Source: Cupriavidus sp. AU9028
Lineage (GTDB): Bacteria > Pseudomonadota > Gammaproteobacteria > Burkholderiales > Burkholderiaceae
DNA: 64,000 nt
Assembly: GCF_019795295.1 (NCBI RefSeq)
Contig: NZ_JAIMCG010000001.1
Location: forward strand, 124,001-188,000
Reading direction: 5' to 3'
Below are positions 1 through 64,000 of this stretch, one piece after another. The position numbers and the translations under genes were made by a program. Under the pieces are notes generated by a model, which was given only the letters and a program-made list of their open reading frames with translations, had not been told where the DNA came from and ran no database searches. Within the stretch, counting starts at the first letter, position 1, and each line of letters begins with the position of its first letter.

Positions 1-266
1 ATTCGGCCAGCGTTTTCGGCATGGTGGAAGCCGGAATCGGCGCGGCGGTGCTGCCCTCGTTCTCGCTGCCATTGCCCGCCGGTTCGCGGCTGACCTGGCG
101 CCCGCTGGTGCCGCGGCAGGAGCGGCGTATCGTGATGGTACGGCGGCAGGACCGCTCGCTGTCTCCTGCCGCTGCCGCGGTCTGGGACCTGTTGCGCACG
201 CTCGAGGTGGGCGCGGACGGCAAGCCGGCGGCCGGTGTTCCAGCGCCGCCGTCCGCCGGGTGTTGA
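1..266 (+). CDS. LysR-family transcriptional regulator, C-terminal fragment (cut by window edge)
   Basis: The gene enters from the left edge and reads in the frame starting at base 3. The stretch around the internal Met at base 21 (SVFGMVEAGIGAAVLPSF) is the typical late part of a LysR effector-binding domain, where a G-M-V-x-A-G-x-G-x-A-x-L-P segment lines one side of the ligand pocket. The remaining ~60 residues, ending in an Ala/Pro/Gly-rich tail, match the usual end of such proteins. The DNA-binding half lies outside the window, so the target is unknown. It converges with ggt, leaving about 9 bases between the stops. Confidence 0.72.
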   Translation, partial: SASVFGMVEAGIGAAVLPSFSLPLPAGSRLTWRPLVPRQERRIVMVRRQDRSLSPAAAAVWDLLRTLEVGADGKPAAGVPAPPSAGC

Positions 267-275
267 GAGGCCCGG

Positions 276-2120
276 CTACTCCCCCATCGCCACGCCTTCG
301 CGGCGGGGATCGGCGCCGCCGAACCAGGCCGGACGCCCGTCCACGGTCACGCGCATGATGCCCTGCAGGCCGGAGGTCTGCTCCATCAACCGGATGTCGT
401 GCCCACGCGCCTTCAGGCCCTGCACCAGTGCCTCGGACACGCGGCCCTGCTCCAGCTCGGTCGGGCCATTGCGTGAGCCGACATTGGGCAGCGCGATTGC
501 CTGCTGCAGGTCGAGCTTCCAGTCCAGCGTGCCGACCAGCGCCTTGCCGACGTAGTTGATGATGGCCGAGCCGCCCGGCGAGCCCAGCGTCATTACCAGC
601 TCGCGCGTGCCGCGCTCGAATACCAGCGTCGGCGCCATCGACGAGCGGGGCCGCTTGCCCGGCTGCACGCGATTGGCGACCGGTTGCCCGTTCTCCTCGG
701 CGACGAAGGAAAAGTCGGTCAGCTGGTTGTTCAGCAGGAAGCCGCGCACCATCTGGCGCGAGCCGAACTGATGCTCGATGCTGGTGGTCATCGAAATGGC
801 GTTGCCGTAGCGGTCTACCACGGACAGGTGCGAGGTCGACGGCAGCTCGGGCGAGCGGTCGTCCGCCATCGCCAGCGTCACGCCCGCGGGCGTGCCGGGC
901 TGGGCGACGCCGATGCTGCGCTCGCCGATGGCGGCCGCCCGTTTGGCCAGGTAGGCCGGATCCACCAGGCTGCGCCAGCTGCCACCGGGCAGCGGCACGA
1001 AGTCGGTGTCGGCAACATAGCGGGCGCGGTCGGCATACGCCAGCCGGCCCACTTCGCTGAACAGGTGCGCGCCCTGCACCGAGGGCTCGAGCCGACCGTC
1101 GCGCTCGGCGGGGGTCGCCCTGGCGATGTCGGTCGCGGGCATGGCGGCCAGCATGCCGAGCATCTGCGCGATGGCGATGCCGCCGGAGGAGGGCGGCGGC
1201 ATGCCGCAGACGGTCCAGCGCCGGTAATCGGTACAAATGGGCTCGCGCACCCTGGCCTGGTATGCCGCCAGGTCGCTGGCGCGCAGGCGGCCCGGATTGG
1301 TCGGGTGCGCGCGCACTTTCGCTTCGATGTCGCGCGCGATCTGGCCGCGATAGAAGGCGTCGGCGCCGCCGGCGGCGACCTCGCGCAGCACCGCCGCGAA
1401 CTCGGGATTGCGCAACACCGTGCCGGCCGGCTTCGGTTTGCCATCCGGCAGATAGAAGTAGGCGCGCGCGGCCGGGTCGGATGCCAGGTCGGGGTCCTCG
1501 GCCAGTACCGCCGCCAGTCGCGGGCTGATCGCGAAGCCCTGCTGCGCCAGCCGGATCGCCGGCTCGAACAGCCGCGCCCAGGGCAGCCTGCCATGCTGGC
1601 GGTGCGCCAGCTCCAGCATGCGCAGCACGCCGGGCACGCCGACCGAGCGGCCGCCGACCAGCGCCTGGCGGAACGGCAAGGCCTTGCCATCCGGTCCCAG
1701 GAACAGCCGTTCGTCGGCGGCGGCCGGAGCGGTTTCCCGCCCATCGTAGGCAAGCACCTGCTTGCCGTCCGAATGCAGCAGGAAGGCGCCGCCGCCGATG
1801 CCGGACGAGTTCGGCTCGACCAGATTGAGCACCATCTGCGTGGCGATGGCCGCGTCGATGGCCGAGCCGCCCGCCTTCAGGATGTCGTAGCCGGCCTGCG
1901 TCGCCAGCGGATTGGCGGCGGCAACCATGAAGGAATGCGCGATCCAGCCTGGCTTGTCGGTCCAGCCCGAGGCGGCCTCCGGCGCTACCGGCAGCGGGCC
2001 GGCGCTGTCGCCAGGGGCGGCGCACGCGGCCAGCAGCAGGCTGGCACCGGCCAGCAGCAGCGCCAGCCTGCCTTGCAGGCGAGCGCCGGACGGTGTCGAG
2101 GAAGCGGCTGAAAGCCTCAT
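276..2120 (-). CDS. ggt: Gamma-glutamyltransferase, lipoprotein form
   Basis: Gamma-glutamyltranspeptidase cleaves glutathione and other gamma-glutamyl compounds and moves the glutamyl group to water or amino acids. The precursor self-cleaves into two subunits. The nucleophile motif T-S-H-L-S-V-V-D-x-x-G-N-A is present (Thr at about residue 429), followed by the M-T-T-S-I-E-x-x-F-G block, a P-R-S-S-M-A-P-T loop and a G-S-P-G-G oxyanion segment. About 614 residues is normal. The N-terminus is a lipoprotein signal ending L-L-A-A-C, so the enzyme is probably anchored in the envelope rather than free in the periplasm. An in-frame ATG lies 6 bases upstream, but AAGGAG sits directly against it; the ATG at 2118-2120 has a proper 6-base gap and is preferred. 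Confidence 0.93.
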   Translation of the reverse strand: MRLSAASSTPSGARLQGRLALLLAGASLLLAACAAPGDSAGPLPVAPEAASGWTDKPGWIAHSFMVAAANPLATQAGYDILKAGGSAIDAAIATQMVLNLVEPNSSGIGGGAFLLHSDGKQVLAYDGRETAPAAADERLFLGPDGKALPFRQALVGGRSVGVPGVLRMLELAHRQHGRLPWARLFEPAIRLAQQGFAISPRLAAVLAEDPDLASDPAARAYFYLPDGKPKPAGTVLRNPEFAAVLREVAAGGADAFYRGQIARDIEAKVRAHPTNPGRLRASDLAAYQARVREPICTDYRRWTVCGMPPPSSGGIAIAQMLGMLAAMPATDIARATPAERDGRLEPSVQGAHLFSEVGRLAYADRARYVADTDFVPLPGGSWRSLVDPAYLAKRAAAIGERSIGVAQPGTPAGVTLAMADDRSPELPSTSHLSVVDRYGNAISMTTSIEHQFGSRQMVRGFLLNNQLTDFSFVAEENGQPVANRVQPGKRPRSSMAPTLVFERGTRELVMTLGSPGGSAIINYVGKALVGTLDWKLDLQQAIALPNVGSRNGPTELEQGRVSEALVQGLKARGHDIRLMEQTSGLQGIMRVTVDGRPAWFGGADPRREGVAMGE

Positions 2121-2170
2121 GCGCATCTCCTTCTTGTTGTGCGGCGTTCGAGGGGGCTTGCGTCGGGACC

Positions 2171-2929
2171 TTACTTCGGCTGCATCCGGATCGCGCCATC
2201 GAGCCGGATCACCTCGCCGTTCAGCATGGTGTTCTCGATGATCGCGCGCGCCAGCTGCGCGTACTCCTCGGGCCGGCCCAGCCGCGGCGGGAACGGTACC
2301 ATGCGGCCCAGCGCGTCCTGCACTTCCTGTGGCATGCCAAGCAGCATCGGCGTCTCGAAGATGCCCGGCGCGATGGTCATGCAGCGGACGCCGTCGCGTG
2401 ACAGGTCGCGGGCGATCGCCAGCGTCATGCCGACCACGCCGCCCTTCGATGCCGCGTAGGCTGCCTGGCCGATCTGGCCGTCGAAGGCTGCCACCGAAGC
2501 GGTATTGACGATGACGCCGCGCTCGCCCGCGGCATCCGGCTGGTTCTGCACCATCGCCGCGGCGGCGAGCCGGATCATGTTGAAGGTGCCGATCAGGTTG
2601 ATGCGGATGGTCTTTTCAAAGGCGTCGAGCGGATGCGGTCCGTTCTTGCCGACCGTCTTGTTGGCGGTGGCGATGCCGGCGCAGTTGATCAGGCCCGACA
2701 GGCGCCCCAGCGCCGTCGCCGCCGCGACGGCCGCCTGGCCGTCCGCTTCGGAGGTGACATCGCAACGCACGAAGCGGCCGCCAAGCTCGCCGGCGAGCCG
2801 GTTGCCGCTTTCCTCGTTCAGGTCGGCGATCACCACCTTGCCGCCCGCTGCCGCAAGCATGCGGGCGGTGCCAGCGCCCAGGCCGGACGCGCCGCCGGTG
2901 ACGAGAAATACGTTGTGCTGGATTTCCAT
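2171..2929 (-). CDS. Short-chain dehydrogenase, 3-hydroxyacyl-CoA dehydrogenase type 2 (HSD10-like)
   Basis: This is a 252-residue classical SDR. It has TGGASGLG at 11-18, an Asp at 36 that favours NAD over NADP, Asn111, and the Ser145-Tyr158-Lys162 catalytic set. The blocks G-I-A-T-A-N-K-T and [14 protein letters not shown] are hallmarks of the HSD17B10/FadB2x subgroup, which oxidises 3-hydroxyacyl-CoA esters including branched ones. The start at 2927-2929 follows GAGGAGGAAGACACCC; a longer in-frame start at 2977 lacks this and adds a low-complexity tail. It is the last gene of a leftward series after adk, separated from it by a hairpin, so it may have its own transcript. Confidence 0.88.
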
Positions 2930-3141
2930 GGGTGTCTTCCTCCTCGGGGGCGCCGTCCCGGTGGGCGTCGCCGTCAATGGGTTGCCTCGGTCTTTGCGAC
3001 TGACGTTGACGTAAACGTAAATCGCTGCGGCTATTGTAAGGATCGGCGGGAAGGGCGCAAGGGCGCAAAGGGTAAAAAGGGGGGACGCGGACAGAACGGC
3101 GCGAACTCAGCGGATGGGCAAAGCGGAGCGCCAGAACGACG

Positions 3142-3166
3142 AAGGGCGGCCTGTCGGGCCGCCCTT
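3142..3166 (-). terminator. Hairpin downstream of adk
   Basis: Perfect 10-bp stem (AAGGGCGGCC paired with GGCCGCCCTT) around a 5-base loop, 43 bases after the adk stop. There is no long U-run on either side, so it may be a weak intrinsic terminator or an mRNA-stabilising hairpin. Confidence 0.55.
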
Positions 3167-3209
3167 CATGCAATGCCGGTTGCTGCGTCCCGCGCGGGAC
3201 GGCAGGACC

Positions 3210-3875
<666 letters not shown>

Positions 3876-4179
3876 TTACGGGTCCTCAGAGTTTTGAATT
3901 CTGTACGGAGGGGAGGAAGGAGGGTACCGCCGGAACTTGACGCGAGGCTGACTGGAACACGGGCCGCTTGATGGGCCCGGCAGCGCGCCGGCGGCTGGTC
4001 ACTGGCTTCGACCGGTGTCGGCGTCGCGGGCATGCAGTGGCATGGGCGCGCGCCGGACGGCTCTTTCTTCATCTCCCCACCGAGCTCGTGCTGTCGTTCG
4101 CGATGAAGCGGGCGACAACGGCTCTTTTATTGTTGTGCATTATGCCACGAGGGCGAAGGGCTTCGGCTCGCGACAGCAC
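3876..4179. other. Intergenic region between kdsB and adk, no gene seen
   Basis: About 304 bases separate the kdsB stop from the adk start. No frame here looks coding. The region is locally AT-richer around 4125-4145. It probably holds the adk promoter, but I could not assign convincing -35/-10 boxes. GAGGACCCGTAA just before the adk ATG serves as its ribosome site. Confidence 0.5.
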
Positions 4180-4989
4180 TCAGCCGTCGGTGCCCAGCAT
4201 GCCTTCGGCCCACAGGTGACGCACCCGTTCGAGGTCGGCCGGGGTGTCGACGCCGGGCGCGGGCGCACCGCTGGTGAGCAGCACGGCAATCCGTTCGCCA
4301 TGCCACATTGCCCGCAGCTGTTCGAGCGCCTCGACCTGCTCGATCGGCGCCGGTTCCATGGTCGGGAAGCGCAGCAGGAAGTCGGCGCGATATGCGTACA
4401 GGCCGATATGGCGCAGCACCGGCATGGCGGGCAGCCCGACCGCCGCGCCGGCGGCCGGCATGCGTGGCACGTCGGCCCACTCGTCGCGCCACCAGGGAAT
4501 CGGCGCGCGGGAGAAATACAGCGCGCGTCCGGCACGGTCCAGTACCACCTTGACCACGTTCGGATTGAAGACCTCGTCGGCGCCGGTCAGGGGATGGGCG
4601 GCGGTGGCGATCGCGCAGTCCGCGCGGTCGGCCAGGTGCTGTGCGACCTGGTCGATCAGTTCGGGCTCGATCAGCGGTTCGTCGCCCTGCACGTTCACCA
4701 CGATCTGGTCGGGGGCAAGGCCGAGTTGCGCGGCGATCTCGGCGAGGCGGTCGGTACCGGACGGATGATCGGCCCGCGTCAGCAGGGCCTCTACGCCGTG
4801 TGCGGCGCAGGCGGCGGCGACGCTGTCGGCATCGGTGGCGACGACCACCCGCGATGCCGACGAGGCGCGCGCCCGTTCGGCCACGCGCACCACCATCGGC
4901 TTGCCGGCGATCTCGGCCAGCGGCTTGTTGGGCAGGCGCGTCGACGCCAGGCGAGCGGGAATGACGACGGTGAAGGCGGGTAGTGGCAT
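4180..4989 (-). CDS. kdsB: 3-deoxy-manno-octulosonate cytidylyltransferase (CMP-KDO synthetase)
   Basis: KdsB activates KDO with CTP to CMP-KDO, the donor for the LPS inner core. The nucleotide-binding signature is at 10-24 ([15 protein letters not shown]), followed by A-T-D at 51-53, H-P-S-G-T-D-R at 75-81 and the metal/CTP block N-V-Q-G-D-E-P at 99-105. The later S-R-A-P-I-P and H-I-G-L-Y-A-Y-R segments are also family hallmarks. At 269 residues it is slightly longer than the ~250 typical. It lies downstream of lpxK and the trm112-like gene, so the operon supplies two LPS steps. Confidence 0.96.
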
Positions 4990-5052
4990 CGGGGGCGTTC
5001 AGTGGGGCAGAAGTTCGGGCAGGCCCTTGGTGTTCGTCGTTGCCTGCCTTGC

Positions 5053-5155
5053 GGCAGAGGGCCGGGGAGAGGGAGCGGTGGACTGGACGTCAGGGTCGGT
5101 CAATCGCCCGTTGCCCTCTCCCCCGGCCCCTCTCCCGCAAGCGGGCGAGGGGAGC
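5053..5155. repeat. Intergenic CCCTCTCCC-type palindromic repeat, copy 1
   Basis: A G-rich strand (GAGGGCCGGGGAGAGGG, 5057-5073) faces a C-rich strand with an internal hairpin (CCCCTCTCCCGC-AA-GCGGGCGAGGGG, within 5127-5153). The same sequence recurs at 10967-11022, 15696-15809 and 47953-48007, always between genes. It sits between the trm112-like and kdsB genes. Confidence 0.8.
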
Positions 5156-5170
5156 AAACCGGCAGTGGGG

Positions 5171-5359
5171 TCAGGCCGGCTCGATCGGGCGGCCGGCTAC
5201 AGTTTGCCGGGCCTCGTCGGCCAGCATCACCGGAATGCCGTCGCGGATCGGGTAGGCCAGCTTGTCGACGTGGCAGATCAGTTCCTGTGCCTGGCGGTCG
5301 TGTTGCAACTTGCCCTTGCACAGCGGGCAAACGAGGATTTCAAGCAGCCGGTTGTCCAT
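5171..5359 (-). CDS. Trm112-family small protein (YcaR-like)
   Basis: This is a 62-residue protein beginning [16 protein letters not shown] and containing [13 protein letters not shown], the Trm112/UPF0434 signature. Family members are small zinc-ribbon-like proteins; in bacteria the gene is typically placed between lpxK and kdsB, as here. Only the first C-x2-C pair is present, so strict zinc binding is uncertain. The start at 5357-5359 has AGAAGGA upstream. A longer in-frame start would add 27 Arg/Pro-rich residues and is rejected. The start overlaps the lpxK 3' end by 20 bases, indicating translational coupling. Confidence 0.9.
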
Positions 5360-6458
5360 CTTGGCGTTCCTTCTGTTCATTGGCGGCGGCCGCTGCGGCG
5401 GCGCCGGCGGCAGCGGTCGGCGCGGCCTGGCAGCGCGCAACGACGGTGCGGCGGATTTTCTCGATCAGGCCCGGATCGATTACGGGCAGCGTGGGCACTA
5501 CCCAGATGCGCGGGTCCAGCGGTGCGGGGAGTCGTTCACATTTTACGGCATCCTTCTCGGTGATCAGGATCACCTCGGCCGCTTCCGCGGCGGCATGGCC
5601 AATGAACGGGTTGTCGGCGAAGTCGTAATGGTCGGGCAGCGGCAGCGTCTCGACGGTCAGCCCCGCCTCCCGCAGGCTGGCGAAGAAGCGCCCCGGATTG
5701 CCGATGCCGGCGGCGGCCAGCACCTTGCGCCCGGCGAAGGTGGAGAGCGGCCGCACCAGCGCAGGGTCGGCAAGCTGCCAGGCATCGTCCAGCTCCAGGC
5801 GCATGCCGAACGTGTCCGGCTGGTCGGGCGAGGGGCGGAAGAACGGATCGTTGATCAGCGTCGCGTCGCGCGGCCGGGACAACGGTTCGCGCAGCGGGCC
5901 GGCCGGCAGCAGCCAGCCATTGCCGCCCATGCGGCCGTCGAACAGCACGATCTCGAAATCGCGCTGCAGCCGGTAGTGCTGCAGGCCGTCGTCGAGCAGC
6001 AGCACGTTGATGCCGGGGTGCGAAACCAGCATTGCCTGCGCGCACAGCGCGCGGTCGGGATAGACCCAGACCGGCACGTCGGTAGAGCGGGCGATCAGCA
6101 GCGGCTCATCGCCGACTTCGTCCGCGCGCGCGCCGGGCTGCACGCGGCGGGGCCGGGTCAGCGTCGCGCCGTAGCCGCGCGACACCACGCCGGGGCGCAG
6201 GCCGACCGCGGCCAGCGCGTGCGCGAGCGCGATCACGGCCGGCGTCTTGCCGGTACCGCCGACAGTCACGTTGCCGACCACGATCACCGGCATCGGCAGA
6301 CGGGTGGAGGCGAACCAGCCACGGCGGTAGGCCAGGCGCCGCAGCGCCGCGATGGCGCCGAACAGCCACGAGAACGGCAGCATCAGCCAGGCGAACCAGC
6401 CGCGGTGCTGCCATTGGCGGGTAATGAAATCGGTCAGGGCGTGGCGGGGAGCGGGCAT
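5340..6458 (-). CDS. lpxK: Tetraacyldisaccharide 4'-kinase
   Basis: LpxK phosphorylates the 4' position of the lipid A disaccharide at the inner face of the cytoplasmic membrane. A hydrophobic N-terminal segment (about 21-40) precedes [12 protein letters not shown] at 62-73, the family's P-loop. S-R-G-Y-G and the D-E-P-L-L and L-L-D-D-G-L-Q-H blocks follow, all strongly conserved in LpxK. The C-terminus is Ala-rich and extends beyond the core fold. It lies between exbD and the trm112-like gene, the standard order in Burkholderiaceae. Confidence 0.96.
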
Positions 6459-6616
6459 GGATTCAGAACGTCGGGGCTCCGGCAGATGCCGCGAACCGGC
6501 TGCCGTGTTGCGGGAGCGCAGGGCACCAGCCCAGGGCAGGAGTGCAGCAGGTGCAGGGAGCTGCCTGCATTATGGGTGCGCCTCGCTGCATGGGGCAAGG
6601 CCGGTTCCCGGCGGCG

Positions 6617-7042
6617 TCAGCGCGGCGATCCGCCGCGCGTGGCAAAGGTGAGCCGGGACAGGCCAGCGAGCCGGGCGGCTTCCATCACATTGACGACCGA
6701 CTGATGCGAGGCCTGCGCATCGGCATGGATGACGACCGCCGGCGCTTCGCCCTGCGCCGGCGACAGCGCGCGCAAGCGGGCCGTCAGCGCGGCGACATCG
6801 GGGGCCTCGAAGGTGTCGCGCTGGATCGCCACTGTTCCCTTGGCCGACACCGATACGACGATGGGCTCGGGCTGGCGTTGCGGCTCCTGCGCGTTGGCGA
6901 ACGGCAGTGCAATGCGCAACTCGGTATGGCGCGCATAGGTGGTCGTGATCATCAGGAAGATCAGGATCACCAGCAGCACGTCGATCAGCGGGATCAGGTT
7001 GATCTCCGGCTCGTCGCGGCGCTGTCTTGGGCGGAATTGCAT
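6617..7042 (-). CDS. exbD: Biopolymer transport protein ExbD/TolR
   Basis: ExbD is the small partner of ExbB in the proton-driven motor that energises outer-membrane transport through TonB or a related protein. The 141-residue protein has a short cytoplasmic N-terminus, one membrane helix at about 15-34 containing the essential Asp21 (N-L-I-P-L-I-D-V-L-L-V-I-L-I-F), then a periplasmic domain ending in the usual S-x-L-x-F-A-T segment. It begins 13 bases after exbB. No tonB is nearby, so whether it serves TonB or another envelope task cannot be read from the context. Confidence 0.94.
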   Translation of the reverse strand: MQFRPRQRRDEPEINLIPLIDVLLVILIFLMITTTYARHTELRIALPFANAQEPQRQPEPIVVSVSAKGTVAIQRDTFEAPDVAALTARLRALSPAQGEAPAVVIHADAQASHQSVVNVMEAARLAGLSRLTFATRGGSPR

Positions 7043-7055
7043 GAGCGGGCGCGCC

Positions 7056-7691
7056 TCAGGACTGCGCGGGGTGGCCGAGGATGGCGTCGAGGAAGGCAGC
7101 CGCGCGTGCTTCCAGTTCGGTGACGTAGTCGTCCACGCGCCGACGGAAGTAGCGCCAGAAGATCAGCGCCGGGATGGCGACGATCAGGCCGAAGGCAGTG
7201 TTGTACAGCGCGACGGAAATGCCGTGCGCCAGCTGCTCGGGATTGGCGCCGGTACCGCCCTGGCTGCCGAAGATCTCGATCATGCCGATCACCGTGCCGA
7301 GCAGGCCGAGCAGCGGCGCGGCGGAGGCGATCGTGCCCAGCGCGTTCAGGTAGCGCTCGAGTTCATGGGCGACGGCGCGGCCGGTATCCTCGACCGCCTC
7401 GCGTGCCGCCGCGCGCGCGGGCGCTGCCCCGCCGCCGCTGTGGCGCATGGCCTGGCGAATCGCGGTTGCCAGCACCTTGCCCAGCGGCGAGCCGCGATGC
7501 AGGGAATCGATCGCATCGGGCGTGGCGCGCCGCTGGCGCACCGCGGCGATGGCCTCTTCATAGACGCCCGCCGGCAGCACCCGCGAGCGGCGCAGCGTCA
7601 GCAGGCGCTCGACGATCAGCGCGAGGGCAATGATGGAGGCGGCAAGCAGCGGCCAGATGGGCCAGCCGGCCGCTTCGATGATGGATAGCAC
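7056..7691 (-). CDS. exbB: Biopolymer transport protein ExbB (MotA/TolQ/ExbB proton channel)
   Basis: ExbB forms the pentameric proton channel that works with ExbD. A GTG start at 7689-7691 gives 211 residues: helix 1 at about 11-30, a cytoplasmic loop, helix 2 at about 116-138 (A-S-A-A-P-L-L-G-L-L-G-T-V-I-G-M) and helix 3 at about 157-177. This matches the family size and topology. The frame stays open another 264 codons upstream, but that part is Arg/Pro/Ser-rich, runs over the non-coding repeats and is not coding. An AAGG lies about 11 bases before the GTG. This is the first gene of the lpxK-kdsB operon. Confidence 0.92.
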   Translation of the reverse strand: MLSIIEAAGWPIWPLLAASIIALALIVERLLTLRRSRVLPAGVYEEAIAAVRQRRATPDAIDSLHRGSPLGKVLATAIRQAMRHSGGGAAPARAAAREAVEDTGRAVAHELERYLNALGTIASAAPLLGLLGTVIGMIEIFGSQGGTGANPEQLAHGISVALYNTAFGLIVAIPALIFWRYFRRRVDDYVTELEARAAAFLDAILGHPAQS

Positions 7692-7864
7692 GAGTAGGAA
7701 GACCTTGGCGCGAGTGGCGGGTGGACGGACTGACAACGGCAGCCGGCTGTCCCCGGAAAAAAGCAGGCGCCACTCTAGCGTGCCGATGCGGGACCGGCAA
7801 GCACGGGGCAGGGGCGGCGGGGAAGATCGCGCAGCGTCGGTCGGTGCGGGCGGCCACGGAGGCG

Positions 7865-7964
7865 CTTTCCACATGTGACCGGGACAGCATTGTGGAACGG
7901 TTGTGGACAGCCGTCGGACAGCGGCGCCAAGCCCTTGATCGGAAAGGACTTTGCTCCCTCTGCC
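7865..7964. repeat. Direct repeat unit A
   Basis: Begins TTTCCACA and continues with GGACAG, CTGTGGA-type words, AGCCG, CGCC and TTGATC in the same order as unit B at 8081-8180, 217 bases away. The copies are clearly related but diverged and carry no reading frame in common with a protein. Confidence 0.65.
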
Positions 7965-8080
7965 TAAAAAACGGGCAGCATGGTCGGGGCGGGCCTGTAT
8001 GCGTTCCGGCGTCGTCCCGGACCGCGTGCAGGGGGACCAGGGAGCGGGACAACCGGGGGAAAACCGCCAGCACGCCCGGT

Positions 8081-8180
8081 TTTTCCACAGGCGGCAAGGA
8101 CAGTGCTGTGGAGGGGGTGTGGAAAGCCGCCTGACAAGCGCCGCAACTCGTTGATCCATAACGCGAAATGCGTCCCTGCT
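8081..8180. repeat. Direct repeat unit B
   Basis: Second copy of the unit at 7865-7964. It starts with TTTTCCACA (8081-8089), a full match to TTWTNCACA, then GGACAG at 8098, GCTGTGGAG, GTGTGGAAAGCCG, GCCGCAA and TTGATCC, and ends TCCCTGCT where unit A has TCCCTCTGC. Confidence 0.65.
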
Positions 8181-8517
8181 CAAAATTTGTGCAAATGCGC
8201 CGGGTCGCCGGAAAGTGGGTCGGCCGGCCTGGCAATGCGCAAAAGTACACGCGGCGGGCTGTCGCGCCGTGCACAACGCTGTTGAGAAGTTGTGGACAGG
8301 TGGGGATAACATGGCGGAACGCCGCAGCACATGCCGCTTGTTGCTATCGAAACCAATCATCGTATAGAAATTTCGCATGGTGGCATCCGAAGAGACGCCG
8401 CTCGACAGATGTCGAAAGTGCACAGTGGGCGCGGATCGGAATGGCGCAGGTGAAGAAATGTGCGCTCCAAGTGGCACTTCCACGGTGCCCGGCGCTGCCG
8501 CAGTTGTCCAGAGTTCT

Positions 8518-8526
8518 TGTGGATAA
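8518..8526 (-). other. Perfect DnaA-box sequence
   Basis: TGTGGATAA on the plus strand is the exact complement of the high-affinity DnaA box TTATCCACA. TGTGAACAA four bases further (8530-8538) is a one-mismatch relative. An AT-rich stretch follows at 8575-8640. A single 9-mer can occur by chance, so the meaning rests on the cluster. Confidence 0.5.
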
Positions 8527-8706
8527 CTTTGTGAACAAGCGGGGGCCCATCCGGGGTAAGTCTTTGACGCGTAAGAGAAATTCTTACATTGCTTAAAAAG
8601 TGATGCCGGCGAAAGACATTAATAATCAACGACTTGTGTCAAGCCCCCCGAGTAGTGCGACTTCGACGACACCCCTCGTCAAAGGACTTGACAGGGCCGG
8701 TATGCT

Positions 8707-8720
8707 GTGGACATGTCCAC
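8707..8720. promoter_or_regulatory. 14-bp perfect palindrome upstream of xseA
   Basis: GTGGACATGTCCAC reads the same on both strands and ends 27 bases before the xseA ATG. The position fits an operator or a site in the 5' leader; no regulator is assigned. Confidence 0.45.
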
Positions 8721-8747
8721 CCGACGCCGCTTCACGCCCCACCAGCC

Positions 8748-10136
8748 ATGAGTGATTCCAACGCATTCCGTCCCGCCGCCGCGGCCTCCCGCGGACAGTC
8801 GGCCTCGCGCGACGTCATTCCCGTCGGGGAGCTGAATCATGCGATCGCCACGATGCTGGAGCGCAACTTCCCGCTGACCTGGGTGCGCGGGGAGATCTCC
8901 AACTTCACGCGGGCGGCCAGCGGCCACTGGTATTTCTCGCTGAAGGACGCGCGAGCCCAGATCCGCTGCGTGATGTTCCGCGGCCGCAACCAGTATGTCG
9001 ATTTCCCTGTGCGGGAGGGCGAGGCGGTGGAGGTGCGCGCACTCGTGTCGATGTACGAGGCGCGGGGCGAGGTGCAGTTGAATGTCGAGGCGATGCGCCG
9101 GGCTGGCGTCGGCAATCTCTACGAGGCCTTCCAGCGCCTGAAGGAGAAGCTGGCGCGCGACGGTCTGTTCGATGCCGCACGCAAGCGGCCGATTCCCGAG
9201 CATCCGCGCACCATCGGCATTGTCACCTCGCTGCAGGCGGCAGCCTTGCGGGATGTGCTGACCACGTTGCGCCGGCGTGCGCCGCACGTCGACGTGATCG
9301 TCTACCCGGTTCCCGTGCAGGGCACCGGCGCCGCCGAGCGGATCGCGGCGATGCTGGACGTGGTCGGCGCGCGCGCCGAGTGCGATGTGGTGATCCTGTG
9401 CCGTGGCGGCGGCAGCATCGAGGACCTGTGGTCGTTCAACGAGGAAGTGGTGGCGCACGCGGTGTCCCGCTGCGCGCTGCCGATCGTCTGCGGCGTGGGT
9501 CATGAAACGGACTTCACCATCGCCGACTTCGTCGCCGACGTGCGCGCGCCGACGCCGACCGGCGCCGCGGAACTGGTCAGCCCGGACCGCGCGCATCTGC
9601 TGGCGCAGGCGCGCCGCGGAGGCGTGGCGCTGGCGCAGGCGATGCGCCGTCAGCTGGAGCGCCGGGCGCAGCATCTGGACTGGCTGGCGCGGCGCGTGCG
9701 CAGCCCGCAGGCGCAATTGCGCGAGCGGCGCGCACAGCTCGACTATCTGTCGCGACATTTGCGGGCTGGACTGCAGGAGTCGGTGCTGCGGCGGCGCCAC
9801 CGGGTACAGGTGTTGACCATGCGCTGGCAGGCGCTGCGGCCCGATCCCGCGGCGGCGGGGCGACGGCTCGACCGTCTTGCCGTGAGGATGCAGGCCGCGC
9901 AGGAGCGGCAGCAGGAGCGCGCCGCACAGCGTCTGCAGCGGGTCGCCGGTGCGCTCGAGTTGCTGGCCCCGCAGCGAACGCTGGAACGCGGCTATGCAGT
10001 GATGCTGGACGGCCGCGGCAAGGCGGTGCGCTCGCCGTCCCAGCTACGTGCCGGCACTTCCGTCGAAGTGCACCTGGCCAGCGGCGTGGCCGACGTCGGC
10101 ATTGCCTCCGTGCAGCCGAAGCTGGCCGACCTATAG
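8748..10136 (+). CDS. xseA: Exodeoxyribonuclease VII large subunit
   Basis: XseA is the catalytic subunit of exonuclease VII, which degrades single-stranded DNA from both ends. The 462-residue protein has the N-terminal OB-fold ([10 protein letters not shown] through about residue 115, with W-V-R-G-E-I-S-N-F and G-H-W-Y-F-S-L-K-D), then the catalytic core ([31 protein letters not shown]). Next come a long Arg/Gln-rich coiled coil and the closing L-x-R-G-Y-A-V motif. The start at 8748 gives the family-standard N-terminus; 38 in-frame upstream codons are not conserved-looking. The small subunit xseB is not in the window. Confidence 0.96.
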
Positions 10137-10229
10137 TTAGCAACGTGCCGTCGCGGTGGCCGTGGGAAGTGACATCCCGAGTGCCGCCGGGCGCATACTG
10201 CCGCGCCGCGCAGGGGCATTTGCCCTCGT

Positions 10230-10258
10230 TTGCGCCGCTCTGGCAAGTCACCTACAAT
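10230..10258 (+). promoter_or_regulatory. Predicted sigma-70 promoter of sodB
   Basis: TTGCGC (10230-10235) and TACAAT (10253-10258) are separated by 17 bases, about 40 bases before the sodB ATG. The -10 box matches the consensus at five of six positions. Confidence 0.5.
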
Positions 10259-10298
10259 CGGTGGCTTCCCGTCCCAACAACCCACAGAGACAGAACAA

Positions 10299-10880
10299 AT
10301 GGAACATACTCTCCCCCCGCTGCCGTATGCCTACGATGCGCTCGCCCCGCATATCTCCAAGGAGACCCTGGAGTTCCATCACGACAAGCACCACGCGGCT
10401 TACGTGACCAATCTGAACAACCTGATCAAGGGCACGGAATTCGAGAACGCGTCGCTGGAAGAGATCATCCGCAAGTCGTCGGGCGGCATCTTCAACAACG
10501 CCGCGCAGGTGTGGAACCACACCTTCTTCTGGGACTGCATGGGTCCGAACGGCGGCGGCCAGCCGACCGGCGCACTGGCTGACGCGATCAATGCCAAGTG
10601 GGGTTCGTTCGACAAGTTCAAGGAAGAGTTCACCAAGGTCGCCGTGACGACCTTCGGTTCGGGCTGGGCCTGGCTGGTCAAGAAGCCGGACGGCTCGCTG
10701 GACCTGGTGTCGACCTCGAACGCCCACACCCCGCTGACCACCGACGCCAAGCCGCTGCTGACCTGCGACGTGTGGGAGCACGCTTACTACATCGACTACC
10801 GCAATGCCCGTCCGAAGTTCGTCGAGGCCTTCTGGAACGTCGTGAACTGGGACTTCGTCAGCAAAAACTTCGCTGGCTGA
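10299..10880 (+). CDS. sodB: Superoxide dismutase [Fe]
   Basis: This enzyme converts superoxide to oxygen and hydrogen peroxide in the cytoplasm. The 193-residue protein has all four metal ligands: His27 (E-F-H-H-D-K-H-H), His74 (V-W-N-H-T-F-F-W), Asp157 and His161 (C-D-V-W-E-H-A-Y-Y). F-F-W-D-C-M and the Gly/Gln arrangement N-G-G-G-Q-P in the middle favour the iron type, though Fe and Mn forms cannot be separated fully by eye. A strong intrinsic terminator follows, so the gene is probably monocistronic. Confidence 0.95.
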
Positions 10881-10920
10881 TCGTCCGGCCGCTGCCGCCA
10901 GCGCGGCACCGGCAACGAAA

Positions 10921-10952
10921 ACAGGCCCTGCTTCGGAGGGCCTGTTTTTGTT
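10921..10952 (+). terminator. Intrinsic terminator of sodB
   Basis: Perfect 9-bp stem (ACAGGCCCT / AGGGCCTGT) with a 7-base loop, followed by TTTTGTTT. It starts 40 bases after the sodB stop. Confidence 0.85.
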
Positions 10953-10966
10953 TCTGCGTCCGGTAT

Positions 10967-11022
10967 CCCTCTCTCCCGGCCCCTCTCCCCCGACCGCTCT
11001 CCCGCAAGCGGGGGAGGGGAGC
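10967..11022. repeat. Intergenic CCCTCTCCC-type palindromic repeat, copy 2
   Basis: Contains CCCTCTCTCCCGGCCCCTC and then CTCTCCCGC-AA-GCGGGGGAGGGG, the same core as copies at 5053, 15696 and 47953. It lies between the sodB terminator and ppk2. Confidence 0.75.
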
Positions 11023-11118
11023 CGACACGTCGCCTGGGCGCTCGGGGTTCACGTCGGTGACATATTGCCCCTGTACCCTGCCCCATCCCGGCAGGAAACC
11101 GATACAGGAGCAGGACCC

Positions 11119-12048
11119 ATGCGCCCCGGCGACGAAGAGTTTATCCGCCGCATCCACCGTGAAGTGGCGGACCACTACGACGAGGAGCTTGAGCTCGCCA
11201 TCGAGGACGACGGCTGGGAGAGCCTGTTCGGCGACAGCGGCAACGCGGGCGAGGGACATGCCACCGACGAGGAGCGCCAGGCGCGGCGCCGCTATTTCCG
11301 CGAACTGTTCCGGCTGCAGGGCGAGCTGGTCAAGCTGCAGAGCTGGGTGGTCGCGACCGGGCAGAAGGTAGTCGTGCTGTTCGAGGGCCGCGATGCGGCG
11401 GGCAAGGGCGGCGTGATCAAGCGGATCACGCAGCGGCTGAACCCGCGGGTCTGCCGCGTGGCGGCGCTGCCGGCCCCCAACGATCGCGAGCGCACGCAGT
11501 GGTACTTCCAGCGCTATGTCTCGCATCTGCCCGCGGCGGGCGAGATCGTGCTGTTCGACCGCAGCTGGTACAACCGGGCCGGCGTGGAGCGGGTGATGGG
11601 CTTCTGCACCGACGACCAGTACGAGGAGTTCTTCCGCACCGTGCCCGAGTTCGAGAAGATGCTGGTGCGCTCGGGCATCCGGCTCATCAAGTACTGGTTC
11701 TCGATCTCCGACGAGGAGCAGCACCTGCGCTTCCTGTCGCGCATCCACGATCCGCTCAAGCAGTGGAAGCTCAGCCCGATGGACCTGGAGTCGCGCCGGC
11801 GCTGGGAGGCCTATACCAAGGCCAAGGAAATCATGCTGGAGCGCACGCATATTCCCGACGCGCGCTGGTGGGTGGTGCACGCCGACGACAAGAAGACCGC
11901 ACGGCTCAATTGCATCCACCATCTGCTGACGCTGATCCCGTACCGGGAGGTCGAGCATCCCGGCATCGTGCTGCCGCAGCGCGAGCGCAGTACCGACTAT
12001 TTCCGCCAGCCGGTGCCCAGGGAGATGTGGGTGCCGGAGGTGTACTGA
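11119..12048 (+). CDS. ppk2: Polyphosphate kinase 2
   Basis: PPK2 uses polyphosphate to phosphorylate nucleoside diphosphates (or monophosphates in other classes). The 309-residue, single-domain length fits class I. Walker A is G-R-D-A-A-G-K-G-G at 90-98. The Walker B/lid block is D-R-S-W-Y-N-R-A-G-V-E-R-V-M at 147-160, and Y-W-F-S-I-S-D-E-E-Q is the family's next conserved stretch. The first 55 residues are acidic and variable. The ATG at 11119 follows ACAGGAGCAGGACCC. It converges with the mgtC-like gene after 22 bases. Confidence 0.94.
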   Translation: MRPGDEEFIRRIHREVADHYDEELELAIEDDGWESLFGDSGNAGEGHATDEERQARRRYFRELFRLQGELVKLQSWVVATGQKVVVLFEGRDAAGKGGVIKRITQRLNPRVCRVAALPAPNDRERTQWYFQRYVSHLPAAGEIVLFDRSWYNRAGVERVMGFCTDDQYEEFFRTVPEFEKMLVRSGIRLIKYWFSISDEEQHLRFLSRIHDPLKQWKLSPMDLESRRRWEAYTKAKEIMLERTHIPDARWWVVHADDKKTARLNCIHHLLTLIPYREVEHPGIVLPQRERSTDYFRQPVPREMWVPEVY

Positions 12049-12070
12049 GCGTACCGAGGCCGGGCTGGAC

Positions 12071-12538
12071 TCACTTGAAGCGCTGCAGGATCTCCAGCAC
12101 CAGCAGCGTGAACAGGGTGGCGATCAGCGCGGTCATCTCGCGCCCCATGCCCGCCGCCACGCCGATGGCGGCTACCATCCAGATGCTGGCCGCGGTGGTC
12201 AGGCCCTTGATGTCGCCTTCGGCGGTCATCTTGATGATCGCACCGGCGCCAAGAAAACCGATGCCGGAGGCGATGCCCTGCAGCACGCGGCTGACGTCGT
12301 TCAGCGGCATGCCGGCCTGCAGGGGCACCAGCACGAACATGGCCGACCCCATCGCCACCAGCATATGGGTACGCAGCCCGGCGGCCTTGCCGGCCGACTC
12401 GCGCTCGTAGCCGATGATGCCGCCCAGCAGCATGGCCATGGTCAGGCGCACCAACACGCGCGTGGCTTGTTCCGGATCGGCCAGGTCGGCGAACTCGCTG
12501 CGCAGGGCAGCCAATACTCCTTCCCAGAAGTCTTCCAT
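12071..12538 (-). CDS. MgtC/SapB-family inner-membrane protein
   Basis: This is a 155-residue protein with four hydrophobic segments and the family core: L-L-G-G-I-I-G-Y-E-R-E, A-G-L-R-T-H-M-L-V-A-M-G-S-A and G-I-G-F-L-G-A-G-A-I-I-K, ending with G-L-T-T-A-A-S-I-W. MgtC proteins act in low-magnesium and intramacrophage survival in some species; many paralogues have no known role. It lacks the extra C-terminal cytoplasmic domain of Salmonella MgtC. The start at 12536-12538 gives the conserved N-terminus; a long upstream frame is not coding. Confidence 0.88.
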   Translation of the reverse strand: MEDFWEGVLAALRSEFADLADPEQATRVLVRLTMAMLLGGIIGYERESAGKAAGLRTHMLVAMGSAMFVLVPLQAGMPLNDVSRVLQGIASGIGFLGAGAIIKMTAEGDIKGLTTAASIWMVAAIGVAAGMGREMTALIATLFTLLVLEILQRFK

Positions 12539-12702
12539 GTTTCCCCCGAAAACACTGTGCAATGCGCCAACGCGCGCTATGCAGTCCGGCTGGCTCGCCG
12601 TGCGCCGGCTGGGCGACTGGTGCGCCCCTGACTGTGACGTAAGCGTAGCATGGGGGTAGCGGGGGGCGCCGTCGGGGCGACGCTGACATGGCGTGGGAGA
12701 GT

Positions 12703-12722
12703 ACGCCCGGCATGCCGGGCGT
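12703..12722. promoter_or_regulatory. 20-bp perfect palindrome downstream of the GT51 gene
   Basis: ACGCCCGGCA followed directly by its own complement TGCCGGGCGT. It sits in the 221-base gap between the GT51 gene and the mgtC-like gene, both leftward. It could be a hairpin at the end of the GT51 transcript or an operator for the mgtC-like gene. There is no U-run. Confidence 0.4.
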
Positions 12723-12759
12723 CGGCTCAGCGCCCGGTCAGCGGGCATGCCGCGGACAC

Positions 12760-13461
12760 TCAGCGTGCCGTCAGCCGCAGCGGCTCGAGCAGCGCGGCAT
12801 CGTACTGCGGACGGTCGATCCGTCCCAGCTCCAGCATGCGCAACAGGATATAGGCCTGGCGCTGGCGCGCGCGCTTCGGGTTGACCACCGGGTTGTTGGC
12901 CGAGGGCGCCTTCATCAGGCCGGCCAGCATCGCGCACTCGGCCAGCGTCAGCGCGGGCAGCTCCTTGCCGAAGTAGGTGCGGGCGGCATCGGCGAAGCCG
13001 TAGGCACCCTCGCCGAGGTAGACCTTGTTCATGTACAGCTCGAGGATCTCGTCCTTGCTGAAGGTCTCCTCGATGCGCCAGGCCAGCAGCGCCTCGTACA
13101 GCTTGCGGGTGTAGGTCTTCTCGCGCGACAGGAAGAAGTTGCGCGCCACCTGCATGGTGATGGTCGACGCGCCCTGGGACAGGTCGTCCGACAGGTTGGC
13201 CACACCCGCCCGCACCACGCCGACATAGTCGATGCCGTCATGCACGTAGAAGCGCTCGTCCTCGATGGCGATCACCGCCTCGGCGAGCGCGGGCGGCATG
13301 CGGTCCAGCGGCACGTAGCTCGGGGTTTGGCGGAAGGCGGCGATGGTATCGAGCGCAGGCAGCTGGCGGCTCGCCACCACGGCTGCCAGCGCCGCCAACA
13401 GGACGAGGCCCACCGCGGCAAGCGCGAGCAGCGTGAACAGAGTCGGCCAGAAACGTTTCAT
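12760..13461 (-). CDS. Single-domain peptidoglycan glycosyltransferase (GT51), PBP1a-like
   Basis: GT51 enzymes polymerise lipid II into glycan strands at the outer face of the inner membrane. One N-terminal membrane helix (about 6-30) is followed by the GT51 motifs: E-D-E-R-F-Y-x-H-x-G with catalytic Glu67, Q-G-A-S-T-I-T-M-Q-V-A-R-N and K-D-E-I-L-E-L-Y-M-N with the second Glu138. The protein stops there, without a transpeptidase domain. Its late part (L-T-L-A-E-C-A-M-L-A-G-L, N-P-V-V-N-P-K-R-A-R-Q-R) resembles class A PBP1a more than classic MtgA. A GTG 18 bases upstream is also possible; the ATG at 13459-13461 is chosen. Confidence 0.85.
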   Translation of the reverse strand: MKRFWPTLFTLLALAAVGLVLLAALAAVVASRQLPALDTIAAFRQTPSYVPLDRMPPALAEAVIAIEDERFYVHDGIDYVGVVRAGVANLSDDLSQGASTITMQVARNFFLSREKTYTRKLYEALLAWRIEETFSKDEILELYMNKVYLGEGAYGFADAARTYFGKELPALTLAECAMLAGLMKAPSANNPVVNPKRARQRQAYILLRMLELGRIDRPQYDAALLEPLRLTAR

Positions 13462-13531
13462 GGGGCCGTATTTTGCCACCGGCGTGTGACGTCGGCGCTG
13501 CCAGGCAAGGCGGCGGGCAGGATGCCGCTCG

Positions 13532-14683
13532 CTACGCCCGGCATTCGGTGCCGCGCGCCAGCAGTCCGCCGAGCAGGTCCGACTGGGTCACCAGACCCAC
13601 CAGCTGACGCCGCTCGTCGACCACCGGCATCAGATGCCAGCCGCCATTGGTCATGGCTTCGGCCAGTTCGATCGCCGGCTGGTCGATGCCCGCGACCGGC
13701 ACGGTACTCAGCATGACGTCGCGGATGATGCCGTCGGCGCGGCGCTTGCCCTTGGCCGGGTCGCCAAGGAAGAGGTCGGTGGTCGATACCAGCCCTACCA
13801 GGCGGCGGTCGCGCGAGGAGATCACGGGCAGGGCGCTCAGCCGGTGCCGCTGCATCAGGCGCCACGCGTCGTTCAGCCGCTGGTCGGCACGGATCGAGAC
13901 GACGTCGCGCGACATGATGTCGGCGCAGCGCAGCTCGCCGAAGCGCCGGTGCCAGGCGCGCTGGCCGGCCTGCACCAGGATCTCTTCCAGATCGTCCGGT
14001 TCGATATCGATGAACTCGCCGCGCTCGGCCAGCACCGCATCCAGGTCCGCGCGGGTGATGCCGCCGCGCCGCGCCGGGGGCGGATCGCTGGTGCCGTGTC
14101 CGGGCGGGGCGATCGGGCGGTGCGGGTAGCGGCGCCCCATCAGGTTGTTCAGCGCCAGCGCGAGCAGCAGCAACAGCATCGCATTGATGGCGACCGGCAC
14201 CACGGCGAAGCCGAAGCCGAGCTTCGCGATCTCGGGGCCGCCAAAGACGCCCGCCACCGCGATCGCGCCCGCCGGCGGGTGCACGCAGTGCAGCTGGAAC
14301 ATCAGGGCCAGCGACAACGCCACCGCGATGGCGGCAGCCAGCCCAGGAAACGGGATCCAGTGCGCGCAGGCGACGCCGATCAGCGCGGCCAGGATATTGC
14401 CGCCGATGATGGACCATGGCTGCGCCAGGGGGCTGGACGGCATGGCGAACAGCAGTACCGCGCAGGCGCCCATCGGCGCGATGAACCATGGGTTGAAGCC
14501 CGCCAGCAGATGACGGCTGATCCATTCCGTGCAGGCGATGCCGAGCAGCACGCCCAGCACGCTCTTGGCGCGCTCCAGCCGGTTGGCCGCCACCGGCATC
14601 GGTACGAAGCCGGCCAGCCAGTGCTGCCAGCGGGGCCGGTCATTGCCGGCAGTCGGGGAGAGGGTAGACGATCGGAAGAACAT
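13532..14683 (-). CDS. HPP-family membrane protein with paired CBS domains
   Basis: This is a 383-residue protein. The N-terminal half (about 20-190) has four or five hydrophobic helices with F-I-A-P-M-G-A-C-A-V-L-L-F and C-V-H-P-P-A-G-A. The latter contains the His-Pro-Pro motif naming the HPP family, some members of which are linked to nitrite transport in plastids. The C-terminal half holds two CBS domains (D-I-M-S-R-D-V-V-S-I and R-D-V-M-L-S-T-V-P-V), which usually bind adenine nucleotides. The transported substrate is unknown. The start at 14681-14683 begins the conserved protein; the same frame runs open a further 486 codons antisense to modE and modC, which is not coding. Confidence 0.85.
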   Translation of the reverse strand: MFFRSSTLSPTAGNDRPRWQHWLAGFVPMPVAANRLERAKSVLGVLLGIACTEWISRHLLAGFNPWFIAPMGACAVLLFAMPSSPLAQPWSIIGGNILAALIGVACAHWIPFPGLAAAIAVALSLALMFQLHCVHPPAGAIAVAGVFGGPEIAKLGFGFAVVPVAINAMLLLLLALALNNLMGRRYPHRPIAPPGHGTSDPPPARRGGITRADLDAVLAERGEFIDIEPDDLEEILVQAGQRAWHRRFGELRCADIMSRDVVSIRADQRLNDAWRLMQRHRLSALPVISSRDRRLVGLVSTTDLFLGDPAKGKRRADGIIRDVMLSTVPVAGIDQPAIELAEAMTNGGWHLMPVVDERRQLVGLVTQSDLLGGLLARGTECRA

Positions 14684-14866
14684 GGCTTGCGGTAGTGGCG
14701 CTTGCGACACATGTCTGGCGCCGGCGAACCGCAAATGTATCATGCGGTGATATAAGCCTGCAGGCTGGCGTGCGCGCGCCTGCATCGAGGGATGCCGCCG
14801 GAAGGTGAGCCCGGGTAACATGGACCCCTTCACGGTTCCGCCCTCCCGGCACGCCTTCCCCTTGCC

Positions 14867-15670
14867 ATGAATCCCATCGACCCGGCCATCGAAGTCCACG
14901 GCGCCATCTGGTTTCAGGCGGGCGGCCGGCAGCTTGGCGGCCGGGACCGAATCGCGCTGCTCGCGGCGGTGGCCGAGCACGGCTCCATCACCGCAGCGGC
15001 GCGGGCGGTGGGCCTGAGCTACAAGGCGGCCTGGGATGCGATCGACGCGATGAACAACAGCGCGGGCGAGCCGCTGGTATCGCGCGCGGCCGGCGGCAAG
15101 GGAGGGGGCGGCACCAGCCTGACGGCGCGCGGCGAGCAGTTGGTGCGCACCTACCTGGCGCTCGAGGCGGAGCACCGTGCTTTCGTCTCGCGGCTGTCCG
15201 CCACCATGGGTGACGACCTCCATCTGATGCGCAAACTGATGATCCGCACCTCCGCCCGCAACAAGCTGTTTGGCCGGGTCAGCGCCGTGCGCGCCGGGGC
15301 TGTCAACGACGAGATCGTGCTGACGCTGGCCGGCGGCCAGCAGGTCGCCGCCACCGTCACGCACGAGAGCGCGGAAACGCTGGGTCTCGCGCCCGGCGTG
15401 GAGGCCTTCGCGCTGGTCAAGGCCTCGTCGGTGCTGCTGGGGGTGCCGGATGGCCCCATGCGGCTGTCCGCGCGCAACCAGCTGCCCGGTACCGTTGCGC
15501 GCATCGTGCCGGGGGCGGTCAACGCCGAAGTGGTGCTCGCGCTCGACGGGGGCCATACCGTGGCGGCCATCGTGACGCAGGCCGGCCTTGCCGACCTCGG
15601 GCTGCGCGAGGGCGAGCCAGCGGTGGCGATCTTCAAGGCGTCCAGCGTGATTCTCGGCGTGCTGGAGTGA
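14867..15670 (+). CDS. modE: Molybdate-responsive transcriptional regulator ModE
   Basis: ModE represses molybdate uptake when molybdate is plentiful. The N-terminal winged helix (about 28-65, with G-S-I-T-A-A-A-R-A-V-G-L-S-Y-K-A-A-W-D-A-I) is typical. G-G-G-G-T-S-L-T-A-R-G lies in the wing region. Two Mop-type molybdate-binding domains follow at about 128-190 and 200-266, each with an S-A-R-N-x-L-x-G-x-V start. The 267-residue length is standard. It faces away from the HPP gene and converges with modC. The ModE-like box before modA (18045-18068) is its likely target. Confidence 0.95.
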   Translation: MNPIDPAIEVHGAIWFQAGGRQLGGRDRIALLAAVAEHGSITAAARAVGLSYKAAWDAIDAMNNSAGEPLVSRAAGGKGGGGTSLTARGEQLVRTYLALEAEHRAFVSRLSATMGDDLHLMRKLMIRTSARNKLFGRVSAVRAGAVNDEIVLTLAGGQQVAATVTHESAETLGLAPGVEAFALVKASSVLLGVPDGPMRLSARNQLPGTVARIVPGAVNAEVVLALDGGHTVAAIVTQAGLADLGLREGEPAVAIFKASSVILGVLE

Positions 15671-15695
15671 GCGTGGCCGGGGCGGGGCGCGGCTA

Positions 15696-15809
15696 CCCTC
15701 TCCCCCGGCCCCTCTCCCGCAAGCGGGCGAGGGGAGAACCCCGAGACCGAACGTGCCGCCGGTTTGCTCCCCTCTCCCGCCGGGCGGGAGAGGGGCTGGG
15801 GGAGAGGGT
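15696..15809. repeat. Intergenic CCCTCTCCC-type palindromic repeat, copy 3 (double, inverted)
   Basis: A forward element (CCCTCTCCCCCGGCCCCTC then CCGC-AA-GCGGGCGAGGGG, 15696-15736) faces an inverted one (15766-15809) ending GGGGGAGAGGG. The whole could fold into one long hairpin. It lies between the convergent modE and modC stops, so it may act as a bidirectional transcript end. Confidence 0.78.
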
Positions 15810-15836
15810 AATGCACCGCGGACGGCCACGCCAGAA

Positions 15837-16523
15837 TCACACCGGCGGTACTTCCGTCTGCGCATGGATGCGCCCGTCGCGCATCTCCAGCACCTGGTCT
15901 GCCAGCGCCGCCACGTCGGCCGGATCGTGCGAGACGACCAGCATCGGCACATCGATGCTGGCCTGCAGCTCGCGCAGCTCTTCACGCAGGCGTGCCCGCA
16001 GCGCCGGGTCCAGCGCGGAGAAGGGCTCGTCCAGCAGCACGATGTCCGGCCGCCTCGCCAGAGCCCGCGCCAGCGCGACGCGTTGCTTCTGCCCGCCCGA
16101 AATGTCGGCCGGGTAGAGGTCGCGCACCGGGGCAAGGCCAAACGCTTCGATCCACCGCTCCGCCTGCGGATGGCGCTCGCCCTGGCGCGGGTTGCGCCAG
16201 CCGCGCACCAGCCCGAAGGCGATGTTCTGCGCCACCGTCAGGTGGGGAAACAGCGCGTAGTCCTGGAACAGATAGGCGACGTTGCGATGCTGGGGGCGGA
16301 TGTCGATTCCGGCGGCGGCATCGAACAACACCCGGTCGCCAAGGCGGATGGTGCCGGCCGAGGGGCGCAGCAGGCCGGCGATGGCCTGCAGCGTCAGCGT
16401 CTTGCCGGCGCCGGAGGGCCCGAACAGCGCGAGCCGGTGGCTGTCGGCGGTGAAGGCGACGTCGAGTTCGAAGCCGCGTCCCGCGCCTTCGAGCTGCCGT
16501 CGGATGTCCAGGTGCAGCTGCAT
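15837..16523 (-). CDS. modC: Molybdate ABC transporter ATP-binding protein, short form
   Basis: ModC powers molybdate import with ModB. Walker A GPSGAGKT is at 35-42, Q-loop Gln87, ABC signature S-G-G-Q-K at 142-146, Walker B I-V-L-L-D-E-P at 161-167, and H-D-P-A-D-V supplies the switch His. The protein ends at 228 residues; E. coli ModC has about 350 with a C-terminal Mop/TOBE domain that senses molybdate. That domain is absent here and the stop looks natural. The start at 16521-16523 lies 4 bases after the modB stop. Confidence 0.94.
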   Translation of the reverse strand: MQLHLDIRRQLEGAGRGFELDVAFTADSHRLALFGPSGAGKTLTLQAIAGLLRPSAGTIRLGDRVLFDAAAGIDIRPQHRNVAYLFQDYALFPHLTVAQNIAFGLVRGWRNPRQGERHPQAERWIEAFGLAPVRDLYPADISGGQKQRVALARALARRPDIVLLDEPFSALDPALRARLREELRELQASIDVPMLVVSHDPADVAALADQVLEMRDGRIHAQTEVPPV

Positions 16524-16527
16524 GGCC

Positions 16528-17199
16528 CTAGCGAATGGCGGGCCGGGACGCCGGGACCAGCCGGCCGGCGGCGAGCAGCAGCACCACGCAGACGACCGAG
16601 GTGACCAGCACCAGCAGGTTGGCGGTGCGGTCGTCGCCCGCCTGCACCGCTTCATAGATGGCGACCGACAGCGTCTGCGTGCGGCCCGGCAGGCTGCCGG
16701 CCACCATCAGCGTGGCGCCGAACTCGCCCAGCGCCCGGGCAAAGGCCAGCAGTACACCGGCGGCGATGCCGCGCACGGCAAGCGGCAGCGACACGCGGAA
16801 GAACAGCGCGATTTCGCCGGCCCCGAGCACGCGCGCGGCGTTCTCCAGCTGCGCATCGACGCTCTCGAAGGCGGCCCGGGCGGACTTGAGCACCAGCGGA
16901 AAGGCCACCACGCTGCTGGCCAGCACGGCGCCCTGCCAGGTAAAGACCAGTTCGATGCCCATGCTGGCGAGCCATTCGCCCAGCGCGCCGCGCCGGCCGA
17001 CCAGCACCAGCAGGTAGTAGCCCAGCACCGTGGGGGGCAGCACCAGCGGCAGCGTCAGCACCGCATCCACCAGATCGCGCAGCGGCGAGCGCCAGCGCGA
17101 CAGTAGCCACGCCGTGCCGATGCCCAGCACCGCGTTGATGGCGGTGGCCCAGAGCGCCACCTTCAGCGACAGGGCAAGCGGAATCCAGATTGCGCTCAT
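16528..17199 (-). CDS. modB: Molybdate ABC transporter permease
   Basis: This 223-residue inner-membrane protein has five hydrophobic segments and the permease EAA loop (G-A-G-E-I-A-L-F-F-R-V-S-L-P-L-A at about 147-162), where ModC docks. L-P-L-V-L-P-P-T-V-L-G-Y-Y-L-L is characteristic of ModB/CysT permeases. Its ATG overlaps the modA stop (ATGA), so the two are translationally coupled. Confidence 0.95.
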   Translation of the reverse strand: MSAIWIPLALSLKVALWATAINAVLGIGTAWLLSRWRSPLRDLVDAVLTLPLVLPPTVLGYYLLVLVGRRGALGEWLASMGIELVFTWQGAVLASSVVAFPLVLKSARAAFESVDAQLENAARVLGAGEIALFFRVSLPLAVRGIAAGVLLAFARALGEFGATLMVAGSLPGRTQTLSVAIYEAVQAGDDRTANLLVLVTSVVCVVLLLAAGRLVPASRPAIR

Positions 17200-18041
17200 C
17201 GCGGCGCGCGGAAGCCGTGCCGCGCGAGGATCTGCCGGCCCTGTGGGGAGGCGACGAAATCGGCGAAGCTGGCCGCGGAGCGATTGCCGGCGGCCCGCGC
17301 CGTCACCGCGATGGGATAGGCAATCGGCGTACGGGTGGGGAGGGTGGCGACCACGCGCACCCGTTCCGGCATGGCGGCGGCGTCGGTGGCGAAGACGATG
17401 CCGGCGTCGACTTCACCGCGCGCGACATAGTCGAGCGCCTGGCGCACGTTCTGCGCCGGCACGCCGCGGGCTTGCACCGCCTCCCATAGTCCCTGCGCCT
17501 GCAATGCCTCGCGCGCATAGCGGCCCACCGGCACCGAGGCGGGATTGCCGTAGGCGATGCGGCGCACGTCGTCGCGGCGCAGGTCGGCGAGGCCGGCGAC
17601 AGGGGACGATACGCCCGCGGACATCCCCGCCGGCACCGCCGCCGGCACCACCAGCACCAGCGTGTTGCCGGCGAAGTCGCGCCGCGAACCCGGCGCCAGC
17701 ATGCCGGCGGCTTGCGCGCGGTCCATCGCGGTCTGGTCGGCGCTGGCGAACACGTCGGCCGGCGCCCCCTCGACGATCTGGCGCATCAGCACGTCCGAAG
17801 CGCCGAAATTGAGCACCACCCGCGTGCCGGGATGTGCCGCCTCCCAGGCCTGCGCGATCGCCCGGAAGGCATTGGTCAGGCTGGAGGCGGCGGACACCAC
17901 CAGCTCGCCATCTGCTGCGTGCGCCGGTGCGAGCCCGGCCCCACCCGCCATGACGGCCAGGGCGAACAGTGCGGTCCGGGCGGCGGCAAGCAGCCGGCGG
18001 CCGCAGCGCCGGGGGACGGAAGGACCGGGAAGGGCAGGCAT
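17196..18041 (-). CDS. modA: Molybdate ABC transporter periplasmic substrate-binding protein
   Basis: ModA captures molybdate in the periplasm. The start at 18039-18041 gives a signal peptide (Arg-rich n-region, hydrophobic core about 17-36, A-H-A cleavage). L-V-V-S-A-A-S-S-L-T-N-A-F and F-N-F-G-A-S-D-type (N-F-G-A-S-D-V-L-M-R-Q-I) segments follow, then G-A-P-A-D-V-F-A-S-A-D, all family hallmarks. A TTG further upstream would lie in the promoter -35 box. No Shine-Dalgarno sequence precedes the ATG. The predicted -10 box ends 6 bases before it, so the mRNA is probably leaderless. Confidence 0.93.
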   Translation of the reverse strand: MPALPGPSVPRRCGRRLLAAARTALFALAVMAGGAGLAPAHAADGELVVSAASSLTNAFRAIAQAWEAAHPGTRVVLNFGASDVLMRQIVEGAPADVFASADQTAMDRAQAAGMLAPGSRRDFAGNTLVLVVPAAVPAGMSAGVSSPVAGLADLRRDDVRRIAYGNPASVPVGRYAREALQAQGLWEAVQARGVPAQNVRQALDYVARGEVDAGIVFATDAAAMPERVRVVATLPTRTPIAYPIAVTARAAGNRSAASFADFVASPQGRQILARHGFRAPR

Positions 18042-18044
18042 TCG

Positions 18045-18068
18045 CGCAATATATGGCCGTATATAACG
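18045..18068 (-). promoter_or_regulatory. ModE-binding box at the modA promoter
   Basis: On the minus strand it reads CGTTATATA-N6-TATATTGCG, close to the known ModE palindrome (CGNTATATA-N6/7-TATATNNCG). It ends 3 bases before the modA ATG and overlaps the -10 box, so bound ModE would block RNA polymerase. Confidence 0.85.
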
Positions 18069-18077
18069 GTGCGTCAA
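18048..18077 (-). promoter_or_regulatory. Predicted modABC promoter
   Basis: TTGACG (18072-18077) and TATATT (18048-18053), 18 bases apart, read leftward. Six bases then separate the -10 box from the A of the modA ATG, so transcription would start at or next to the start codon. Confidence 0.7.
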
Positions 18078-18187
18078 CTTGGGATTGCGCTGGCGCAGAC
18101 CGCTCGGGTCCGGCTTGTGTTAGAAGGGTGTCTCGACCATCGTGCCGCCCGTTGGTGGCGTCGACGTCAGGCTTGCAGAATCACACA

Positions 18188-21076
18188 GTGGAAGACATTC
18201 GTATCGACAATGGCGGCCAGGCGCCGGAGAACAGCGCCGGCAACGCCGGGGACTGGGACACGACCCTCCTCGAACAGCTGTTCAACAGTATCCCGAACCC
18301 GGTACTGGTCAAGGACCGCACGCATCGCTGGCTGTTGCTCAACGACGCGCTGTGCGGGCTGCTTGGACGCCCGCGGGAGGCGCTGCTGGGGCTGACCGAC
18401 CGCGATGTCTTCCCGGAGGCCGAGGCGGACCGCTACTGGTCGATCGACGAAGAGGTCTTTCGGGGCGGTACGCCTCGCGAAGTCATGCAGCAGATGGTGG
18501 CCGCCGATGGCGAGCTGCGTACGCTGCGGGTCCACAAGCGCGTGGTGCGGCTGCCGGGTAGCGATGCCGCCCCGGTGCTGGTCGCCTCGGCGGTCGACAT
18601 CACCGAGTCGGTGCGCGCCGAGTCGGCGCTGCGCGAAAGCGAGGCCGACCGCCGCCATGCGGTGGAACTGGACCCGCAGATCCCGTGGGTCGCCGATGGT
18701 AGCGGGCGCGTGATCGAAGTCGGCCCGCGCTGGCGCGAAGTGACCGGCATGGCGATCGAGCCGGGCGCGAGCATCGACTGGCAGGATCGCGTCCATCCCG
18801 ATGACTTGCCCGGCGTGCTCGAGCAATGGGCGAGGTGCGTCTGCACCGGCACGCCGGCCGACTTCGAGTACCGGGTGCGGCAGGCCGATGGCAGCTACCG
18901 CTGGTTCCGGGCACGGGCGGCGGCCCGGCTCGACGCGACGGGCCGGCCGGTGCGGTGGTACGGCACGCTGGAGGACGTCGAGGACCGCAAGCGCACCGAA
19001 ATGGCCTTGCGCGAGAGCGAGGCCTTCGCCCGCAGCATCCTGGAGAACAGCACCAACAGCATCAGCGTGCTCGACCTCAACGGGGCGCTGCTCTACATGA
19101 ACGCGGCCGCCGTGCGGGTGCTGGGCGCGGATGCCGATACCGTGATCGGGCAGCGCTGGCCCGACCTGCTGCCGCCGCAGAGCCGGCCTAACTGCGAGAG
19201 TGCGATTGCCGCGGCGCGCATGGGCCGCAGCAGCGCCTTTACCGTCCGCCGCCCGTTGGGCAATGGCATCGTGCAATGGCTCGATACCGTGGTCTCCGCG
19301 ATCCCCGGCGGCGATGGCGCCCCCGCGCGCATCCTGGCCAGTTCCGTCGACGCCACCGAGGCGCGGCAGGCGCGCACCGCCGCCGAACGCGCGCGGCGCG
19401 AGGCGGCCGAGCTGGCATCGCGCCTGTCATCGGTGCTGGAGAGCACCACCGACAGCGTATTCGTGGTCGACCGCGACTGGCGGCTCACCTATTTCAACGG
19501 CAATGCGGCGCGGGCGATGAGCCGGCAGCAGCCCGCGCTGGGGCGCAGCCTGTGGGACCTGTTCCCGGAGGAGCGCGACGGGCTGTCGGGCCGCCAGTAT
19601 CGGCGGGCGATGGAGCAGCAGGTGCCGGTGGCCTTCGAGCAGTACTTGCCGGCGCTCGATGTCTGGCTGGAGATGCACGCCTATCCATCGCAGGACGGCC
19701 TGTCGGTCTTCTTCCGCGACATCACCGAACGGCGCGAAGTGGAGCAGGAGCGCCGCGCCGCGCAGGAGAAGATCGCCCACATGGCGCGCCACGACGCGCT
19801 GACCGGGGTCCCGAACCGGCTGCTGCTGCGCGAACGGCTGGAGCAGGTGGTGCAGGAGTGCCACCAGGGCTCGCGTGCCGCCATCCTGTATCTGGACCTG
19901 GACGGCTTCAAGCCGGTCAACGATACCTTCGGCCATCCCGCCGGCGACCGCATCCTGCAGCAGGCCGCCGAGCGGCTGCGCGGCTGCCTCGGCCCGGACG
20001 ACATGGTGGCGCGCTTCGGCGGCGACGAATTCGTCGTGGTGCAGCCGCGCATCGGCGCGTCCTACGAAGCCGGACGGCTGGCGCGGCGCATCATCCGCGC
20101 CTTGTCGGAACCCTTCTTCCTCGACAGCCAGCCGGTGCAGATTGGCACCAGCGTGGGCGTGGCGCTGGCTCCGGTCGACGGCGGCAGCTCGGACGACCTG
20201 CTGCGGGCGGCCGATATCGCGCTGTACCGCGCCAAGGCGGAAGGGCCGGGCGTGCACCGCTTCTTCCAGCACGACATGGACGAGCATCTGCGGGCGCGGC
20301 TCGATACCAAGCGCGCGCTGCACCAGGGGCTGGCCAACGGGGAATTCGAGCTGGTCTACCAGCCGCTGTACAGCCTGCACACTGGCGAGATCAGCTGTTT
20401 CGAGGCGCTGCTGCGCTGGCGGCACCCGGTGCGCGGGCTGATCTCGCCGGCCGACTTCATTCCGCTGGCGGAGGAAACCGGGCTGATCGTGCCGCTGGGC
20501 GAATGGGCCTTGCAGGAAGCCTGCCGCCAGGCTGCCACCTGGCCGCAGGGCATCGATGTGGCGGTCAACCTGTCGCCGGCCCAGTTCAAGGGCGGCACGC
20601 TGGTGGACAGCGTCACCCGGGCACTGCGCGCCAGCGGCTTGGAGCCGGCGCGGCTGCAGCTGGAAATCACCGAAACGGTGCTGCTGCAGCAGGACCGTGC
20701 CAACCTCGCGGTGCTGCGCGCGTTGCGCGAGCGGGGCATCCGCATCGCCATGGATGACTTCGGTACCGGATATTCGTCGCTGAGCTACCTGCGCAGCTTT
20801 CCCTTCGACAAGATCAAGCTGGACCGCTCGTTCGTGCAGGACCTGCACGAGCGCGGCGAGGCGCGTGCGATCCTGCATGCGGTGGCGGGGCTCGGAACGG
20901 CGTTCCGCGTGAAGACGGTTGCGGAAGGGATCGAGACGGTGGAGCAGCTGGCGGTGGTGCGCGACGAGGGCTACGACGAAGGGCAGGGCTATCTGCTCAG
21001 CCGCCCGCTCGACGCGCACCAGGCGGCCGCGTTGATCGCGCAGCCGCGCTCCGGCTGGCCGCCGGAGCTGACATAG
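18188..21076 (+). CDS. PAS-PAS-PAS-PAS-GGDEF-EAL sensor protein (c-di-GMP turnover)
   Basis: A soluble 962-residue protein with no clear membrane segment. Four PAS-like units lie at about 25-140, 150-270, 275-395 and 405-520 (for example S-I-P-N-P-V-L-V-K-D and S-T-T-D-S-V-F-V-V-D). A diguanylate cyclase domain follows with intact G-G-D-E-F at 611-615. The EAL phosphodiesterase domain has intact E-A-L from 739, and D-D-F-G-T-G-Y-S-S-L and V-A-E-G-I-E downstream. Both activities are therefore possible. The start is uncertain: the GTG at 18188 is chosen because the preceding in-frame codons overlap the modA promoter and have no family-like content. It diverges from modA. Confidence 0.9.
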   Translation: MEDIRIDNGGQAPENSAGNAGDWDTTLLEQLFNSIPNPVLVKDRTHRWLLLNDALCGLLGRPREALLGLTDRDVFPEAEADRYWSIDEEVFRGGTPREVMQQMVAADGELRTLRVHKRVVRLPGSDAAPVLVASAVDITESVRAESALRESEADRRHAVELDPQIPWVADGSGRVIEVGPRWREVTGMAIEPGASIDWQDRVHPDDLPGVLEQWARCVCTGTPADFEYRVRQADGSYRWFRARAAARLDATGRPVRWYGTLEDVEDRKRTEMALRESEAFARSILENSTNSISVLDLNGALLYMNAAAVRVLGADADTVIGQRWPDLLPPQSRPNCESAIAAARMGRSSAFTVRRPLGNGIVQWLDTVVSAIPGGDGAPARILASSVDATEARQARTAAERARREAAELASRLSSVLESTTDSVFVVDRDWRLTYFNGNAARAMSRQQPALGRSLWDLFPEERDGLSGRQYRRAMEQQVPVAFEQYLPALDVWLEMHAYPSQDGLSVFFRDITERREVEQERRAAQEKIAHMARHDALTGVPNRLLLRERLEQVVQECHQGSRAAILYLDLDGFKPVNDTFGHPAGDRILQQAAERLRGCLGPDDMVARFGGDEFVVVQPRIGASYEAGRLARRIIRALSEPFFLDSQPVQIGTSVGVALAPVDGGSSDDLLRAADIALYRAKAEGPGVHRFFQHDMDEHLRARLDTKRALHQGLANGEFELVYQPLYSLHTGEISCFEALLRWRHPVRGLISPADFIPLAEETGLIVPLGEWALQEACRQAATWPQGIDVAVNLSPAQFKGGTLVDSVTRALRASGLEPARLQLEITETVLLQQDRANLAVLRALRERGIRIAMDDFGTGYSSLSYLRSFPFDKIKLDRSFVQDLHERGEARAILHAVAGLGTAFRVKTVAEGIETVEQLAVVRDEGYDEGQGYLLSRPLDAHQAAALIAQPRSGWPPELT

Positions 21077-21087
21077 GGAAGCCGGCG

Positions 21088-22029
21088 TCAGAGGACCGGC
21101 GTCAGCACCTTGCCGGTATCGAGGAAGACGCGCAGGTTGTCGAGCATCAGCGCCTGCATCGCGCCGCGGGTTTCCACCGTGCCGCTTGCCATGTGCGGGG
21201 CGAGCACGACCTGGTCCAGCCGCGTCAGCGCGGGCGGCACGCGTGGTTCGTCGCGGAACACGTCCAGGCCGGCGCCGCCCAGGCTGCCGTTCTCCAGTGC
21301 CTGCACCATGGCGTCCTCGTCGATCACGCTGCCGCGCGAGACGTTGACCAGGATGCCCTTCGGCCCGATCGCCTCGATCACCTCGCGCGACACCAGTCCC
21401 TCGGTTTCCGGCCCGCCGACGCAGGTCACCACCAGGTAGTCGCACCACGCGGCGAGGGCCAGCAGGTCGGACTCGTAGCGCCAGGGCGCGCCATCGCGCG
21501 GGCGCCGGTTGTGATAGGCGATCTGCATGTCGAAGCCCTCGGCGCGGCGCGCAACCTTCTCGCCGATGCGGCCCAGCCCGAGGATGCCCAGCCGCTTGCC
21601 CGATACGCGGGTCGTCAGCGGGAACGCGCCGTTCAGCCAGCGGCCATCGCGCACGAAGCGGTCCCCTTGCGCGATGCGGCGCGAGGCGTCCATCAGCAGG
21701 CCGAAGGCCAGGTCCGCCACGCAGTCGTTGAGCACGTCGGGGGTGTTGCTGACCTGGATGCCGCGCGCACGGGCCGCGTCCAGCGCGATTGAATCGTAGC
21801 CGACGCCGAAGCTGACGATGGCCTGCAGCTGGGGCAGCGCGTCGATCACCGCGGCGCTGCAGCCGTTGCGGGCCGACGTCACGATCACGCGCGCGTCGGC
21901 CCCATTTTCCTGCAGCCAGGTCAGCGCGTCGTCCTGTTCCCACAGCGCGACGGCGCCGTATTGCTGCTGCAGCAGACTATTGAGATGCGGCGCGAGCGGC
22001 CCGATCTGGATCACCTGGACGGAGGACAT
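21088..22029 (-). CDS. D-2-hydroxyacid dehydrogenase (glyoxylate/hydroxypyruvate reductase type)
   Basis: This is a 313-residue NAD(P)-dependent enzyme of the D-isomer-specific family, which reduces 2-oxoacids such as glyoxylate or hydroxypyruvate. The dinucleotide motif G-L-G-R-I-G is at 151-156. The catalytic triad is Arg232 (N-V-S-R-G), Glu261 (D-E-P) and His279 (L-A-P-H-M-A-S). H-N-R-R-P at 173-177, with two Arg after the second strand, suggests NADPH preference. The start at 22027-22029 gives the normal length. It converges with the GGDEF-EAL gene. The exact substrate cannot be read from sequence. Confidence 0.92.
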   Translation of the reverse strand: MSSVQVIQIGPLAPHLNSLLQQQYGAVALWEQDDALTWLQENGADARVIVTSARNGCSAAVIDALPQLQAIVSFGVGYDSIALDAARARGIQVSNTPDVLNDCVADLAFGLLMDASRRIAQGDRFVRDGRWLNGAFPLTTRVSGKRLGILGLGRIGEKVARRAEGFDMQIAYHNRRPRDGAPWRYESDLLALAAWCDYLVVTCVGGPETEGLVSREVIEAIGPKGILVNVSRGSVIDEDAMVQALENGSLGGAGLDVFRDEPRVPPALTRLDQVVLAPHMASGTVETRGAMQALMLDNLRVFLDTGKVLTPVL

Positions 22030-22161
22030 GGCAGTACGAAGGTTGAGATGGCGACAAAGCGCTGAGTGTATCCTGATGCGGCTTCGCTGTGCGTCGCCGT
22101 GCTCCTGGCAGCCCGCCGCGACGGCGGCACTGTTCCTGTTATAGCTTCGTTCCCTTGCGCC

Positions 22162-22683
22162 ATGCCGACTGTCTATCTCGCCGGTCCCGATGTCTTCCGC
22201 CCCGACGCGTCCGCCTATGGGCAGGCGCTGAAGGCGTTGTGCGGCGCGCATGGCTTCACCGGGCTGTTCCCGCTGGACCAGCAGCTGCCCCGGGGACTGG
22301 CCGGACCGGCGGCGGCGCGCTGGATCTGCGATGCCAACCTGGCGCTGCTGCGCCGTGCCGATCTGGTGATGGCCAATCTGGAGGACTTCCGCGGGCCGGG
22401 GGAGGCCGACTCGGGCACCGCATTCGAGGTGGGCTTCGCGGTGGCGCTGGGCAAGCCGGTATGGGCCCATGCACAGGAGCCGGGCACCATCGTCGATCGT
22501 GCCACCGTGCGGCGCGACGACTCGGGCGTGCCGTTCGATGCGCGCGGCTATCAGGTCGAGGACTTCGGGCTGGGCAAGAACCTGATGCTGGCCTGCACGG
22601 TGCGGCTGGTGCATGGCGGTCCGGCGCAGTGCCTGGCCGCGATGGCGCAGGCATGGCGCGAGCAGCACGGGCGCGCCGGCTGA
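22162..22683 (+). CDS. Nucleoside 2-deoxyribosyltransferase family protein
   Basis: This is a 173-residue protein opening with V-Y-L-A-G-P-D-V-F, the family's first strand and loop. D-S-G-T-A-F-E-V-G-F-A at 83-93 holds the catalytic Glu89 and an Asp at 83. M-A-N-L-E-D-F-R-G-P at 70-79 is also typical. Such enzymes swap or hydrolyse the base of 2'-deoxynucleosides; some relatives act as nucleotide hydrolases. ATG at 22162 is preferred over in-frame upstream codons that resemble no family member. Confidence 0.86.
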   Translation: MPTVYLAGPDVFRPDASAYGQALKALCGAHGFTGLFPLDQQLPRGLAGPAAARWICDANLALLRRADLVMANLEDFRGPGEADSGTAFEVGFAVALGKPVWAHAQEPGTIVDRATVRRDDSGVPFDARGYQVEDFGLGKNLMLACTVRLVHGGPAQCLAAMAQAWREQHGRAG

Positions 22684-22717
22684 CGCGGCCGGCTGACGTG
22701 CCGGACAGCACCCGGCG

Positions 22718-23350
22718 CTAGCGGGCGCGCGCGGCGTGCTGCGCGGTGATCGCCGCTGCGATCTGCGCGGTGGTGGCGTCGAGCGCGGCGCGATAGGCCC
22801 CCACCACGCCATCGACGCCGCCCGGGGCCGGCAGCTCGGCCTGCATCCTGCCGCTTTGCGCGGGACCGTCCGGCACCCGGCGCACCGTCCAGTTGACCAG
22901 CGCCAGCACGCGGTCGTTCTGGCCGGCATCCATGCGTACCACCTCGGTGCTGACGCGATACAGCGGTTGCGCGTCCGCCAGTCCCCGCTGGTAGATGTCG
23001 ACCGCGCCGAGCGCGACCTGCAGCCGCTGCGACAGCGCGTCGCGCATCTCGTCGGGCAGCGGCGCGGACCAGCGCGAGGATTCCAGCCGGCGCTGCCGGC
23101 CGTTGCCTTCGTCGATCACCAGATGCTGCCGGTTCAGCCGCTCCGGCACGCGCACGGGCGTCACTTCGATCCACACCGGCTGCGCCTCGGCGGGCGCGGA
23201 CGTGGCCGCCCCCGAGGGCGGCACGGACTCCGCCAAGGTGTAGTAGCGCGGCTCGGACGAGGTGCCGCAGGCGGCGAGGGCCAGCGCGGCGGCGGCGCCA
23301 GCCAGCAGCCGCAGCAAGGGTCGTGACAGCAGGTGGGCAGTACGGGTCAT
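22718..23350 (-). CDS. pqiC: PqiC-family outer-membrane lipoprotein
   Basis: A lipoprotein signal ends A-L-A-A-C (Cys28). The remaining ~180 residues contain R-Y-Y-T-L, I-E-V-T-P-V-R-V-P-E-R-L-N-R and S-R-W-S-A-P-L, the PqiC/YmbA (ABC-type transport auxiliary) pattern. PqiC forms the outer-membrane receptor for the tube made by PqiB, which bridges the periplasm for lipid traffic. Its ATG overlaps the pqiB stop (ATGA), so the two are co-translated. Confidence 0.9.
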   Translation of the reverse strand: MTRTAHLLSRPLLRLLAGAAAALALAACGTSSEPRYYTLAESVPPSGAATSAPAEAQPVWIEVTPVRVPERLNRQHLVIDEGNGRQRRLESSRWSAPLPDEMRDALSQRLQVALGAVDIYQRGLADAQPLYRVSTEVVRMDAGQNDRVLALVNWTVRRVPDGPAQSGRMQAELPAPGGVDGVVGAYRAALDATTAQIAAAITAQHAARAR

Positions 23351-25017
23351 GGATTGGCCTCGGTTTCCGTCTTGCCGCGCAGCAGCGCTTCCGGATGGCG
23401 TTCGAGATAGTCGGTCAGCGCGCGCAGCGACACCGCGGTGCGCGTCAGTTCCTGCAGCATGCGGCGCGCATCCTGCTGCAGCGGCGCGTCCGAAGCCAGC
23501 GTGCCGTTGGCGGACTGGATGGTGCGGCGCGCGTCCTGCAGCGCGGCCTTGACCTCCGGTGCAACGTCGCCTTGCAGCTGCTTGACCAGCTTGTCGGCAC
23601 TGTCCAGCGTGGTGTTCAGCTGCGCCACGGTCTTGCGCAGGTCGCGGCCGATCTCGTCGAACGGCACCTGCTCGATCTTGCGCACGATGATGCCGAGCTT
23701 GGCCTGCAGTTCGTCGAGCGCGCCCGGCATGGTCGGCAGCTCGGTGATCGGCGAGTTCGGGTCCAGCTTCGCCCGCTCCGCGTTCTGGAAGAAGTCCAGC
23801 GCGACATAAAGCTGGCCGGTCAGCAGGTTGCCGGTGCGCAGCTGCGCGCGCAGCCCGCGGCCCACCATGTTCTGCACGATCTCGCGGGCACGGGCGCGAT
23901 CCTGCAGGTCGTGCTCCCGGAAGCCCATCCGCGACGGGTAAAGCTCGACCACCACCGGCAAGCGGAACGACTTGGATTCGGAGACATAGTCGATGCCGAT
24001 CGAGCGCACCTGCCCCACCACCACGCCGCGGAAATCGACTGGGGCGCCCGGCGACAGGCCGCGCACCGATTGCTCGAAGTTCAGCACCGCCAGCGTCGGC
24101 GCCAGTTCGTCCGGCTCCTTCATCGCTTCGGTCTGCGTGCCGGCCAGCAGGAATTCGGTGTTCTCCCGTGCGGGGTCGGTGGCGCTGGAGCGCTCGGGCG
24201 CCTGGAAGGCGATGCCGCCCAGCAGCATGGTCACCAGCGACTGCGTGTTCAGCTTGAAGCCGCTGGCATCGAGCTTCAGATCGACGCCGCTCGCATGCCA
24301 GAAGCGCGTGTCGGCTGTCACCAGTTCGTCATAGGGCTTGTTGATGAAGACGCGCAGGCTGATATCGCGGCCGGCCGGCTCCAGCTGATAGGCCACCACC
24401 TGGCCGACCTGGACCCGCCGGTAATACACCGGCGAGCCGATGTCGAGCGAGCCCAGGTCCGCGGCGCGCAGCACGAACTGCTTGCCGGACGAATCGGTGG
24501 TGACCACCGGCGGCGTCTCCAGCCCGGTGAACTCGCTGGCCGATTCCGTGGAGCGGCCAGCGTCGACACCGACGTAGGAGCCGGACAGCAGCGTCTCCAG
24601 CCCGGACACGCCGCTGACCGCCAGCCTGGGACGGACCACCCAGAAGCGGGTGTCGCGGACCGCGAAGTTCTCGTTGGCCTTGCTCAGGTCGATGGTGGCG
24701 ATCACATGCGAGCGGTCTTTGGACAGCCGCACTGCCTTGACGACCCCGATATCGACGTCCTTGTAGCGCACCGGCGTCTTGCCCGGCGCCAGCCCCTCGG
24801 CGGTGCGGAAGGTCACCTCGATTTCCGGTCCGCGCTGCGACAGCGTGCGCACCAGCAGCGACAGGCCCACCACCGCGGCGACGATCGGAATCAGCCACAC
24901 CAGCGAGGGCAGCCAGCGGGCACGGCGCCGGCGCGCCGGCTCGGGCAGCCCGCCGTTGCGGGGGCCAGCGCCGGGCGGGCCGGAGGAAGGTGCAGGGGTG
25001 CGATCCGGTTCGTTCAT
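23347..25017 (-). CDS. pqiB: PqiB-family MCE protein
   Basis: A 556-residue protein anchored by one N-terminal helix (about 38-62, L-P-S-L-V-W-L-I-P-I-V-A-A-V-V-G). Three MCE domains follow, recognisable by L-x-x-G-x-x-P-V-R-Y-K-D-V-D-I-G-V-V, I-G-S-P-V-Y-Y-R-R-V-Q-V-G and G-A-P-V-D-F-R-G-V-V-V-G-Q-V. A long helical C-terminal needle region starts near 450. In E. coli PqiB stacks into a syringe-like tube across the periplasm. The start at 25015-25017 overlaps the upstream pqiA stop by 4 bases. Confidence 0.95.
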   Translation of the reverse strand: MNEPDRTPAPSSGPPGAGPRNGGLPEPARRRRARWLPSLVWLIPIVAAVVGLSLLVRTLSQRGPEIEVTFRTAEGLAPGKTPVRYKDVDIGVVKAVRLSKDRSHVIATIDLSKANENFAVRDTRFWVVRPRLAVSGVSGLETLLSGSYVGVDAGRSTESASEFTGLETPPVVTTDSSGKQFVLRAADLGSLDIGSPVYYRRVQVGQVVAYQLEPAGRDISLRVFINKPYDELVTADTRFWHASGVDLKLDASGFKLNTQSLVTMLLGGIAFQAPERSSATDPARENTEFLLAGTQTEAMKEPDELAPTLAVLNFEQSVRGLSPGAPVDFRGVVVGQVRSIGIDYVSESKSFRLPVVVELYPSRMGFREHDLQDRARAREIVQNMVGRGLRAQLRTGNLLTGQLYVALDFFQNAERAKLDPNSPITELPTMPGALDELQAKLGIIVRKIEQVPFDEIGRDLRKTVAQLNTTLDSADKLVKQLQGDVAPEVKAALQDARRTIQSANGTLASDAPLQQDARRMLQELTRTAVSLRALTDYLERHPEALLRGKTETEANP

Positions 25018-25808
25018 GAGGGGTCGGTCAAGTGTTCTTGTTTGGCGGCGGGACCGGCAGGGCACGCCGCCATCTTGTTGGCAGCCGGCAAGTCGACCAC
25101 GTCCCACAGCAACCGCGGGTCGAAGCTGATCGAGGCCAGCATGGTCAGCACCACCACCATGCCGAACGCGGCGGCGCCGGAGCCGGGTTCCACCGTGGCG
25201 AGCGCGCCGGCACGCACCAGCGCCGCCAGCAGCGCCACCACGAAGACGTCGAGCATGGACCAGCGTCCGATCAGTTCGACCAGCGCATACAGCCGGGTCT
25301 GCTGCCGCAGCCGCCAGGTCGAACGCAGATGCACCGATGCCAGCAGGAAGGTGAGGATGGCCATCTTCAGCAGCGGCACGACGATGCTGGCCGTCAGCAC
25401 CACGATGGCGAGCAGCTGCGATCCCGAGACCCACAGGTAGACGATCCCCGAGAATATGGTGTCTTCCTGCACGCCGAGGATCGAGCGCGTCGTCATCACC
25501 GGCAGCACGTTGGCGGGGATGTAGAGCACGTAGGCAGCCAGCAGGAAGGCCCAGGTCCGCGAGATGCTGAAGGGTTTGCGCCGATGCAGGGCCGCGCCGC
25601 AGCGGCGGCAGGGCTGGCCCTCGGCCTCGATCGGACTGACCGCGGCGCAGGCATGGCACGAAATCAGTCCGGTCGAGGTTCCGGTGGGCACCTCGGGCAG
25701 CGCGCTGTCGTCGTCGCTGTCGGCCAGCCGGTGCGCGACGTCGGCCACCAGTTCGCGCGAGCGGCGCAGCCGGTCATGCCGGGGCGGGCCGGATGGGGGA
25801 CGGTTCAT
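25014..25808 (-). CDS. PqiA-family inner-membrane protein (second half-unit)
   Basis: This is a 264-residue protein with a C-x2-C ... C-x2-C zinc-ribbon-like stretch (C-H-A-C at about 50, C-R-R-C about 18 residues later), then four hydrophobic helices. The motifs Y-I-P-A-N-V-L-P-V-M and R-W-S-M-L-D-V-F are the PqiA signature. E. coli PqiA carries two such units in one ~417-residue chain. Here they are separate genes overlapping by 4 bases, and this one corresponds to the C-terminal unit. It also overlaps pqiB by 4 bases. Confidence 0.93.
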   Translation of the reverse strand: MNRPPSGPPRHDRLRRSRELVADVAHRLADSDDDSALPEVPTGTSTGLISCHACAAVSPIEAEGQPCRRCGAALHRRKPFSISRTWAFLLAAYVLYIPANVLPVMTTRSILGVQEDTIFSGIVYLWVSGSQLLAIVVLTASIVVPLLKMAILTFLLASVHLRSTWRLRQQTRLYALVELIGRWSMLDVFVVALLAALVRAGALATVEPGSGAAAFGMVVVLTMLASISFDPRLLWDVVDLPAANKMAACPAGPAAKQEHLTDPS

Positions 25809-26560
25809 CGCCGGCTCCGCTGCGCCTGCAAGAGGGCCTCGCGGCGGTCGTTCTGCCGCCGCACCGCGACCATGCGCCACAGGTCGCGGGGATCGTAGCT
25901 GAGCATCGCGGCCAGCACGATCACCAGCGCCGCGAAGGACCACAGGGCGACCCCCGGGATCACTCGCGCCATCGTCGACAGCTTCACCAGGGTCACCAGC
26001 ACGCCGATCATGAAGACCTCGATCATGCCCCAGGGCCGGGTCTGGCGAATGCCGCGCATGATCCGCTCGAAGCCGAGCGGCACCTGCCGCTGCGTCAGCG
26101 GTATCAGCAGATAGGTCATCATCATCAGTTCGGCTGCCGGGAACACGATGGTGGTGGCGAACACCAGCACCGCCACCAGCAGCATGCCGTCGCCGTACAG
26201 CGCCTGCACCGAACCCCACAACGTGGTCTGCGTGCGCACGCCCTGCAGGTCCATCTCGACAATGGGATAGGCGTTGGACACCAGGAACAGGATCAGCGCG
26301 GTGAGCACCAGCGGCAACAGGCGCCGGTAGGCGCGCCGGCTTTCGTGATACAGCTCCTCGCCGCAGCGCAGGCAGTGCGCGCGCTCGCCGGGGCGCAGCA
26401 CCAGGCGGCGGTAGACCGCGTCGCAATACTCGCAGGCGACCAGGCGGTCGTACTGCGCATCGTCGGCATCGTCGGCATCGAGTGGCAAGGGGCGCGCCAG
26501 CACTTCGCTTGCGCGCGCTTGTGTCGAGATCCCCGCGCTGGCGGACTCGTCGGACTTCAT
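25805..26560 (-). CDS. PqiA-family inner-membrane protein (first half-unit)
   Basis: This is a 251-residue protein with C-E-Y-C ... C-L-R-C, four hydrophobic helices, V-S-N-A-Y-P-I-V-E-M (the degenerate counterpart of the A-N-x-x-P motif) and R-P-W-G-M-I-E-V-F-M-I-G. It matches the N-terminal unit of PqiA. Both ATG at 26558-26560 and GTG at 26564-26566 are possible; GGAG sits 10 bases before the ATG and 4 before the GTG. It starts the four-gene pqi operon, whose products form a membrane-bridging lipid transport system. Confidence 0.92.
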   Translation of the reverse strand: MKSDESASAGISTQARASEVLARPLPLDADDADDAQYDRLVACEYCDAVYRRLVLRPGERAHCLRCGEELYHESRRAYRRLLPLVLTALILFLVSNAYPIVEMDLQGVRTQTTLWGSVQALYGDGMLLVAVLVFATTIVFPAAELMMMTYLLIPLTQRQVPLGFERIMRGIRQTRPWGMIEVFMIGVLVTLVKLSTMARVIPGVALWSFAALVIVLAAMLSYDPRDLWRMVAVRRQNDRREALLQAQRSRR

Positions 26561-26657
26561 GATCACTGCTCTCCGGACCTCCCGCCGGGGCGGGGAACGA
26601 CGTGAATATAGCGGAAACGGGCCGCGGTCCCCTCCGCGCCGGCGCCGCGGGCACGCC

Positions 26658-27080
26658 TCAGAGCTTGTAGGTGGACAGCAGGATGCTGGTTTCGGTGGCG
26701 CCGATGCCGTCGATCAGACGAATGCGGTCCAGCGTGCGGTCGAAGTTCTCGAGCGTGTCCGCGCGCAGCTCCGCGATGATGTCCCAGCGGCCGTTGGTGG
26801 TATGCAGGGTCTGCACGTTCGGTTCGCCGCGCAGCGCCTGCAGGACCTTGTCGATGCGATTGCCCTCCACCGCAATGGTGGTCAGCGCGCGGATCCGGTG
26901 CGGCTCGGCATCGGGCCGCACGCGCACCGTGAAGCCGACGATCACGCCGCCTTGCCGCAGCCGGTCGATGCGGTTCTGCACCGTGGCGCGCGACAGTCGC
27001 AGCGTCCTGGCCAGCGCGGTGGTGGACATGCGCGCGTCGTCGCGCAGCAGCGCCAGCAGTTGCCGGTCGGTGTCGTCCAT
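26658..27080 (-). CDS. Lrp/AsnC-family transcriptional regulator
   Basis: A 140-residue regulator: winged helix-turn-helix at about 3-50 (D-D-T-D-R-Q-L-L-A-L-L-R-D-D-A-R and T-A-L-A-R-T-L-R-L-S-R-A-T-V-Q-N-R-I), then a ligand-binding RAM domain (about 65-135). Such proteins respond to amino acids, commonly controlling the divergent neighbour. Here the neighbour is the guanidine-enzyme/ornithine cyclodeaminase pair, so arginine or ornithine is the plausible effector (inference). Confidence 0.92.
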   Translation of the reverse strand: MDDTDRQLLALLRDDARMSTTALARTLRLSRATVQNRIDRLRQGGVIVGFTVRVRPDAEPHRIRALTTIAVEGNRIDKVLQALRGEPNVQTLHTTNGRWDIIAELRADTLENFDRTLDRIRLIDGIGATETSILLSTYKL

Positions 27081-27283
27081 CGTTCAGGCATCCTCCCCGG
27101 GCATGGTTGGCGGCAGGACCGGGATGCCGGTGCCGGATTGCCAGCCAACCTTGGCATTTTGTCATATTCACCACGCTGTTTTGTACGTTTTGCCAGCTTT
27201 TCGCCGACGTCCACGTAGACAACAATGCTCCTGCAGGCCGGCGATCCCGCCTCTGGAGCAATTCCCGGACCAAGGAGCGAAAC
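27081..27283. promoter_or_regulatory. Divergent promoter region of the Lrp gene and the arginine-catabolic pair
   Basis: This 203-base gap has an AT-rich core (about 27145-27200, rich in TTTTG and CAAAA-type words on each strand), unlike the surrounding GC-rich DNA. Such a segment is the expected place for both promoters and for Lrp binding. I could not fix a specific operator. AAGGAG at 27272-27277 is the ribosome site of the rightward gene. Confidence 0.45.
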
Positions 27284-28168
27284 ATGCTGACCCAACCGTG
27301 CATCCTGCTGATCGAGCCGACCCACTTCGAGGTGTCGTATAGCATCAATCCGTGGATGCGTCCGCAGCGCTGGCAGGCGGCACCGGAGCAGATGCGCCAG
27401 GGCGCGCAGCGGGCGTTCGGCGCATTGCGCGCGGCGCTGGAGGATGTCGGATTCGCCATCGAGCAGGGCGTCGGCATCGCCGGCCAGCCCGACATGGTGT
27501 TCCCCGCCAATGCGGCGGTCGTGCTCGATGGCCGCGCGCTGCTGGCGCGCTTTCGCTATCCCCAGCGGCAGGGCGAGGAGGCGCACTTCGCCGCGCTCTT
27601 TGCCGCGCTGCACGCGCGCGGCCTGGTCGACGAGGTCGGCACCTTGCCGTCCGGTTGCTTCCAGGAGGGCGCGGGCGACTGCATCTGGGATGCGAGCCGC
27701 GGGCATTTCTGGGCCGGCTTCGGTCCGCGCTCGACACTGCAGGGCGCGCAACGGGCCGGTGAGTTCTTCGGCCAGGAGGTGGTGCCGCTGGAACTGGCGA
27801 CGCAGCGCTGCTATCACCTGGACGTCTGCTTCTGCCCGCTGGCGGGCGGAGAGATTCTCCATTACCCGCCCGCCTTCACCCCGGCCGCGCTGCAGGTGCT
27901 GCGGCAGCGGGTACCGGCGGCCCTGCGCATCGAAGCCAGCGCCGACGATCTGCGGCACTTCAGCGTCAATGCGGTCAACCTGGAGGACCGCATCGTGATG
28001 GCGCGTGCCACGCCGTCGCTGCGCGAGGCGCTGCGCCAGCGCGGCTACCGGGTGCGCGAAATCGATCTGTCGCCGTTCATGCTGTCGGGCGGCGGCGCGT
28101 ACTGCATGACGCTGCGGCTGGACCGCTCCAGCCGGCCGGCAGCCGGTTCAAGGATCGCTGCCGCATGA
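27284..28168 (+). CDS. Guanidine-group-modifying enzyme (arginine dihydrolase / DDAH-like)
   Basis: This is a 294-residue amidinotransferase-superfamily protein. Active-site positions are visible: Asn76 (V-F-P-A-N-A), Glu128 with Asp132 (E-G-A-G-D), His178 (Y-H-L-D-V-C-F-C-P-L) and the nucleophile Cys274 (G-G-G-A-Y-C-M-T-L). S-I-N-P-W-M and G-E-E-A-H-F match the N-terminal domain of cyanobacterial ArgZ/AgrE, which converts arginine to ornithine, CO2 and ammonia. Dimethylarginine or citrulline hydrolase activity is the alternative. The next gene, ornithine cyclodeaminase, corresponds to the domain fused to it in AgrE. The start has AAGGAG six bases upstream. Confidence 0.82.
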   Translation: MLTQPCILLIEPTHFEVSYSINPWMRPQRWQAAPEQMRQGAQRAFGALRAALEDVGFAIEQGVGIAGQPDMVFPANAAVVLDGRALLARFRYPQRQGEEAHFAALFAALHARGLVDEVGTLPSGCFQEGAGDCIWDASRGHFWAGFGPRSTLQGAQRAGEFFGQEVVPLELATQRCYHLDVCFCPLAGGEILHYPPAFTPAALQVLRQRVPAALRIEASADDLRHFSVNAVNLEDRIVMARATPSLREALRQRGYRVREIDLSPFMLSGGGAYCMTLRLDRSSRPAAGSRIAAA

Positions 28169-28186
28169 GCGGCAAGGGAGGGCGCG

Positions 28187-29299
28187 ATGAAAGCCGTACC
28201 GATGACCCGCTTCCTCGATGCCACCGACGTGGCGATGCTGGTGCGCCGCATTGGCCTCGGCACCGCACTGCAGCAGCTGGCCAGTTGCGTGCGACAGGAC
28301 TTCCTGCGCTGGCCGCGCTTCGAAAAGGCGGCGCGCGTGGCCAGCCACTCGCCGGTCGGGGTGATCGAGCTGATGCCGGTCACCGATGGCGCGCAGTATG
28401 CCTTCAAGTACGTCAACGGCCATCCACATAACGCGATGGCGGCAATGCCGACCGTGATGGCGTTCGGCGTGCTGGCGGAAGTCTGCACCGGATTCCCGCT
28501 GCTGCTGGCCGATCTGACCCTGCTGACGGCGCTGCGCACGGCCGCTACCTCCGCGCTGGCCGCCCGCGCCATGGCCGTTCCTGGCGCGGACACCATGGCG
28601 CTGATCGGCAACGGCGCGCAGGCCGAGTTCCAGGTGCTGGCCTTCCTGCAGATGCTCGGCGTGCGCCACGTTCGCGCCTTCGATGTGGACGGGGGCGCCA
28701 CGGCCAGGCTGCGCCGCAACCTTGCCCACGTGCCCGGGCTGACGGTGACGGCGGCCACCAGCATCGACGACGCGCTGCAAGGCGCCCAACTGATTACCAC
28801 CGCGACTGCCGACAAGACCCGTGCGACCGTCCTGCGCGATGGGCAGATCGGCGCCGGCGTCCATATCAACGCGCTGGGCGGCGACTGTCCGGGCAAGACC
28901 GAACTGGATGCGGCCCTGCTGCGGCGCGCCCGCGTGGTGGTCGAATACGAACCGCAGACCCGTATCGAAGGCGAGATCCAGCAGCTGCCGCCGGCGTTTC
29001 CAGTCATCGAGCTGTGGCGCATTCTTGCGCAAGAGCAGCCGGGCCGGCTCGATGCGGCCGACGTCACCGTGTTCGATTCGGTCGGTTTTGCGCTGGAGGA
29101 CTACGCCGCGCTGCGCTGGCTGCATGCGGCTGCCTGCGAGCACCATGCGGGACGGCATGTGGAACTGGTGGCGATTCCGGAAGCGCCCGCGGATCTGTAC
29201 GGGTGGATGCTGCAGGCCGAGCAGGGAGAGGCAGAGGGCGGCCAGGCGCAGGGCCTGCTCGCGGCCGGCAAGGCCGGCCTTGGGATGGCGGTGGCGTGA
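28187..29299 (+). CDS. Ornithine cyclodeaminase
   Basis: Ornithine cyclodeaminase converts ornithine to proline and ammonia with bound NAD. The 370-residue protein has substrate-site Lys74 (F-K-Y-V-N-G-H-P), Arg117 (L-T-A-L-R-T-A-A-T-S-A), the NAD loop G-N-G-A-Q-A-E at 141-147, A-L-G-G-D-C-P-G-K-T-E-L and the catalytic Asp in D-S-V-G-F-A-L-E-D. AAGGGAGGGCGCG precedes the ATG. It lies 18 bases after the guanidine-enzyme gene, so the two should be one transcript that turns arginine into proline. Related enzymes include alanine dehydrogenase and mu-crystallin, but the Asp and neighbours favour this one. Confidence 0.9.
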   Translation: MKAVPMTRFLDATDVAMLVRRIGLGTALQQLASCVRQDFLRWPRFEKAARVASHSPVGVIELMPVTDGAQYAFKYVNGHPHNAMAAMPTVMAFGVLAEVCTGFPLLLADLTLLTALRTAATSALAARAMAVPGADTMALIGNGAQAEFQVLAFLQMLGVRHVRAFDVDGGATARLRRNLAHVPGLTVTAATSIDDALQGAQLITTATADKTRATVLRDGQIGAGVHINALGGDCPGKTELDAALLRRARVVVEYEPQTRIEGEIQQLPPAFPVIELWRILAQEQPGRLDAADVTVFDSVGFALEDYAALRWLHAAACEHHAGRHVELVAIPEAPADLYGWMLQAEQGEAEGGQAQGLLAAGKAGLGMAVA

Positions 29300-29311
29300 C
29301 CCGGGTCCGGG

Positions 29312-29683
29312 CTAGGCCCACACGGCCGGATTGCGCAACAGCCGCTGCAGCCGCACGAAGGCCTCGACTTCCGCCTCGGTGGGCGGCTGCAGGAACACCA
29401 TGATGCCCCAGCGCTGCAGGGTTTCGGCCATCGGCAGCGATGCCTCGCCCGGCGCGACCACCGCGAACAGCACGCCGCGGCGGCTGCAGAAGGTCTGCAG
29501 CTTTTCCAGCGGCGCCAGGTCGCGGTCGCCCAGCGATTCCACCTGACACAGCACCATGGTGGGATGGGAGGTGCCGGGGCCCATATAGGTAGTCAGTGTC
29601 GCCTTGCCGCGCTTGAGCACGGACCGCTGGAGCGGGCCGGGCGGGCGGGCAGCGCCGGTACAGGCGCGGGGTGCAGGCTTCAT
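29312..29683 (-). CDS. Hypothetical protein (123 aa)
   Basis: Not recognised. The start at 29681-29683 has AAAGGA about nine bases upstream; a longer in-frame start adds only Arg/Pro-rich residues. The product is basic at the N-terminus, then alternates in an alpha/beta-like pattern (T-M-V-L-C-Q-V-E-S-L, G-V-L-F-A-V-V-A-P-G, G-I-M-V-F-L-Q-P-P-T) and ends with a helix rich in Leu/Arg. No signal peptide or membrane segment. It converges with the ornithine cyclodeaminase gene. Confidence 0.65.
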   Translation of the reverse strand: MKPAPRACTGAARPPGPLQRSVLKRGKATLTTYMGPGTSHPTMVLCQVESLGDRDLAPLEKLQTFCSRRGVLFAVVAPGEASLPMAETLQRWGIMVFLQPPTEAEVEAFVRLQRLLRNPAVWA

Positions 29684-29944
29684 GGCGAAGGGTCCTTTGG
29701 GTCTGCCGGCTGCTCGCAGTCTGGGATGGCGTCGATGCAATCGGACTCTCCCTCCAGGTGGCGGATGCGGCCAGTATTTCACCGGGGACCGGTGCCGATC
29801 TGTTGGGTGACAGACAGAAGCTGCCAGCGTGGGCGGTGCGCCGGCGCACGGAAAGCGGCAAGCGGATCGCTACGATACGGCGGGCCGGGCCTGCCATTTG
29901 CGCAAGCGCCCGGCGGCTTTCGCATCCATCACCATTGCTGCCCC

Positions 29945-30451
29945 ATGATCCAGGCCTTGCCCGTTGAAACCTTCCGCACCGTAGTGGCCAGCACGCCGCT
30001 GGTGTCCATCGATCTGCTGATCCGCGATGCCGGCGGCCGTTATCTGCTGGGCCAGCGGGTCAACCCGCCCGCGCAGGGAAGCTGGTTCGTTCCTGGCGGA
30101 CGCATCCGCAAGAACGAGACGCTGGAGGCCGCCATCGCCCGGCTGCAGCGCGAGGAGCTCGGCACGCAGGCAGGACTGGCCGAGGCCGGGTTTGCCGGCG
30201 TCTACGAGCACTTCTATGCCGACAATTTCGCCGGCGAGCAGGGCAGCTCCACCCATTACGTGGTGCTCGCATGGCGCTTCGACCTGCGCGTCGCGCTGCC
30301 GCCGCTGCCGCAGGGGCAGCATGACCGCTACCGCTGGGCGCTGCCGGAAGAGATCCTGCTGGACGAAACGGTGCACCGGTACACCCGCGATTACTTCAAC
30401 GACCGCGGCGGCGACTACAGCGGCGGATCTGGCGCCGGTGCGGTGCGCTGA
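29945..30451 (+). CDS. Nudix hydrolase, GDP-mannose mannosyl hydrolase type
   Basis: The Gmm/NudD subfamily hydrolyses GDP-mannose or GDP-glucose to the sugar and GDP. The 168-residue protein has S-T-P-L-V-S-I-D-L-L-I, G-Q-R-V-N-P-P-A-Q-G-S-W-F-V-P-G-G-R and the altered Nudix box ending N-E-T-L-E-A-A-I-A-R-L-Q-R-E-E-L. Arg-Leu replaces the usual Arg-Glu, which is the mark of this subfamily. H-F-Y-A-D-N-F and T-H-Y-V-V-L-A-W-R-F follow. It stands alone, without the colanic-acid or GDP-sugar genes that accompany E. coli gmm. Its stop lies 3 bases from the dctD stop. Confidence 0.87.
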   Translation: MIQALPVETFRTVVASTPLVSIDLLIRDAGGRYLLGQRVNPPAQGSWFVPGGRIRKNETLEAAIARLQREELGTQAGLAEAGFAGVYEHFYADNFAGEQGSSTHYVVLAWRFDLRVALPPLPQGQHDRYRWALPEEILLDETVHRYTRDYFNDRGGDYSGGSGAGAVR

Positions 30452-30454
30452 CGG

Positions 30455-31783
30455 CTAGAGGCCGTACTTCCTGACCTTGTCGAACAGTGTGGTCTTGGCG
30501 ATCGCCAGCGCCTCGCTGGCGCGGGTCAGGTTGCCATCGTGGCGGCGCAGCGCGTCGGCGATCAGCGCGCGCTCGAACTGCTCGACCGCACTGGCCAGCG
30601 GCAGCAGCGCCGGCTCGGTGCTGCCCTGTTCGGGATCGCAGCCCAGCCCGAGCACGTGGCGTTCGGCGACGTTGCGCAGTTCGCGCACATTGCCCGGCCA
30701 GTGCCATGCGACCAGGCGCGCCAGTTCGGCCGGGCTGACGGGGCGCGCTGCGCGCTCGAAGCGCAGCGCAGCCTGCGCGACGAAATGCTCGAACAGCAGC
30801 GGAACATCCTCGCGCCGCTCGCGCAGCGGCGGCAGTTCCAGCGACACGACGTTCAGGCGGTAGTAGAGGTCGGCACGGAACTGCCCCGACTCCGACATCG
30901 CCTTCAGGTCCGCCTTGGTCGCGGCGACGATCCGTGCATCGACCGGCACCGGGGTGTTGGAGCCCAGCCGTTCCAGCGTGCGCTCCTGCAGCACCCGCAG
31001 CAGCTTGATCTGCATCGGCATCGGCATGCTCTCGATCTCGTCGAGGAACAGCGTGCCGCCCTGGGCGTGCTCGAACTTGCCGATGCGCCGGCGGCTGGCG
31101 CCGGTGAAGGAGCCGGCTTCGTGGCCGAACACTTCGCTCTCGAACAGCTGCTCCGGCAGCCCGCCACAATTGATCGCGACGAAGTTGCGCGGGTGCCGGG
31201 TGCTGGCATCGTGCAGGCAACGCGCGACCAGTTCCTTGCCGGTGCCGGTCTCGCCGTGGATCAGCACGTTGGCGCCGGTGTCGGCCAGATCGGCGATCAG
31301 CCGCCGCAGACGCTCGATTGCCGGCGAATTGCCGATCAGCCGGGCCTCCAGCCGCTCCCGTCCGGCCAGCTTTTCGCGCAGACGGACAACTTCGAGCGCG
31401 AGGCGCCGCTGCTCCAGCGCGCGGCGTGCGACATCGGCCAGCAGTTCCGGCGCGAAGGGCTTTTCGAGGAAGTCGTAGGCGCCTTCCTTCATCGCCTGCA
31501 CCGCCAGCGCGACATCGCCGTGGCCGGTAATCAGGATCACCGGCAGGTCCGGGTCATCGCGGCGCAGCTGCCGCAGCAGCGCCATGCCGTCCTGGCCCGG
31601 CAAGCGGATGTCGGTGACGACGATGCACGGTTGGCCTGGCGCCACGCGTTGCAGCGCGGCCTCCGCGGTGCCGAACGATTCGGTGCGCATGCCTTCGAGC
31701 CGCAGCGCCTGTTCGCAGCCCAGGCGTACGTCCTCGTCATCCTCGACGATCAGGACGGTAAGGGGATCGGTGGGCGGCGTCAT
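30455..31783 (-). CDS. dctD: Sigma-54-dependent response regulator DctD
   Basis: A 442-residue NtrC-type activator. The receiver domain (about 8-120) has phosphorylation site Asp58 and Lys108. The AAA+ domain (about 145-380) has Walker A G-E-T-G-T-G-K-E at 177-184 and the sigma-54 contact loop G-S-F-T-G-A at 224-229 (Ala to Ser against the usual GAFTGA). The Fis-type DNA-binding end includes L-T-R-A-S-E-A-L-A-I-A-K-T-T-L. Its ATG overlaps the dctB stop by 4 bases. It should activate dctA through the -24/-12 promoter seen at 35457-35473. Confidence 0.94.
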   Translation of the reverse strand: MTPPTDPLTVLIVEDDEDVRLGCEQALRLEGMRTESFGTAEAALQRVAPGQPCIVVTDIRLPGQDGMALLRQLRRDDPDLPVILITGHGDVALAVQAMKEGAYDFLEKPFAPELLADVARRALEQRRLALEVVRLREKLAGRERLEARLIGNSPAIERLRRLIADLADTGANVLIHGETGTGKELVARCLHDASTRHPRNFVAINCGGLPEQLFESEVFGHEAGSFTGASRRRIGKFEHAQGGTLFLDEIESMPMPMQIKLLRVLQERTLERLGSNTPVPVDARIVAATKADLKAMSESGQFRADLYYRLNVVSLELPPLRERREDVPLLFEHFVAQAALRFERAARPVSPAELARLVAWHWPGNVRELRNVAERHVLGLGCDPEQGSTEPALLPLASAVEQFERALIADALRRHDGNLTRASEALAIAKTTLFDKVRKYGL

Positions 31784-33717
31784 GGAGTGATCTCGCTGGC
31801 TTCGGGCAGCACGATGGTAAAGGCCGCGCCGCCGTCGGGATGGTTGCTGGCAAGCAGGCTGCCACCCTGCTCGGCGAGGATGCCGGCCGAGAGCGGCAGG
31901 CCCAGGCCCAGCCCCTGTCCCGGCGCCTTGGTGGTGAAGAAGGGCTCGAACAGCCGCGCCGATGCCTCGGCCTGCAGCCCGGGGCCGTTGTCGCGCACGG
32001 TACAGCGGACCATGCCGTCGGCGGCGATGGCTCGCACCTGGATCTTCGGCGCCGGCTGCCCCTCCACCGCGTCAAGCGCATTGGCCAGCAGGTTGACCAT
32101 CACCTGTTCCAGCCGGTTCGGATCGCAGCGCACCGCAGTGCCCGCTGCGATGTCCACCTCGATCAGCGGGTGCACCTCGCGCACCCGGGTATCGAGCAGG
32201 AACAGCGCGTTGTCCATGGCGTCCATCAGCCGGGCGCGCTGGTTGCCGTTGTCCGCCGGCTTGCGCGCGAAGGACTTCAGCGCGCCGGTGATCCGGCCCA
32301 TCCGTTCGACCAGCGCGATGATCTTGGCGAGGTTGGCGCGCACGGTGTCGAGCTCGCCGCGCTCGAGGAATTTCTCGGTATTGCCGGACAGCGTGCGCAG
32401 CGCGGCCAGCGGCTGGTTCAGCTCGTGGGCGATGCCGGTCGACATCTGGCCGATCGCCGCCAGCTTGCCCGCCTGCAGCAGGCCCTCCTGCGCCTGGCGC
32501 AGCTCCTGCTCGGCGCGGGTGCGCTCGGCCACCTCGGCGTGCAGCAGATGGTTGGCATGGGTCAGGTCCGAGGTCCGCTCGGCGACCTTGCGCTCGAGCT
32601 CGTTGTTGGCCGCCTCCAGCGCCGCGCGCGCCGCCAGCCGTTCGCCGACGATGCGCCGGCGCACGTTCCAGGCGGCGGCCAGCATCAGCACGAAGGCGGT
32701 CAGCACCGCGCACAGCGCGGCGGTGTTCAGGGCGGCGATATGCGCCTGCGCGGTATCGGTGAAGATGGCCAGCTGCCAGCCGGTGCCTGGCAGCATGGCA
32801 TGCTGTTCGAGGATCGGCGGCCCGTGGGGGCGGCGCACCAGCGTGTCGCCGTGCCCGATCGTGCGGATGGGCGCGAACGACAGCAGCGGCAGCGGTGCGC
32901 GGTTGTATTGCTGCGTGCGGTCCAGCCGCGCGCGTTCGGCGTCGCTGAGCGGCCGCAGCGTGTGCAGCTTCCAGGACGGTTCGGACGCGAGGATGACCAC
33001 GCCGTTCTCGTCGGACAGCGCCATCTGCATTTCCGCGCTCTGCCAGCGCTGCTCCAGCGGCTCGAGGCCCACCTTCACCACCGCCACGCCGGCGGCCTGG
33101 TCGCCGTCGCCCAGCGGGGCCGACAGGTAATAGCCGGATTCGCTGCGGGTGGTGCCGACCCCGTAGAACCGGCCCAGCTGGCCTTCCAGCGCGGCCTGGA
33201 AATACGGGCGGAAGCTCAGGTCCTCGCCCAGGTAGCTGTCCGGCCGCTGCCAGTTGCTGGTGGCCAGCACCTTGCCCTTGCGGTCGAGGACGAAGACCGT
33301 CAGCGTGCCGGCGCGCGCGTTGACCGCGGCCAGATGCTGGTTGGCGGCCCGCACCGCCGCAGGGTCGCCGGGCCGGGCCAGCAGCGCGAGGATCTTGTCG
33401 TCCAGCGACAGCAGGCTCGGCACGAAGTCGTAGCGCGCCAGTTCGCTGGACAGCGCCTGACCGTACAGGCGCAGCTGCACTTGCCCTCGCTCGGCCTGCG
33501 CCGCCAGGGCACTGTCATAGCTGGTGCGATACCCCAGCCAGCCGGCGAGGACGACCAGCGCCGCGAGGGCGAGCAGCGCGACCAGCTGTCCGAGCCCGGC
33601 CGCGCCCCGCTGGCGCCGCCTAGGACCACGCGGGGCAGCGGGGTCCTCAGTGCGGACGGCAGTCGGGACGGCAGCGGGGGAAAAGTGCGGACGAGGAGGC
33701 ACGGTCTGGCGAGGCAT
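31780..33717 (-). CDS. dctB: C4-dicarboxylate sensor histidine kinase DctB
   Basis: A 645-residue sensor. Two membrane helices (about 42-62 and 328-350) flank a periplasmic double-PDC sensor (S-Y-L-G-E-D-L-S-F-R-P-Y-F and G-Y-Y-L-S-A-P are typical of dicarboxylate sensing). A coiled coil follows, then the HisKA site His431 (G-I-A-H-E-L-N-Q-P-L-A-A-L) and the ATPase domain (N-L-L-A-N-A-L-D-A, D-N-G-P-G, G-L-G-L-G-L-P-L). DctB senses external C4-dicarboxylates and phosphorylates DctD. It begins 68 bases after dctA. Confidence 0.94.
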   Translation of the reverse strand: MPRQTVPPRPHFSPAAVPTAVRTEDPAAPRGPRRRQRGAAGLGQLVALLALAALVVLAGWLGYRTSYDSALAAQAERGQVQLRLYGQALSSELARYDFVPSLLSLDDKILALLARPGDPAAVRAANQHLAAVNARAGTLTVFVLDRKGKVLATSNWQRPDSYLGEDLSFRPYFQAALEGQLGRFYGVGTTRSESGYYLSAPLGDGDQAAGVAVVKVGLEPLEQRWQSAEMQMALSDENGVVILASEPSWKLHTLRPLSDAERARLDRTQQYNRAPLPLLSFAPIRTIGHGDTLVRRPHGPPILEQHAMLPGTGWQLAIFTDTAQAHIAALNTAALCAVLTAFVLMLAAAWNVRRRIVGERLAARAALEAANNELERKVAERTSDLTHANHLLHAEVAERTRAEQELRQAQEGLLQAGKLAAIGQMSTGIAHELNQPLAALRTLSGNTEKFLERGELDTVRANLAKIIALVERMGRITGALKSFARKPADNGNQRARLMDAMDNALFLLDTRVREVHPLIEVDIAAGTAVRCDPNRLEQVMVNLLANALDAVEGQPAPKIQVRAIAADGMVRCTVRDNGPGLQAEASARLFEPFFTTKAPGQGLGLGLPLSAGILAEQGGSLLASNHPDGGAAFTIVLPEASEITP

Positions 33718-33785
33718 TGCGGGACGGCGGCTTGGAACCGTCTACTTTTAACACAACCGCCAACCCGATCGCCTCGCCCCCCGCG

Positions 33786-35114
33786 TCAGGACTTGCCCGC
33801 CACCGCGCTGGACGGCAGCAGCTCCTCGCCGGCTACCGTGGTGCCGGTGCCCGCCACATCGGTGTCGTCGTCCACCGGCGCGCCGATGGCACCTTCGCTT
33901 TTGGCCACCACCGTGGTGGCGATCGCATTGCCGAGCACATTGGTGACGGTGCGGCCCATGTCGAGCACATGGTCGATGCCCAGTACCAGCAGGATGCCCG
34001 CCTCCGGCAGCCCGAACATCGGCAGCACCGCGGCCACCACCACCAGCGAGGCACGCGGTACGCCGGCAATGCCCTTGCTGGTGACCAGCAGCACCAGCAG
34101 CATGGTGATCTGCTGCATCAGGGTCAGTTCGACGCCGTAGACCTGCGCGACGAACAGCGCCGCGAACGAGGTGTACATGATCGAGCCATCCAGGTTGAAC
34201 GAATAGCCCAGCGGCAGCACGAAGTTGGTGATGCGCGGCTTCACCCCGAACCGGTTCAGCTGCTCGATGACCTTCGGATAGGCCGATTCGCTCGACGCGG
34301 TGGCAAAGCCGATCATCAGCGGCGCCCGCAGCGAGCGGATCAGCGCGAACACGCGCGGCCCGAGGAACAGGTAGCCGCCTGCGATCAGCGCCAGCCACAG
34401 CAGCGCCAGCGACAGGTAGACGCTGCCCAGCAGCCTGGCGTAGACAGCCAGCACGCCCAGGCCCTGCGACGTGATCACGGCCGCCACCGCGCCGAACACG
34501 CCGATGGGGGCGAACGCCATCACGTAGTTGGTGACCTTCAGCATCACCTGGGCCAGGCCTTCGATCGCCGCGAGCAGCGGCTTGCCGACCCCGTCCTTGA
34601 GCGCCCCCAGCGCAAAGCCGAAGAACAGCGAGAACACGACGATCTGCAGGATCTCGTTGTGCGCCATCGCCTCGGCGAAGCTCTTGGGGACCATGTGGGT
34701 AATGAAGTCGCGCAGGTTCAGCGCGCCGGTCTTGACCGCGCTCGCCGCGTCGGCGGGCGGCAGCGGCAGATCCATGCCATGGCCCGGCCGCAGCAGGTTG
34801 GCCATCACCAGGCCGAGCAGCAGGGAGGTGATCGACGCCGCCACGAACCATGCCATGGCCTTGATCCCGATGCGGCCCACGGCCTTGCCGTCGCCCATGC
34901 TGGCAATGCCGCTGACCAGCGTGGCGAAGACCAGCGGGCCGATGATCATCTTGATCATCCGCAGGAAGACGTCGGTCAGGATCGACAGATAACCCGCGAT
35001 ACGGGTGGCGGTTTCCGGGTCGGGCGACGCCTGGTGTGCGGCCATGCCGGCCAGCACGCCGAGCAGCATGGCGAACAGGATCAGGGTGGGAAGGCGCTTC
35101 ATCGTCATCATCAT
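33786..35114 (-). CDS. dctA: C4-dicarboxylate transport protein DctA
   Basis: DctA imports succinate, fumarate and malate with cations. The 442-residue protein has about eight hydrophobic helices and two hairpins. The transport core is clear: A-T-A-S-S-E-S-A-Y-P, L-P-L-G-Y-S-F-N-L-D-G-S, T-S-K-G-I-A-G-V-P-R-A-S and D-R-x-type D-M-G-R-T-V-T-N-V-L-G-N-A. Four ATGs cluster at the start (ATGATGATGACGATG); GAGG upstream best fits the second or third. Regulation by DctBD and sigma-54 is supported by the downstream genes and the upstream promoter. Confidence 0.96.
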   Translation of the reverse strand: MMMTMKRLPTLILFAMLLGVLAGMAAHQASPDPETATRIAGYLSILTDVFLRMIKMIIGPLVFATLVSGIASMGDGKAVGRIGIKAMAWFVAASITSLLLGLVMANLLRPGHGMDLPLPPADAASAVKTGALNLRDFITHMVPKSFAEAMAHNEILQIVVFSLFFGFALGALKDGVGKPLLAAIEGLAQVMLKVTNYVMAFAPIGVFGAVAAVITSQGLGVLAVYARLLGSVYLSLALLWLALIAGGYLFLGPRVFALIRSLRAPLMIGFATASSESAYPKVIEQLNRFGVKPRITNFVLPLGYSFNLDGSIMYTSFAALFVAQVYGVELTLMQQITMLLVLLVTSKGIAGVPRASLVVVAAVLPMFGLPEAGILLVLGIDHVLDMGRTVTNVLGNAIATTVVAKSEGAIGAPVDDDTDVAGTGTTVAGEELLPSSAVAGKS

Positions 35115-35456
35115 TCAGCCTCGGCGCTGCCTGGCAGGGCGGCGGGGGTCATTCAGGGAAAAACGGGGCGGTCCGGCTGGTGGCGGCCGCGCTCCTTCGG
35201 GCAACGCGGGACCAACAGCCGGATTGCACGCGGCGGCGCGGTTGCGCCATGGAGCCGCCCCGGAAGGGGACATGCGCAAGCCGCTGCGTGGGGTTGGGGT
35301 CAGGACGGTCGAGGCCGTGCACGCCGCCGGCGTGGCGGCGGCGTCGCCCGGGACAGGGCGGCGCCGGGGCAGGGGGCGGCTGGGGCCATGGGGTTCCTCC
35401 GGTGGTATGTCGCCGGTGCCGCGAGGGCCCGGCGCTATTCGAGTGGCGGAGGAAAT

Positions 35457-35473
35457 CGCACGAGCCGTGCCAA
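35457..35473 (-). promoter_or_regulatory. Predicted sigma-54 promoter of dctA
   Basis: Read leftward: TTGGCACG-GCTC-GTGC. The -24 GG and -12 GC are exactly 10 bases apart, and the -24 box matches TGGCACG fully. The -12 box (GTGC against TTGC) is weaker. Its strand and the presence of DctD support the call. Confidence 0.72.
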
Positions 35474-35583
35474 CGCGGCTGCCCTTGTCCGCGCCGGCAA
35501 CCCGTTGAGCCGAAAGGAGATTTCTGTCGCTGTCCAGCGGCTGCATCCGGAATTCCGACGCTGGGGCCGGGAATGGCGTTCGG

Positions 35584-35603
35584 TTTTCCGAACGTCCGGA
35601 AAA
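35584..35603. promoter_or_regulatory. Candidate upstream activator site for dctA
   Basis: Perfect inverted repeat TTTTCCG-N6-CGGAAAA, about 110 bases upstream of the -24 box on the dctA strand, the usual distance for an NtrC/DctD-type enhancer. Assignment to DctD is inference. Confidence 0.45.
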
Positions 35604-35891
35604 GGCAGCCGCGCGCCGCCGGCCAACGCGGACGGCAAGCCTGGCGGGCTGCTACTTGCGTCTCTGTGCGCACCCGTACGATGCCCCGGGAGGGGCCGCA
35701 ACAAGATGACCGTCGCCAGCCGCCCGCCGCACGGGGCGCGTGCATGAAAGCGAAAGAAGCACGCATTTCATGTGTCTTCCGCACTTGCACACCGATTAGA
35801 TTGCCTCGGAGCGCCTTAAAGTGCGCCGCACCAATGCGCTCGTCAGCCGGACTGTTTCCGGCCCGACCTTCACTTCTTGCCAGGAGGATAT

Positions 35892-37652
35892 ATGCCGACC
35901 AGCAGCCTCGATGGAACCAGCGCGGGCGGTTACCGTGCCGATATGTCTCGCTCGTTGTCAGAAGTCGCGACGGCGACGGACCGGTGGCGCACCAGCGCCC
36001 TGGTCGCCACTTCCATCCTCGACGCGGCGAGCCAGGACCACAAGCCCAGGTCCCATGCCCTGGGGAAGATCGATCGCGCGCTCTACCCAGGGTGGGGTGC
36101 GACCGTTGCCGCCCTGCTCGGGCTGCGTGTCGCCCATGTGCCCCTGGTGCTCGCCGGTGCGGCATTGCCGGCGCTGCTTGCCACCGGTCCGGTCGTGCTG
36201 GCCGCCGTGTGCGGTGGACTGGCACTGGCGGAGGGCGGCATGGCGGTCGCGCGCCTGGTCACCGCCTTGACGAAGCGCCGGCATGTTTCGGCAGCGGTGG
36301 TCGGCCACCGGAAAGCGCAGTTCGAAGACCGCTGCGCCGACTCTGCGCGCGGCGAGCGCGGCGCGGCAGCAGGGCCGCCGCGACGGCGAGCCGTGGCGCG
36401 ATGGGACGTGCCGCAGCGCTGCCGTGCCCACCCCATTACGGCGGTGATGCCCCCCGCCCGCGCTGCGCTGGCGCGCCGGCTGTGCGAGGAAAAGCTGGAC
36501 GCGGTCGAGGAGCAGGTATCGCGCCGCAGGCTGGCGGCACTGCGCGACGGGCAGATACAGTCGCTGGGCGCCACCGCGACCTGTGCCACCGCCTTCTGCA
36601 CGTTTGCCGGCGCCAGCTCGCACCTGCTGCACGGCCTGAGCATTCTCGGCGGCGGCTTCGGCATGCTGATGAGCGCGGCCCATATCGCCACGGCCATTCC
36701 GCTGCTGAGAATGGCGCGCAAGGCGGTCGACACCATCGACGCCAGACGGCAGGCGCTGGGCAAGCAACGTTTCCTCGCTGCGTTGCGCGACGGCGTCGAC
36801 GCCCGGACGATGGTGGCGGAAAGCGGCGCCGGTGCCTTCGGCCTGGCGGACGAGCCGACCAAGTCGCTGGCGCGCTTCTATCGGGCCGCCAGCCTGGTCA
36901 GCGGCGACATGCTGGCCGAGCGCGGCGAACTGCGCCGGCAGGAGTTGCGGCAAGCGAAGACGCGGCTCGCCTACGGCTGCGCCACGCTGCTGACCAATGG
37001 CGCGCTGCTGACGCTTACCGTGCTCGGGCTCACGACACTGGCCGCCACCACGGCCGGGCTCTGTCTGCTGGCGCTCGCCGCCGCGCTTGGGCTGGCGTGG
37101 CTGCTGCCGCTGATCAAGCGCATCCTGGCCGGTCCGCCGCAGCAGCTCTCGTCCAGCTGGCAGGCCGGCAAGTCCGCCAGGTCGCTGCTCGCCGCGCTGC
37201 ACGAGCACGATCCCTTCGACGTCATCGCGCGCGCCGGCCAGGCGCTCGGGAACGCGCACGAGGGGTATCGTTGCGCCGGCCCGGACCATGCCGACAGGGC
37301 GAAGCGGCTGCGCCTGGGGCAGCGCTGGCTGATCGCCGCACAGGTCTTCCTGCATCTGCGCGGCAACGGCGACGGCGACCCGGAATCGATGACGGCCTGC
37401 TGCATGGCCCAGTCGCTGCTGCAGGCGCTGGGCGCGGACCGGCAGGTGCTGACGGACTTGCGCGCCGCCAGCACGCCGGACGAAATCGAGATGGCGCTGC
37501 GGCTGGTGCGCCGTTTCCTGGCCGGCGACTTCCTCGAGACCAGCGTCGTCTGGCCCGGGAAGCGGCAGCGCGGCGTCCGCTTCGATCTCTCGGTCCAAGC
37601 CTTCTGCTATGACGAGAACGAACCGCTGCTGCGCAAGCAGAAGGTGGAATGA
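35892..37652 (+). CDS. Unrecognised 586-aa protein with hydrophobic segments
   Basis: I do not recognise a family. The start has AGGAGG four bases upstream. The N-terminal ~50 residues are Ser/Thr/Ala-rich with no signal peptide. A long hydrophobic region lies at about 70-115, an Arg/Glu-rich region follows (140-230), a second hydrophobic segment at about 235-280 (rich in Gly: G-L-S-I-L-G-G-G-F-G-M-L-M) and a third at about 370-420. The charged-then-hydrophobic pattern appears twice, suggesting an internal duplication. The C-terminal ~130 residues are soluble and helical. Good coding statistics and ribosome site support a real gene. A secreted-effector-like or membrane role is possible but unproven. 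Confidence 0.7.
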   Translation: MPTSSLDGTSAGGYRADMSRSLSEVATATDRWRTSALVATSILDAASQDHKPRSHALGKIDRALYPGWGATVAALLGLRVAHVPLVLAGAALPALLATGPVVLAAVCGGLALAEGGMAVARLVTALTKRRHVSAAVVGHRKAQFEDRCADSARGERGAAAGPPRRRAVARWDVPQRCRAHPITAVMPPARAALARRLCEEKLDAVEEQVSRRRLAALRDGQIQSLGATATCATAFCTFAGASSHLLHGLSILGGGFGMLMSAAHIATAIPLLRMARKAVDTIDARRQALGKQRFLAALRDGVDARTMVAESGAGAFGLADEPTKSLARFYRAASLVSGDMLAERGELRRQELRQAKTRLAYGCATLLTNGALLTLTVLGLTTLAATTAGLCLLALAAALGLAWLLPLIKRILAGPPQQLSSSWQAGKSARSLLAALHEHDPFDVIARAGQALGNAHEGYRCAGPDHADRAKRLRLGQRWLIAAQVFLHLRGNGDGDPESMTACCMAQSLLQALGADRQVLTDLRAASTPDEIEMALRLVRRFLAGDFLETSVVWPGKRQRGVRFDLSVQAFCYDENEPLLRKQKVE

Positions 37653-37673
37653 CGATGCGGACGCGGCGCAGCA

Positions 37674-40600
37674 CTACCGCGCCGCGTCCGCCATGCATTG
37701 CTGCAGGAAGTCCTCCAGTGGCACCGGCCGCCCGATCGCATATCCCTGCGCATAGTCGACCCCGATGGTGCGCAGCACTTGCAGGGTCTGCGCGTCCTCG
37801 ACGGACTCCGCTACCGTGCGGATGCCCAGCCGATGCCCGATATCGTTGATCGAGCTGACAATCTCCCGGTCGACGGCGCTGCTGGCCAGGTTGCGGATGA
37901 AGCTGCCATCGATCTTCAGGTAGTCCACCGGGAACTGCTTCAGATAGGCGAAGGACGACAGGCCCGCGCCGAAGTCGTCCAGCGCCACGGTACAGCCGGC
38001 CTTGCGCATCTCCGCCACCAGCCGGTTGGCCGCCGCCATGTTGTTGATCAGCGCCGTTTCGGTGATTTCCAGCCGGATGCGGCTCGCCGTCAGCACCGAC
38101 TGCTTCAGCTCGGCATGCAGGAACGGCAGCAGGAAGGGCTCGCCCAGCGAGTTGGCCGACAGGTTGATCGAGATCGACAGGCCGGGCATCGCCTGCAGCC
38201 GCGGCCCGTATTCCTGCAGCACGTGCCGGATGACCCAGCGGTCGACGTGGCCCATCAGGTCGTAGCGCTCCGCCGCCGGAATGAAGGCGCCCGGCATCAC
38301 CAGCTCGCCCTGCTCGTCGACCATCCGCACCAGGATTTCGATATGGCTGCAGCAGGGCTCGGCGCCTTCGCTGCCCGCTTCGCGCAGCGAGCGGATCTCC
38401 TGCGCGAACAGGCGGAAGCGGTTGGCTTCCAGCGCCGAGTGGATGCCGGCGGCGACCTGCAGCTCGCGATGGTGGCGCCGCGCGTCGCTTTCGTCGCGGC
38501 GATACACCGAGACGCGGTTGCGCCCGCCAGCCTTGGCCGCATAGCAGGCGACATCGGCGCGGCTCATCAGCTCGCCGACCGGCGGCGCATCGCTGTCGAT
38601 GCCGGTGATGCCGATGCTCGCGCCCAGATCGTAGAGCCGTCCTTCCCAGGGGAAGCGGCGCGCGCGGATGGCGTCGATCACGTTCTGGCCGACGCGCTCG
38701 CCGTGATCGACCGGGCAGTCGAGCAGCAGCAGCGCGAATTCGTCGCCCCCCAGCCGCGCCAGCACGTCGGTGGGGCGCACTTGGCTGCGGATGACATGGC
38801 CCAGTTCGCGCAGCAGCACGTCGCCCGCGGCGTGGCCAGCGGTGTCGTTGACGATCTTGAAGCGGTCCAGGTCGATGAAGCACAACACATGGTGTTGCTG
38901 TTGCGTGCGCGCGGATTCGCATGCCTCGCGCAGCAGCTTCTCGAACCACATGCGGTTCGGCAGTCCGGTCAGCGCGTCATGCATGGCCGAATGGGCCAGT
39001 TCGCGCTGCATCGCCCGGGCCCCGGTGATGTCCTGGAACACCAGCACCGCGCCCAGCACGCTGCCGCCGGCGGTCAGCACCGGCGCCGCCGAGTCCTTGA
39101 CGTCGTGACGCTCGCCGCTGCGGCTGATCAGTACCGCGCCATCCTGCAGATAGGCCGGCTGCAGCGTGCGCAGGCATTCGGCCACGGGGCAGGGGATGGT
39201 GATGCCGGTGGACTCGTCCACCACATGGAACACCGTTTCCAGCCGCTGGCCGTCGGCCTCCACCATGGTCCAGCCGGTCAGTTGCTCGGCGATCGGATTG
39301 ATGAAGGTGATGCGCAGCGCGCCATCGGTACAGATCACCGCATCGCCGATCGAGCGCAGCGTGATGTGCAGCCGCTCCTTCTCCTCGAACAGCGCTTCGG
39401 TCAGTCGGCGCTGTTCCGTGATGTCCCAGTTGGTACCCACCATGGCCAGCGCGGTGCCGTCGGGCGCGCGCGAAACCGATGCCATCGCCCGGACGTGGCG
39501 CACCTCGCCGCAGGGACGCACGATGCGGTACTCGGTGTCGAAGCGGGCCGTGCCCTTGACGGCGCGCCGCATCTCTTCACGGGTGCGCTCGAGATCGTCG
39601 GTGTGCACCATGCCGATCCAGCCCGTCATGTCCGGCGCGCCGGCACCCGGGTCGGTGCCGTGCAGCGCGTGCATGCGGCTGTCCCACGAAATCGCGCCGC
39701 TGCCGATATCCCACTCCCAGATGCCGACCCGGCCGGCTTCCACCGCCAGCTGGGTGCGGCGCGACAGCGCTTCGAGTTGCTGCTGCGCGGTCTTGCGGTC
39801 GTGGATGTCCTCCATCTGCGAGATGAAGTGCAGCGGCTCGCCCGTCGCCTCGTCGCGCACCAGCGACACCGCCATCAGCGTCCAGATGTAGCTGCCGTCC
39901 TTGCGCAGGAACCGTTTCTCCATCCGGTAGTTGTCGATGTCGCCGGCGAGCAGCCGTTCGATCTGGCGCAGGTCCGTCACGAGGTCGTCCGGATGCGTGA
40001 TGGCGGGGAAAGGAAGGTGGGACAGTTCCTCTTCGCTGTACCCCAGCAGCTCGCAGATGGAGCGGTTGACCTGCTGCCAGCGGTAATTGGGGCTGACCAG
40101 CGCCATGCCGATCGCCGAATGCTGCATCGCCAGCCGGAAGCGGCGCTCGCTGCTGCGCAGCCGCGCCCGGTCCCGGCGGTTCTGCTCGGCGAGGTAGGCG
40201 ATGCAGATGGGAAAGACCAGGATCAGCGCGGTCGACAGCTTGATCGCCTGCGCCAGGAACTCCTCGGACGACAGCAGTCCGGACTGCCCGGCCAGCAGAC
40301 CGAGGGCAACGGTCGCCGCCATCGCGATGACCGTCAGCAGGGCCGTGGCAAAGGCGTTGGTCAGCAGCCCCGCGATCACCAGCGGCAACGCCAGCACCCC
40401 GAACGGATCGTGCGACTGCAGCACCGACAGCGCGCTGACCGCGAGCGTCAGCAGCAGCAGGGCCAGCGTGCGAGGCAGCCTGGCGCGCGAGAACGTTTCC
40501 GCGGCCCGGGCTGGGCTGTACGACACCGCCAGCGGCAACAGCATCAGCATCCCCGCGGCTTCCGCGCTCCACCAGCGCCACCACAACGGTTCGACCGCCG

Positions 40601-41069
40601 TGCCGTAGGCCAGATGCAAGGTCAGTGCGCCGATGCTGGCGCCCACCGCGGGCGGCAGCATGCAGCTGGCGCCAAGCCCGGTCATGAAGCGCGCCAGCGA
40701 CACCGGCCGGGCACCGGAAGGATGTCCGGCCATGCGCGCCAGCGCGGAGGCCAGGCGAATCGCGGCGATATTGGCCAGCGCCAGCAGCGCGGCGACCCAT
40801 GGCGGATCGCCGAACAGCAGGTTGGCGCAGGTGCCGGCTACCAGCAGCCCGGCGAGCTGCACCCAGGCCTGCGGGCCGCGCAGGCGCAGCGTGACGGCCG
40901 CGCCGAAGGCGGTGGCCGGCCAGATCAGGGCCGCCTGTCCGGGAAAGCGCGAGATCGCGATACCGGCGACGGCGAGCATGAAGAACAGCAGCGACGCGAG
41001 CGCGACGCGCAGAGACAGGGGAAAGGCCTGGCTGCCGGACGGCGATGAGGTATCCGTATCGGGCGTCAT
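37674..41069 (-). CDS. MASE1-PAS-GGDEF-EAL membrane sensor (c-di-GMP turnover)
   Basis: A 1131-residue protein. The N-terminal ~300 residues form eight or so membrane helices of MASE1 type (A-A-L-I-W-P-A-T-A-F-G-A-A, G-T-C-A-N-L-L-F-G). Three PAS domains follow (about 310-430, 435-560, 565-690), the first two with PAC-like tails. The cyclase domain has intact G-G-D-E-F near 773. The EAL domain reads E-I-L instead of E-A-L near 910, but keeps E-I-T-E-T-A, D-D-F-G-A-G-L-S-S-F, K-I-D and V-A-E-S-V-E, so phosphodiesterase activity is still possible. It converges with the 586-aa gene. Confidence 0.93.
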   Translation of the reverse strand: MTPDTDTSSPSGSQAFPLSLRVALASLLFFMLAVAGIAISRFPGQAALIWPATAFGAAVTLRLRGPQAWVQLAGLLVAGTCANLLFGDPPWVAALLALANIAAIRLASALARMAGHPSGARPVSLARFMTGLGASCMLPPAVGASIGALTLHLAYGTAVEPLWWRWWSAEAAGMLMLLPLAVSYSPARAAETFSRARLPRTLALLLLTLAVSALSVLQSHDPFGVLALPLVIAGLLTNAFATALLTVIAMAATVALGLLAGQSGLLSSEEFLAQAIKLSTALILVFPICIAYLAEQNRRDRARLRSSERRFRLAMQHSAIGMALVSPNYRWQQVNRSICELLGYSEEELSHLPFPAITHPDDLVTDLRQIERLLAGDIDNYRMEKRFLRKDGSYIWTLMAVSLVRDEATGEPLHFISQMEDIHDRKTAQQQLEALSRRTQLAVEAGRVGIWEWDIGSGAISWDSRMHALHGTDPGAGAPDMTGWIGMVHTDDLERTREEMRRAVKGTARFDTEYRIVRPCGEVRHVRAMASVSRAPDGTALAMVGTNWDITEQRRLTEALFEEKERLHITLRSIGDAVICTDGALRITFINPIAEQLTGWTMVEADGQRLETVFHVVDESTGITIPCPVAECLRTLQPAYLQDGAVLISRSGERHDVKDSAAPVLTAGGSVLGAVLVFQDITGARAMQRELAHSAMHDALTGLPNRMWFEKLLREACESARTQQQHHVLCFIDLDRFKIVNDTAGHAAGDVLLRELGHVIRSQVRPTDVLARLGGDEFALLLLDCPVDHGERVGQNVIDAIRARRFPWEGRLYDLGASIGITGIDSDAPPVGELMSRADVACYAAKAGGRNRVSVYRRDESDARRHHRELQVAAGIHSALEANRFRLFAQEIRSLREAGSEGAEPCCSHIEILVRMVDEQGELVMPGAFIPAAERYDLMGHVDRWVIRHVLQEYGPRLQAMPGLSISINLSANSLGEPFLLPFLHAELKQSVLTASRIRLEITETALINNMAAANRLVAEMRKAGCTVALDDFGAGLSSFAYLKQFPVDYLKIDGSFIRNLASSAVDREIVSSINDIGHRLGIRTVAESVEDAQTLQVLRTIGVDYAQGYAIGRPVPLEDFLQQCMADAAR

Positions 41070-41397
41070 TTGACGAGGGGATCGGGCATGGGCGGCGGTA
41101 CGGTCGGTCGCCCCGGCCCGCGATGCCGGCTGGCACGGCGGGGGAGAGCGAGCGCCGAGGGCGTGGATAAGGCTTGTCCAGAATCCGGCCGACTATAGCG
41201 GCGCGCACCATGACAGGAAGCGCCGATAAGACGGCCATCTGCGTGGCAAAAGGGGATGGCGCCAGGCGCCGTTTTGGGGTATGGGCGGCGAACCCTTGCC
41301 CGGTCTGTGCCCCTCGCCGCCCTCGGCGCACGGCCTCTGTGCGGCGTCCCGCGAAAGCCGCTTGCCATTCGGCAGGCGTGGACCTAAGGTAAGCGGC
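41070..41397. other. Intergenic region, no gene seen
   Basis: These 328 bases lie between the divergent MASE1 gene and the small ArsR-like regulator. Frames here are short and Arg/Pro-rich. I found no strong promoter boxes, hairpins or repeats. TAAGG eight bases before 41398 is the only clear signal. Confidence 0.45.
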
Positions 41398-41703
41398 ATG
41401 GACACCACGCAATTTTCCGCCGTTGCCGCAGGCCCGGCGAACCTGCTCGCCCAGCCCGAGAACGCCTTCGTCTGCCGGACGCTATTGCTTGCCGGAGAGG
41501 ACGGCCTGCCTGCTGCGGAACTGGCCGGACGCGTCGGCCTGAGCCTGGGCCGGGCTGCGCGCGTATTCGAGGCGCTGCTGCAGGCCAACGTACTGGCCCT
41601 GTCCGTGCGCGATCGCAAGGTCTGCTATCGGCTGCGCGCCAGCGCGGAGATCGACCGCGCCCTGCAGGCGCTGGCGGCGGCCAGGGGCGACATCCGCCGC
41701 TGA
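41398..41703 (+). CDS. Small winged-helix regulator, ArsR-like
   Basis: This is a 101-residue protein with the ArsR-type layout: helix (F-V-C-R-T-L-L-L-A), helix-turn-helix at about 37-60 (L-P-A-A-E-L-A-G-R-V-G-L-S-L-G-R-A-A-R-V-F split over the turn), then a wing ending V-C-Y-R-L-R. No Cys pair for metal sensing is present in helix 3 or 5, so it is unlikely to be a classical arsenic or zinc sensor. TAAGG lies eight bases before the ATG. It sits upstream of the glycosidase cluster on the same strand and may control it (inference). Confidence 0.75.
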   Translation: MDTTQFSAVAAGPANLLAQPENAFVCRTLLLAGEDGLPAAELAGRVGLSLGRAARVFEALLQANVLALSVRDRKVCYRLRASAEIDRALQALAAARGDIRR

Positions 41704-41711
41704 GCCCCGGC

Positions 41712-41731
41712 AGCGGGCTGCGCTGCCCGCT
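41712..41731 (+). terminator. Hairpin after the ArsR-like gene
   Basis: AGCGGGC-TGCGCT-GCCCGCT, a 7-bp perfect stem nine bases past the stop. No U-run follows, so it may only attenuate transcription into the glycosidase genes. Confidence 0.35.
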
Positions 41732-41867
41732 CGCCTGCAAGATTTACCTTGCCGCGGCAGGAATTGCCGCCGACGGGGCGGCGCGGGCGTGTCAATCCGC
41801 CAAGTGGCGCACAGTCGCCATGGGCATGGAAGCTGCATGACGGCCCGGACTTCCAGTCCGAAGCGAC

Positions 41868-43487
41868 ATGCCGAGCCCGATGAAGCCCGATGACCACGCG
41901 CGCCAGACCGGCCTCGACCAGCAGGCCGCCCCCGCTGCAGGCGACACCGATGCCCTGTTGCAGCCGTCCGCGCCATGGTGGAAGAGCGCCGTGGTCTACC
42001 AGATCTATCCGCGCTCGTTCGCCGACTCCAATGGCGACGGCGTAGGCGATCTGCCTGGCATCTGCAGCAGGCTGGACCATGTTCGCGACCTCGGCGCCGA
42101 CACCATCTGGGTGTCGCCGATCTTCCGCTCGCCGATGGCCGACGCGGGCTACGACATCAGCGACTATTGCGATGTCGATCCGCTGTTCGGCTCGCTCGCC
42201 GATGCCGATACGCTGATCCGCGAAGCGCACGCGCGCGGCATCCGCGTCCTGCTGGACTTCGTGCCCAACCACACCTCGGACCAGCACCCCTGGTTCATCG
42301 AGTCGCGCGCCTCGCGCGACAACCCGAAGCGCGACTGGTATATCTGGCGCGACGAGCCCAACGACTGGCGCGCCGCCATCGATGCAGGCAGCGCGTGGAC
42401 CTGGGACGACACCACCGGCCAGTACTACCTGCACCTGTTCCTGCCGCAACAGCCGGACCTGAACTGGCGCAACCCGGAGGTGGTCGAGGCCATGCACGGT
42501 GTGCTGCGCTTCTGGCTGGACCGCGGCGTGGACGGCTTTCGCATCGACGTCGCGCACTGCATCGGCAAGGACCCCACCTTCGCCGGGCATCCGCGCTGCC
42601 TGGCCGGCGAGCCGCTGGTCAACTTCAACGACGATCCGTTCAGCCACGAGGTGCTGCGCGGCATTCGCAAGCTGGTGGACCGCTATCCCGGCGAACGCGT
42701 GCTGGTGGGCGAGGTCAATATCCGCTCCACCGCCACCGTGGCGCAGTACTACGGCGCCGGCGACGAGCTGCACATGTCGTTCAATTTCCCGCCGCTCGAT
42801 GCGCCGTGGGACCCCATCGTCTTTCGCACCTGCGTGCGCGAGGTCGAGCAGATCCTGCGGCCCGCCGAGGCCTGGCCCACCTGGGTGCTGTCCAACCACG
42901 ACAACGAGCGCCACCGCACCCGCTACGGCGGCTCGATGCGCCGCGCCCGCGCTGCGGCGGTCCTGCTGCTGACGCTGCGCGGCACGCCCTTCATCTTCCA
43001 GGGCGAGGAGCTGGGGCTGGAGGACACCGTGGTTACGCCCGCGACGCGAGTCGACCCCGGTGGCCGCGACGGCCCACGCGGGCCCGTGCCCTGGACGGCG
43101 GCGCCGCCGTACGGCTGGACGGGTCGCGCGCCGTGGCTGCCGTTTCCGCCCGATGCGGCCGCGCTTGCCGCGCAGGCCCAATGGCAGCAGCCCGATTCGA
43201 TCCTGCAGCTGTATCGCAGCCTGATCGCCGCGCGCCGCGACAGTCTGGCGCTGCGCCTCGGCGACTGGGAAGAGCTCGATTCGGAGCCCGAGATGCTGGT
43301 CTACCGCCGCAGGCTAGGCGGCGACGAGCGGATCGTCTGCATCAACTTCGCCGCGCGGCCATTGCCGTATCGCCCGCACGGAGACTGGTGGATCGAGATC
43401 GACAGCCTGCCCGGTACGCAGGCACGCCGTTTCGACGGCATTCTGGAACCCGAGCAGGCGGTGGTCCTGCGCCGATGGAGGAGCTAG
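41868..43487 (+). CDS. GH13 alpha-glucosidase
   Basis: This 539-residue glycoside hydrolase family 13 protein fits the alpha-glucosidase/oligo-1,6-glucosidase group. Y-Q-I-Y-P-R-S-F-A-D-S-N-G-D-G-V-G-D-L and D-F-V-P-N-H-T-S-D-Q-H-P-W-F open the barrel. The nucleophile is in D-G-F-R-I-D-V-A, the acid/base in L-V-G-E-V, and the third Asp in L-S-N-H-D-N-E-R. H-L-F-L-P-Q-Q-P-D-L-N-W-R-N-P is typical of alpha-glucosidases. The first ~35 residues are an extra tail; Met at residue 5 could be the true start. No signal peptide, so it acts in the cytoplasm, probably on maltose, isomaltose or trehalose-derived sugars. The next GH13 gene begins 4 bases after the stop. Confidence 0.92.
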   Translation: MPSPMKPDDHARQTGLDQQAAPAAGDTDALLQPSAPWWKSAVVYQIYPRSFADSNGDGVGDLPGICSRLDHVRDLGADTIWVSPIFRSPMADAGYDISDYCDVDPLFGSLADADTLIREAHARGIRVLLDFVPNHTSDQHPWFIESRASRDNPKRDWYIWRDEPNDWRAAIDAGSAWTWDDTTGQYYLHLFLPQQPDLNWRNPEVVEAMHGVLRFWLDRGVDGFRIDVAHCIGKDPTFAGHPRCLAGEPLVNFNDDPFSHEVLRGIRKLVDRYPGERVLVGEVNIRSTATVAQYYGAGDELHMSFNFPPLDAPWDPIVFRTCVREVEQILRPAEAWPTWVLSNHDNERHRTRYGGSMRRARAAAVLLLTLRGTPFIFQGEELGLEDTVVTPATRVDPGGRDGPRGPVPWTAAPPYGWTGRAPWLPFPPDAAALAAQAQWQQPDSILQLYRSLIAARRDSLALRLGDWEELDSEPEMLVYRRRLGGDERIVCINFAARPLPYRPHGDWWIEIDSLPGTQARRFDGILEPEQAVVLRRWRS

Positions 43488-43491
43488 GCCG

Positions 43492-45129
43492 ATGGAGGCA
43501 CTGTGGTATCGCAACGCGATCATCTACCAGGTGGACGTCAGTGTCTTCCGCGACGGCAACAATGACGGATGGGGCGACCTGCCCGGACTCACGGCGCATC
43601 TGGAGTACCTGCGCGGCCTGGGCGTGACCGGCCTGTGGCTGACCCCGTTCTACCAGTCGCCGTTTCGCGACCACGGCTACGACGTCAGCGACCATCTCGC
43701 GGTGGACCCGCGCTTCGGCAACCTGGCCGACATGGTGGCGCTGCTGGAGAAGGCCGAGGAACTGGGCATCCGCGTGATGGCCGACCTGGTGGTGCAGCAC
43801 ACGTCGGACCAGCACCGCTGGTTCCAGGAAGCGCGGCGCGACCGCAATTCTCCCTATCGCGACTACTACATCTGGTCCGACGAACCGGTCCCCACCGAGG
43901 TCAAGCCGATGTTCCCCACCGTCGAGGACAGCGTCTGGACCTGGGACGAGGAAGCCGGCCAGTACTATCGGCACATCTTCTATTCCCACGAGCCGGACCT
44001 GAACCTGGCCAATCCCGCCGTGCGCCGCGAGATCGAGGAAATCATGTCGTTCTGGCTGCGGCTGGGCGTGTCGGGGTTCCGCGTCGATGCCGCTTCGCAC
44101 ATGATCGAGGGCGCGCGCGAGGCCGATCCGCGCGACGATGGCTTCTGGATCATGAACGACCTGCGCGATGTCGCCACGCTGCGGCGCTCCGACGCGGTGC
44201 TGCTCGGCGAGGTCGACGTGCCGCCGGCGGAGTACGCCAGGTATTTTGGGGAGGGGCACCGGCTGACGCTGGTGTCCAACTTCTGGCTCAACAATTTCCT
44301 CTTCCTCGCCCTCGCGCGTGAAGTGGCAGAGCCGATCTGCCGCGCGCTGGCCAATCAGCCGGTCCCGCCCGGGCGCTCGCAATACGCAGTCTGGGTACGC
44401 AATCACGACGAGCTGGACCTGGAGCGGCTCAGCGACGCCGAGCGCGAGGAGGTGATGCAGCGGTTCGCGCCCGAGGAGCGCATGCGCGTCTATGGGCGCG
44501 GCATCCGCCGCCGCCTGCCGCCGATGCTCGAAGGCGATCAGCGCCGCATCGAGCAGGTGCATGCGCTGCTGTTCTCGCTGCCCGGCACGCCGATCCTGCG
44601 CTATGGCGAGGAGATCGGCATGGGCGAGAACCTCGATCTGCCGGAGCGCCACGCCGTTCGCACCGCGATGCAGTGGTCCGACGAGCCCAACGGCGGCTTC
44701 TCGGCGGCGCCGCCGGAGACGCTGAACTGCCATGTGATCGACCAGGGCGAGTACGCCTATGACAAGGTCAATGTGTACGACCAGACCTTGCGCGACGACT
44801 CGCTGCTCGCCCGCACCGGCAAGATGATCCGGGCGCGGGTCGGCATGCCCGAGATCGGCTACGGCGAGTGCACGGTGATCAAGGTGCATGAACCCTCCGT
44901 GCTGGCGCTGCGCCACGAGCTGGACGGCAAGGTGGTCTTCACCTTCGCCAACCTGTCGGCCAGGGACGTGCGCATTTCCCTGCCGGGGGTCGCGCTGGCG
45001 GAGCTGCGCGACGTGCTGGCCGACGGACCCTATCCGCGCGAGGAGCGCGAGCAAGGCCGCGAGCCGGTGCTGACGCTGCGCGGTTATGGCTACCGCTGGC
45101 TGCGGCAGCGCCCGGGAAGCGCGCCGTGA
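43492..45129 (+). CDS. GH13 trehalose synthase-like enzyme (TreS subfamily)
   Basis: This is a 545-residue GH13 protein. The catalytic Asp is in G-F-R-V-D-A-A-S, Glu in L-L-G-E-V and Asp in V-R-N-H-D-E-L-D-L-E. R-N-H-D-E-L, G-I-R-R-R-L-P-P-M-L, Y-G-E-E-I-G-M-G-E-N and R-T-A-M-Q-W-S are diagnostic of trehalose synthase, which interconverts maltose and trehalose, rather than plain amylase. A beta-sandwich C-domain follows from about 455. The standard TreS acid/base context is A-E-A where this has G-E-V, so an altered transglycosylase or hydrolase activity is possible. It overlaps no neighbour and lies in one operon with the preceding alpha-glucosidase. Confidence 0.9.
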   Translation: MEALWYRNAIIYQVDVSVFRDGNNDGWGDLPGLTAHLEYLRGLGVTGLWLTPFYQSPFRDHGYDVSDHLAVDPRFGNLADMVALLEKAEELGIRVMADLVVQHTSDQHRWFQEARRDRNSPYRDYYIWSDEPVPTEVKPMFPTVEDSVWTWDEEAGQYYRHIFYSHEPDLNLANPAVRREIEEIMSFWLRLGVSGFRVDAASHMIEGAREADPRDDGFWIMNDLRDVATLRRSDAVLLGEVDVPPAEYARYFGEGHRLTLVSNFWLNNFLFLALAREVAEPICRALANQPVPPGRSQYAVWVRNHDELDLERLSDAEREEVMQRFAPEERMRVYGRGIRRRLPPMLEGDQRRIEQVHALLFSLPGTPILRYGEEIGMGENLDLPERHAVRTAMQWSDEPNGGFSAAPPETLNCHVIDQGEYAYDKVNVYDQTLRDDSLLARTGKMIRARVGMPEIGYGECTVIKVHEPSVLALRHELDGKVVFTFANLSARDVRISLPGVALAELRDVLADGPYPREEREQGREPVLTLRGYGYRWLRQRPGSAP

Positions 45130-45214
45130 GCTGTGCCATCGGCACGCGCGGGCCGGATCGCCGCTCACGGCAAACCATCATCTCTGCATTCGCCATCACG
45201 ACAAAGGGACCACC

Positions 45215-45589
45215 ATGGAAGCACTGGGACAGCGCCGCTGGGTCATCGCCGAAGGATATCTTCCGCCCACCGACCCCAACGCCAGCCGCCAGCTGAACAG
45301 CCACGAGGCGGCATGCCTGCTCAACACCGGCGATGCGCCGGCCAATGTCACCGTCACCATCTTCTACGGCGACCGCGAGCCGGCTGGCCCGTATCGCGTC
45401 ACCGTGCCGCCCCGGCGCACGCTGCATCTGCGCTTCAACGACCTGCGCGATCCGGAGCCGATTCCGGAGGATACCGATTACGCCAGCGTGATCGAGTCCG
45501 ATGTGCCGATCGTCGTGCAGCATACCCGCCTCGATTCGCGCCAGTCCGCGCTGGCGCTGATGACGACGATGGCCTACGCGGCCGGCTGA
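45215..45589 (+). CDS. Sensory rhodopsin transducer-family protein (ASRT-like)
   Basis: This is a 124-residue protein very close in pattern to the Anabaena sensory rhodopsin transducer: W-V-I-A-E-G-Y-L-P-P, S-H-E-A-A-C-L-L-N-T-G-D, V-T-I-F-Y-G-D-R-E-P-A-G-P-Y, H-L-R-F-N-D-L-R-D-P-x-P-I-P and V-P-I-V-V-Q-H-T-R-L-D-S-R-Q. ASRT is a small tetrameric beta-sandwich protein; family analyses propose that most relatives bind sugars or other small molecules and work without rhodopsin. No opsin gene is in this window. It follows two glycosidases and precedes a flavin oxidoreductase, which supports a carbohydrate-linked role (inference). Ribosome site AAAGGGACCACC precedes the ATG at 45215. Confidence 0.9.
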   Translation: MEALGQRRWVIAEGYLPPTDPNASRQLNSHEAACLLNTGDAPANVTVTIFYGDREPAGPYRVTVPPRRTLHLRFNDLRDPEPIPEDTDYASVIESDVPIVVQHTRLDSRQSALALMTTMAYAAG

Positions 45590-45641
45590 GCGCAGCCGGT
45601 ACGCCCACAGGGACCGTTTCGCACCCAACACGGAGTTCATC

Positions 45642-46616
45642 ATGGCGCTCATCGGTTATCACGCCTCGCACGAACAGTTCGCTCCCGAGGACCTGCTGCG
45701 CTACGCCCGTGCGGCGCAACTCGCCGGCTTCGATGCGCTCAGCTGCTCCGACCACTTCCATCCCTGGAGCGAGCGGCAGGGACACAGTGGCAACGCCTGG
45801 GCGTGGCTGGGCGCGGTCATGGCGACCGTCGACCTGCCCGCCGGGACGGTCAACTGCCCGTTCGGCCGCTACCACCCCGCGGTCGTCGCGCAGGCAGCCG
45901 CCACGCTGGCGGCGATGTTTCCCGAGCGCTTCTGGTTCGCAGTGGGCAGCGGCGAAGCGTTGAACGAACACATCGACGGACGGCCCTGGCCCGGCAAGCC
46001 GCAGCGCGAAGCCATGCTGCGCGAATCGGTCGACGTGATGCGCGCGCTGTGGCGAGGGGAAGAGGTCACGCACCGGGGCGCGATCACGGTCGACCGTGCG
46101 CGGCTCTACTCGCTGCCGGCGCGCCCGCCGCGGCTCTTCGCGGCGGCGCTGTCCGAGCAGACCGCACGCTGGGCCGGCGAGTGGGCCGATGGGCTGATCA
46201 CCGTCACCGGCCCGCGCGAGCAGATGCGCAAGGTGATCGACGCCTTCCGCGACGCGTCCGGCGGCAACAAGCCGGTCTATCTGCAAGCCAAGATCGCGTG
46301 GGCCGATCCCAGCCAGGGCGACGACGCGGCGCGCGCCATGGCCTTCGAGCAATGGCGCACCAATGTGTTCGACAGCCAGACGCTGGCCGACCTCGCCATG
46401 CCCGCCGACTTCGATGCCCGTGCCGGGTCGGTCAAGGCCAGCGATATCGAAGAGAGCGTGCGCATCAGCTGCGACGCGGCGCAACAAGCTGCCTGGCTTG
46501 CCGAGGATCTGGCCATGGGTGCGGAGGCGATCTTCCTGCACAACGTCTGTACCAACCAGCAGGCGTGGATCGAAACCTGCGCGCAGCAGGTGCTGCCGGC
46601 GCTGAAGGATGCTTAG
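45642..46616 (+). CDS. Luciferase-like (LLM) flavin-dependent oxidoreductase, TIGR03885-type
   Basis: This is a 324-residue TIM-barrel protein of the bacterial luciferase-like superfamily. I-G-Y-H-A-S-H-E-Q-F opens the barrel; S-C-S-D-H-F-H-P-W and F-W-F-A-V-G-S-G-E-A-L-N-E are the flavin-site blocks. The sequence matches the group annotated as probable non-F420 flavin oxidoreductases (related to F420-dependent glucose-6-phosphate dehydrogenases), so FMN is the expected cofactor in this organism. The substrate is unknown. It follows the ASRT-like gene by 52 bases and probably shares its transcript. Confidence 0.86.
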   Translation: MALIGYHASHEQFAPEDLLRYARAAQLAGFDALSCSDHFHPWSERQGHSGNAWAWLGAVMATVDLPAGTVNCPFGRYHPAVVAQAAATLAAMFPERFWFAVGSGEALNEHIDGRPWPGKPQREAMLRESVDVMRALWRGEEVTHRGAITVDRARLYSLPARPPRLFAAALSEQTARWAGEWADGLITVTGPREQMRKVIDAFRDASGGNKPVYLQAKIAWADPSQGDDAARAMAFEQWRTNVFDSQTLADLAMPADFDARAGSVKASDIEESVRISCDAAQQAAWLAEDLAMGAEAIFLHNVCTNQQAWIETCAQQVLPALKDA

Positions 46617-46685
46617 GCCGACACGGCGCCTGCGTTCAACATAGCAAAACACAGATCGCCCCCACAGCCTGCTCGCAATAGTCTC

Positions 46686-46699
46686 TTTCGCAAGCGAAA
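46686..46699. promoter_or_regulatory. Inverted repeat before the CaiB-type gene
   Basis: TTTCGC-AA-GCGAAA, 20 bases upstream of the ATG at 46720 and just before GGAGAG. Possible operator; no regulator assigned. Confidence 0.35.
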
Positions 46700-46719
46700 C
46701 GACTAGCGGAGAGAATCCA

Positions 46720-47913
46720 ATGACAGCAAGGCATGGCCCGCAGGGCCGCGGGCAGGGCGTACTGGCGGGGCTGCGCGTCATCGACTTCGGCCAGTTCATT
46801 GCCGCGCCATCGGCGGGGCAGATCCTGGCCGATCTGGGCGCGGACGTCATCAAGGTAGAGCCACCCGGCGGCGATGCCAGCCGCCGCTCCGGCTGGCATG
46901 CCGACAGCGCGGGACCGATGTTCTCGGCCTACAACCGCGGCAAGCGTTCCATCGTGCTGGACCTGCGCCGTGACGAGGATCGCGCGGTGGCGCTGGCGCT
47001 GGTGCAGCGTGCCGATGTGCTGCTGCAGAACGCGCGTCCCGGCGTGATGGAGAAATATGGGTTGGGCGCGGCAGCGCTGCGCGCCCGCCTGCCGCGGCTG
47101 GTCTATGCGTCGGTCAGCGGTTTCGGCGACAGCGGCGCGGCGGCAGCGCGCCCCGGACTCGATATCGCCGCGCAGGCCGAGAGCGGCATGATGAGCATCA
47201 ATGGCGACGCCCATGCCGACCCGACCCGCGTCGGCTTCACGGTCGTCGATGTGCTGGCCGGGCGCACGCTGGCCACTGGCGTGCTGGCTGCGCTGGTGCG
47301 CCGCGGCACGACCGGCGAGGGTGCCCACGTGAAGGTGTCCCTGATCGACGTGGCTGCCGACGCGCTGAGCCAGCAATGGGCCGAGCAGCAGCAGCTCCAG
47401 ACGCCTCCCTCGCGCTGCGGCAACGGGCAGGCCACGCTGGCGCCCGCCGCCGACGTGATTGCCACCGGCGACGGCAAGGTCGTGGTGTCGGCCTATCTGC
47501 AGGAGCATTTCGCGCGGTTGTGCGAATGCCTGGGCCAGCCCGGGCTAGCCAGCGACCCCCGCTTTCACGACAACGCCGCGCGCGTGGCCAACCGCGCTGC
47601 CTTGCGGCAGGCGCTGGGTGAGGCGCTGTCGGCGTTCTCCGCCGAGCAGGCCTGCGACAGGCTCAACGCCGCCGGCGTGGTGTGCGGCGTGGTGCGGGAT
47701 CTGGGCAATGCCATCGAACGCATGCAGGCGCTGGCGCCGGACCGTCTGCGCGCCGTGCCGTCCCCGGGCAATCGCGTGCTGCGGATGCCGGCATTGCCGC
47801 TGACGATGGATGGCATGCCCGAAGCCGATGCCGCGTTGCCGGAGCTGGGCGAGCATGGCGCCGAGATCCTGGCCGAACTGCATAGGGACGCGGTGGACCT
47901 GCAGGAGGCTTGA
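46720..47913 (+). CDS. CaiB/BaiF-family (class III) CoA-transferase
   Basis: Family III CoA-transferases move CoA between acyl groups through an aspartyl-CoA intermediate. The 397-residue protein has L-R-V-I-D-F-G-Q-F-I-A-A-P, G-A-D-V-I-K-V-E-P-P-G-G-D, N-R-G-K-R-S-I-V-L-D-L and the catalytic Asp in R-P-G-L-D-I-A-A-Q-A-E-S-G. Substrates in this family vary widely (carnitine, oxalate, mesaconate, aromatic acids), so none is assigned. It converges with a Bug receptor gene, a frequent pairing in Cupriavidus-like genomes that hints at uptake and activation of an organic acid. Confidence 0.92.
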   Translation: MTARHGPQGRGQGVLAGLRVIDFGQFIAAPSAGQILADLGADVIKVEPPGGDASRRSGWHADSAGPMFSAYNRGKRSIVLDLRRDEDRAVALALVQRADVLLQNARPGVMEKYGLGAAALRARLPRLVYASVSGFGDSGAAAARPGLDIAAQAESGMMSINGDAHADPTRVGFTVVDVLAGRTLATGVLAALVRRGTTGEGAHVKVSLIDVAADALSQQWAEQQQLQTPPSRCGNGQATLAPAADVIATGDGKVVVSAYLQEHFARLCECLGQPGLASDPRFHDNAARVANRAALRQALGEALSAFSAEQACDRLNAAGVVCGVVRDLGNAIERMQALAPDRLRAVPSPGNRVLRMPALPLTMDGMPEADAALPELGEHGAEILAELHRDAVDLQEA

Positions 47914-47952
47914 GCGAGGGAAGCGAATCGAGGGTGCTCGAACGGCTGCTGG

Positions 47953-48007
47953 TTCGCGCCCCTCTCCCACGAGTGGGAGAGGGGCGGGGGAGAGGGGAGC
48001 GAACCGG
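47953..48007. repeat. Intergenic CCCTCTCCC-type palindromic repeat, copy 4
   Basis: CCCCTCTCCCAC-GA-GTGGGAGAGGGG followed by CGGGGGAGAGGGG, flanked by GGTTCGCG on the left and GCGAACCGG on the right. Its stem has AC/GT where other copies have GC/GC, a compensated change. Confidence 0.78.
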
Positions 48008-48015
48008 TAGTCCAT

Positions 48016-48047
48016 GGAAAAAGCCCGGCAATGCCGGGCCCTTTTCC
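48016..48047. terminator. Bidirectional terminator between the CoA-transferase and Bug genes
   Basis: GGAAAAA-GCCCGGC-AAT-GCCGGGC-CCTTTTCC: a 7-bp GC stem flanked by A-run on the left and T-run on the right, so it can end transcripts from both convergent genes. Confidence 0.8.
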
Positions 48048-48063
48048 TTGCCGCAAGACGCAC

Positions 48064-49056
48064 TCAATCGATGCGCAGCCCGCCAACCTTGGCCAGTTCC
48101 TGCCACGCAGCGACATCCTCGCGCACGATGGCGGTGAACTGTTCCACCGTCCTGGTGGGAGGGCGCGCCATGTTCTGCTGCGAGAATTTCTGCACCACTT
48201 CATCGGTGCCGAGGATGCGGTTGATCTCGGCATTGAGCCGCTGCACGACTTCCTTCGGCGTGGAGGCCGGCGCGAACACGCCATACCAGCCGTCCTTGTC
48301 GAACGGATAACCCTGCTCCTTCAGCGTGGGCACGCCGGGCAAGGCCGGACCGCGTGCCGTGCCGGTGCAGCCCAGCGCGACCAGACGTCCCGCGCGTACG
48401 TGCGGCACGGGCGAGGCGATATCGGTGAAACCGACCAGCATGTTCTGCGACAGCAGGTCGGTGACCAGCTGCGCGCTGCCCTTGTAAGGAACATGCTGCA
48501 TTGACACACGGTAGTGCGACTTGATGCCTTCCATCACCAGATGGCCGGTCGAGCCGTTGCCCCAGGTGCCATAGGACAGCTTGTCCGGGTTGGCCTTGGC
48601 ATGGCGCACCAGGTCGCCCAGATTGCGAAAGCCGGTCGACGGATGTGCGACCAGCAGGATGCCCGCGGCCCCTACCTGTGCCACCGGCGTCAGGTCCTTC
48701 AGCGCGTCGTAGGGCAGCTTGGGGTAGATCACGGGATTGATGGCGATGGCCGACGAGGGCGCCAGCAGCAGCGTGTAGCCATCGCCTTCGCTCTTGGCGG
48801 CCAGATCGATGCCGATCAGGCTGTTGGCGCCGGGACGGTTGTCCACCACGACCGGTTGGCCCAGCGCCTTGTTCAGATGCGCCGAGATCAGACGCGCGAA
48901 GATGTCCATGCCGGCGCCTGCCGGCCCGGGCACCACCAGCCGGATCGGCCGGGCTGGCCAGCCGTTCGCCGCAGCGCTGGCGCGGGCCAGCGTGGGCAGG
49001 GCGAGAAGGGCGGCGACGCCGAGGCAGGTGCGCCGCCGCATGGGCGAGTGATTCAT
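48064..49056 (-). CDS. Bug/TctC-family periplasmic tripartite-tricarboxylate substrate-binding protein
   Basis: Bug receptors are abundant in Burkholderiales and bind carboxylates or aromatic acids for uptake or sensing. The 330-residue protein has a signal sequence with a twin-Arg stretch (M-R-R-R-T-C-L-G, then a hydrophobic core to A-R-A-S-A at ~27), so Tat export is possible. W-P-A-R-P-I-R-L-V-V-P, the loop P-A-G-A-G-M-D-I-F-A-R, V-V-V-D-N-R-P-G-A-N and P-Y-K-G-S-A-Q follow. GGAG lies eight bases before the ATG. No TctA/TctB membrane subunits are nearby, as is usual for orphan Bug genes. Confidence 0.92.
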   Translation of the reverse strand: MNHSPMRRRTCLGVAALLALPTLARASAAANGWPARPIRLVVPGPAGAGMDIFARLISAHLNKALGQPVVVDNRPGANSLIGIDLAAKSEGDGYTLLLAPSSAIAINPVIYPKLPYDALKDLTPVAQVGAAGILLVAHPSTGFRNLGDLVRHAKANPDKLSYGTWGNGSTGHLVMEGIKSHYRVSMQHVPYKGSAQLVTDLLSQNMLVGFTDIASPVPHVRAGRLVALGCTGTARGPALPGVPTLKEQGYPFDKDGWYGVFAPASTPKEVVQRLNAEINRILGTDEVVQKFSQQNMARPPTRTVEQFTAIVREDVAAWQELAKVGGLRID

Positions 49057-49242
49057 GGCTTGTCTCCGATATCTTTTTCTGAGGTCGCGCCTGCACCTGG
49101 CAGCCCGGAAGGCTCGAGGGGGGCGGCGCGCCTGATCAGCTTGTGGAAATTCTAGCGACCGCGCGCACCGGGCATTACAGCGATCTTCGTCAGTCTGTCC
49201 TGCGCAAAGCGCCGGGATTGCCGCGGCGCGAGGGCCTGAAGT

Positions 49243-50046
49243 CTACTGCACGGGCTCCAGCGCCGGCGCAATACGGTGCGTGCCGGCATTGAAGTTGATG
49301 ATCGGGTTGGACTGGCGGCAGGTGGTCCTGCGAATCTTGCCGACGATCAGGTCGTGCGTGCCGAGCACTTCGGTGCAGACGATGTCGCATTCGATGCTGG
49401 CCAGCGCATCGGCAAGCACCGGCAGGCCCTGATCGCTCTCGCGCCACAGCCCGGCGGCGAAGCGCGCCGGTCCCTGCGGTGCGCCGAGGAAGTCCTGGAT
49501 GATGCGCTGATGGTCCTCTCCCAGCACGTTGGCGACGAACTTGCCGGTGCGCGCCAGGGCTGCCCGCGCCGAAGCGGTCTGCTGCACGAAGAAGCCGATC
49601 ATCGGCGGCGATGCCGATACCGAGGTCAGGCTGGAGATGATGATCCCGGCCACGTCCTCGCCGCTGCCCGTGGTGATGGCGCTGATGCCGGCCGGCAGCG
49701 CGCGCATGGCGGCCTTGAAATCGTCGACCGACACCACCTCGTCCTCGGTATTGATCGTGATGTGGGCGCGCAGCATGCCGGCTTCGTCCACCCACCCGCG
49801 GCTGGCGGCGAAGTCCAGCATGGCCTGGAAACCGGCCTCCCACTGCGCATCGCCGGCATGGCCCGACAGGAAGCGCAATACCGAGGGGCAGAGCCGCACA
49901 TGGCGCTCGTCCTCGCGCCGGCCGATCCGCGCGATGGCGCGGTCCAGCCGCTCCTGCGGCTGCGGATCCACCAGCACGTCCAGTCGCTTGAAATCGTCAG
50001 GGTCGCGCAGCGCGATGGCGCCGGCATCGGTCAGGTAGATTCGCAT
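49243..50046 (-). CDS. Flavin reductase-like protein with N-terminal extension
   Basis: This is a 267-residue protein. Residues ~110-260 form an FMN-binding flavin-reductase split barrel (M-R-A-L-P-A-G-I-S-A-I-T-T-G, S-S-L-T-S-V-S-A-S-P-P-M-I-G-F-F, G-K-F-V-A-N-V-L-G-E-D). The first ~100 residues are an unusual extension (M-R-I-Y-L-T-D-A-G and an Arg/Asp-rich helical stretch) of unknown role. AAGGAG precedes the ATG. It follows the luciferase-like monooxygenase by 10 bases on the same strand, so it most likely supplies reduced FMN to that enzyme. Confidence 0.9.
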   Translation of the reverse strand: MRIYLTDAGAIALRDPDDFKRLDVLVDPQPQERLDRAIARIGRREDERHVRLCPSVLRFLSGHAGDAQWEAGFQAMLDFAASRGWVDEAGMLRAHITINTEDEVVSVDDFKAAMRALPAGISAITTGSGEDVAGIIISSLTSVSASPPMIGFFVQQTASARAALARTGKFVANVLGEDHQRIIQDFLGAPQGPARFAAGLWRESDQGLPVLADALASIECDIVCTEVLGTHDLIVGKIRRTTCRQSNPIINFNAGTHRIAPALEPVQ

Positions 50047-50056
50047 GGCGGGCTCC

Positions 50057-51133
50057 TTACGCGGCGATGCTCATGGCGGTGCTGGGGCTGCCGAGTTCCT
50101 TGCGGATCGCGGGAATGATCCGCTCGCCCCACAGTTCGATCTGGCGCAGCATGGTCTTCTGGTCGAAATCCCCCAGCTGCGTCTGCAGCGCCAGATGCTT
50201 CGGGCGCAGGATGGTGAGCTCTTCCAGCAGCTTGTCGATGACCTGGTTGACCGATCCCACCGGCAGGTTCTTGCGCAGCTGCTCGAAGGTCGGGTCGGTT
50301 TCCGAAGGCACTTCCTTGACCATATAGCCGTCGTCGCTCTGCGCGCGGCGGAACTTCAGGCTCTCGGAGATGCGGCGCTGGAAGCGGGCGCAATCCAGGT
50401 AGGCGTCGATCTCGGCCTGGTTGTCCGAGGCGTAGCCGCAGCGCAGGAAGCCGAACTTGACGTCGCGGTCCAGGTCCTTGCCATTCTCGCTGGCGACGTT
50501 TTCCAGGCGCCCGCGCAGCGCGGCGATCGCGTCGTTGCCGTTCAGCAGCGCGGTGACGAAGAGGTTGTGGTTCTCGCGCACGCCGCGTCCCAGCGTCAGC
50601 GGATTGCCGGAGGTGATCCACAGCGGCGGCATCGGGTCCTGCACGCAGCGCACCGCGATGGAGCTGGGCGGAATCTTGAGGAACTTGCCGTCGTGTTCGA
50701 AGATTTTCTGCGTCAGGCCCTTCGGGATGACATCGAGGAATTCGTTGAAGATCGCGCCCGAATCGGCGATGTCCACGCCGAAGCGTTCGAACTCGAACTG
50801 CTGGTAGCCGGAACCGACGCCCAGTTCCAGGCGGCCGTTGGACACCGTGTCGACGAAGCCGACCTCGGCGAGGAAGCGGGCGGGGTGGTACAGCGGCAGG
50901 ATGCACACGGCGGTACCGAGGCGGATGCGCTGCGTCCTGGCGGCGGCATGCGCCACCGTCATCAGCGGCGAGGGCGACAGCGAGTAGTTGTTGAAGTGGT
51001 GCTCGGCGTACCAGGCGGTATCGAATCCGGCCTGTTCCGCCATCACGGTCTGCTCGATGGAGTTGCTGATGACGTCGCGCGAAGTCTGGTGGTAACCTCG
51101 CTGCTGCGCCAGAATGAATACGCCGAATTCCAT
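50057..51133 (-). CDS. Luciferase-like (LLM) flavin-dependent monooxygenase
   Basis: A 358-residue TIM-barrel protein: M-E-F-G-V-F-I-L-A-Q, A-G-F-D-T-A-W-Y-A-E-H-H-F, R-I-R-L-G-T-A-V-C-I-L-P-L-Y-H-P and R-L-E-L-G-V-G-S-G-Y-Q-Q-F-E-F-E-R-F-G are the luciferase-family blocks in order. These enzymes use reduced FMN from a partner reductase to oxygenate aldehydes, ketones, sulfonates or chelators. The neighbour reductase supports a two-component system. A type II Baeyer-Villiger role is attractive given the lactonase and CoA genes nearby, but is inference. CAGGAGACACC precedes the ATG. It diverges from the LysR gene. Confidence 0.92.
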   Translation of the reverse strand: MEFGVFILAQQRGYHQTSRDVISNSIEQTVMAEQAGFDTAWYAEHHFNNYSLSPSPLMTVAHAAARTQRIRLGTAVCILPLYHPARFLAEVGFVDTVSNGRLELGVGSGYQQFEFERFGVDIADSGAIFNEFLDVIPKGLTQKIFEHDGKFLKIPPSSIAVRCVQDPMPPLWITSGNPLTLGRGVRENHNLFVTALLNGNDAIAALRGRLENVASENGKDLDRDVKFGFLRCGYASDNQAEIDAYLDCARFQRRISESLKFRRAQSDDGYMVKEVPSETDPTFEQLRKNLPVGSVNQVIDKLLEELTILRPKHLALQTQLGDFDQKTMLRQIELWGERIIPAIRKELGSPSTAMSIAA

Positions 51134-51148
51134 GGTGTCTCCTGAAAA

Positions 51149-51179
51149 TGCCCGTTGAGAAGTGCGTGAGGAAATTCTA
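51149..51179 (-). promoter_or_regulatory. Possible -10 promoter motif of the monooxygenase operon
   Basis: Leftward TAGAAT at 51174-51179, within a motif CTAGAATTTCC that also appears before the Bug gene (TAGAAT at 49149-49154) and, as TAGCAT, before the SMP-30 gene (53201-53206). No good -35 box is present, consistent with activator dependence. Confidence 0.4.
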
Positions 51180-51247
51180 GGAGCCGGTCATGGGGGGCCG
51201 GAATAGGGCAAAGGCGGCGTTCTGTACTGCAAAAACTGGAGGAATGG

Positions 51248-52264
51248 ATGGACAGGCTTCGCGCCATGGAGCTCTTTCTGTCGATCTCGAAGACGGAAAG
51301 CTTCTCGGAGACGGCGCGCCAGTTCGGGGTGTCGGCGACATCGGTCTCGCGCATGATCACCGACTTCGAGAGCGAGCTGAACGTGAAGCTGCTGATGCGC
51401 TCTACCCGGCAGGTGGTGCTGACCGAGGCGGGGCAGGAGTATGCGCGCGAGCTGGAAGGCATCCTGTGGAACATCGGCCAGGCGCACCGCAATATCACCG
51501 AGATCCGCTCCGCGCCCAAGGGCACGCTACGGGTGCACTCGCGCATGATGTTCGGGCTCGGCGTGCTGCCCGCGCTGGTGGCAGACTTCCGCCGGGAATA
51601 CCCGGACATCCATATCGAACTGGTGCTGTCCGAATCGAAGACGGACCTGCGCCGCAACAACTTCGATATCGACTTTCGCATCTCGCCGCCGGTCGAGGCC
51701 GGGCTGAAGCGCCGCATCCTGTTTCGCAGCGAGCGCTACCTGGTCGCATCGCCGTCATACCTGAAGCGGCGGGCGCCGCTGCGGGAGCCCACCGATATCC
51801 TGCAGCACGAATGCATGGCGTACCTGCTTCCCGGCGGCCAGCCGAGCTGGCGCTTCCGGCGCGACGGCGCGATCGAGGAGGTCAGCTTCAAGCCGCGCCA
51901 TGTCACCAACAGCGGCGTGGCGCTGCAGGAGCTGGCGCGGCTGGGCGAGGGCATCGCGCTGCTGGATGACTATACGGTCCATCGCGATATCTCCAGCGGC
52001 ACGCTGGTGCGGCTGCTGCCCGACTATCAGATCACCAACACCACGTTCGAGGAAGGGATGTACGCGACCATCCTCGATACCGCGACGATCCCCGCCAAGA
52101 TCCGCCTGTTCCTCGACTTCGTCGCCTCGCAGGTATCGGGTGAGGCGCTGCGCTTCTCCGCCTACGGAAAGTCCGGCGCGCGGCACGTCGCGAGCGAAAG
52201 CGCGCAGGCGCCCGCCGTCGATGCTGCCGGTGCTGCCGGCGAGGCTCGGCAGGCCGAGGCCTAG
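51248..52264 (+). CDS. LysR-family transcriptional regulator
   Basis: A 338-residue regulator. The N-terminal helix-turn-helix (about 17-50: F-S-E-T-A-R-Q-F-G-V-S-A-T-S-V-S-R-M-I) is followed by L-N-V-K-L-L-M-R-S-T-R-Q-V-V-L-T-E-A-G, then a full effector domain from about 92. The last ~35 residues are an Ala/Glu-rich tail. GGAGG precedes the ATG. It diverges from the monooxygenase/reductase operon and its stop overlaps the SMP-30 stop, so it is the best candidate to control the surrounding catabolic genes. Confidence 0.93.
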   Translation: MDRLRAMELFLSISKTESFSETARQFGVSATSVSRMITDFESELNVKLLMRSTRQVVLTEAGQEYARELEGILWNIGQAHRNITEIRSAPKGTLRVHSRMMFGLGVLPALVADFRREYPDIHIELVLSESKTDLRRNNFDIDFRISPPVEAGLKRRILFRSERYLVASPSYLKRRAPLREPTDILQHECMAYLLPGGQPSWRFRRDGAIEEVSFKPRHVTNSGVALQELARLGEGIALLDDYTVHRDISSGTLVRLLPDYQITNTTFEEGMYATILDTATIPAKIRLFLDFVASQVSGEALRFSAYGKSGARHVASESAQAPAVDAAGAAGEARQAEA

Positions 52265-53157
52265 GGTCCCGCCATTGCCGGCACCGCGATCCGGCATTCG
52301 GGCCGCGGCGCGCCGCGCCAACCGGTACCGCGCAGCCGCAGCAGGGCGCCGTCCAGTTCACCGTTGGCGCGCAGCCGTCCGCTGTCGCGGATCGTCGTGA
52401 CGTAGAGGTCCGCGAGGTCCTCGCCGCCGAAGCACAGCGAAGCCGGGTGCGCCACCGGCAAGGGGATGCGGTGCGTCAGCGTGCCGCTCGCGTCAAAGCG
52501 CGCCAGCGCCCCCACGCGCACCAGCGCAGTCCATAGCCCGCCTTCACTGTCGAAACAGCAGCCATCCGGTCCGGAATCCCACGGCTGGGTATCGACGAAG
52601 CGCTCGCGCGCGCGCCACCGGCCCGCGCTGTCGATGCGGTAGCGGTAGATCGCCCGGGCCGCGCTGTCGCAGACATAGACCTCCTTGCCCGACGGGTGGG
52701 CCACCGGTCCATTGACGATGGCGAGGTCGCGGTCCAGCTGCGCAAGCCGCCCGGCCGGGTCGAGCCGGTACAGGCCGCCCAGCGGCGGCTCGCTGTCCCC
52801 GCGCACCGGATGCATGGTGCCCACCACGAAGCTGCCGTCCGGCATGGCGGCGCCATCGTTCAGCCGCAGATGGGGATGGCGCTCGTCCAGCGCCGCCACC
52901 GTGCGCAGCGCGCCGGTGGCAGGGAAGAGCAGCGCGATCTCATGCTGCAGCGCGACCACCACACTGTCCGGGCCGTTCAGCGCCATCGAACCGAGTGGCG
53001 CAGGCAGTTCGATCACGCGATGCTCACCGCTGCCCGGATCGACCAGGATCACGTGACCCCGGCGGCAATCGAGCATCCACAGCCGCTGCTGCCGCGCATC
53101 CCACACCGGGCACTCGCCCAGGTCGGTGCATAGCGTGCCAACGCGCTCGATCTGCAT
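52261..53157 (-). CDS. SMP-30/gluconolactonase-family lactonase
   Basis: A 298-residue six-bladed propeller enzyme. The metal and substrate residues are present: Glu15 (L-G-E-C-P-V-W-D), Asn100-Asp101 (R-L-N-D-G), Asn149 (I-V-N-G-P) and Asp198 (S-G-P-D-G). Family members open sugar lactones or other lactones with a bound divalent metal. The start at 53155-53157 follows CAAGGAAGACACC; longer in-frame starts are not family-like. In this setting it could hydrolyse the lactone made by the flavin monooxygenase (inference). A plain sugar-lactone role is the alternative. Confidence 0.91.
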   Translation of the reverse strand: MQIERVGTLCTDLGECPVWDARQQRLWMLDCRRGHVILVDPGSGEHRVIELPAPLGSMALNGPDSVVVALQHEIALLFPATGALRTVAALDERHPHLRLNDGAAMPDGSFVVGTMHPVRGDSEPPLGGLYRLDPAGRLAQLDRDLAIVNGPVAHPSGKEVYVCDSAARAIYRYRIDSAGRWRARERFVDTQPWDSGPDGCCFDSEGGLWTALVRVGALARFDASGTLTHRIPLPVAHPASLCFGGEDLADLYVTTIRDSGRLRANGELDGALLRLRGTGWRGAPRPECRIAVPAMAGP

Positions 53158-53282
53158 GGTGTCTTCCTTGTGTGTATTGGCCCGGCGCCATGAAGCGGAA
53201 ATGCTAGCGGGTCCGCCATGCGCGGAATATGGCGGATTCCTGCAGGACAGAACCGACGAGATTGGCGGAAATTGACGGGGGA

Positions 53283-53302
53283 GTCCGTTCATATAATCGG
53301 AC
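53283..53302 (+). promoter_or_regulatory. Inverted repeat embracing a -10 box before the beta-oxidation operon
   Basis: GTCCG-N10-CGGAC encloses a perfect TATAAT at 53292-53297. TTGACG at 53272-53277 is the only -35-like box, but the spacer is 14 bases, shorter than normal, as in activator-dependent or repressed promoters. It lies about 55 bases before the leader ORF. Confidence 0.55.
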
Positions 53303-53354
53303 CACACCAGCTGCCAGCATCCCGTGCCGGCGCAGATACGATGAAGGAGACACC

Positions 53355-53441
53355 ATGAAGCACGCACACAGCGGGCTGCGGCGCGCGCTCGCCCCGGCCT
53401 CTCGCAGGAGCCCTGTCAACGCGATGGGAGTGCGGCGATGA
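53355..53441 (+). CDS. 28-codon leader ORF coupled to the crotonase gene
   Basis: A short frame with a strong ribosome site (GAAGGAGACACC then ATG) encodes a basic, Arg-rich 28-residue peptide (six or more Arg, no acidic residue). Its TGA overlaps the ATG of the crotonase gene (ATGA). The downstream gene has no equally strong site of its own, so translation may be coupled. It could be a regulatory leader peptide, or the shortened remnant of an older first gene. No homologue is recognised. Confidence 0.5.
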   Translation: MKHAHSGLRRALAPASRRSPVNAMGVRR

Positions 53442-54208
53442 GCGAGAAATCGGTCCTGATGGAAATCTCCGATGGCGTAGCGCTGGTGACGTTGAGCCGC
53501 CCGCCGGTCAATGCGCTGAACCGCGCCATGCGCCACGAGATTGTCGCCACCTTCGATGAAATTTCCGAGCGCGACGATATCCGCTGCGCGGTGCTGACCG
53601 GCGCGGGCAAGGTGTTCTGCGCCGGCGCCGATCTGAAGGACCGTCCCGATCCCGACGTGGCGGGCGACTTCCTCGAGCACAACCGCATTACCCGCGAGAC
53701 CGGCAACGCCATCCGCGAATGCGCCAAGCCGGTGATCGCGGCGGTCAACGGCGTGGCGCTCGGAGCCGGCATGGGCCTGGTGGCGTCGTGCGACATTCTC
53801 TATGCGGCGGAAGAAGCGACCTTTGGCATGCCCGAGATCAACGTGGGGCTGGCGGGCGGCGCGTCGATGCTGCGCACGCTGTTCGGCCGCTCCACCATGC
53901 GGCGCATGTTCTATACCGGCCAGCGCCTGACGGCGCACGACCTGCTGCGCCGCAATGTGCTGGAAGAGGTGCTGCCCGCCGAGCAGCTGCTGCCGGTGAC
54001 GATGGCGCTGGCGCGCGAGATCGCCGAGAAGGCGCCGCTGGCGATTGCCTACGCCAAGCGCGCCTGCAATATGGTCGAGGTGATGCCGCAGCGCGACGCC
54101 TACCGCTTCGAGCAGGAATTCACCATGGCGCTGTCCCGCACCGAGGATGCGCGCGAGGCGCGCATGGCCTTCCTCGAGAAGCGCAAGCCGCAGTTCAAGG
54201 GGCGCTGA
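53438..54208 (+). CDS. Enoyl-CoA hydratase/isomerase-family protein (crotonase)
   Basis: This is a 256-residue crotonase-fold protein. The oxyanion-hole segments are C-A-G-A-D-L at 61-66 and A-L-G-A-G at 107-111. One catalytic Glu is present (Glu133, M-P-E-I-N-V-G). The other Glu of true hydratases, in the helix after A-L-G-G-G, is Gly113 here. That makes a plain hydratase less certain; isomerase, hydrolase or ring-opening chemistry is possible. It is the first full gene of a tightly spaced acyl-CoA operon (2 bases to the next gene). Confidence 0.9.
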   Translation: MSEKSVLMEISDGVALVTLSRPPVNALNRAMRHEIVATFDEISERDDIRCAVLTGAGKVFCAGADLKDRPDPDVAGDFLEHNRITRETGNAIRECAKPVIAAVNGVALGAGMGLVASCDILYAAEEATFGMPEINVGLAGGASMLRTLFGRSTMRRMFYTGQRLTAHDLLRRNVLEEVLPAEQLLPVTMALAREIAEKAPLAIAYAKRACNMVEVMPQRDAYRFEQEFTMALSRTEDAREARMAFLEKRKPQFKGR

Positions 54209-54210
54209 TC

Positions 54211-56355
54211 ATGCTGCAATCCATGCAACGTCCTGGCGCGGGCCTGGACGGGTTCTTTCACGCCCGCAGCATTGCCATCGTCGGCGCGTCCGACGACATC
54301 ACCAAGATCGGCGGCCGTCCCATCTACATGCTGAAGAAGCACGGGTACGCCGGCCAGATCTATCCGGTCAACCCGAAGGGCGGCACCGTGCAGGCGCTGA
54401 CCGCCTATCGCTCGGTGCTCGATCTGCCTGAAGCGCCCGAGCTTGCCATCGTCGCGGTGCCGGCTGCCGCCACTGCCGCCGCATTGCGCGATTGCGGTGC
54501 GCGCGGCGTGCGTTGCGCCATCGTGCTGTCCTCGGGATTCGCCGAACTGGGCGACGAGGGCGCGGCGATGCAGGCCGAACTCGTGCAGATCGCCCGCGAG
54601 CACGGCATGCGTGTGCTCGGCCCGAATTGCCTTGGCACCGTCAACGTACCCGACAAGCTGATCGGCTCGTTCTCGATCAGCCTGGAGGAAAACATGCCGC
54701 CGGCGGGCATCGTCGGCATCGTGTCGCAGTCGGGCAATGTCGGCAGCCACACGATGGCGACGGTCGCTCGGCGCGGGCTCGGTGTGAGCCGCTTCATGGC
54801 TACCGGCAACGAGGCCGACGTCGATATCGCCGACGGCATCGCCGCGCTGGCCGAGGACGAGGACACCCGCATCATCCTGTGCTGCATGGAAACCTGCCGT
54901 CATGCCCGCCGGCTGACCGGCGCGCTGGAGCTGGCGCGCAGCCGCGGCAAGCCGGTGCTGGTGCTCAAGGTCGGCGCCACCGAATCGGGGCAGGCAGCGG
55001 CCGCCTCGCACACCGGCGCGATGATGGCGTCGGATGCGGTGATCGACGCGGTGTTCCGCCGGCACGGCGCGCTGCGGGTGCGCTCGGTCGAGGAGCTGAT
55101 CGAGGTCGGCCACGCCGCGGCGCTGCTGATGCCGCAGCGGCTGCCCCGCAACGACGCCGTCACGCTGCTGGCCGCCTCCGGCGGCTTCGGCGTGATGATG
55201 GCCGATGCGATGAGCGACGCGGGCCTGCGGCTGCCGGCGCTGTCCGAGGCGACCCGTGCGCGCATTCGCGAAGCGGTGCCGGCCGCCGGTACCGGCAATC
55301 CGGTCGATGCCACCGCGCAGATGTCCAGCCGGCCGGAAATCCTGCTCAAGATGCTCGGCGCGTTGCTGGAGGACGAGTCGGGCAGCACGCTGGTGATGTT
55401 CATGTCGCTGTCGCTGTACAGCACGCGGCTGCGTGGTATCTACCTCGACGCGCTGGCGCAGGTGCGCGCCAGCCATCCGGACCGCACCTTCGTCATCGTC
55501 GGGCAGGGCCCGGCAGACGCGATCGCGCAGATCCAGGGTCTCGGCATCCCGGTGTTCAGCACGATTCTCGACGCTGCCCGTGGCCTGGCAGGACTGGTAC
55601 GGCTCGCCAAACTGGAGCGCACGCCGGTGCAGCCCATCGCGGTCACGCAAGCGGCGCCGCTCGATGCCGCGGTCTTCGCCAACGAGTACTGCGCCAAGCG
55701 CGTGCTGCGCGATGCCGGTATCGAGGTGCCGGCCGAGACCATCGTGGGCAGCGCCGACGACGCCGTACAGGCCGCCGAGGCGATCGGCTATCCGGTCGTT
55801 CTCAAGATCGTCTCCCCCGATATTCCGCACAAGACCGAAGCCGGCGGCGTGCTGCTGGACCTGCGCTCGGCCGACGCGGTACGGCAGGCCTATGACACGG
55901 TCACCGCCAATGCCGCTCGGCATGCACCGCGGGCCCGCATCGATGGCGTGCTGGTCGCGCCGATGCTCAAGGGCGGCGTGGAGATGATCGCCGGCGTCTC
56001 GCAGGACCCGGTGTTCGGCCCGGTCGTGATGGTTGGCATGGGCGGCATCCATGCCGAGATCCTGAAGGACGTTGCCGTGCAGGTGGCGCCGGTCAGCGAG
56101 GACGAGGCAATGGCGATGATCCGCTCGCTGAAGATGTTCCCGCTGCTGGACGGCGCACGCGGACGGCCGAAGGCTGACGTCTCCGCCGCCGCCCGCAGCG
56201 TGGCGCGGCTGTCCGAGTTCGCCTGCCGCCATGCGCTGCAGGTCGCCGAGATCGACATGAACCCGGTGCTGGTACGGCCGCAAGGCGAGGGCGCGATCGT
56301 GCTCGATGCGCTGATGATCGCTGCCACGCCCGCCGCCGCGCCCCACACCGACTGA
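54211..56355 (+). CDS. Acyl-CoA synthetase, NDP-forming (acetate-CoA ligase family)
   Basis: A 714-residue single-chain enzyme of the ADP-forming acyl-CoA synthetase family. The CoA-binding domain comes first (I-A-I-V-G-A-S-D-D; V-N-P-K-G-G; G-P-N-C-L-G), then a succinyl-CoA-ligase-like domain with the phospho-His in A-A-S-H-T-G-A-M. An ATP-grasp domain follows (Y-P-V-V-L-K-I-V-S-P-D-I-P-H-K-T-E-A-G-G split over residues ~530-550, and E-I-D-M-N-P-V). It would activate an organic acid to its CoA ester, or run in reverse. It starts 2 bases after the crotonase stop. Confidence 0.93.
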   Translation: MLQSMQRPGAGLDGFFHARSIAIVGASDDITKIGGRPIYMLKKHGYAGQIYPVNPKGGTVQALTAYRSVLDLPEAPELAIVAVPAAATAAALRDCGARGVRCAIVLSSGFAELGDEGAAMQAELVQIAREHGMRVLGPNCLGTVNVPDKLIGSFSISLEENMPPAGIVGIVSQSGNVGSHTMATVARRGLGVSRFMATGNEADVDIADGIAALAEDEDTRIILCCMETCRHARRLTGALELARSRGKPVLVLKVGATESGQAAAASHTGAMMASDAVIDAVFRRHGALRVRSVEELIEVGHAAALLMPQRLPRNDAVTLLAASGGFGVMMADAMSDAGLRLPALSEATRARIREAVPAAGTGNPVDATAQMSSRPEILLKMLGALLEDESGSTLVMFMSLSLYSTRLRGIYLDALAQVRASHPDRTFVIVGQGPADAIAQIQGLGIPVFSTILDAARGLAGLVRLAKLERTPVQPIAVTQAAPLDAAVFANEYCAKRVLRDAGIEVPAETIVGSADDAVQAAEAIGYPVVLKIVSPDIPHKTEAGGVLLDLRSADAVRQAYDTVTANAARHAPRARIDGVLVAPMLKGGVEMIAGVSQDPVFGPVVMVGMGGIHAEILKDVAVQVAPVSEDEAMAMIRSLKMFPLLDGARGRPKADVSAAARSVARLSEFACRHALQVAEIDMNPVLVRPQGEGAIVLDALMIAATPAAAPHTD

Positions 56356-56363
56356 GAACTGCC

Positions 56364-57569
56364 ATGCATATCGACAAACACATAGCGGTGCCGGACCCCG
56401 CGGCCGGGCCCGAGGTCTACCGCCAGCATGCCCGCAACTGGCTGCGCGGCAATCTGCCCGAGTTCATGCGCGCCGACAGCCCGGACTATCGCACCCCCAC
56501 GCTGGAGGAATGCCGCGAGTGGGAAGCGAGCATGTATCAGGCCGGGCTGGCGGGCATGACGTGGCCCAGGGCCTACGGCGGCCACGGCCTGACCCTGCGC
56601 GAGCACCTTGCCGTCAACAAGGAGATCGGCGCGCTGCTGATGCCCGAGAGCGTCAGCTCGATCGGCAAGGAACTGGCCGGCCCGATCATCATGAAGGTGG
56701 GCACCGAGGCGCAGAAGCAGGCGTTCCTGCCCGCCATCCTCAATATGCGCGAGTACTGGTGCCAGGGCTTCTCCGAACCGGACGCCGGCTCCGACCTCGC
56801 CCGGCTGCGCACGCGCGCGGTGCGGGAGGGCGACCATTGGCGCATCAATGGCCAGAAGATCTGGACCAGCGGCGCGGCCAAGGCGCACTACTGCCTGCTG
56901 CTCACGCGTACCGGCACGGTGGCGGACAAGCACCGCGGCCTGCTGATGTTCGCGGTGCCGATGGACACGCCGGGCATCCGCGTGGTGCCGATCAAGTCGA
57001 TCGACGGCAAGGAGTCGTTCGCCGAAGTCTTCTTCGACGACGTGGTGGTGCCCGACAGCGCCCGGCTCGGCGCGCCCGACGACGGCTGGAACGCCGCCAT
57101 CCGCGTGCTCTCGATCGAGCGCGCCACCAACCGGATGTACCGGGCCTGGCGCTTCGAGGCCGAACTGCGCCATCTGGTCGCGGCATGCAAGTCCGACGCG
57201 CAGCTCGCGCCGGCGCTCGAAGACGGCTATACGCAGCGCGCCATCGGTGAAGTGGTGGCGCAGATCGACGCGCTCAAGGGGCTGGTCGAGCAGACCGTGT
57301 CCAGCATGATGGCCGGCGAATCGATCGGCGCGCGTGGCTCGCTGACCAAGCTGTACTGGTCCGAATGCCACCAGGCGTTTGCCGGGCTGGCGCTGTCGCT
57401 GCTGTCGCAGGTCGGCCCGCACTCCAGCGCGCAGGCGCGCCGTGCGCGCAAGTCCTTCACCCAGGCCTACCTGTTCGCGCGCGCCGAAACCATCTATGCC
57501 GGTACTTCCGAGGTGCAGCTGGACGTGATCGCACAGCGCATCCTGAACCTGCCGAAGGATCTGACATGA
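56364..57569 (+). CDS. Acyl-CoA dehydrogenase, large subunit type
   Basis: A 401-residue FAD enzyme. The opening W-P-R-A-Y-G-G-H-G, the flavin-site F-S-E-P-D-A-G-S-D-L-A, W-x-I-N-G-Q-K-I-W-T-S and F-F-D-D-V-V-V-P are family hallmarks. The C-terminal domain contains E-T-I-Y-A-G-T-S-E-V-Q. It introduces the alpha-beta double bond in an acyl-CoA. Its stop overlaps the start of a second, shorter acyl-CoA dehydrogenase gene, as in heteromeric FadE pairs known from steroid side-chain degradation. Confidence 0.93.
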   Translation: MHIDKHIAVPDPAAGPEVYRQHARNWLRGNLPEFMRADSPDYRTPTLEECREWEASMYQAGLAGMTWPRAYGGHGLTLREHLAVNKEIGALLMPESVSSIGKELAGPIIMKVGTEAQKQAFLPAILNMREYWCQGFSEPDAGSDLARLRTRAVREGDHWRINGQKIWTSGAAKAHYCLLLTRTGTVADKHRGLLMFAVPMDTPGIRVVPIKSIDGKESFAEVFFDDVVVPDSARLGAPDDGWNAAIRVLSIERATNRMYRAWRFEAELRHLVAACKSDAQLAPALEDGYTQRAIGEVVAQIDALKGLVEQTVSSMMAGESIGARGSLTKLYWSECHQAFAGLALSLLSQVGPHSSAQARRARKSFTQAYLFARAETIYAGTSEVQLDVIAQRILNLPKDLT

Positions 57570-58525
57570 CCACGCACCACGACGAACTGCGGCCCGAGGA
57601 ATTCGCCCAGGCCGCCACCGAAGCCATCGCCGATGCGCTCGCACGCGACGCGGGCGAGGCACCGCGCGTATTGGCCGAGGCAGGGCTGTTCGGTGTCTGC
57701 GCCGCCGAGGACGATGGCGGCCTGGGATTGCCGCTCGAATTCGCGCTGCCCGTGGTCAATGCCGCAGGCCGCCTGCAGCTGCGTCTGCCGCTGCCGGAGC
57801 AGATCCTGCTGGCGTCGGCGCTGCGCGGCACGCCCCAGGCCGAAGCGCTGGCAGCCGGCGAGAAGCTTGCCACCATCGCGTGGCAGGGCAGTGTGCAGCA
57901 GGGCACTGCGGCCCACGCCCGCCACGTCGCGCAGTGCGACTGGGTGCTGGTGGACGATGGCGGCGGCGCGGTGCTGCTGGAGGTATCGAGCCTGTCCGTG
58001 CAGAAGGATGGCGCCCTCGATCCGGATGCGCCGCAAAGCTGGCTCGATCTGCGCGGCGCCACCGTGGTGGCCCGCATCGATGCGCCGGCGCGCGCGGCGC
58101 TCGTGCACGCGTCGGCCCTGCTGATGGCGGAACTGGCCAACGGCGCCGCCGAAGCCGCGCTCGAACTGACGGCGGGCTATATGGCCACGCGTGTGCAGTT
58201 CGGCCGTCCGCTGTCGGCCAAGCAGGCGGTGCGTCATCTGCTGGCGCGCATGAAGCTGCTGCAGGAGGCGTCGTCCGCCGCCGTGCGGCGCGCGCTGCGC
58301 AGCAATGAATTCGGCGAGGCGCGCGGCGCCCGCCCGGCGCTGGCCGGCGCCATCGCCAACTCGGCATTCATCCTGGAGAAGGCCATCCATCTGCACGGCG
58401 GGATGGGCTTCACCTGGGAAGTGCCGTTGCACTACTCGCTGCGCGAGATACGCAAGCTCGATGCCGCCTTCGGCGCCGGCGCGCTGCCGCGCGGCATCGG
58501 TCAGGACTTTATCCGCAGCGTCTGA
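57566..58525 (+). CDS. Acyl-CoA dehydrogenase-like protein, short partner subunit
   Basis: A 319-residue protein with a recognisable acyl-CoA dehydrogenase C-terminal domain (Y-M-A-T-R-V-Q-F-G-R-P-L-S-A-K-Q-A-V, H-L-H-G-G-M-G-F-T-W-E-V-P). The N-terminal and middle domains are shortened and lack the usual W-x-E-P-x-x-G-S-D flavin motif. It is therefore probably the non-catalytic or half-site partner of the preceding subunit. ATGA overlap implies equal expression. Confidence 0.88.
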   Translation: MTTHHDELRPEEFAQAATEAIADALARDAGEAPRVLAEAGLFGVCAAEDDGGLGLPLEFALPVVNAAGRLQLRLPLPEQILLASALRGTPQAEALAAGEKLATIAWQGSVQQGTAAHARHVAQCDWVLVDDGGGAVLLEVSSLSVQKDGALDPDAPQSWLDLRGATVVARIDAPARAALVHASALLMAELANGAAEAALELTAGYMATRVQFGRPLSAKQAVRHLLARMKLLQEASSAAVRRALRSNEFGEARGARPALAGAIANSAFILEKAIHLHGGMGFTWEVPLHYSLREIRKLDAAFGAGALPRGIGQDFIRSV

Positions 58526-58534
58526 GGAGACACC

Positions 58535-59293
58535 ATGCAACAGGATCTTTCCGGGCGCGTGGCGCTCGTCACCGGCGCGGGCGCCGGCATCGGCCGCGCC
58601 ACCGCGCGCCAGCTTGCCGCACGCGGCGCCATCGTCGCGATCAACGACCTCAAGGAGGAGCTGGTCAACGACGCGGTCGAAGATATCCGCCGCAACGGCG
58701 GCGAAGCCATCGCGGTGGTGCAGAACGTCTCCACCCGCGAGGGCATCCAGGAGGCGGTGCGCATGGCCGCCGCGCACCGCCATCGTTTCGACATCCTGGT
58801 CAACAACGCCGCCTGGGTGCGCTACCAGTCCGTGCCGGAGATCATGCCCGAGACCATGGACCGCATGCTCGATATCGGCTTCAAGGCGGTGGTGTGGGGC
58901 ATCCAGGCCGCCACCGAGGCGATGGATGGCGAGTGCGGCGGCGCCATCGTCAATGTCGCATCCACCGCCGCACTGGTGTCCGCGCCCAATTCTGTCGTCT
59001 ATTCGGGCATCAAGGCCGGCATTCTGGGCGTGACGCGCGCCGCCGCGGCCGAACTGGGCGCGCGCAACATCCGCGTCAACGCGGTCTGTCCCTCGGCGAT
59101 TCCGACCGAAGGGACGCAGCGCAATCGCAATGCCGAGCGCGATGCGCTGCGGGTCTCGCGCACGCCGATGGGGCGCCTGGGCACCGTCGACGATGTCGCC
59201 ATGGCGATCTGCTATCTCGCCAGTGACGAAGCGCGCTTCATCACCGCGCAGGCGCTGGCGGTGGACGGCGGCGTGACCTTCACCAACCTCTGA
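58535..59293 (+). CDS. Short-chain dehydrogenase/reductase
   Basis: A 252-residue classical SDR: T-G-A-G-A-G-I-G at 13-20, N-N-A at 90-92 and the Ser143-Tyr156-Lys160 set. N-D-L at 37-39 after the second strand suggests NAD preference. The ending D-G-G-V-T-F is typical. GAGGAGACACC precedes the ATG. In this operon it would oxidise a hydroxyacyl-CoA or a cyclic alcohol; the substrate is not evident. Confidence 0.92.
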   Translation: MQQDLSGRVALVTGAGAGIGRATARQLAARGAIVAINDLKEELVNDAVEDIRRNGGEAIAVVQNVSTREGIQEAVRMAAAHRHRFDILVNNAAWVRYQSVPEIMPETMDRMLDIGFKAVVWGIQAATEAMDGECGGAIVNVASTAALVSAPNSVVYSGIKAGILGVTRAAAAELGARNIRVNAVCPSAIPTEGTQRNRNAERDALRVSRTPMGRLGTVDDVAMAICYLASDEARFITAQALAVDGGVTFTNL

Positions 59294-59295
59294 TC

Positions 59296-60549
59296 TTGGC
59301 TACGGTCCTGATCACCGGCGCGGCCGCCGGCATCGGCCGCGCCGCGGCGCACCGGCTTGCCCGCGACGGCTGGCGCTGCCTGCTGGTCGATCGCGATGCC
59401 GCCCGGCTGGACGCCGCGCTGCGAAGCCTGCCCGCCGGCATGCACGGCGATCATCTGGCGCTGCAGGCCGACCTTGCCGACGCCGCCGCCATCGAAGCGG
59501 TGGCGCGGCGCGTGCGCGCCAGCGGCCCGCTCGATGCGCTCGTCAGCAATGCCGGCATCTCGGACAACAGCAACCGCGGCATCGAGCAGCAGGATGCCGC
59601 GCGCTGGCGCACGGTGCTCGATGTCAATCTGCATGCACCGGCGCGGCTGGTCGAGGCGCTGTCGCCCGTCCTCAACCCGGGCGCGCGGGTCGTCAACGTG
59701 GCTTCGGGCGCCGGGCTGCGCGCGATTCCATGGCGCGGCGCGTATAGCGCCAGCAAGGCCGGCCTGATCGCGATGTCGCGGGCGCTGGCGCGGCAGCGCC
59801 GGGACCTGTGCGTGACAGCGCTGTGTCCCGGCTTCGTGCGCACCGAGCTGGTCGATGGGTTGATCGCCAGCGGGCAACTGGACCCGGCGCGCGCGGTCGC
59901 CAAGATTCCGCTGGGCCGCATGGCCGAGCCAGCCGACATCGCCGAGACCATCCGCTTCCTTTGCGAGGCCGATGCCGCGCCGTTGTCGGGGCTGGTGCTC
60001 AGCGTCGACGGCGGGTCGTCGGTGTTCGGCGGCAGCCAGGCCTTTGCGCCTGCGGTGGGCGAGCCGGTCGCGCTGGACGCCGCGGCGCATCTGCGTGTCG
60101 AGGGCGCTGCTGGCGCGCACGCGCCTGGCCTGGCCGATGTGGCGCCGAGCGGGGAAGGGCACGGCGGGGAAGCGCAGGGCGGCGGGCAGGGCTATTGCGG
60201 CGTGATCGACCTCACGCCCGCCCACGCGTCGCCCGGTGCACGGCTGGAAGCGGTACGGGCGTCCGCTTGCCGCTTCGCCGGCCAGCATCCGCACGATGCC
60301 AGCCTGACCCTGCTGCTGCCGCGCGAGGATCGCGACGATTGGCGCGCGGCCGCCGACGCCGCGGCGGCCCGCATGCTGGTCGCCACGCTGGCCTGCGAAT
60401 GGGGCCAGCGCGCGCTGCGCATCAACGCGGTGCAGTGCGAAGTGACGGCGTCCCCGGCGTCATCGCTGCGCTATCTGCCCCTGTTGCGCTATCTCGCCGC
60501 CCCCGCCGCGCGCTGCATCACCGGACAGGTGCTCACGATGCCGTCCTGA
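59296..60549 (+). CDS. SDR fused to a second, N-terminally truncated SDR-like half
   Basis: A 417-residue protein starting at TTG, two bases after the preceding stop. Residues 1-245 are a complete SDR (T-G-A-A-A-G-I-G at 7-14, Ser137, Tyr150, Lys154, closing V-D-G-G). After a Gly/Ala-rich linker (about 250-295), residues ~300-417 resemble the last third of another SDR (L-A-C-E-W-G-Q-R-A-L-R-I-N-A-V and R-Y-L-A-A-P-A-A-R-C-I-T-G-Q-V-L) but lack a Rossmann start and catalytic residues. This half may serve in dimer contacts or be a decaying duplicate. Confidence 0.85.
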   Translation: MATVLITGAAAGIGRAAAHRLARDGWRCLLVDRDAARLDAALRSLPAGMHGDHLALQADLADAAAIEAVARRVRASGPLDALVSNAGISDNSNRGIEQQDAARWRTVLDVNLHAPARLVEALSPVLNPGARVVNVASGAGLRAIPWRGAYSASKAGLIAMSRALARQRRDLCVTALCPGFVRTELVDGLIASGQLDPARAVAKIPLGRMAEPADIAETIRFLCEADAAPLSGLVLSVDGGSSVFGGSQAFAPAVGEPVALDAAAHLRVEGAAGAHAPGLADVAPSGEGHGGEAQGGGQGYCGVIDLTPAHASPGARLEAVRASACRFAGQHPHDASLTLLLPREDRDDWRAAADAAAARMLVATLACEWGQRALRINAVQCEVTASPASSLRYLPLLRYLAAPAARCITGQVLTMPS

Positions 60550-60696
60550 GCGGCGCAGCCGGCCACCACTGTATTCCCACGGTATTGCGTCATGCCGCTC
60601 GCCGAGCCGGCAGGGACGCGCTTTTCCTGCGTCGTTGCCCGCTGCGCCATGCATCGGGCAGCGCGCGGTTCACAACAAAACGAGGAGACGAAACCA

Positions 60697-61788
60697 ATGA
60701 AGGGAAGACTTGCCGTACCCGCCGCGCTGTCGCTGGCGTGCGCATTGCCGCTGCAGGCACAGGCCAGCGTCACGCTGTACGGTGTCATCGACAATGGCAT
60801 CGAGTACGCCAATCACCAGCCCGAGGGCGGCGGTTCGATCGTGCGGATGTCCTCGGCCAACATCGCCGGCTCACGCTGGGGCCTGCGCGGCGAGGAAGAC
60901 CTGGGCGGGGGACGCAAGGCGGTGTTCGTGCTGGAGAGCGGATTCGACGGCGACACGGGCCGCTCCTCGCAGGGCGGGCGCCTGTTCGGCCGGATGGCCT
61001 ATGTCGGCATGCAGGGGCGTTGGGGCAGCCTGCTGGTCGGCCGTCAGCAGAATGCGCTGTTCGACTTCATCGGCCCGTACGATCCGATGCTGCTGGCGCC
61101 GCGCTATTCCATCATGAACCAGGACGTCGCCTTCGTCTCGCGCGCCGACAATACGGTCAAGTACCTCGGCCGGTTCGGCGGGGTCACCGCCTCGGCGATG
61201 TACAGCTTCGGCGCCGAGAGCAGCCGTCCCGACGGCAGCGAGGTACCCGGGGAACCGAAGCTGGGCAGGGAGTACGGCCTGCGCCTGAGCTACGCCGCCG
61301 GGCCGTTCGGCATCGGCGCCGTCTATGACGAGATCAACTCCGGCACCACCACCGTCAACCCCGATGCCAAGACCCGCCGCGCGGTGCTGGCCGGCTTCTA
61401 CGACTTCGCGTCGATCAAGACCTTCCTCGGCTATCGCTGGGCGCGGGCCTATGACGGCGCGCTGCTGCCCGGCGCGGCCGTGGGAGCCGGCAACCAGGGC
61501 TCCAGCCTCTGGTGGACGGGCCTGCGCTGGGAAGCCACGCGCGCGGTCGCGCTGACCCTGGCTGCCTACTACCAGGACTTCCGCAACACCGGCAGCGATC
61601 CGTGGCTGTTCGTCGGCCATGCCCGCTACGCCTTTTCCAAACGGACGGAGGCGTACCTGAGCGTGGGTTATGCGCTGAACCGGGGCGAGGCCAATCTCGG
61701 CGTCGCCTCCGGCGTCGGCGGCTTTGGCTACGCGCCGCCCGGTACCAACCAGCTCGGCACCGTGGTCGGCATCCGGCATATCTTCTGA
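60697..61788 (+). CDS. Gram-negative porin
   Basis: A 363-residue outer-membrane porin with a signal peptide cleaved after A-Q-A (about 23). S-V-T-L-Y-G-V-I-D-N-G, S-R-W-G-L-R-G-E-E-D-L-G-G-G and the terminal Phe (R-H-I-F) needed for BAM assembly are typical of the betaproteobacterial OmpC-like family. CGAGGAGACGAAACCA precedes the ATG. Lying at the end of the catabolic operon it could admit its substrate, though these porins are often general. Confidence 0.93.
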   Translation: MKGRLAVPAALSLACALPLQAQASVTLYGVIDNGIEYANHQPEGGGSIVRMSSANIAGSRWGLRGEEDLGGGRKAVFVLESGFDGDTGRSSQGGRLFGRMAYVGMQGRWGSLLVGRQQNALFDFIGPYDPMLLAPRYSIMNQDVAFVSRADNTVKYLGRFGGVTASAMYSFGAESSRPDGSEVPGEPKLGREYGLRLSYAAGPFGIGAVYDEINSGTTTVNPDAKTRRAVLAGFYDFASIKTFLGYRWARAYDGALLPGAAVGAGNQGSSLWWTGLRWEATRAVALTLAAYYQDFRNTGSDPWLFVGHARYAFSKRTEAYLSVGYALNRGEANLGVASGVGGFGYAPPGTNQLGTVVGIRHIF

Positions 61789-62334
61789 TCAACCCTCGCC
61801 GCGCAGCAGGGCGTAGACCGGATCGTCCGGGAAGCGCCCGCCCACCGGCTGCCGCGGACCGAACTGCTCGGCCTGCGGCTTGCCGGTGGCGGCGAGCGGC
61901 CGGATCCAGTCATAGACCACCACGCGCCGGGCGATGCGCCACTCGCCCCGGCGCTTCTCGAAACGGTCCACATAGCGGCCCGCCAGGAACAGCTCCTGCG
62001 CCTCGCCAGTCTCGTCGGGCCGGCGCTGCAGCGCCTGGAAGTACGACTCCACCGCGGCCCACTCCCCGTGCAGCGCGATCGACAGGTTGGAGATCATGTG
62101 GATGGATCGTTCGCTGGTCCTGAGCCGCTCCAGCACCCAGTCGATGAAGCCGCTGGCGCTGCCCGAGTACGGTCCGTGCCGGTCAGTGCCGTCCTCCCAG
62201 TAGGCGCTGCGCAGCGCCGCCTCGTCGCAGCGGTCCACGCCGCGGCAATACCGGTACAGGCATTCGCGGATCGCTTCCCGGTCCAGCAACTGCGTCAGAA
62301 CGCTCTGCGGCTCCGCTTCGTATGTCATCGTCAT
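61789..62334 (-). CDS. SnoaL-like (NTF2-fold) protein
   Basis: This is a 181-residue single-domain protein. L-D-R-E-A-I-R-E-C-L-Y-R-Y-C-R-G-V-D-R-C-D, then D-G-x-D-x-H-G-P-Y-S-G and R-Y-V-D-R-F-E-K-R-x-G-E-W-R-I-A match the SnoaL_4 group (PF13577-like). Members include hydratases, isomerases and ring-hydroxylating dioxygenase small subunits; the Asp/His pair after W-E-D-G could be catalytic. AGGGGAAATC precedes the ATG at 62334. It is convergent with the porin and lies at the right end of the catabolic island. Confidence 0.85.
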   Translation of the reverse strand: MTMTYEAEPQSVLTQLLDREAIRECLYRYCRGVDRCDEAALRSAYWEDGTDRHGPYSGSASGFIDWVLERLRTSERSIHMISNLSIALHGEWAAVESYFQALQRRPDETGEAQELFLAGRYVDRFEKRRGEWRIARRVVVYDWIRPLAATGKPQAEQFGPRQPVGGRFPDDPVYALLRGEG

Positions 62335-62548
62335 GATTTCCCCTGTCATATGGCACGTCCATTCTGTGACAGGCGGCTCCGACCATTGCGGCGCAATCCG
62401 GGATTGTGTTCTGCAAGCCATCGATGCGCTCCCGCTTGAAACGAAGCAAGGCGCGCGTAGCCGGTACGGCCAGAGACCTTCGGGGGGATTGCAAGACTCG
62501 CCCTCTTGCTGTGAGAAGATCGCTGCATTATTGGGCAGAGACATCGAC

Positions 62549-62785
62549 GTGCCATCGACATTGCCAAAGACTCTGGCGGCCGTGGGCGCGCCGGATCGCG
62601 ACTTTTCGGCATCGGGGGACGGGGCCTGCGGATTTTCCTGGGACGACCTGCGCATCATCAGGACGCTGAGCGAATGCGGCAGCCGGTCGGTGGCGGCGCG
62701 CTTCGACGGTGCAAGGTTGCGCGGTGGGGCGGCGGCCCCGGCGGCAGCCCGTGCCTGGCCCGCATCCGGCTGCGTCTCTACCTAG
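62549..62785 (+). pseudogene. LysR N-terminal remnant
   Basis: A frame here includes F-S-W-D-D-L-R-I-I-R-T-L-S-E-C-G-S-R-S-V-A-A-R-F (about 62628-62705), which is the opening of the LysR helix-turn-helix region. After that the sequence turns into low-complexity Gly/Ala and stops near 62785, with no effector domain. The upstream part is not LysR-like. It is most simply a degraded regulator gene left beside groES. Confidence 0.55.
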
Positions 62786-62809
62786 GGTTTCTACCTATTC
62801 AGCCGTCGT

Positions 62810-62839
62810 CTTGAAAACCGGGGTGCCCGTCCCTATAAT
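62810..62839 (+). promoter_or_regulatory. groESL promoter, sigma-70 with overlapping sigma-32-like boxes
   Basis: TTGAAA (62811-62816) and TATAAT (62834-62839) are 17 bases apart. The same segment reads CTTGAAA-N14-CCCTATAA, close to the heat-shock sigma consensus CTTGAAA-N11-16-CCCCATNT. Both may be used. Confidence 0.8.
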
Positions 62840-62865
62840 TAGCACTCGTCGGGTGCGAGTGCTAA
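62839..62865. promoter_or_regulatory. CIRCE operator (HrcA-binding site)
   Basis: TTAGCACTC-N9-GAGTGCTAA, a perfect match to the CIRCE inverted repeat, directly after the -10 box and about 100 bases before groES. HrcA would repress groESL here outside heat stress. Confidence 0.95.
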
Positions 62866-62962
62866 CAGTGAGCTGTGGGCGCCACCCGACGTCGAATTTC
62901 GATGGCTGCCGGCTGGCGGCCGATCTCCGAATCAATGCTCACACTTGTACCAAGGAGTCCGT

Positions 62963-63253
62963 ATGAATCTGCGTCCTTTGCACGACCGCGTGATCGTCAA
63001 GCGTCTGGACAATGAAACCAAGACCGCTTCCGGCATCGTGATTCCCGACAATGCTGCCGAGAAGCCCGATCAGGGCGAAGTGCTGGCCGTTGGTCCCGGC
63101 AAGAAGGATGACAAGGGCGCCAGCATCGCCCTCGACGTGAAGGTGGGTGACCGCGTGCTGTTCGGCAAGTATGCCGGCCAGGCCGTCAAGGTCGATGGCC
63201 AGGAACTGCTGGTCATGCGCGAAGAAGACATCATGGCCGTCGTCGCCAAGTGA
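62963..63253 (+). CDS. groES: Co-chaperonin GroES
   Basis: The 96-residue lid of the GroEL folding chamber. [12 protein letters not shown] opens it; the mobile loop is [10 protein letters not shown] (about 20-29), and the end [14 protein letters not shown] is standard. CAAGGAGTCCGT precedes the ATG. groEL follows after 107 bases in the same operon. Confidence 0.98.
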
Positions 63254-63357
63254 TGACGCACCGGGCGCGCCGCGCCCGGGTCCCGCGCATCGCTGCCCGC
63301 CCCGGCGGCGGGCCAAGGCTTCATCAGGCAATTCCTGTACAGAATCTGGAGAGATAG

Positions 63358-64000
<643 letters not shown>

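Follow-up and report, generated by a model that had tools for sequence, protein, structure and literature searches.

Do the genes at positions 46720..62334 of the window, by which we mean the whole 64-kb stretch of Cupriavidus sp. AU9028 DNA analysed here, encode a single catabolic pathway, and if so, for what kind of substrate? An earlier note had proposed the oxidation of a cyclic ketone to a lactone, followed by lactone opening and CoA-dependent breakdown. Profile searches against Pfam and NCBIfam recovered all of the gene families and coordinates that it had named for this block:

46720..47913, plus strand: CaiB-type family III CoA-transferase (PF02515), accessory member
48064..49056, minus strand: Bug/TctC solute-binding protein (PF03401), accessory
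49243..50046, minus strand: flavin reductase (PF01613, residues 114-254 only)
50057..51133, minus strand: FMNH2-dependent luciferase-like monooxygenase, LLM (PF00296), candidate type II Baeyer-Villiger enzyme
51248..52264, plus strand: LysR-family regulator (PF00126 and PF03466), divergent from the LLM gene
52261..53157, minus strand: SMP-30/gluconolactonase-like putative lactonase (PF08450)
53438..54208, plus strand: one-Glu crotonase (PF00378; PRK06495 subfamily, above cut-off)
54208..56355, plus strand: NDP-forming acyl-CoA synthetase (PF13549, PF13607, PF13380)
56364..57569, plus strand: acyl-CoA dehydrogenase alpha-type subunit, ACAD1 (closest solved structures Tcur3483, 6wy8/6wy9, and 4x28)
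57566..58525, plus strand: acyl-CoA dehydrogenase partner, beta-type, ACAD2 (PF00441 C-terminal domain only)
58535..59293, plus strand: short-chain dehydrogenase SDR 1 (PF13561)
59296..60549, plus strand: short-chain dehydrogenase SDR 2 (Pfam SDR domain to residue 241)
60592..61788, plus strand: porin (PF13609), possible member
61789..62334, minus strand: SnoaL_4/NTF2-like protein (PF13577)

Catalytic features of the encoded proteins

The LLM matches PF00296 at 212 bits, and is closest to 8cbb (120 bits) and bacterial luciferase alpha (90 bits), with 3,6-diketocamphane monooxygenase at 41 bits; none of the best 25 of its 28 NCBIfam matches is above cut-off. A luciferase-alpha-like EHHF motif is invariant in 34 aligned LLM sequences, including that of the window. 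The separate flavin reductase adjoins the LLM gene, as a two-component oxygenase requires, and carries a conserved N-terminal extension of approximately 105-113 residues (alignment of eight sequences, window included), which matches no Pfam family. We exclude from the block a second LLM gene, at 45642-46616 on the plus strand (TIGR03885), which lies just outside it and 3' of alpha-amylase/trehalose-synthase-type genes.

The SMP-30 protein is most similar among solved structures to 7plb, and retains the residues aligned to Glu, Asn and Asp of both 7plb and regucalcin, which we take to be the metal ligands; its domain and these retained residues suggest a lactonase-type enzyme that would hydrolyse a lactone. 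The description of the crotonase as a one-Glu enzyme holds, as the first Glu (in MPEI) is retained and an Arg stands opposite the second Glu of 2pbp, where a classical hydratase has two, both presumably catalytic. In ACAD1, the Glu of a SIERA motif aligns with a Glu of Tcur3483 that we take to be catalytic in the alpha subunit. The closest solved relatives of ACAD1 are presumably steroid enzymes, 4x28 being the ChsE4-ChsE5 enzyme, and the top NCBIfam match of ACAD2 is IpdE2, far under the cut-off of that model. The top NCBIfam model among the matches listed for the CaiB protein, succinate--glutarate CoA-transferase, is likewise under its cut-off. The SDR 2 reading frame spans 417 amino acids, and beyond residue 241 appears, when read by eye, to hold a degenerate second SDR domain. 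Profile searches detected no P450 among the block proteins, and there is no thiolase gene within the block.

Conservation of the block and a predicted LysR operator

Synteny was assessed in 79 loci drawn from the best 80 of 272 relatives, a best-scoring set rather than a random sample, with 10-kb flanks; ORF clusters with many shadow frames were left out of the counts. LysR, crotonase, NDP-forming ligase and ACAD1 genes accompany the LLM gene in 66/79 loci, 64 of which also hold the SMP-30 gene, and a lactonase-family gene is present in 70. The LysR gene is divergent from the LLM gene, with starts at most 400 bp apart, in 69/79 loci. Flavin reductase (at least 28% identity), SDR 1 (at least 60%) and SDR 2 (at least 40%) homologues were found in 57, 52 and 47 of these loci, respectively. 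Loci with the core synteny include some from Burkholderiales, Bradyrhizobium, Mesorhizobium, Nitratireductor and Halomonas, and matching gene sets are carried on two roseobacter plasmids. Cupriavidus necator UYPR2.512 and a Variovorax isolate are among the strains that carry the cluster. One of these, from Sulfitobacter, brings together SMP-30, LysR, LLM, reductase, CaiB (immediately 3' of the reductase), FadB-like, dehydrogenase, PcaF-type thiolase, crotonase, ligase and paired acyl-CoA dehydrogenase genes.

The block had been presented as one pathway throughout; this stands for the core, and does not extend to CaiB (at least 35% identity in 14/79 loci) and Bug (at least 50% in 23/79) as general members, which are accessory. 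Because the flanks are 10 kb, and SnoaL lies 11 kb from the LLM gene in the window, porin and SnoaL are often cut off in the fetched loci, a limit that applies to the porin count of 5/79 (at least 35% identity); locus L159 has the porin in the same place as the window. A wider SnoaL search covered 39 of 40 LLM-bearing genomes (L086 left out), with a threshold of E<=1e-50 set post hoc and a figure of 17/39 at E<=1e-25, and in most LLM-bearing genomes examined the SnoaL gene lies away from the LLM gene. A Fisher value set against a second genome sample, drawn in a different way, serves as description only.

A motif originally spotted by eye, GCAGNACAGA, has three copies in the window, all of them upstream of block genes (LLM/LysR, SMP-30/crotonase and Bug), and is accompanied by a second element:

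49194..49203, minus strand: predicted LysR operator GCAGGACAGA, upstream of Bug
51221..51230, minus strand: predicted LysR operator GCAGTACAGA, between LLM and LysR
53242..53251, plus strand: predicted LysR operator GCAGGACAGA, facing the crotonase operon
49146..49155, plus strand: GAAATNCTAG element, whose minus-strand reading holds TAGAAT, a -10-like box of the Bug promoter
51171..51180, plus strand: GAAATNCTAG element, with TAGAAT on the LLM strand
53198..53207, plus strand: GAAATNCTAG element, 41 bp from the SMP-30 start

A TATAAT box lies 40 bp, counted by eye, past the operator predicted at 53242..53251. The count in the window is weak when taken alone, as 1/100 shuffles also reaches three copies, and an extended pattern matched the whole genome four times, twice outside the block, compared to two matches for a reversed control pattern. 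A matrix built from LLM promoters alone, however, placed a top-5% site upstream of the crotonase gene in 40/52 loci (12/52 miss), and did so again in 40/52 when compared to shuffles of the same crotonase regions, whereas 15 column-permuted matrices recovered 0-11/52 crotonase regions, and the same matrix applied to internal genes recovered 1/48, 0/45 and 0/48. Given these matches and controls, we predict that the core constitutes one LysR-controlled catabolic regulon. Bug promoters in other loci hold a top-5% site in only 3/24 cases. The proposed refutation, that lactonase and monooxygenase might belong to unrelated operons, fails, since synteny and the shared motif tie both into one conserved, predicted co-regulated unit.

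A possible route and its alternatives

Gene content, conserved synteny and an operator-like motif at three intergenic regions are established at the level of sequence, and within this frame we lean, with modest confidence, toward Baeyer-Villiger oxidation of an alicyclic ketone, lactone opening and CoA-dependent breakdown in a single LysR regulon. The LLM and its reductase would insert oxygen into the ketone, and SMP-30 would open the resulting lactone; activation of the hydroxy-acid would fall to the NDP-forming ligase, or to CaiB in the case of a dicarboxylate, and the steroid-enzyme-type heteromeric acyl-CoA dehydrogenase, the one-Glu crotonase and the SDRs could process the activated acid by beta-oxidation or hydrolytic ring cleavage, while SnoaL/NTF2 may isomerise, hydrate or dehydrate a ring intermediate. 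As substrate, a bulky cyclic compound of terpenoid or steroid-like type is probable. The open-access papers listed yielded no described pathway with such a gene set, in keeping with the earlier note, and the block appears to represent a widespread, apparently uncharacterised catabolic regulon, whose predicted operator makes the substrate testable by induction.

LLM enzymes catalyse many different chemistries, and the regulon might be catabolic as proposed while its LLM performs N-heterocycle opening, dealkylation or hydroxylation, and SMP-30 cleaves some other ester or lactone. None of the listed matches of the LLM rises to a curated cut-off, and luciferase alpha and 8cbb are nearest, which would be compatible with this reading; we nevertheless consider it rather doubtful given the prevalence of lactonase-family genes, the steroid-type dehydrogenase pair, and the type I Baeyer-Villiger monooxygenase (BVMO)-like genes of sister clusters. 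One such gene, which matches the pentalenolactone D synthase model under its cut-off, sits beside the LLM gene in locus L079 and is 65% identical to that of a Pseudosulfitobacter cluster; further relatives adjoin SnoaL in two loci, L149 and L153, and L160 has one on the same stretch. It is very improbable that the block consists of unrelated modules placed together by chance: the patchy conservation of CaiB and Bug and the location of SnoaL elsewhere in most LLM-bearing genomes examined point that way, but core synteny and the shared motif contradict it for the core genes.

A pathway for a steroid proper, acting on a side chain or ring remnant as a relative of known steroid degradation, would explain the affinity of ACAD1 to Tcur3483 and 4x28 and the IpdE2 match of ACAD2. 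The P450 of nif-linked rhizobial gene runs, considered below, is presumably CYP127. Testosterone hydroxylation is tabulated for CYP127A3 in the available part of PMC8197338, and that of PMC12239570 describes a luciferase-like enzyme with Baeyer-Villiger activity on a ketone, progesterone. Against this, similarity to IpdE2 and ChsE-type enzymes is low, the block lacks steroid-specific genes, and the genome has no match to the extradiol dioxygenase model TIGR03213, a partial test, as this biphenyl-enzyme model covers the steroid enzymes only indirectly. In the same genome, a search made without a positive control recovered nothing that matches the partner type I BVMO, and a single other FMO-like gene lies on contig C39. 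On these findings a full steroid seco-pathway is not supported, and we regard a steroid proper as an unlikely substrate. Isoflavone catabolism (the ifc cluster of Variovorax) was considered and set aside, as neither 'luciferase' nor 'acyl-CoA' occurs in the accessible portion of PMC11069340. For ring opening of the trigonelline type, the literature, seen in part, gave only a paper on a poly(acrylic acid) LLM.

Comparison with known systems

The Baeyer-Villiger route that we favour has a counterpart in camphor degradation, for which we know of no association with SMP-30, NDP-forming ligase, heteromeric acyl-CoA dehydrogenase or SnoaL genes. On the CAM plasmid of Pseudomonas putida, as far as the available text of PMC6352141 describes it, diketocamphane monooxygenases (type II BVMOs) work with the reductase Fred as two-component FMNH2-dependent oxygenases that convert a cyclic ketone to a lactone, as proposed for the block; Fred is chromosomal, whereas the block reductase adjoins the LLM gene, and two other genes on the plasmid encode a CHMO-like BVMO and an additional luciferase-like protein. 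The block LLM is distant from the 3,6-diketocamphane enzyme, and neither profile nor structure-sequence scores revealed a diketocamphane monooxygenase orthologue in the block. In the pdc progesterone cluster of Caenibius tardaugens, the BVMO EGO55_13845 and the LLM EGO55_13860 are both Baeyer-Villiger-active on a ketone (PMC12239570), a precedent for this chemistry in an LLM and a pairing that resembles, by gene content, the sister clusters of the block; unlike the block, this cluster comprises four genes, with two other regulators (TetR and LuxR), and no lactonase or CoA genes. ChsE4-ChsE5 and IpdE1-IpdE2 heterotetramers share with the block pair the arrangement of paired genes for one full-domain subunit and one without, although similarity is low; the alpha2beta2 enzymes of ChsE4-ChsE5 type act on the cholesterol side chain, according to the accessible part of PMC11153573.

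Close relatives of the LLM and SnoaL proteins lead to nitrogen-fixing rhizobia. The LLM is 62-64% identical to those of a nif-linked NTF2-SDR-LLM run on three rhizobial plasmids, and SnoaL_4 is 57-60% identical to NTF2 proteins of NGR234, R. tropici and M. amorphae. From gene content, we take locus L106 to be y4vGHIJ. The nifQ-dctA1-y4vGHIJ operon of Sinorhizobium fredii NGR234 (P450, NTF2, double SDR and the LLM NGR_RS30305) resembles the block in its LLM and NTF2/SnoaL genes, and the two SDR domains of the rhizobial SDR recall our reading of SDR 2. The rhizobial run differs in lying near nif genes or rpoN, in including a P450 (NGR234 and M. amorphae, the latter with a ferredoxin as well), and in having no SMP-30, ligase, acyl-CoA dehydrogenase or crotonase gene adjoining. 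The available text of PMC3538637 cites a 2011 paper on nifQdctA1y4vGHIJ, and reports in its Table 4 that the P450 gene msi332 of M. loti R7A is NifA2-dependent (446.6 vs 14.6 Miller units). Searches with y4v gene names returned no relevant open-access paper, and the CYP127 literature, as far as accessible, gives no function for the nif-linked operon.

It is conceivable, if improbable, that one class of cyclic compound, terpenoid- or steroid-like and of plant or rhizobial origin, is the target of both the free-living regulon and the (P450-)NTF2-SDR-LLM genes linked to nif. Bacteroids would hydroxylate it with the P450, oxidise it with the SDR and convert it to a lactone by a Baeyer-Villiger reaction, and Burkholderiales, Bradyrhizobium and roseobacters would draw carbon from it through the pathway described here. 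The nif-linked NTF2-SDR-LLM genes in any event gain functional context from the close relatives of their LLM and NTF2 proteins in a catabolic cluster that joins a lactonase to a CoA ligase and a steroid-type dehydrogenase.

Gene content and conservation of the block

All of the genes that the earlier note had named in the block at 46720..62334 are present in the window's sequence, each with the family claimed for it. A genome-collection scan with the luciferase-like monooxygenase (LLM; 50057..51133, minus strand) yielded 272 encoding stretches, the best 80 of which were kept as 79 loci (L021-L099), and genes were counted in each by tblastn of the window proteins, with an identity floor set per gene. 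Among these best-scoring loci, the LysR regulator was found in 77 of 79, SMP-30 and the first acyl-CoA dehydrogenase subunit (ACAD1) each in 70, crotonase in 68, the NDP-forming ligase in 67, the flavin reductase and ACAD2 each in 57, SDR1 in 52, SDR2 in 47, Bug in 23 and CaiB in 14; the porin was counted in five, a figure restricted, like that for SnoaL, by the 10-kb flanks of the fetched loci. LysR, crotonase, ligase and ACAD1 occur jointly in 66/79 loci, and together with SMP-30 in 64/79. The 13 loci that miss this core set (L047, L059, L062, L064-L067, L070, L071, L075, L076, L079, L082) include some that are short or cut, and others (e.g., L071, L075, L076, L079) with a different neighbourhood. 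Gene order is partially rearranged, with the crotonase operon downstream of the reductase in the Advenella-type loci L060, L061, L063, and L068. Near the LLM of L071 an FCD domain is fused to a flavin reductase (13492-14436), the usual reductase being absent there. Within the window, two alpha-amylase/trehalose-synthase-type genes are followed by a second luciferase-like gene (45642-46616), which scores over cut-off for the TIGR03885 family.

A motif common to three intergenic regions

The sequence GAAATNCTAG occurs exactly three times in 64 kb, where shuffles expect 0.05 and three were reached in none of 100; GCAGNACAGA also occurs exactly three times (0.42 expected; three reached in 1/100). 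All six sites fall within three intergenic regions of the block:

Motif region upstream of Bug
Motif region between LLM and LysR
Motif region between SMP-30 and crotonase

Counted by eye, TAGAAT (Bug, LLM) or TATAAT (crotonase) stands 39-41 bp after GCAGNACAGA. In the 320-bp upstream stretches of LLM, LysR, SMP-30, crotonase, and Bug genes, a looser form of the motif reaches 47 times its density elsewhere (73 per 66,157 bp versus 29 per 1,226,305 bp), a figure which includes the regions where the motif was first noticed, so that a matrix provides the fairer test. This was derived from 44 distinct LLM-upstream sites (59/62 loci yielded a site), and its scores at other promoters were compared with those of 200 random stretches from the same locus. 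Matrix sites lie upstream of crotonase in 40/52 loci at the top 5% and 27/52 at the top 1%; upstream of SMP-30 in 31/47, mostly within the intergenic region shared with crotonase; and upstream of Bug in 3/24. The same matrix returned 1/48 for the ligase, 0/45 for ACAD1, and 0/48 for SDR1 as control genes. As these control stretches are mostly coding, two further controls were run: against shuffles of the same crotonase upstream regions the count was again 40/52 (31 at 1%), and 15 column-permuted matrices recovered 0-11 of the 52. Across the window's whole genome a 15-base extended pattern has four matches, two of them in the block; a reversed control pattern has two. At the level of sequence, the gene families, their synteny and a common operator-like motif are shown.

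Distribution and rhizobial relatives

The distribution of LLM and crotonase is patchy. Among 300 genomes of the order, LLM was found in three (E<=1e-100) and crotonase in four (E<=1e-90); genomes G000 and G430 carry both, and the LLM of the third, G484, is just 48% identical. In the family sample, LLM was found in 16/200 genomes (E<=1e-40), only two being close (the window's own genome, and G152 at 91%) and the rest 28-41% identical. Identity and a quick tree, which carried long-branch warnings, place the window LLM near Cupriavidus, Bordetella, and Achromobacter relatives; four rhizobial plasmid LLMs form one clade (support 100) in the alphaproteobacterial part, within a 103-row group to which the window belongs and the 28-48% identical rows do not. 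The LLM of L057, a record titled Pantoea sp. 18069, groups with an Acidovorax LLM; either the gene was transferred recently or the record carries a wrong label.

On plasmids, LLM was found in 117 of 72,556 records (E<=1e-40), mainly Rhizobium (48), Sinorhizobium (47), and Mesorhizobium (8), with 60-80% identity in 104 of these records. NGR234, R. tropici, and M. amorphae each have an NTF2-SDR-LLM run that ends with LLM and neighbours nif genes or rpoN; in NGR234 and M. amorphae a P450 precedes the run:

L106 6283-11056: NTF2-SDR-LLM run of pNGR234a
L109 and L110: further NTF2-SDR-LLM runs

An S. meliloti plasmid has NTF2 and LLM annotated and nothing else of the run, and R. etli CFN 42 p42d (L116, 5341-7552), with P450, ferredoxin, and NTF2 annotated and no SDR or LLM annotated after them, looks like a decayed copy. 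In M. loti R7A, a NifA-type promoter lies ahead of a nifQ fragment and of msi332, a P450 gene whose expression in bacteroids is 446.6 Miller units in the wild type but 14.6 when nifA2 is missing (PMC3538637, Table 4); gene order suggests a link between msi332 and the P450s of these runs.

The window SnoaL shares 57-60% identity with its NTF2 counterparts in NGR234, R. tropici, and M. amorphae, and a separate plasmid search with it returned 132 records, mostly of the same genera. LLM and SnoaL occur together in at least 28 plasmid records, their starts 0.8-8.4 kb apart in 28/28. SnoaL relatives with no LLM annotated on the stretch occur in Variovorax SRS16 and Novosphingobium records; that of Variovorax sp. 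SRS16 plasmid 4 (L112) also holds ligases, crotonase, SDRs, SMP-30, three Bug proteins, and an N-acyl homoserine lactonase-family gene. Of 39 searched genomes with an LLM, 14 encode a SnoaL orthologue at E<=1e-50; among 198 genomes of the family, counted without G152 and the genome of the window, there is none. These two samples are unmatched. SnoaL is in or near the LLM cluster in three of the 14: immediately behind the porin, where the window also has it, in G491 (L159); behind SDR1 and a Bug gene in G525 (L155); and ~13 kb from LLM in G507 (L160). In G521 both SnoaL copies adjoin other LLM copies (L151, L152), and in the other ten SnoaL is placed elsewhere, usually beside a second ligase, crotonase, SDR, SMP-30, second reductase or type I BVMO-like gene; contigs were distinguished by their length. 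L079 and Pseudosulfitobacter encode type I BVMO-like proteins that share 65% identity, and L149, L153, and L160 encode relatives of the L079 protein (74-78%); the window's own genome has no such match at E<=1e-20, and one other FMO-like gene.

The proposed catabolic route

From their families, LLM and its reductase may convert a cyclic ketone to a lactone, which SMP-30 would open; the ligase or CaiB would then form a CoA ester, to be degraded by the ACAD pair, crotonase, and SDRs. The crotonase retains one of two catalytic Glu. Among solved structures the SMP-30 protein is nearest to 7plb, and in the alignment it retains the Glu, Asn, and Asp that act as metal ligands. The top solved matches of ACAD1 are Tcur3483 and 4x28, presumably steroid enzymes. 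ChsE4-ChsE5-type enzymes are described as alpha2beta2 assemblies whose alpha subunit holds the isoalloxazine, the catalytic Glu, and the substrate site (PMC11153573). The reductase carries, before its flavin reductase domain, ~105 residues (49732-50046) that are kept in orthologues and matched no Pfam family. In a Sulfitobacter cluster CaiB is followed by further genes, for a FadB-like protein, a dehydrogenase, and a PcaF-type thiolase, consistent with a late intermediate that resembles a dicarboxylate.

Counting against this mechanism, the window's block has no thiolase, and the LLM resembles luciferase more closely in sequence than it does the single solved type II BVMO recognised among its matches. 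The LLM retains the luciferase-alpha EHHF stretch, which does not vary across 34 aligned sequences, and has no NCBIfam match over cut-off among the best 25 of 28. Precedents for a ketone-to-lactone first step are the diketocamphane monooxygenases (PMC6352141) and a progesterone LLM (PMC12239570). Thirteen Variovorax-type and related loci (L037, L038, L042, L044-L046, L048-L050, L052, L053, L055, L058) carry two LLM paralogues of the window LLM's subfamily, 2-3 kb apart, an arrangement reminiscent of the paired camphor enzymes. No account of the cluster turned up in literature searches of an open-access library; Baeyer-Villiger, lactone, and CoA catabolism is of an already known kind, and what is unusual in the block is its link to nif-linked genes.
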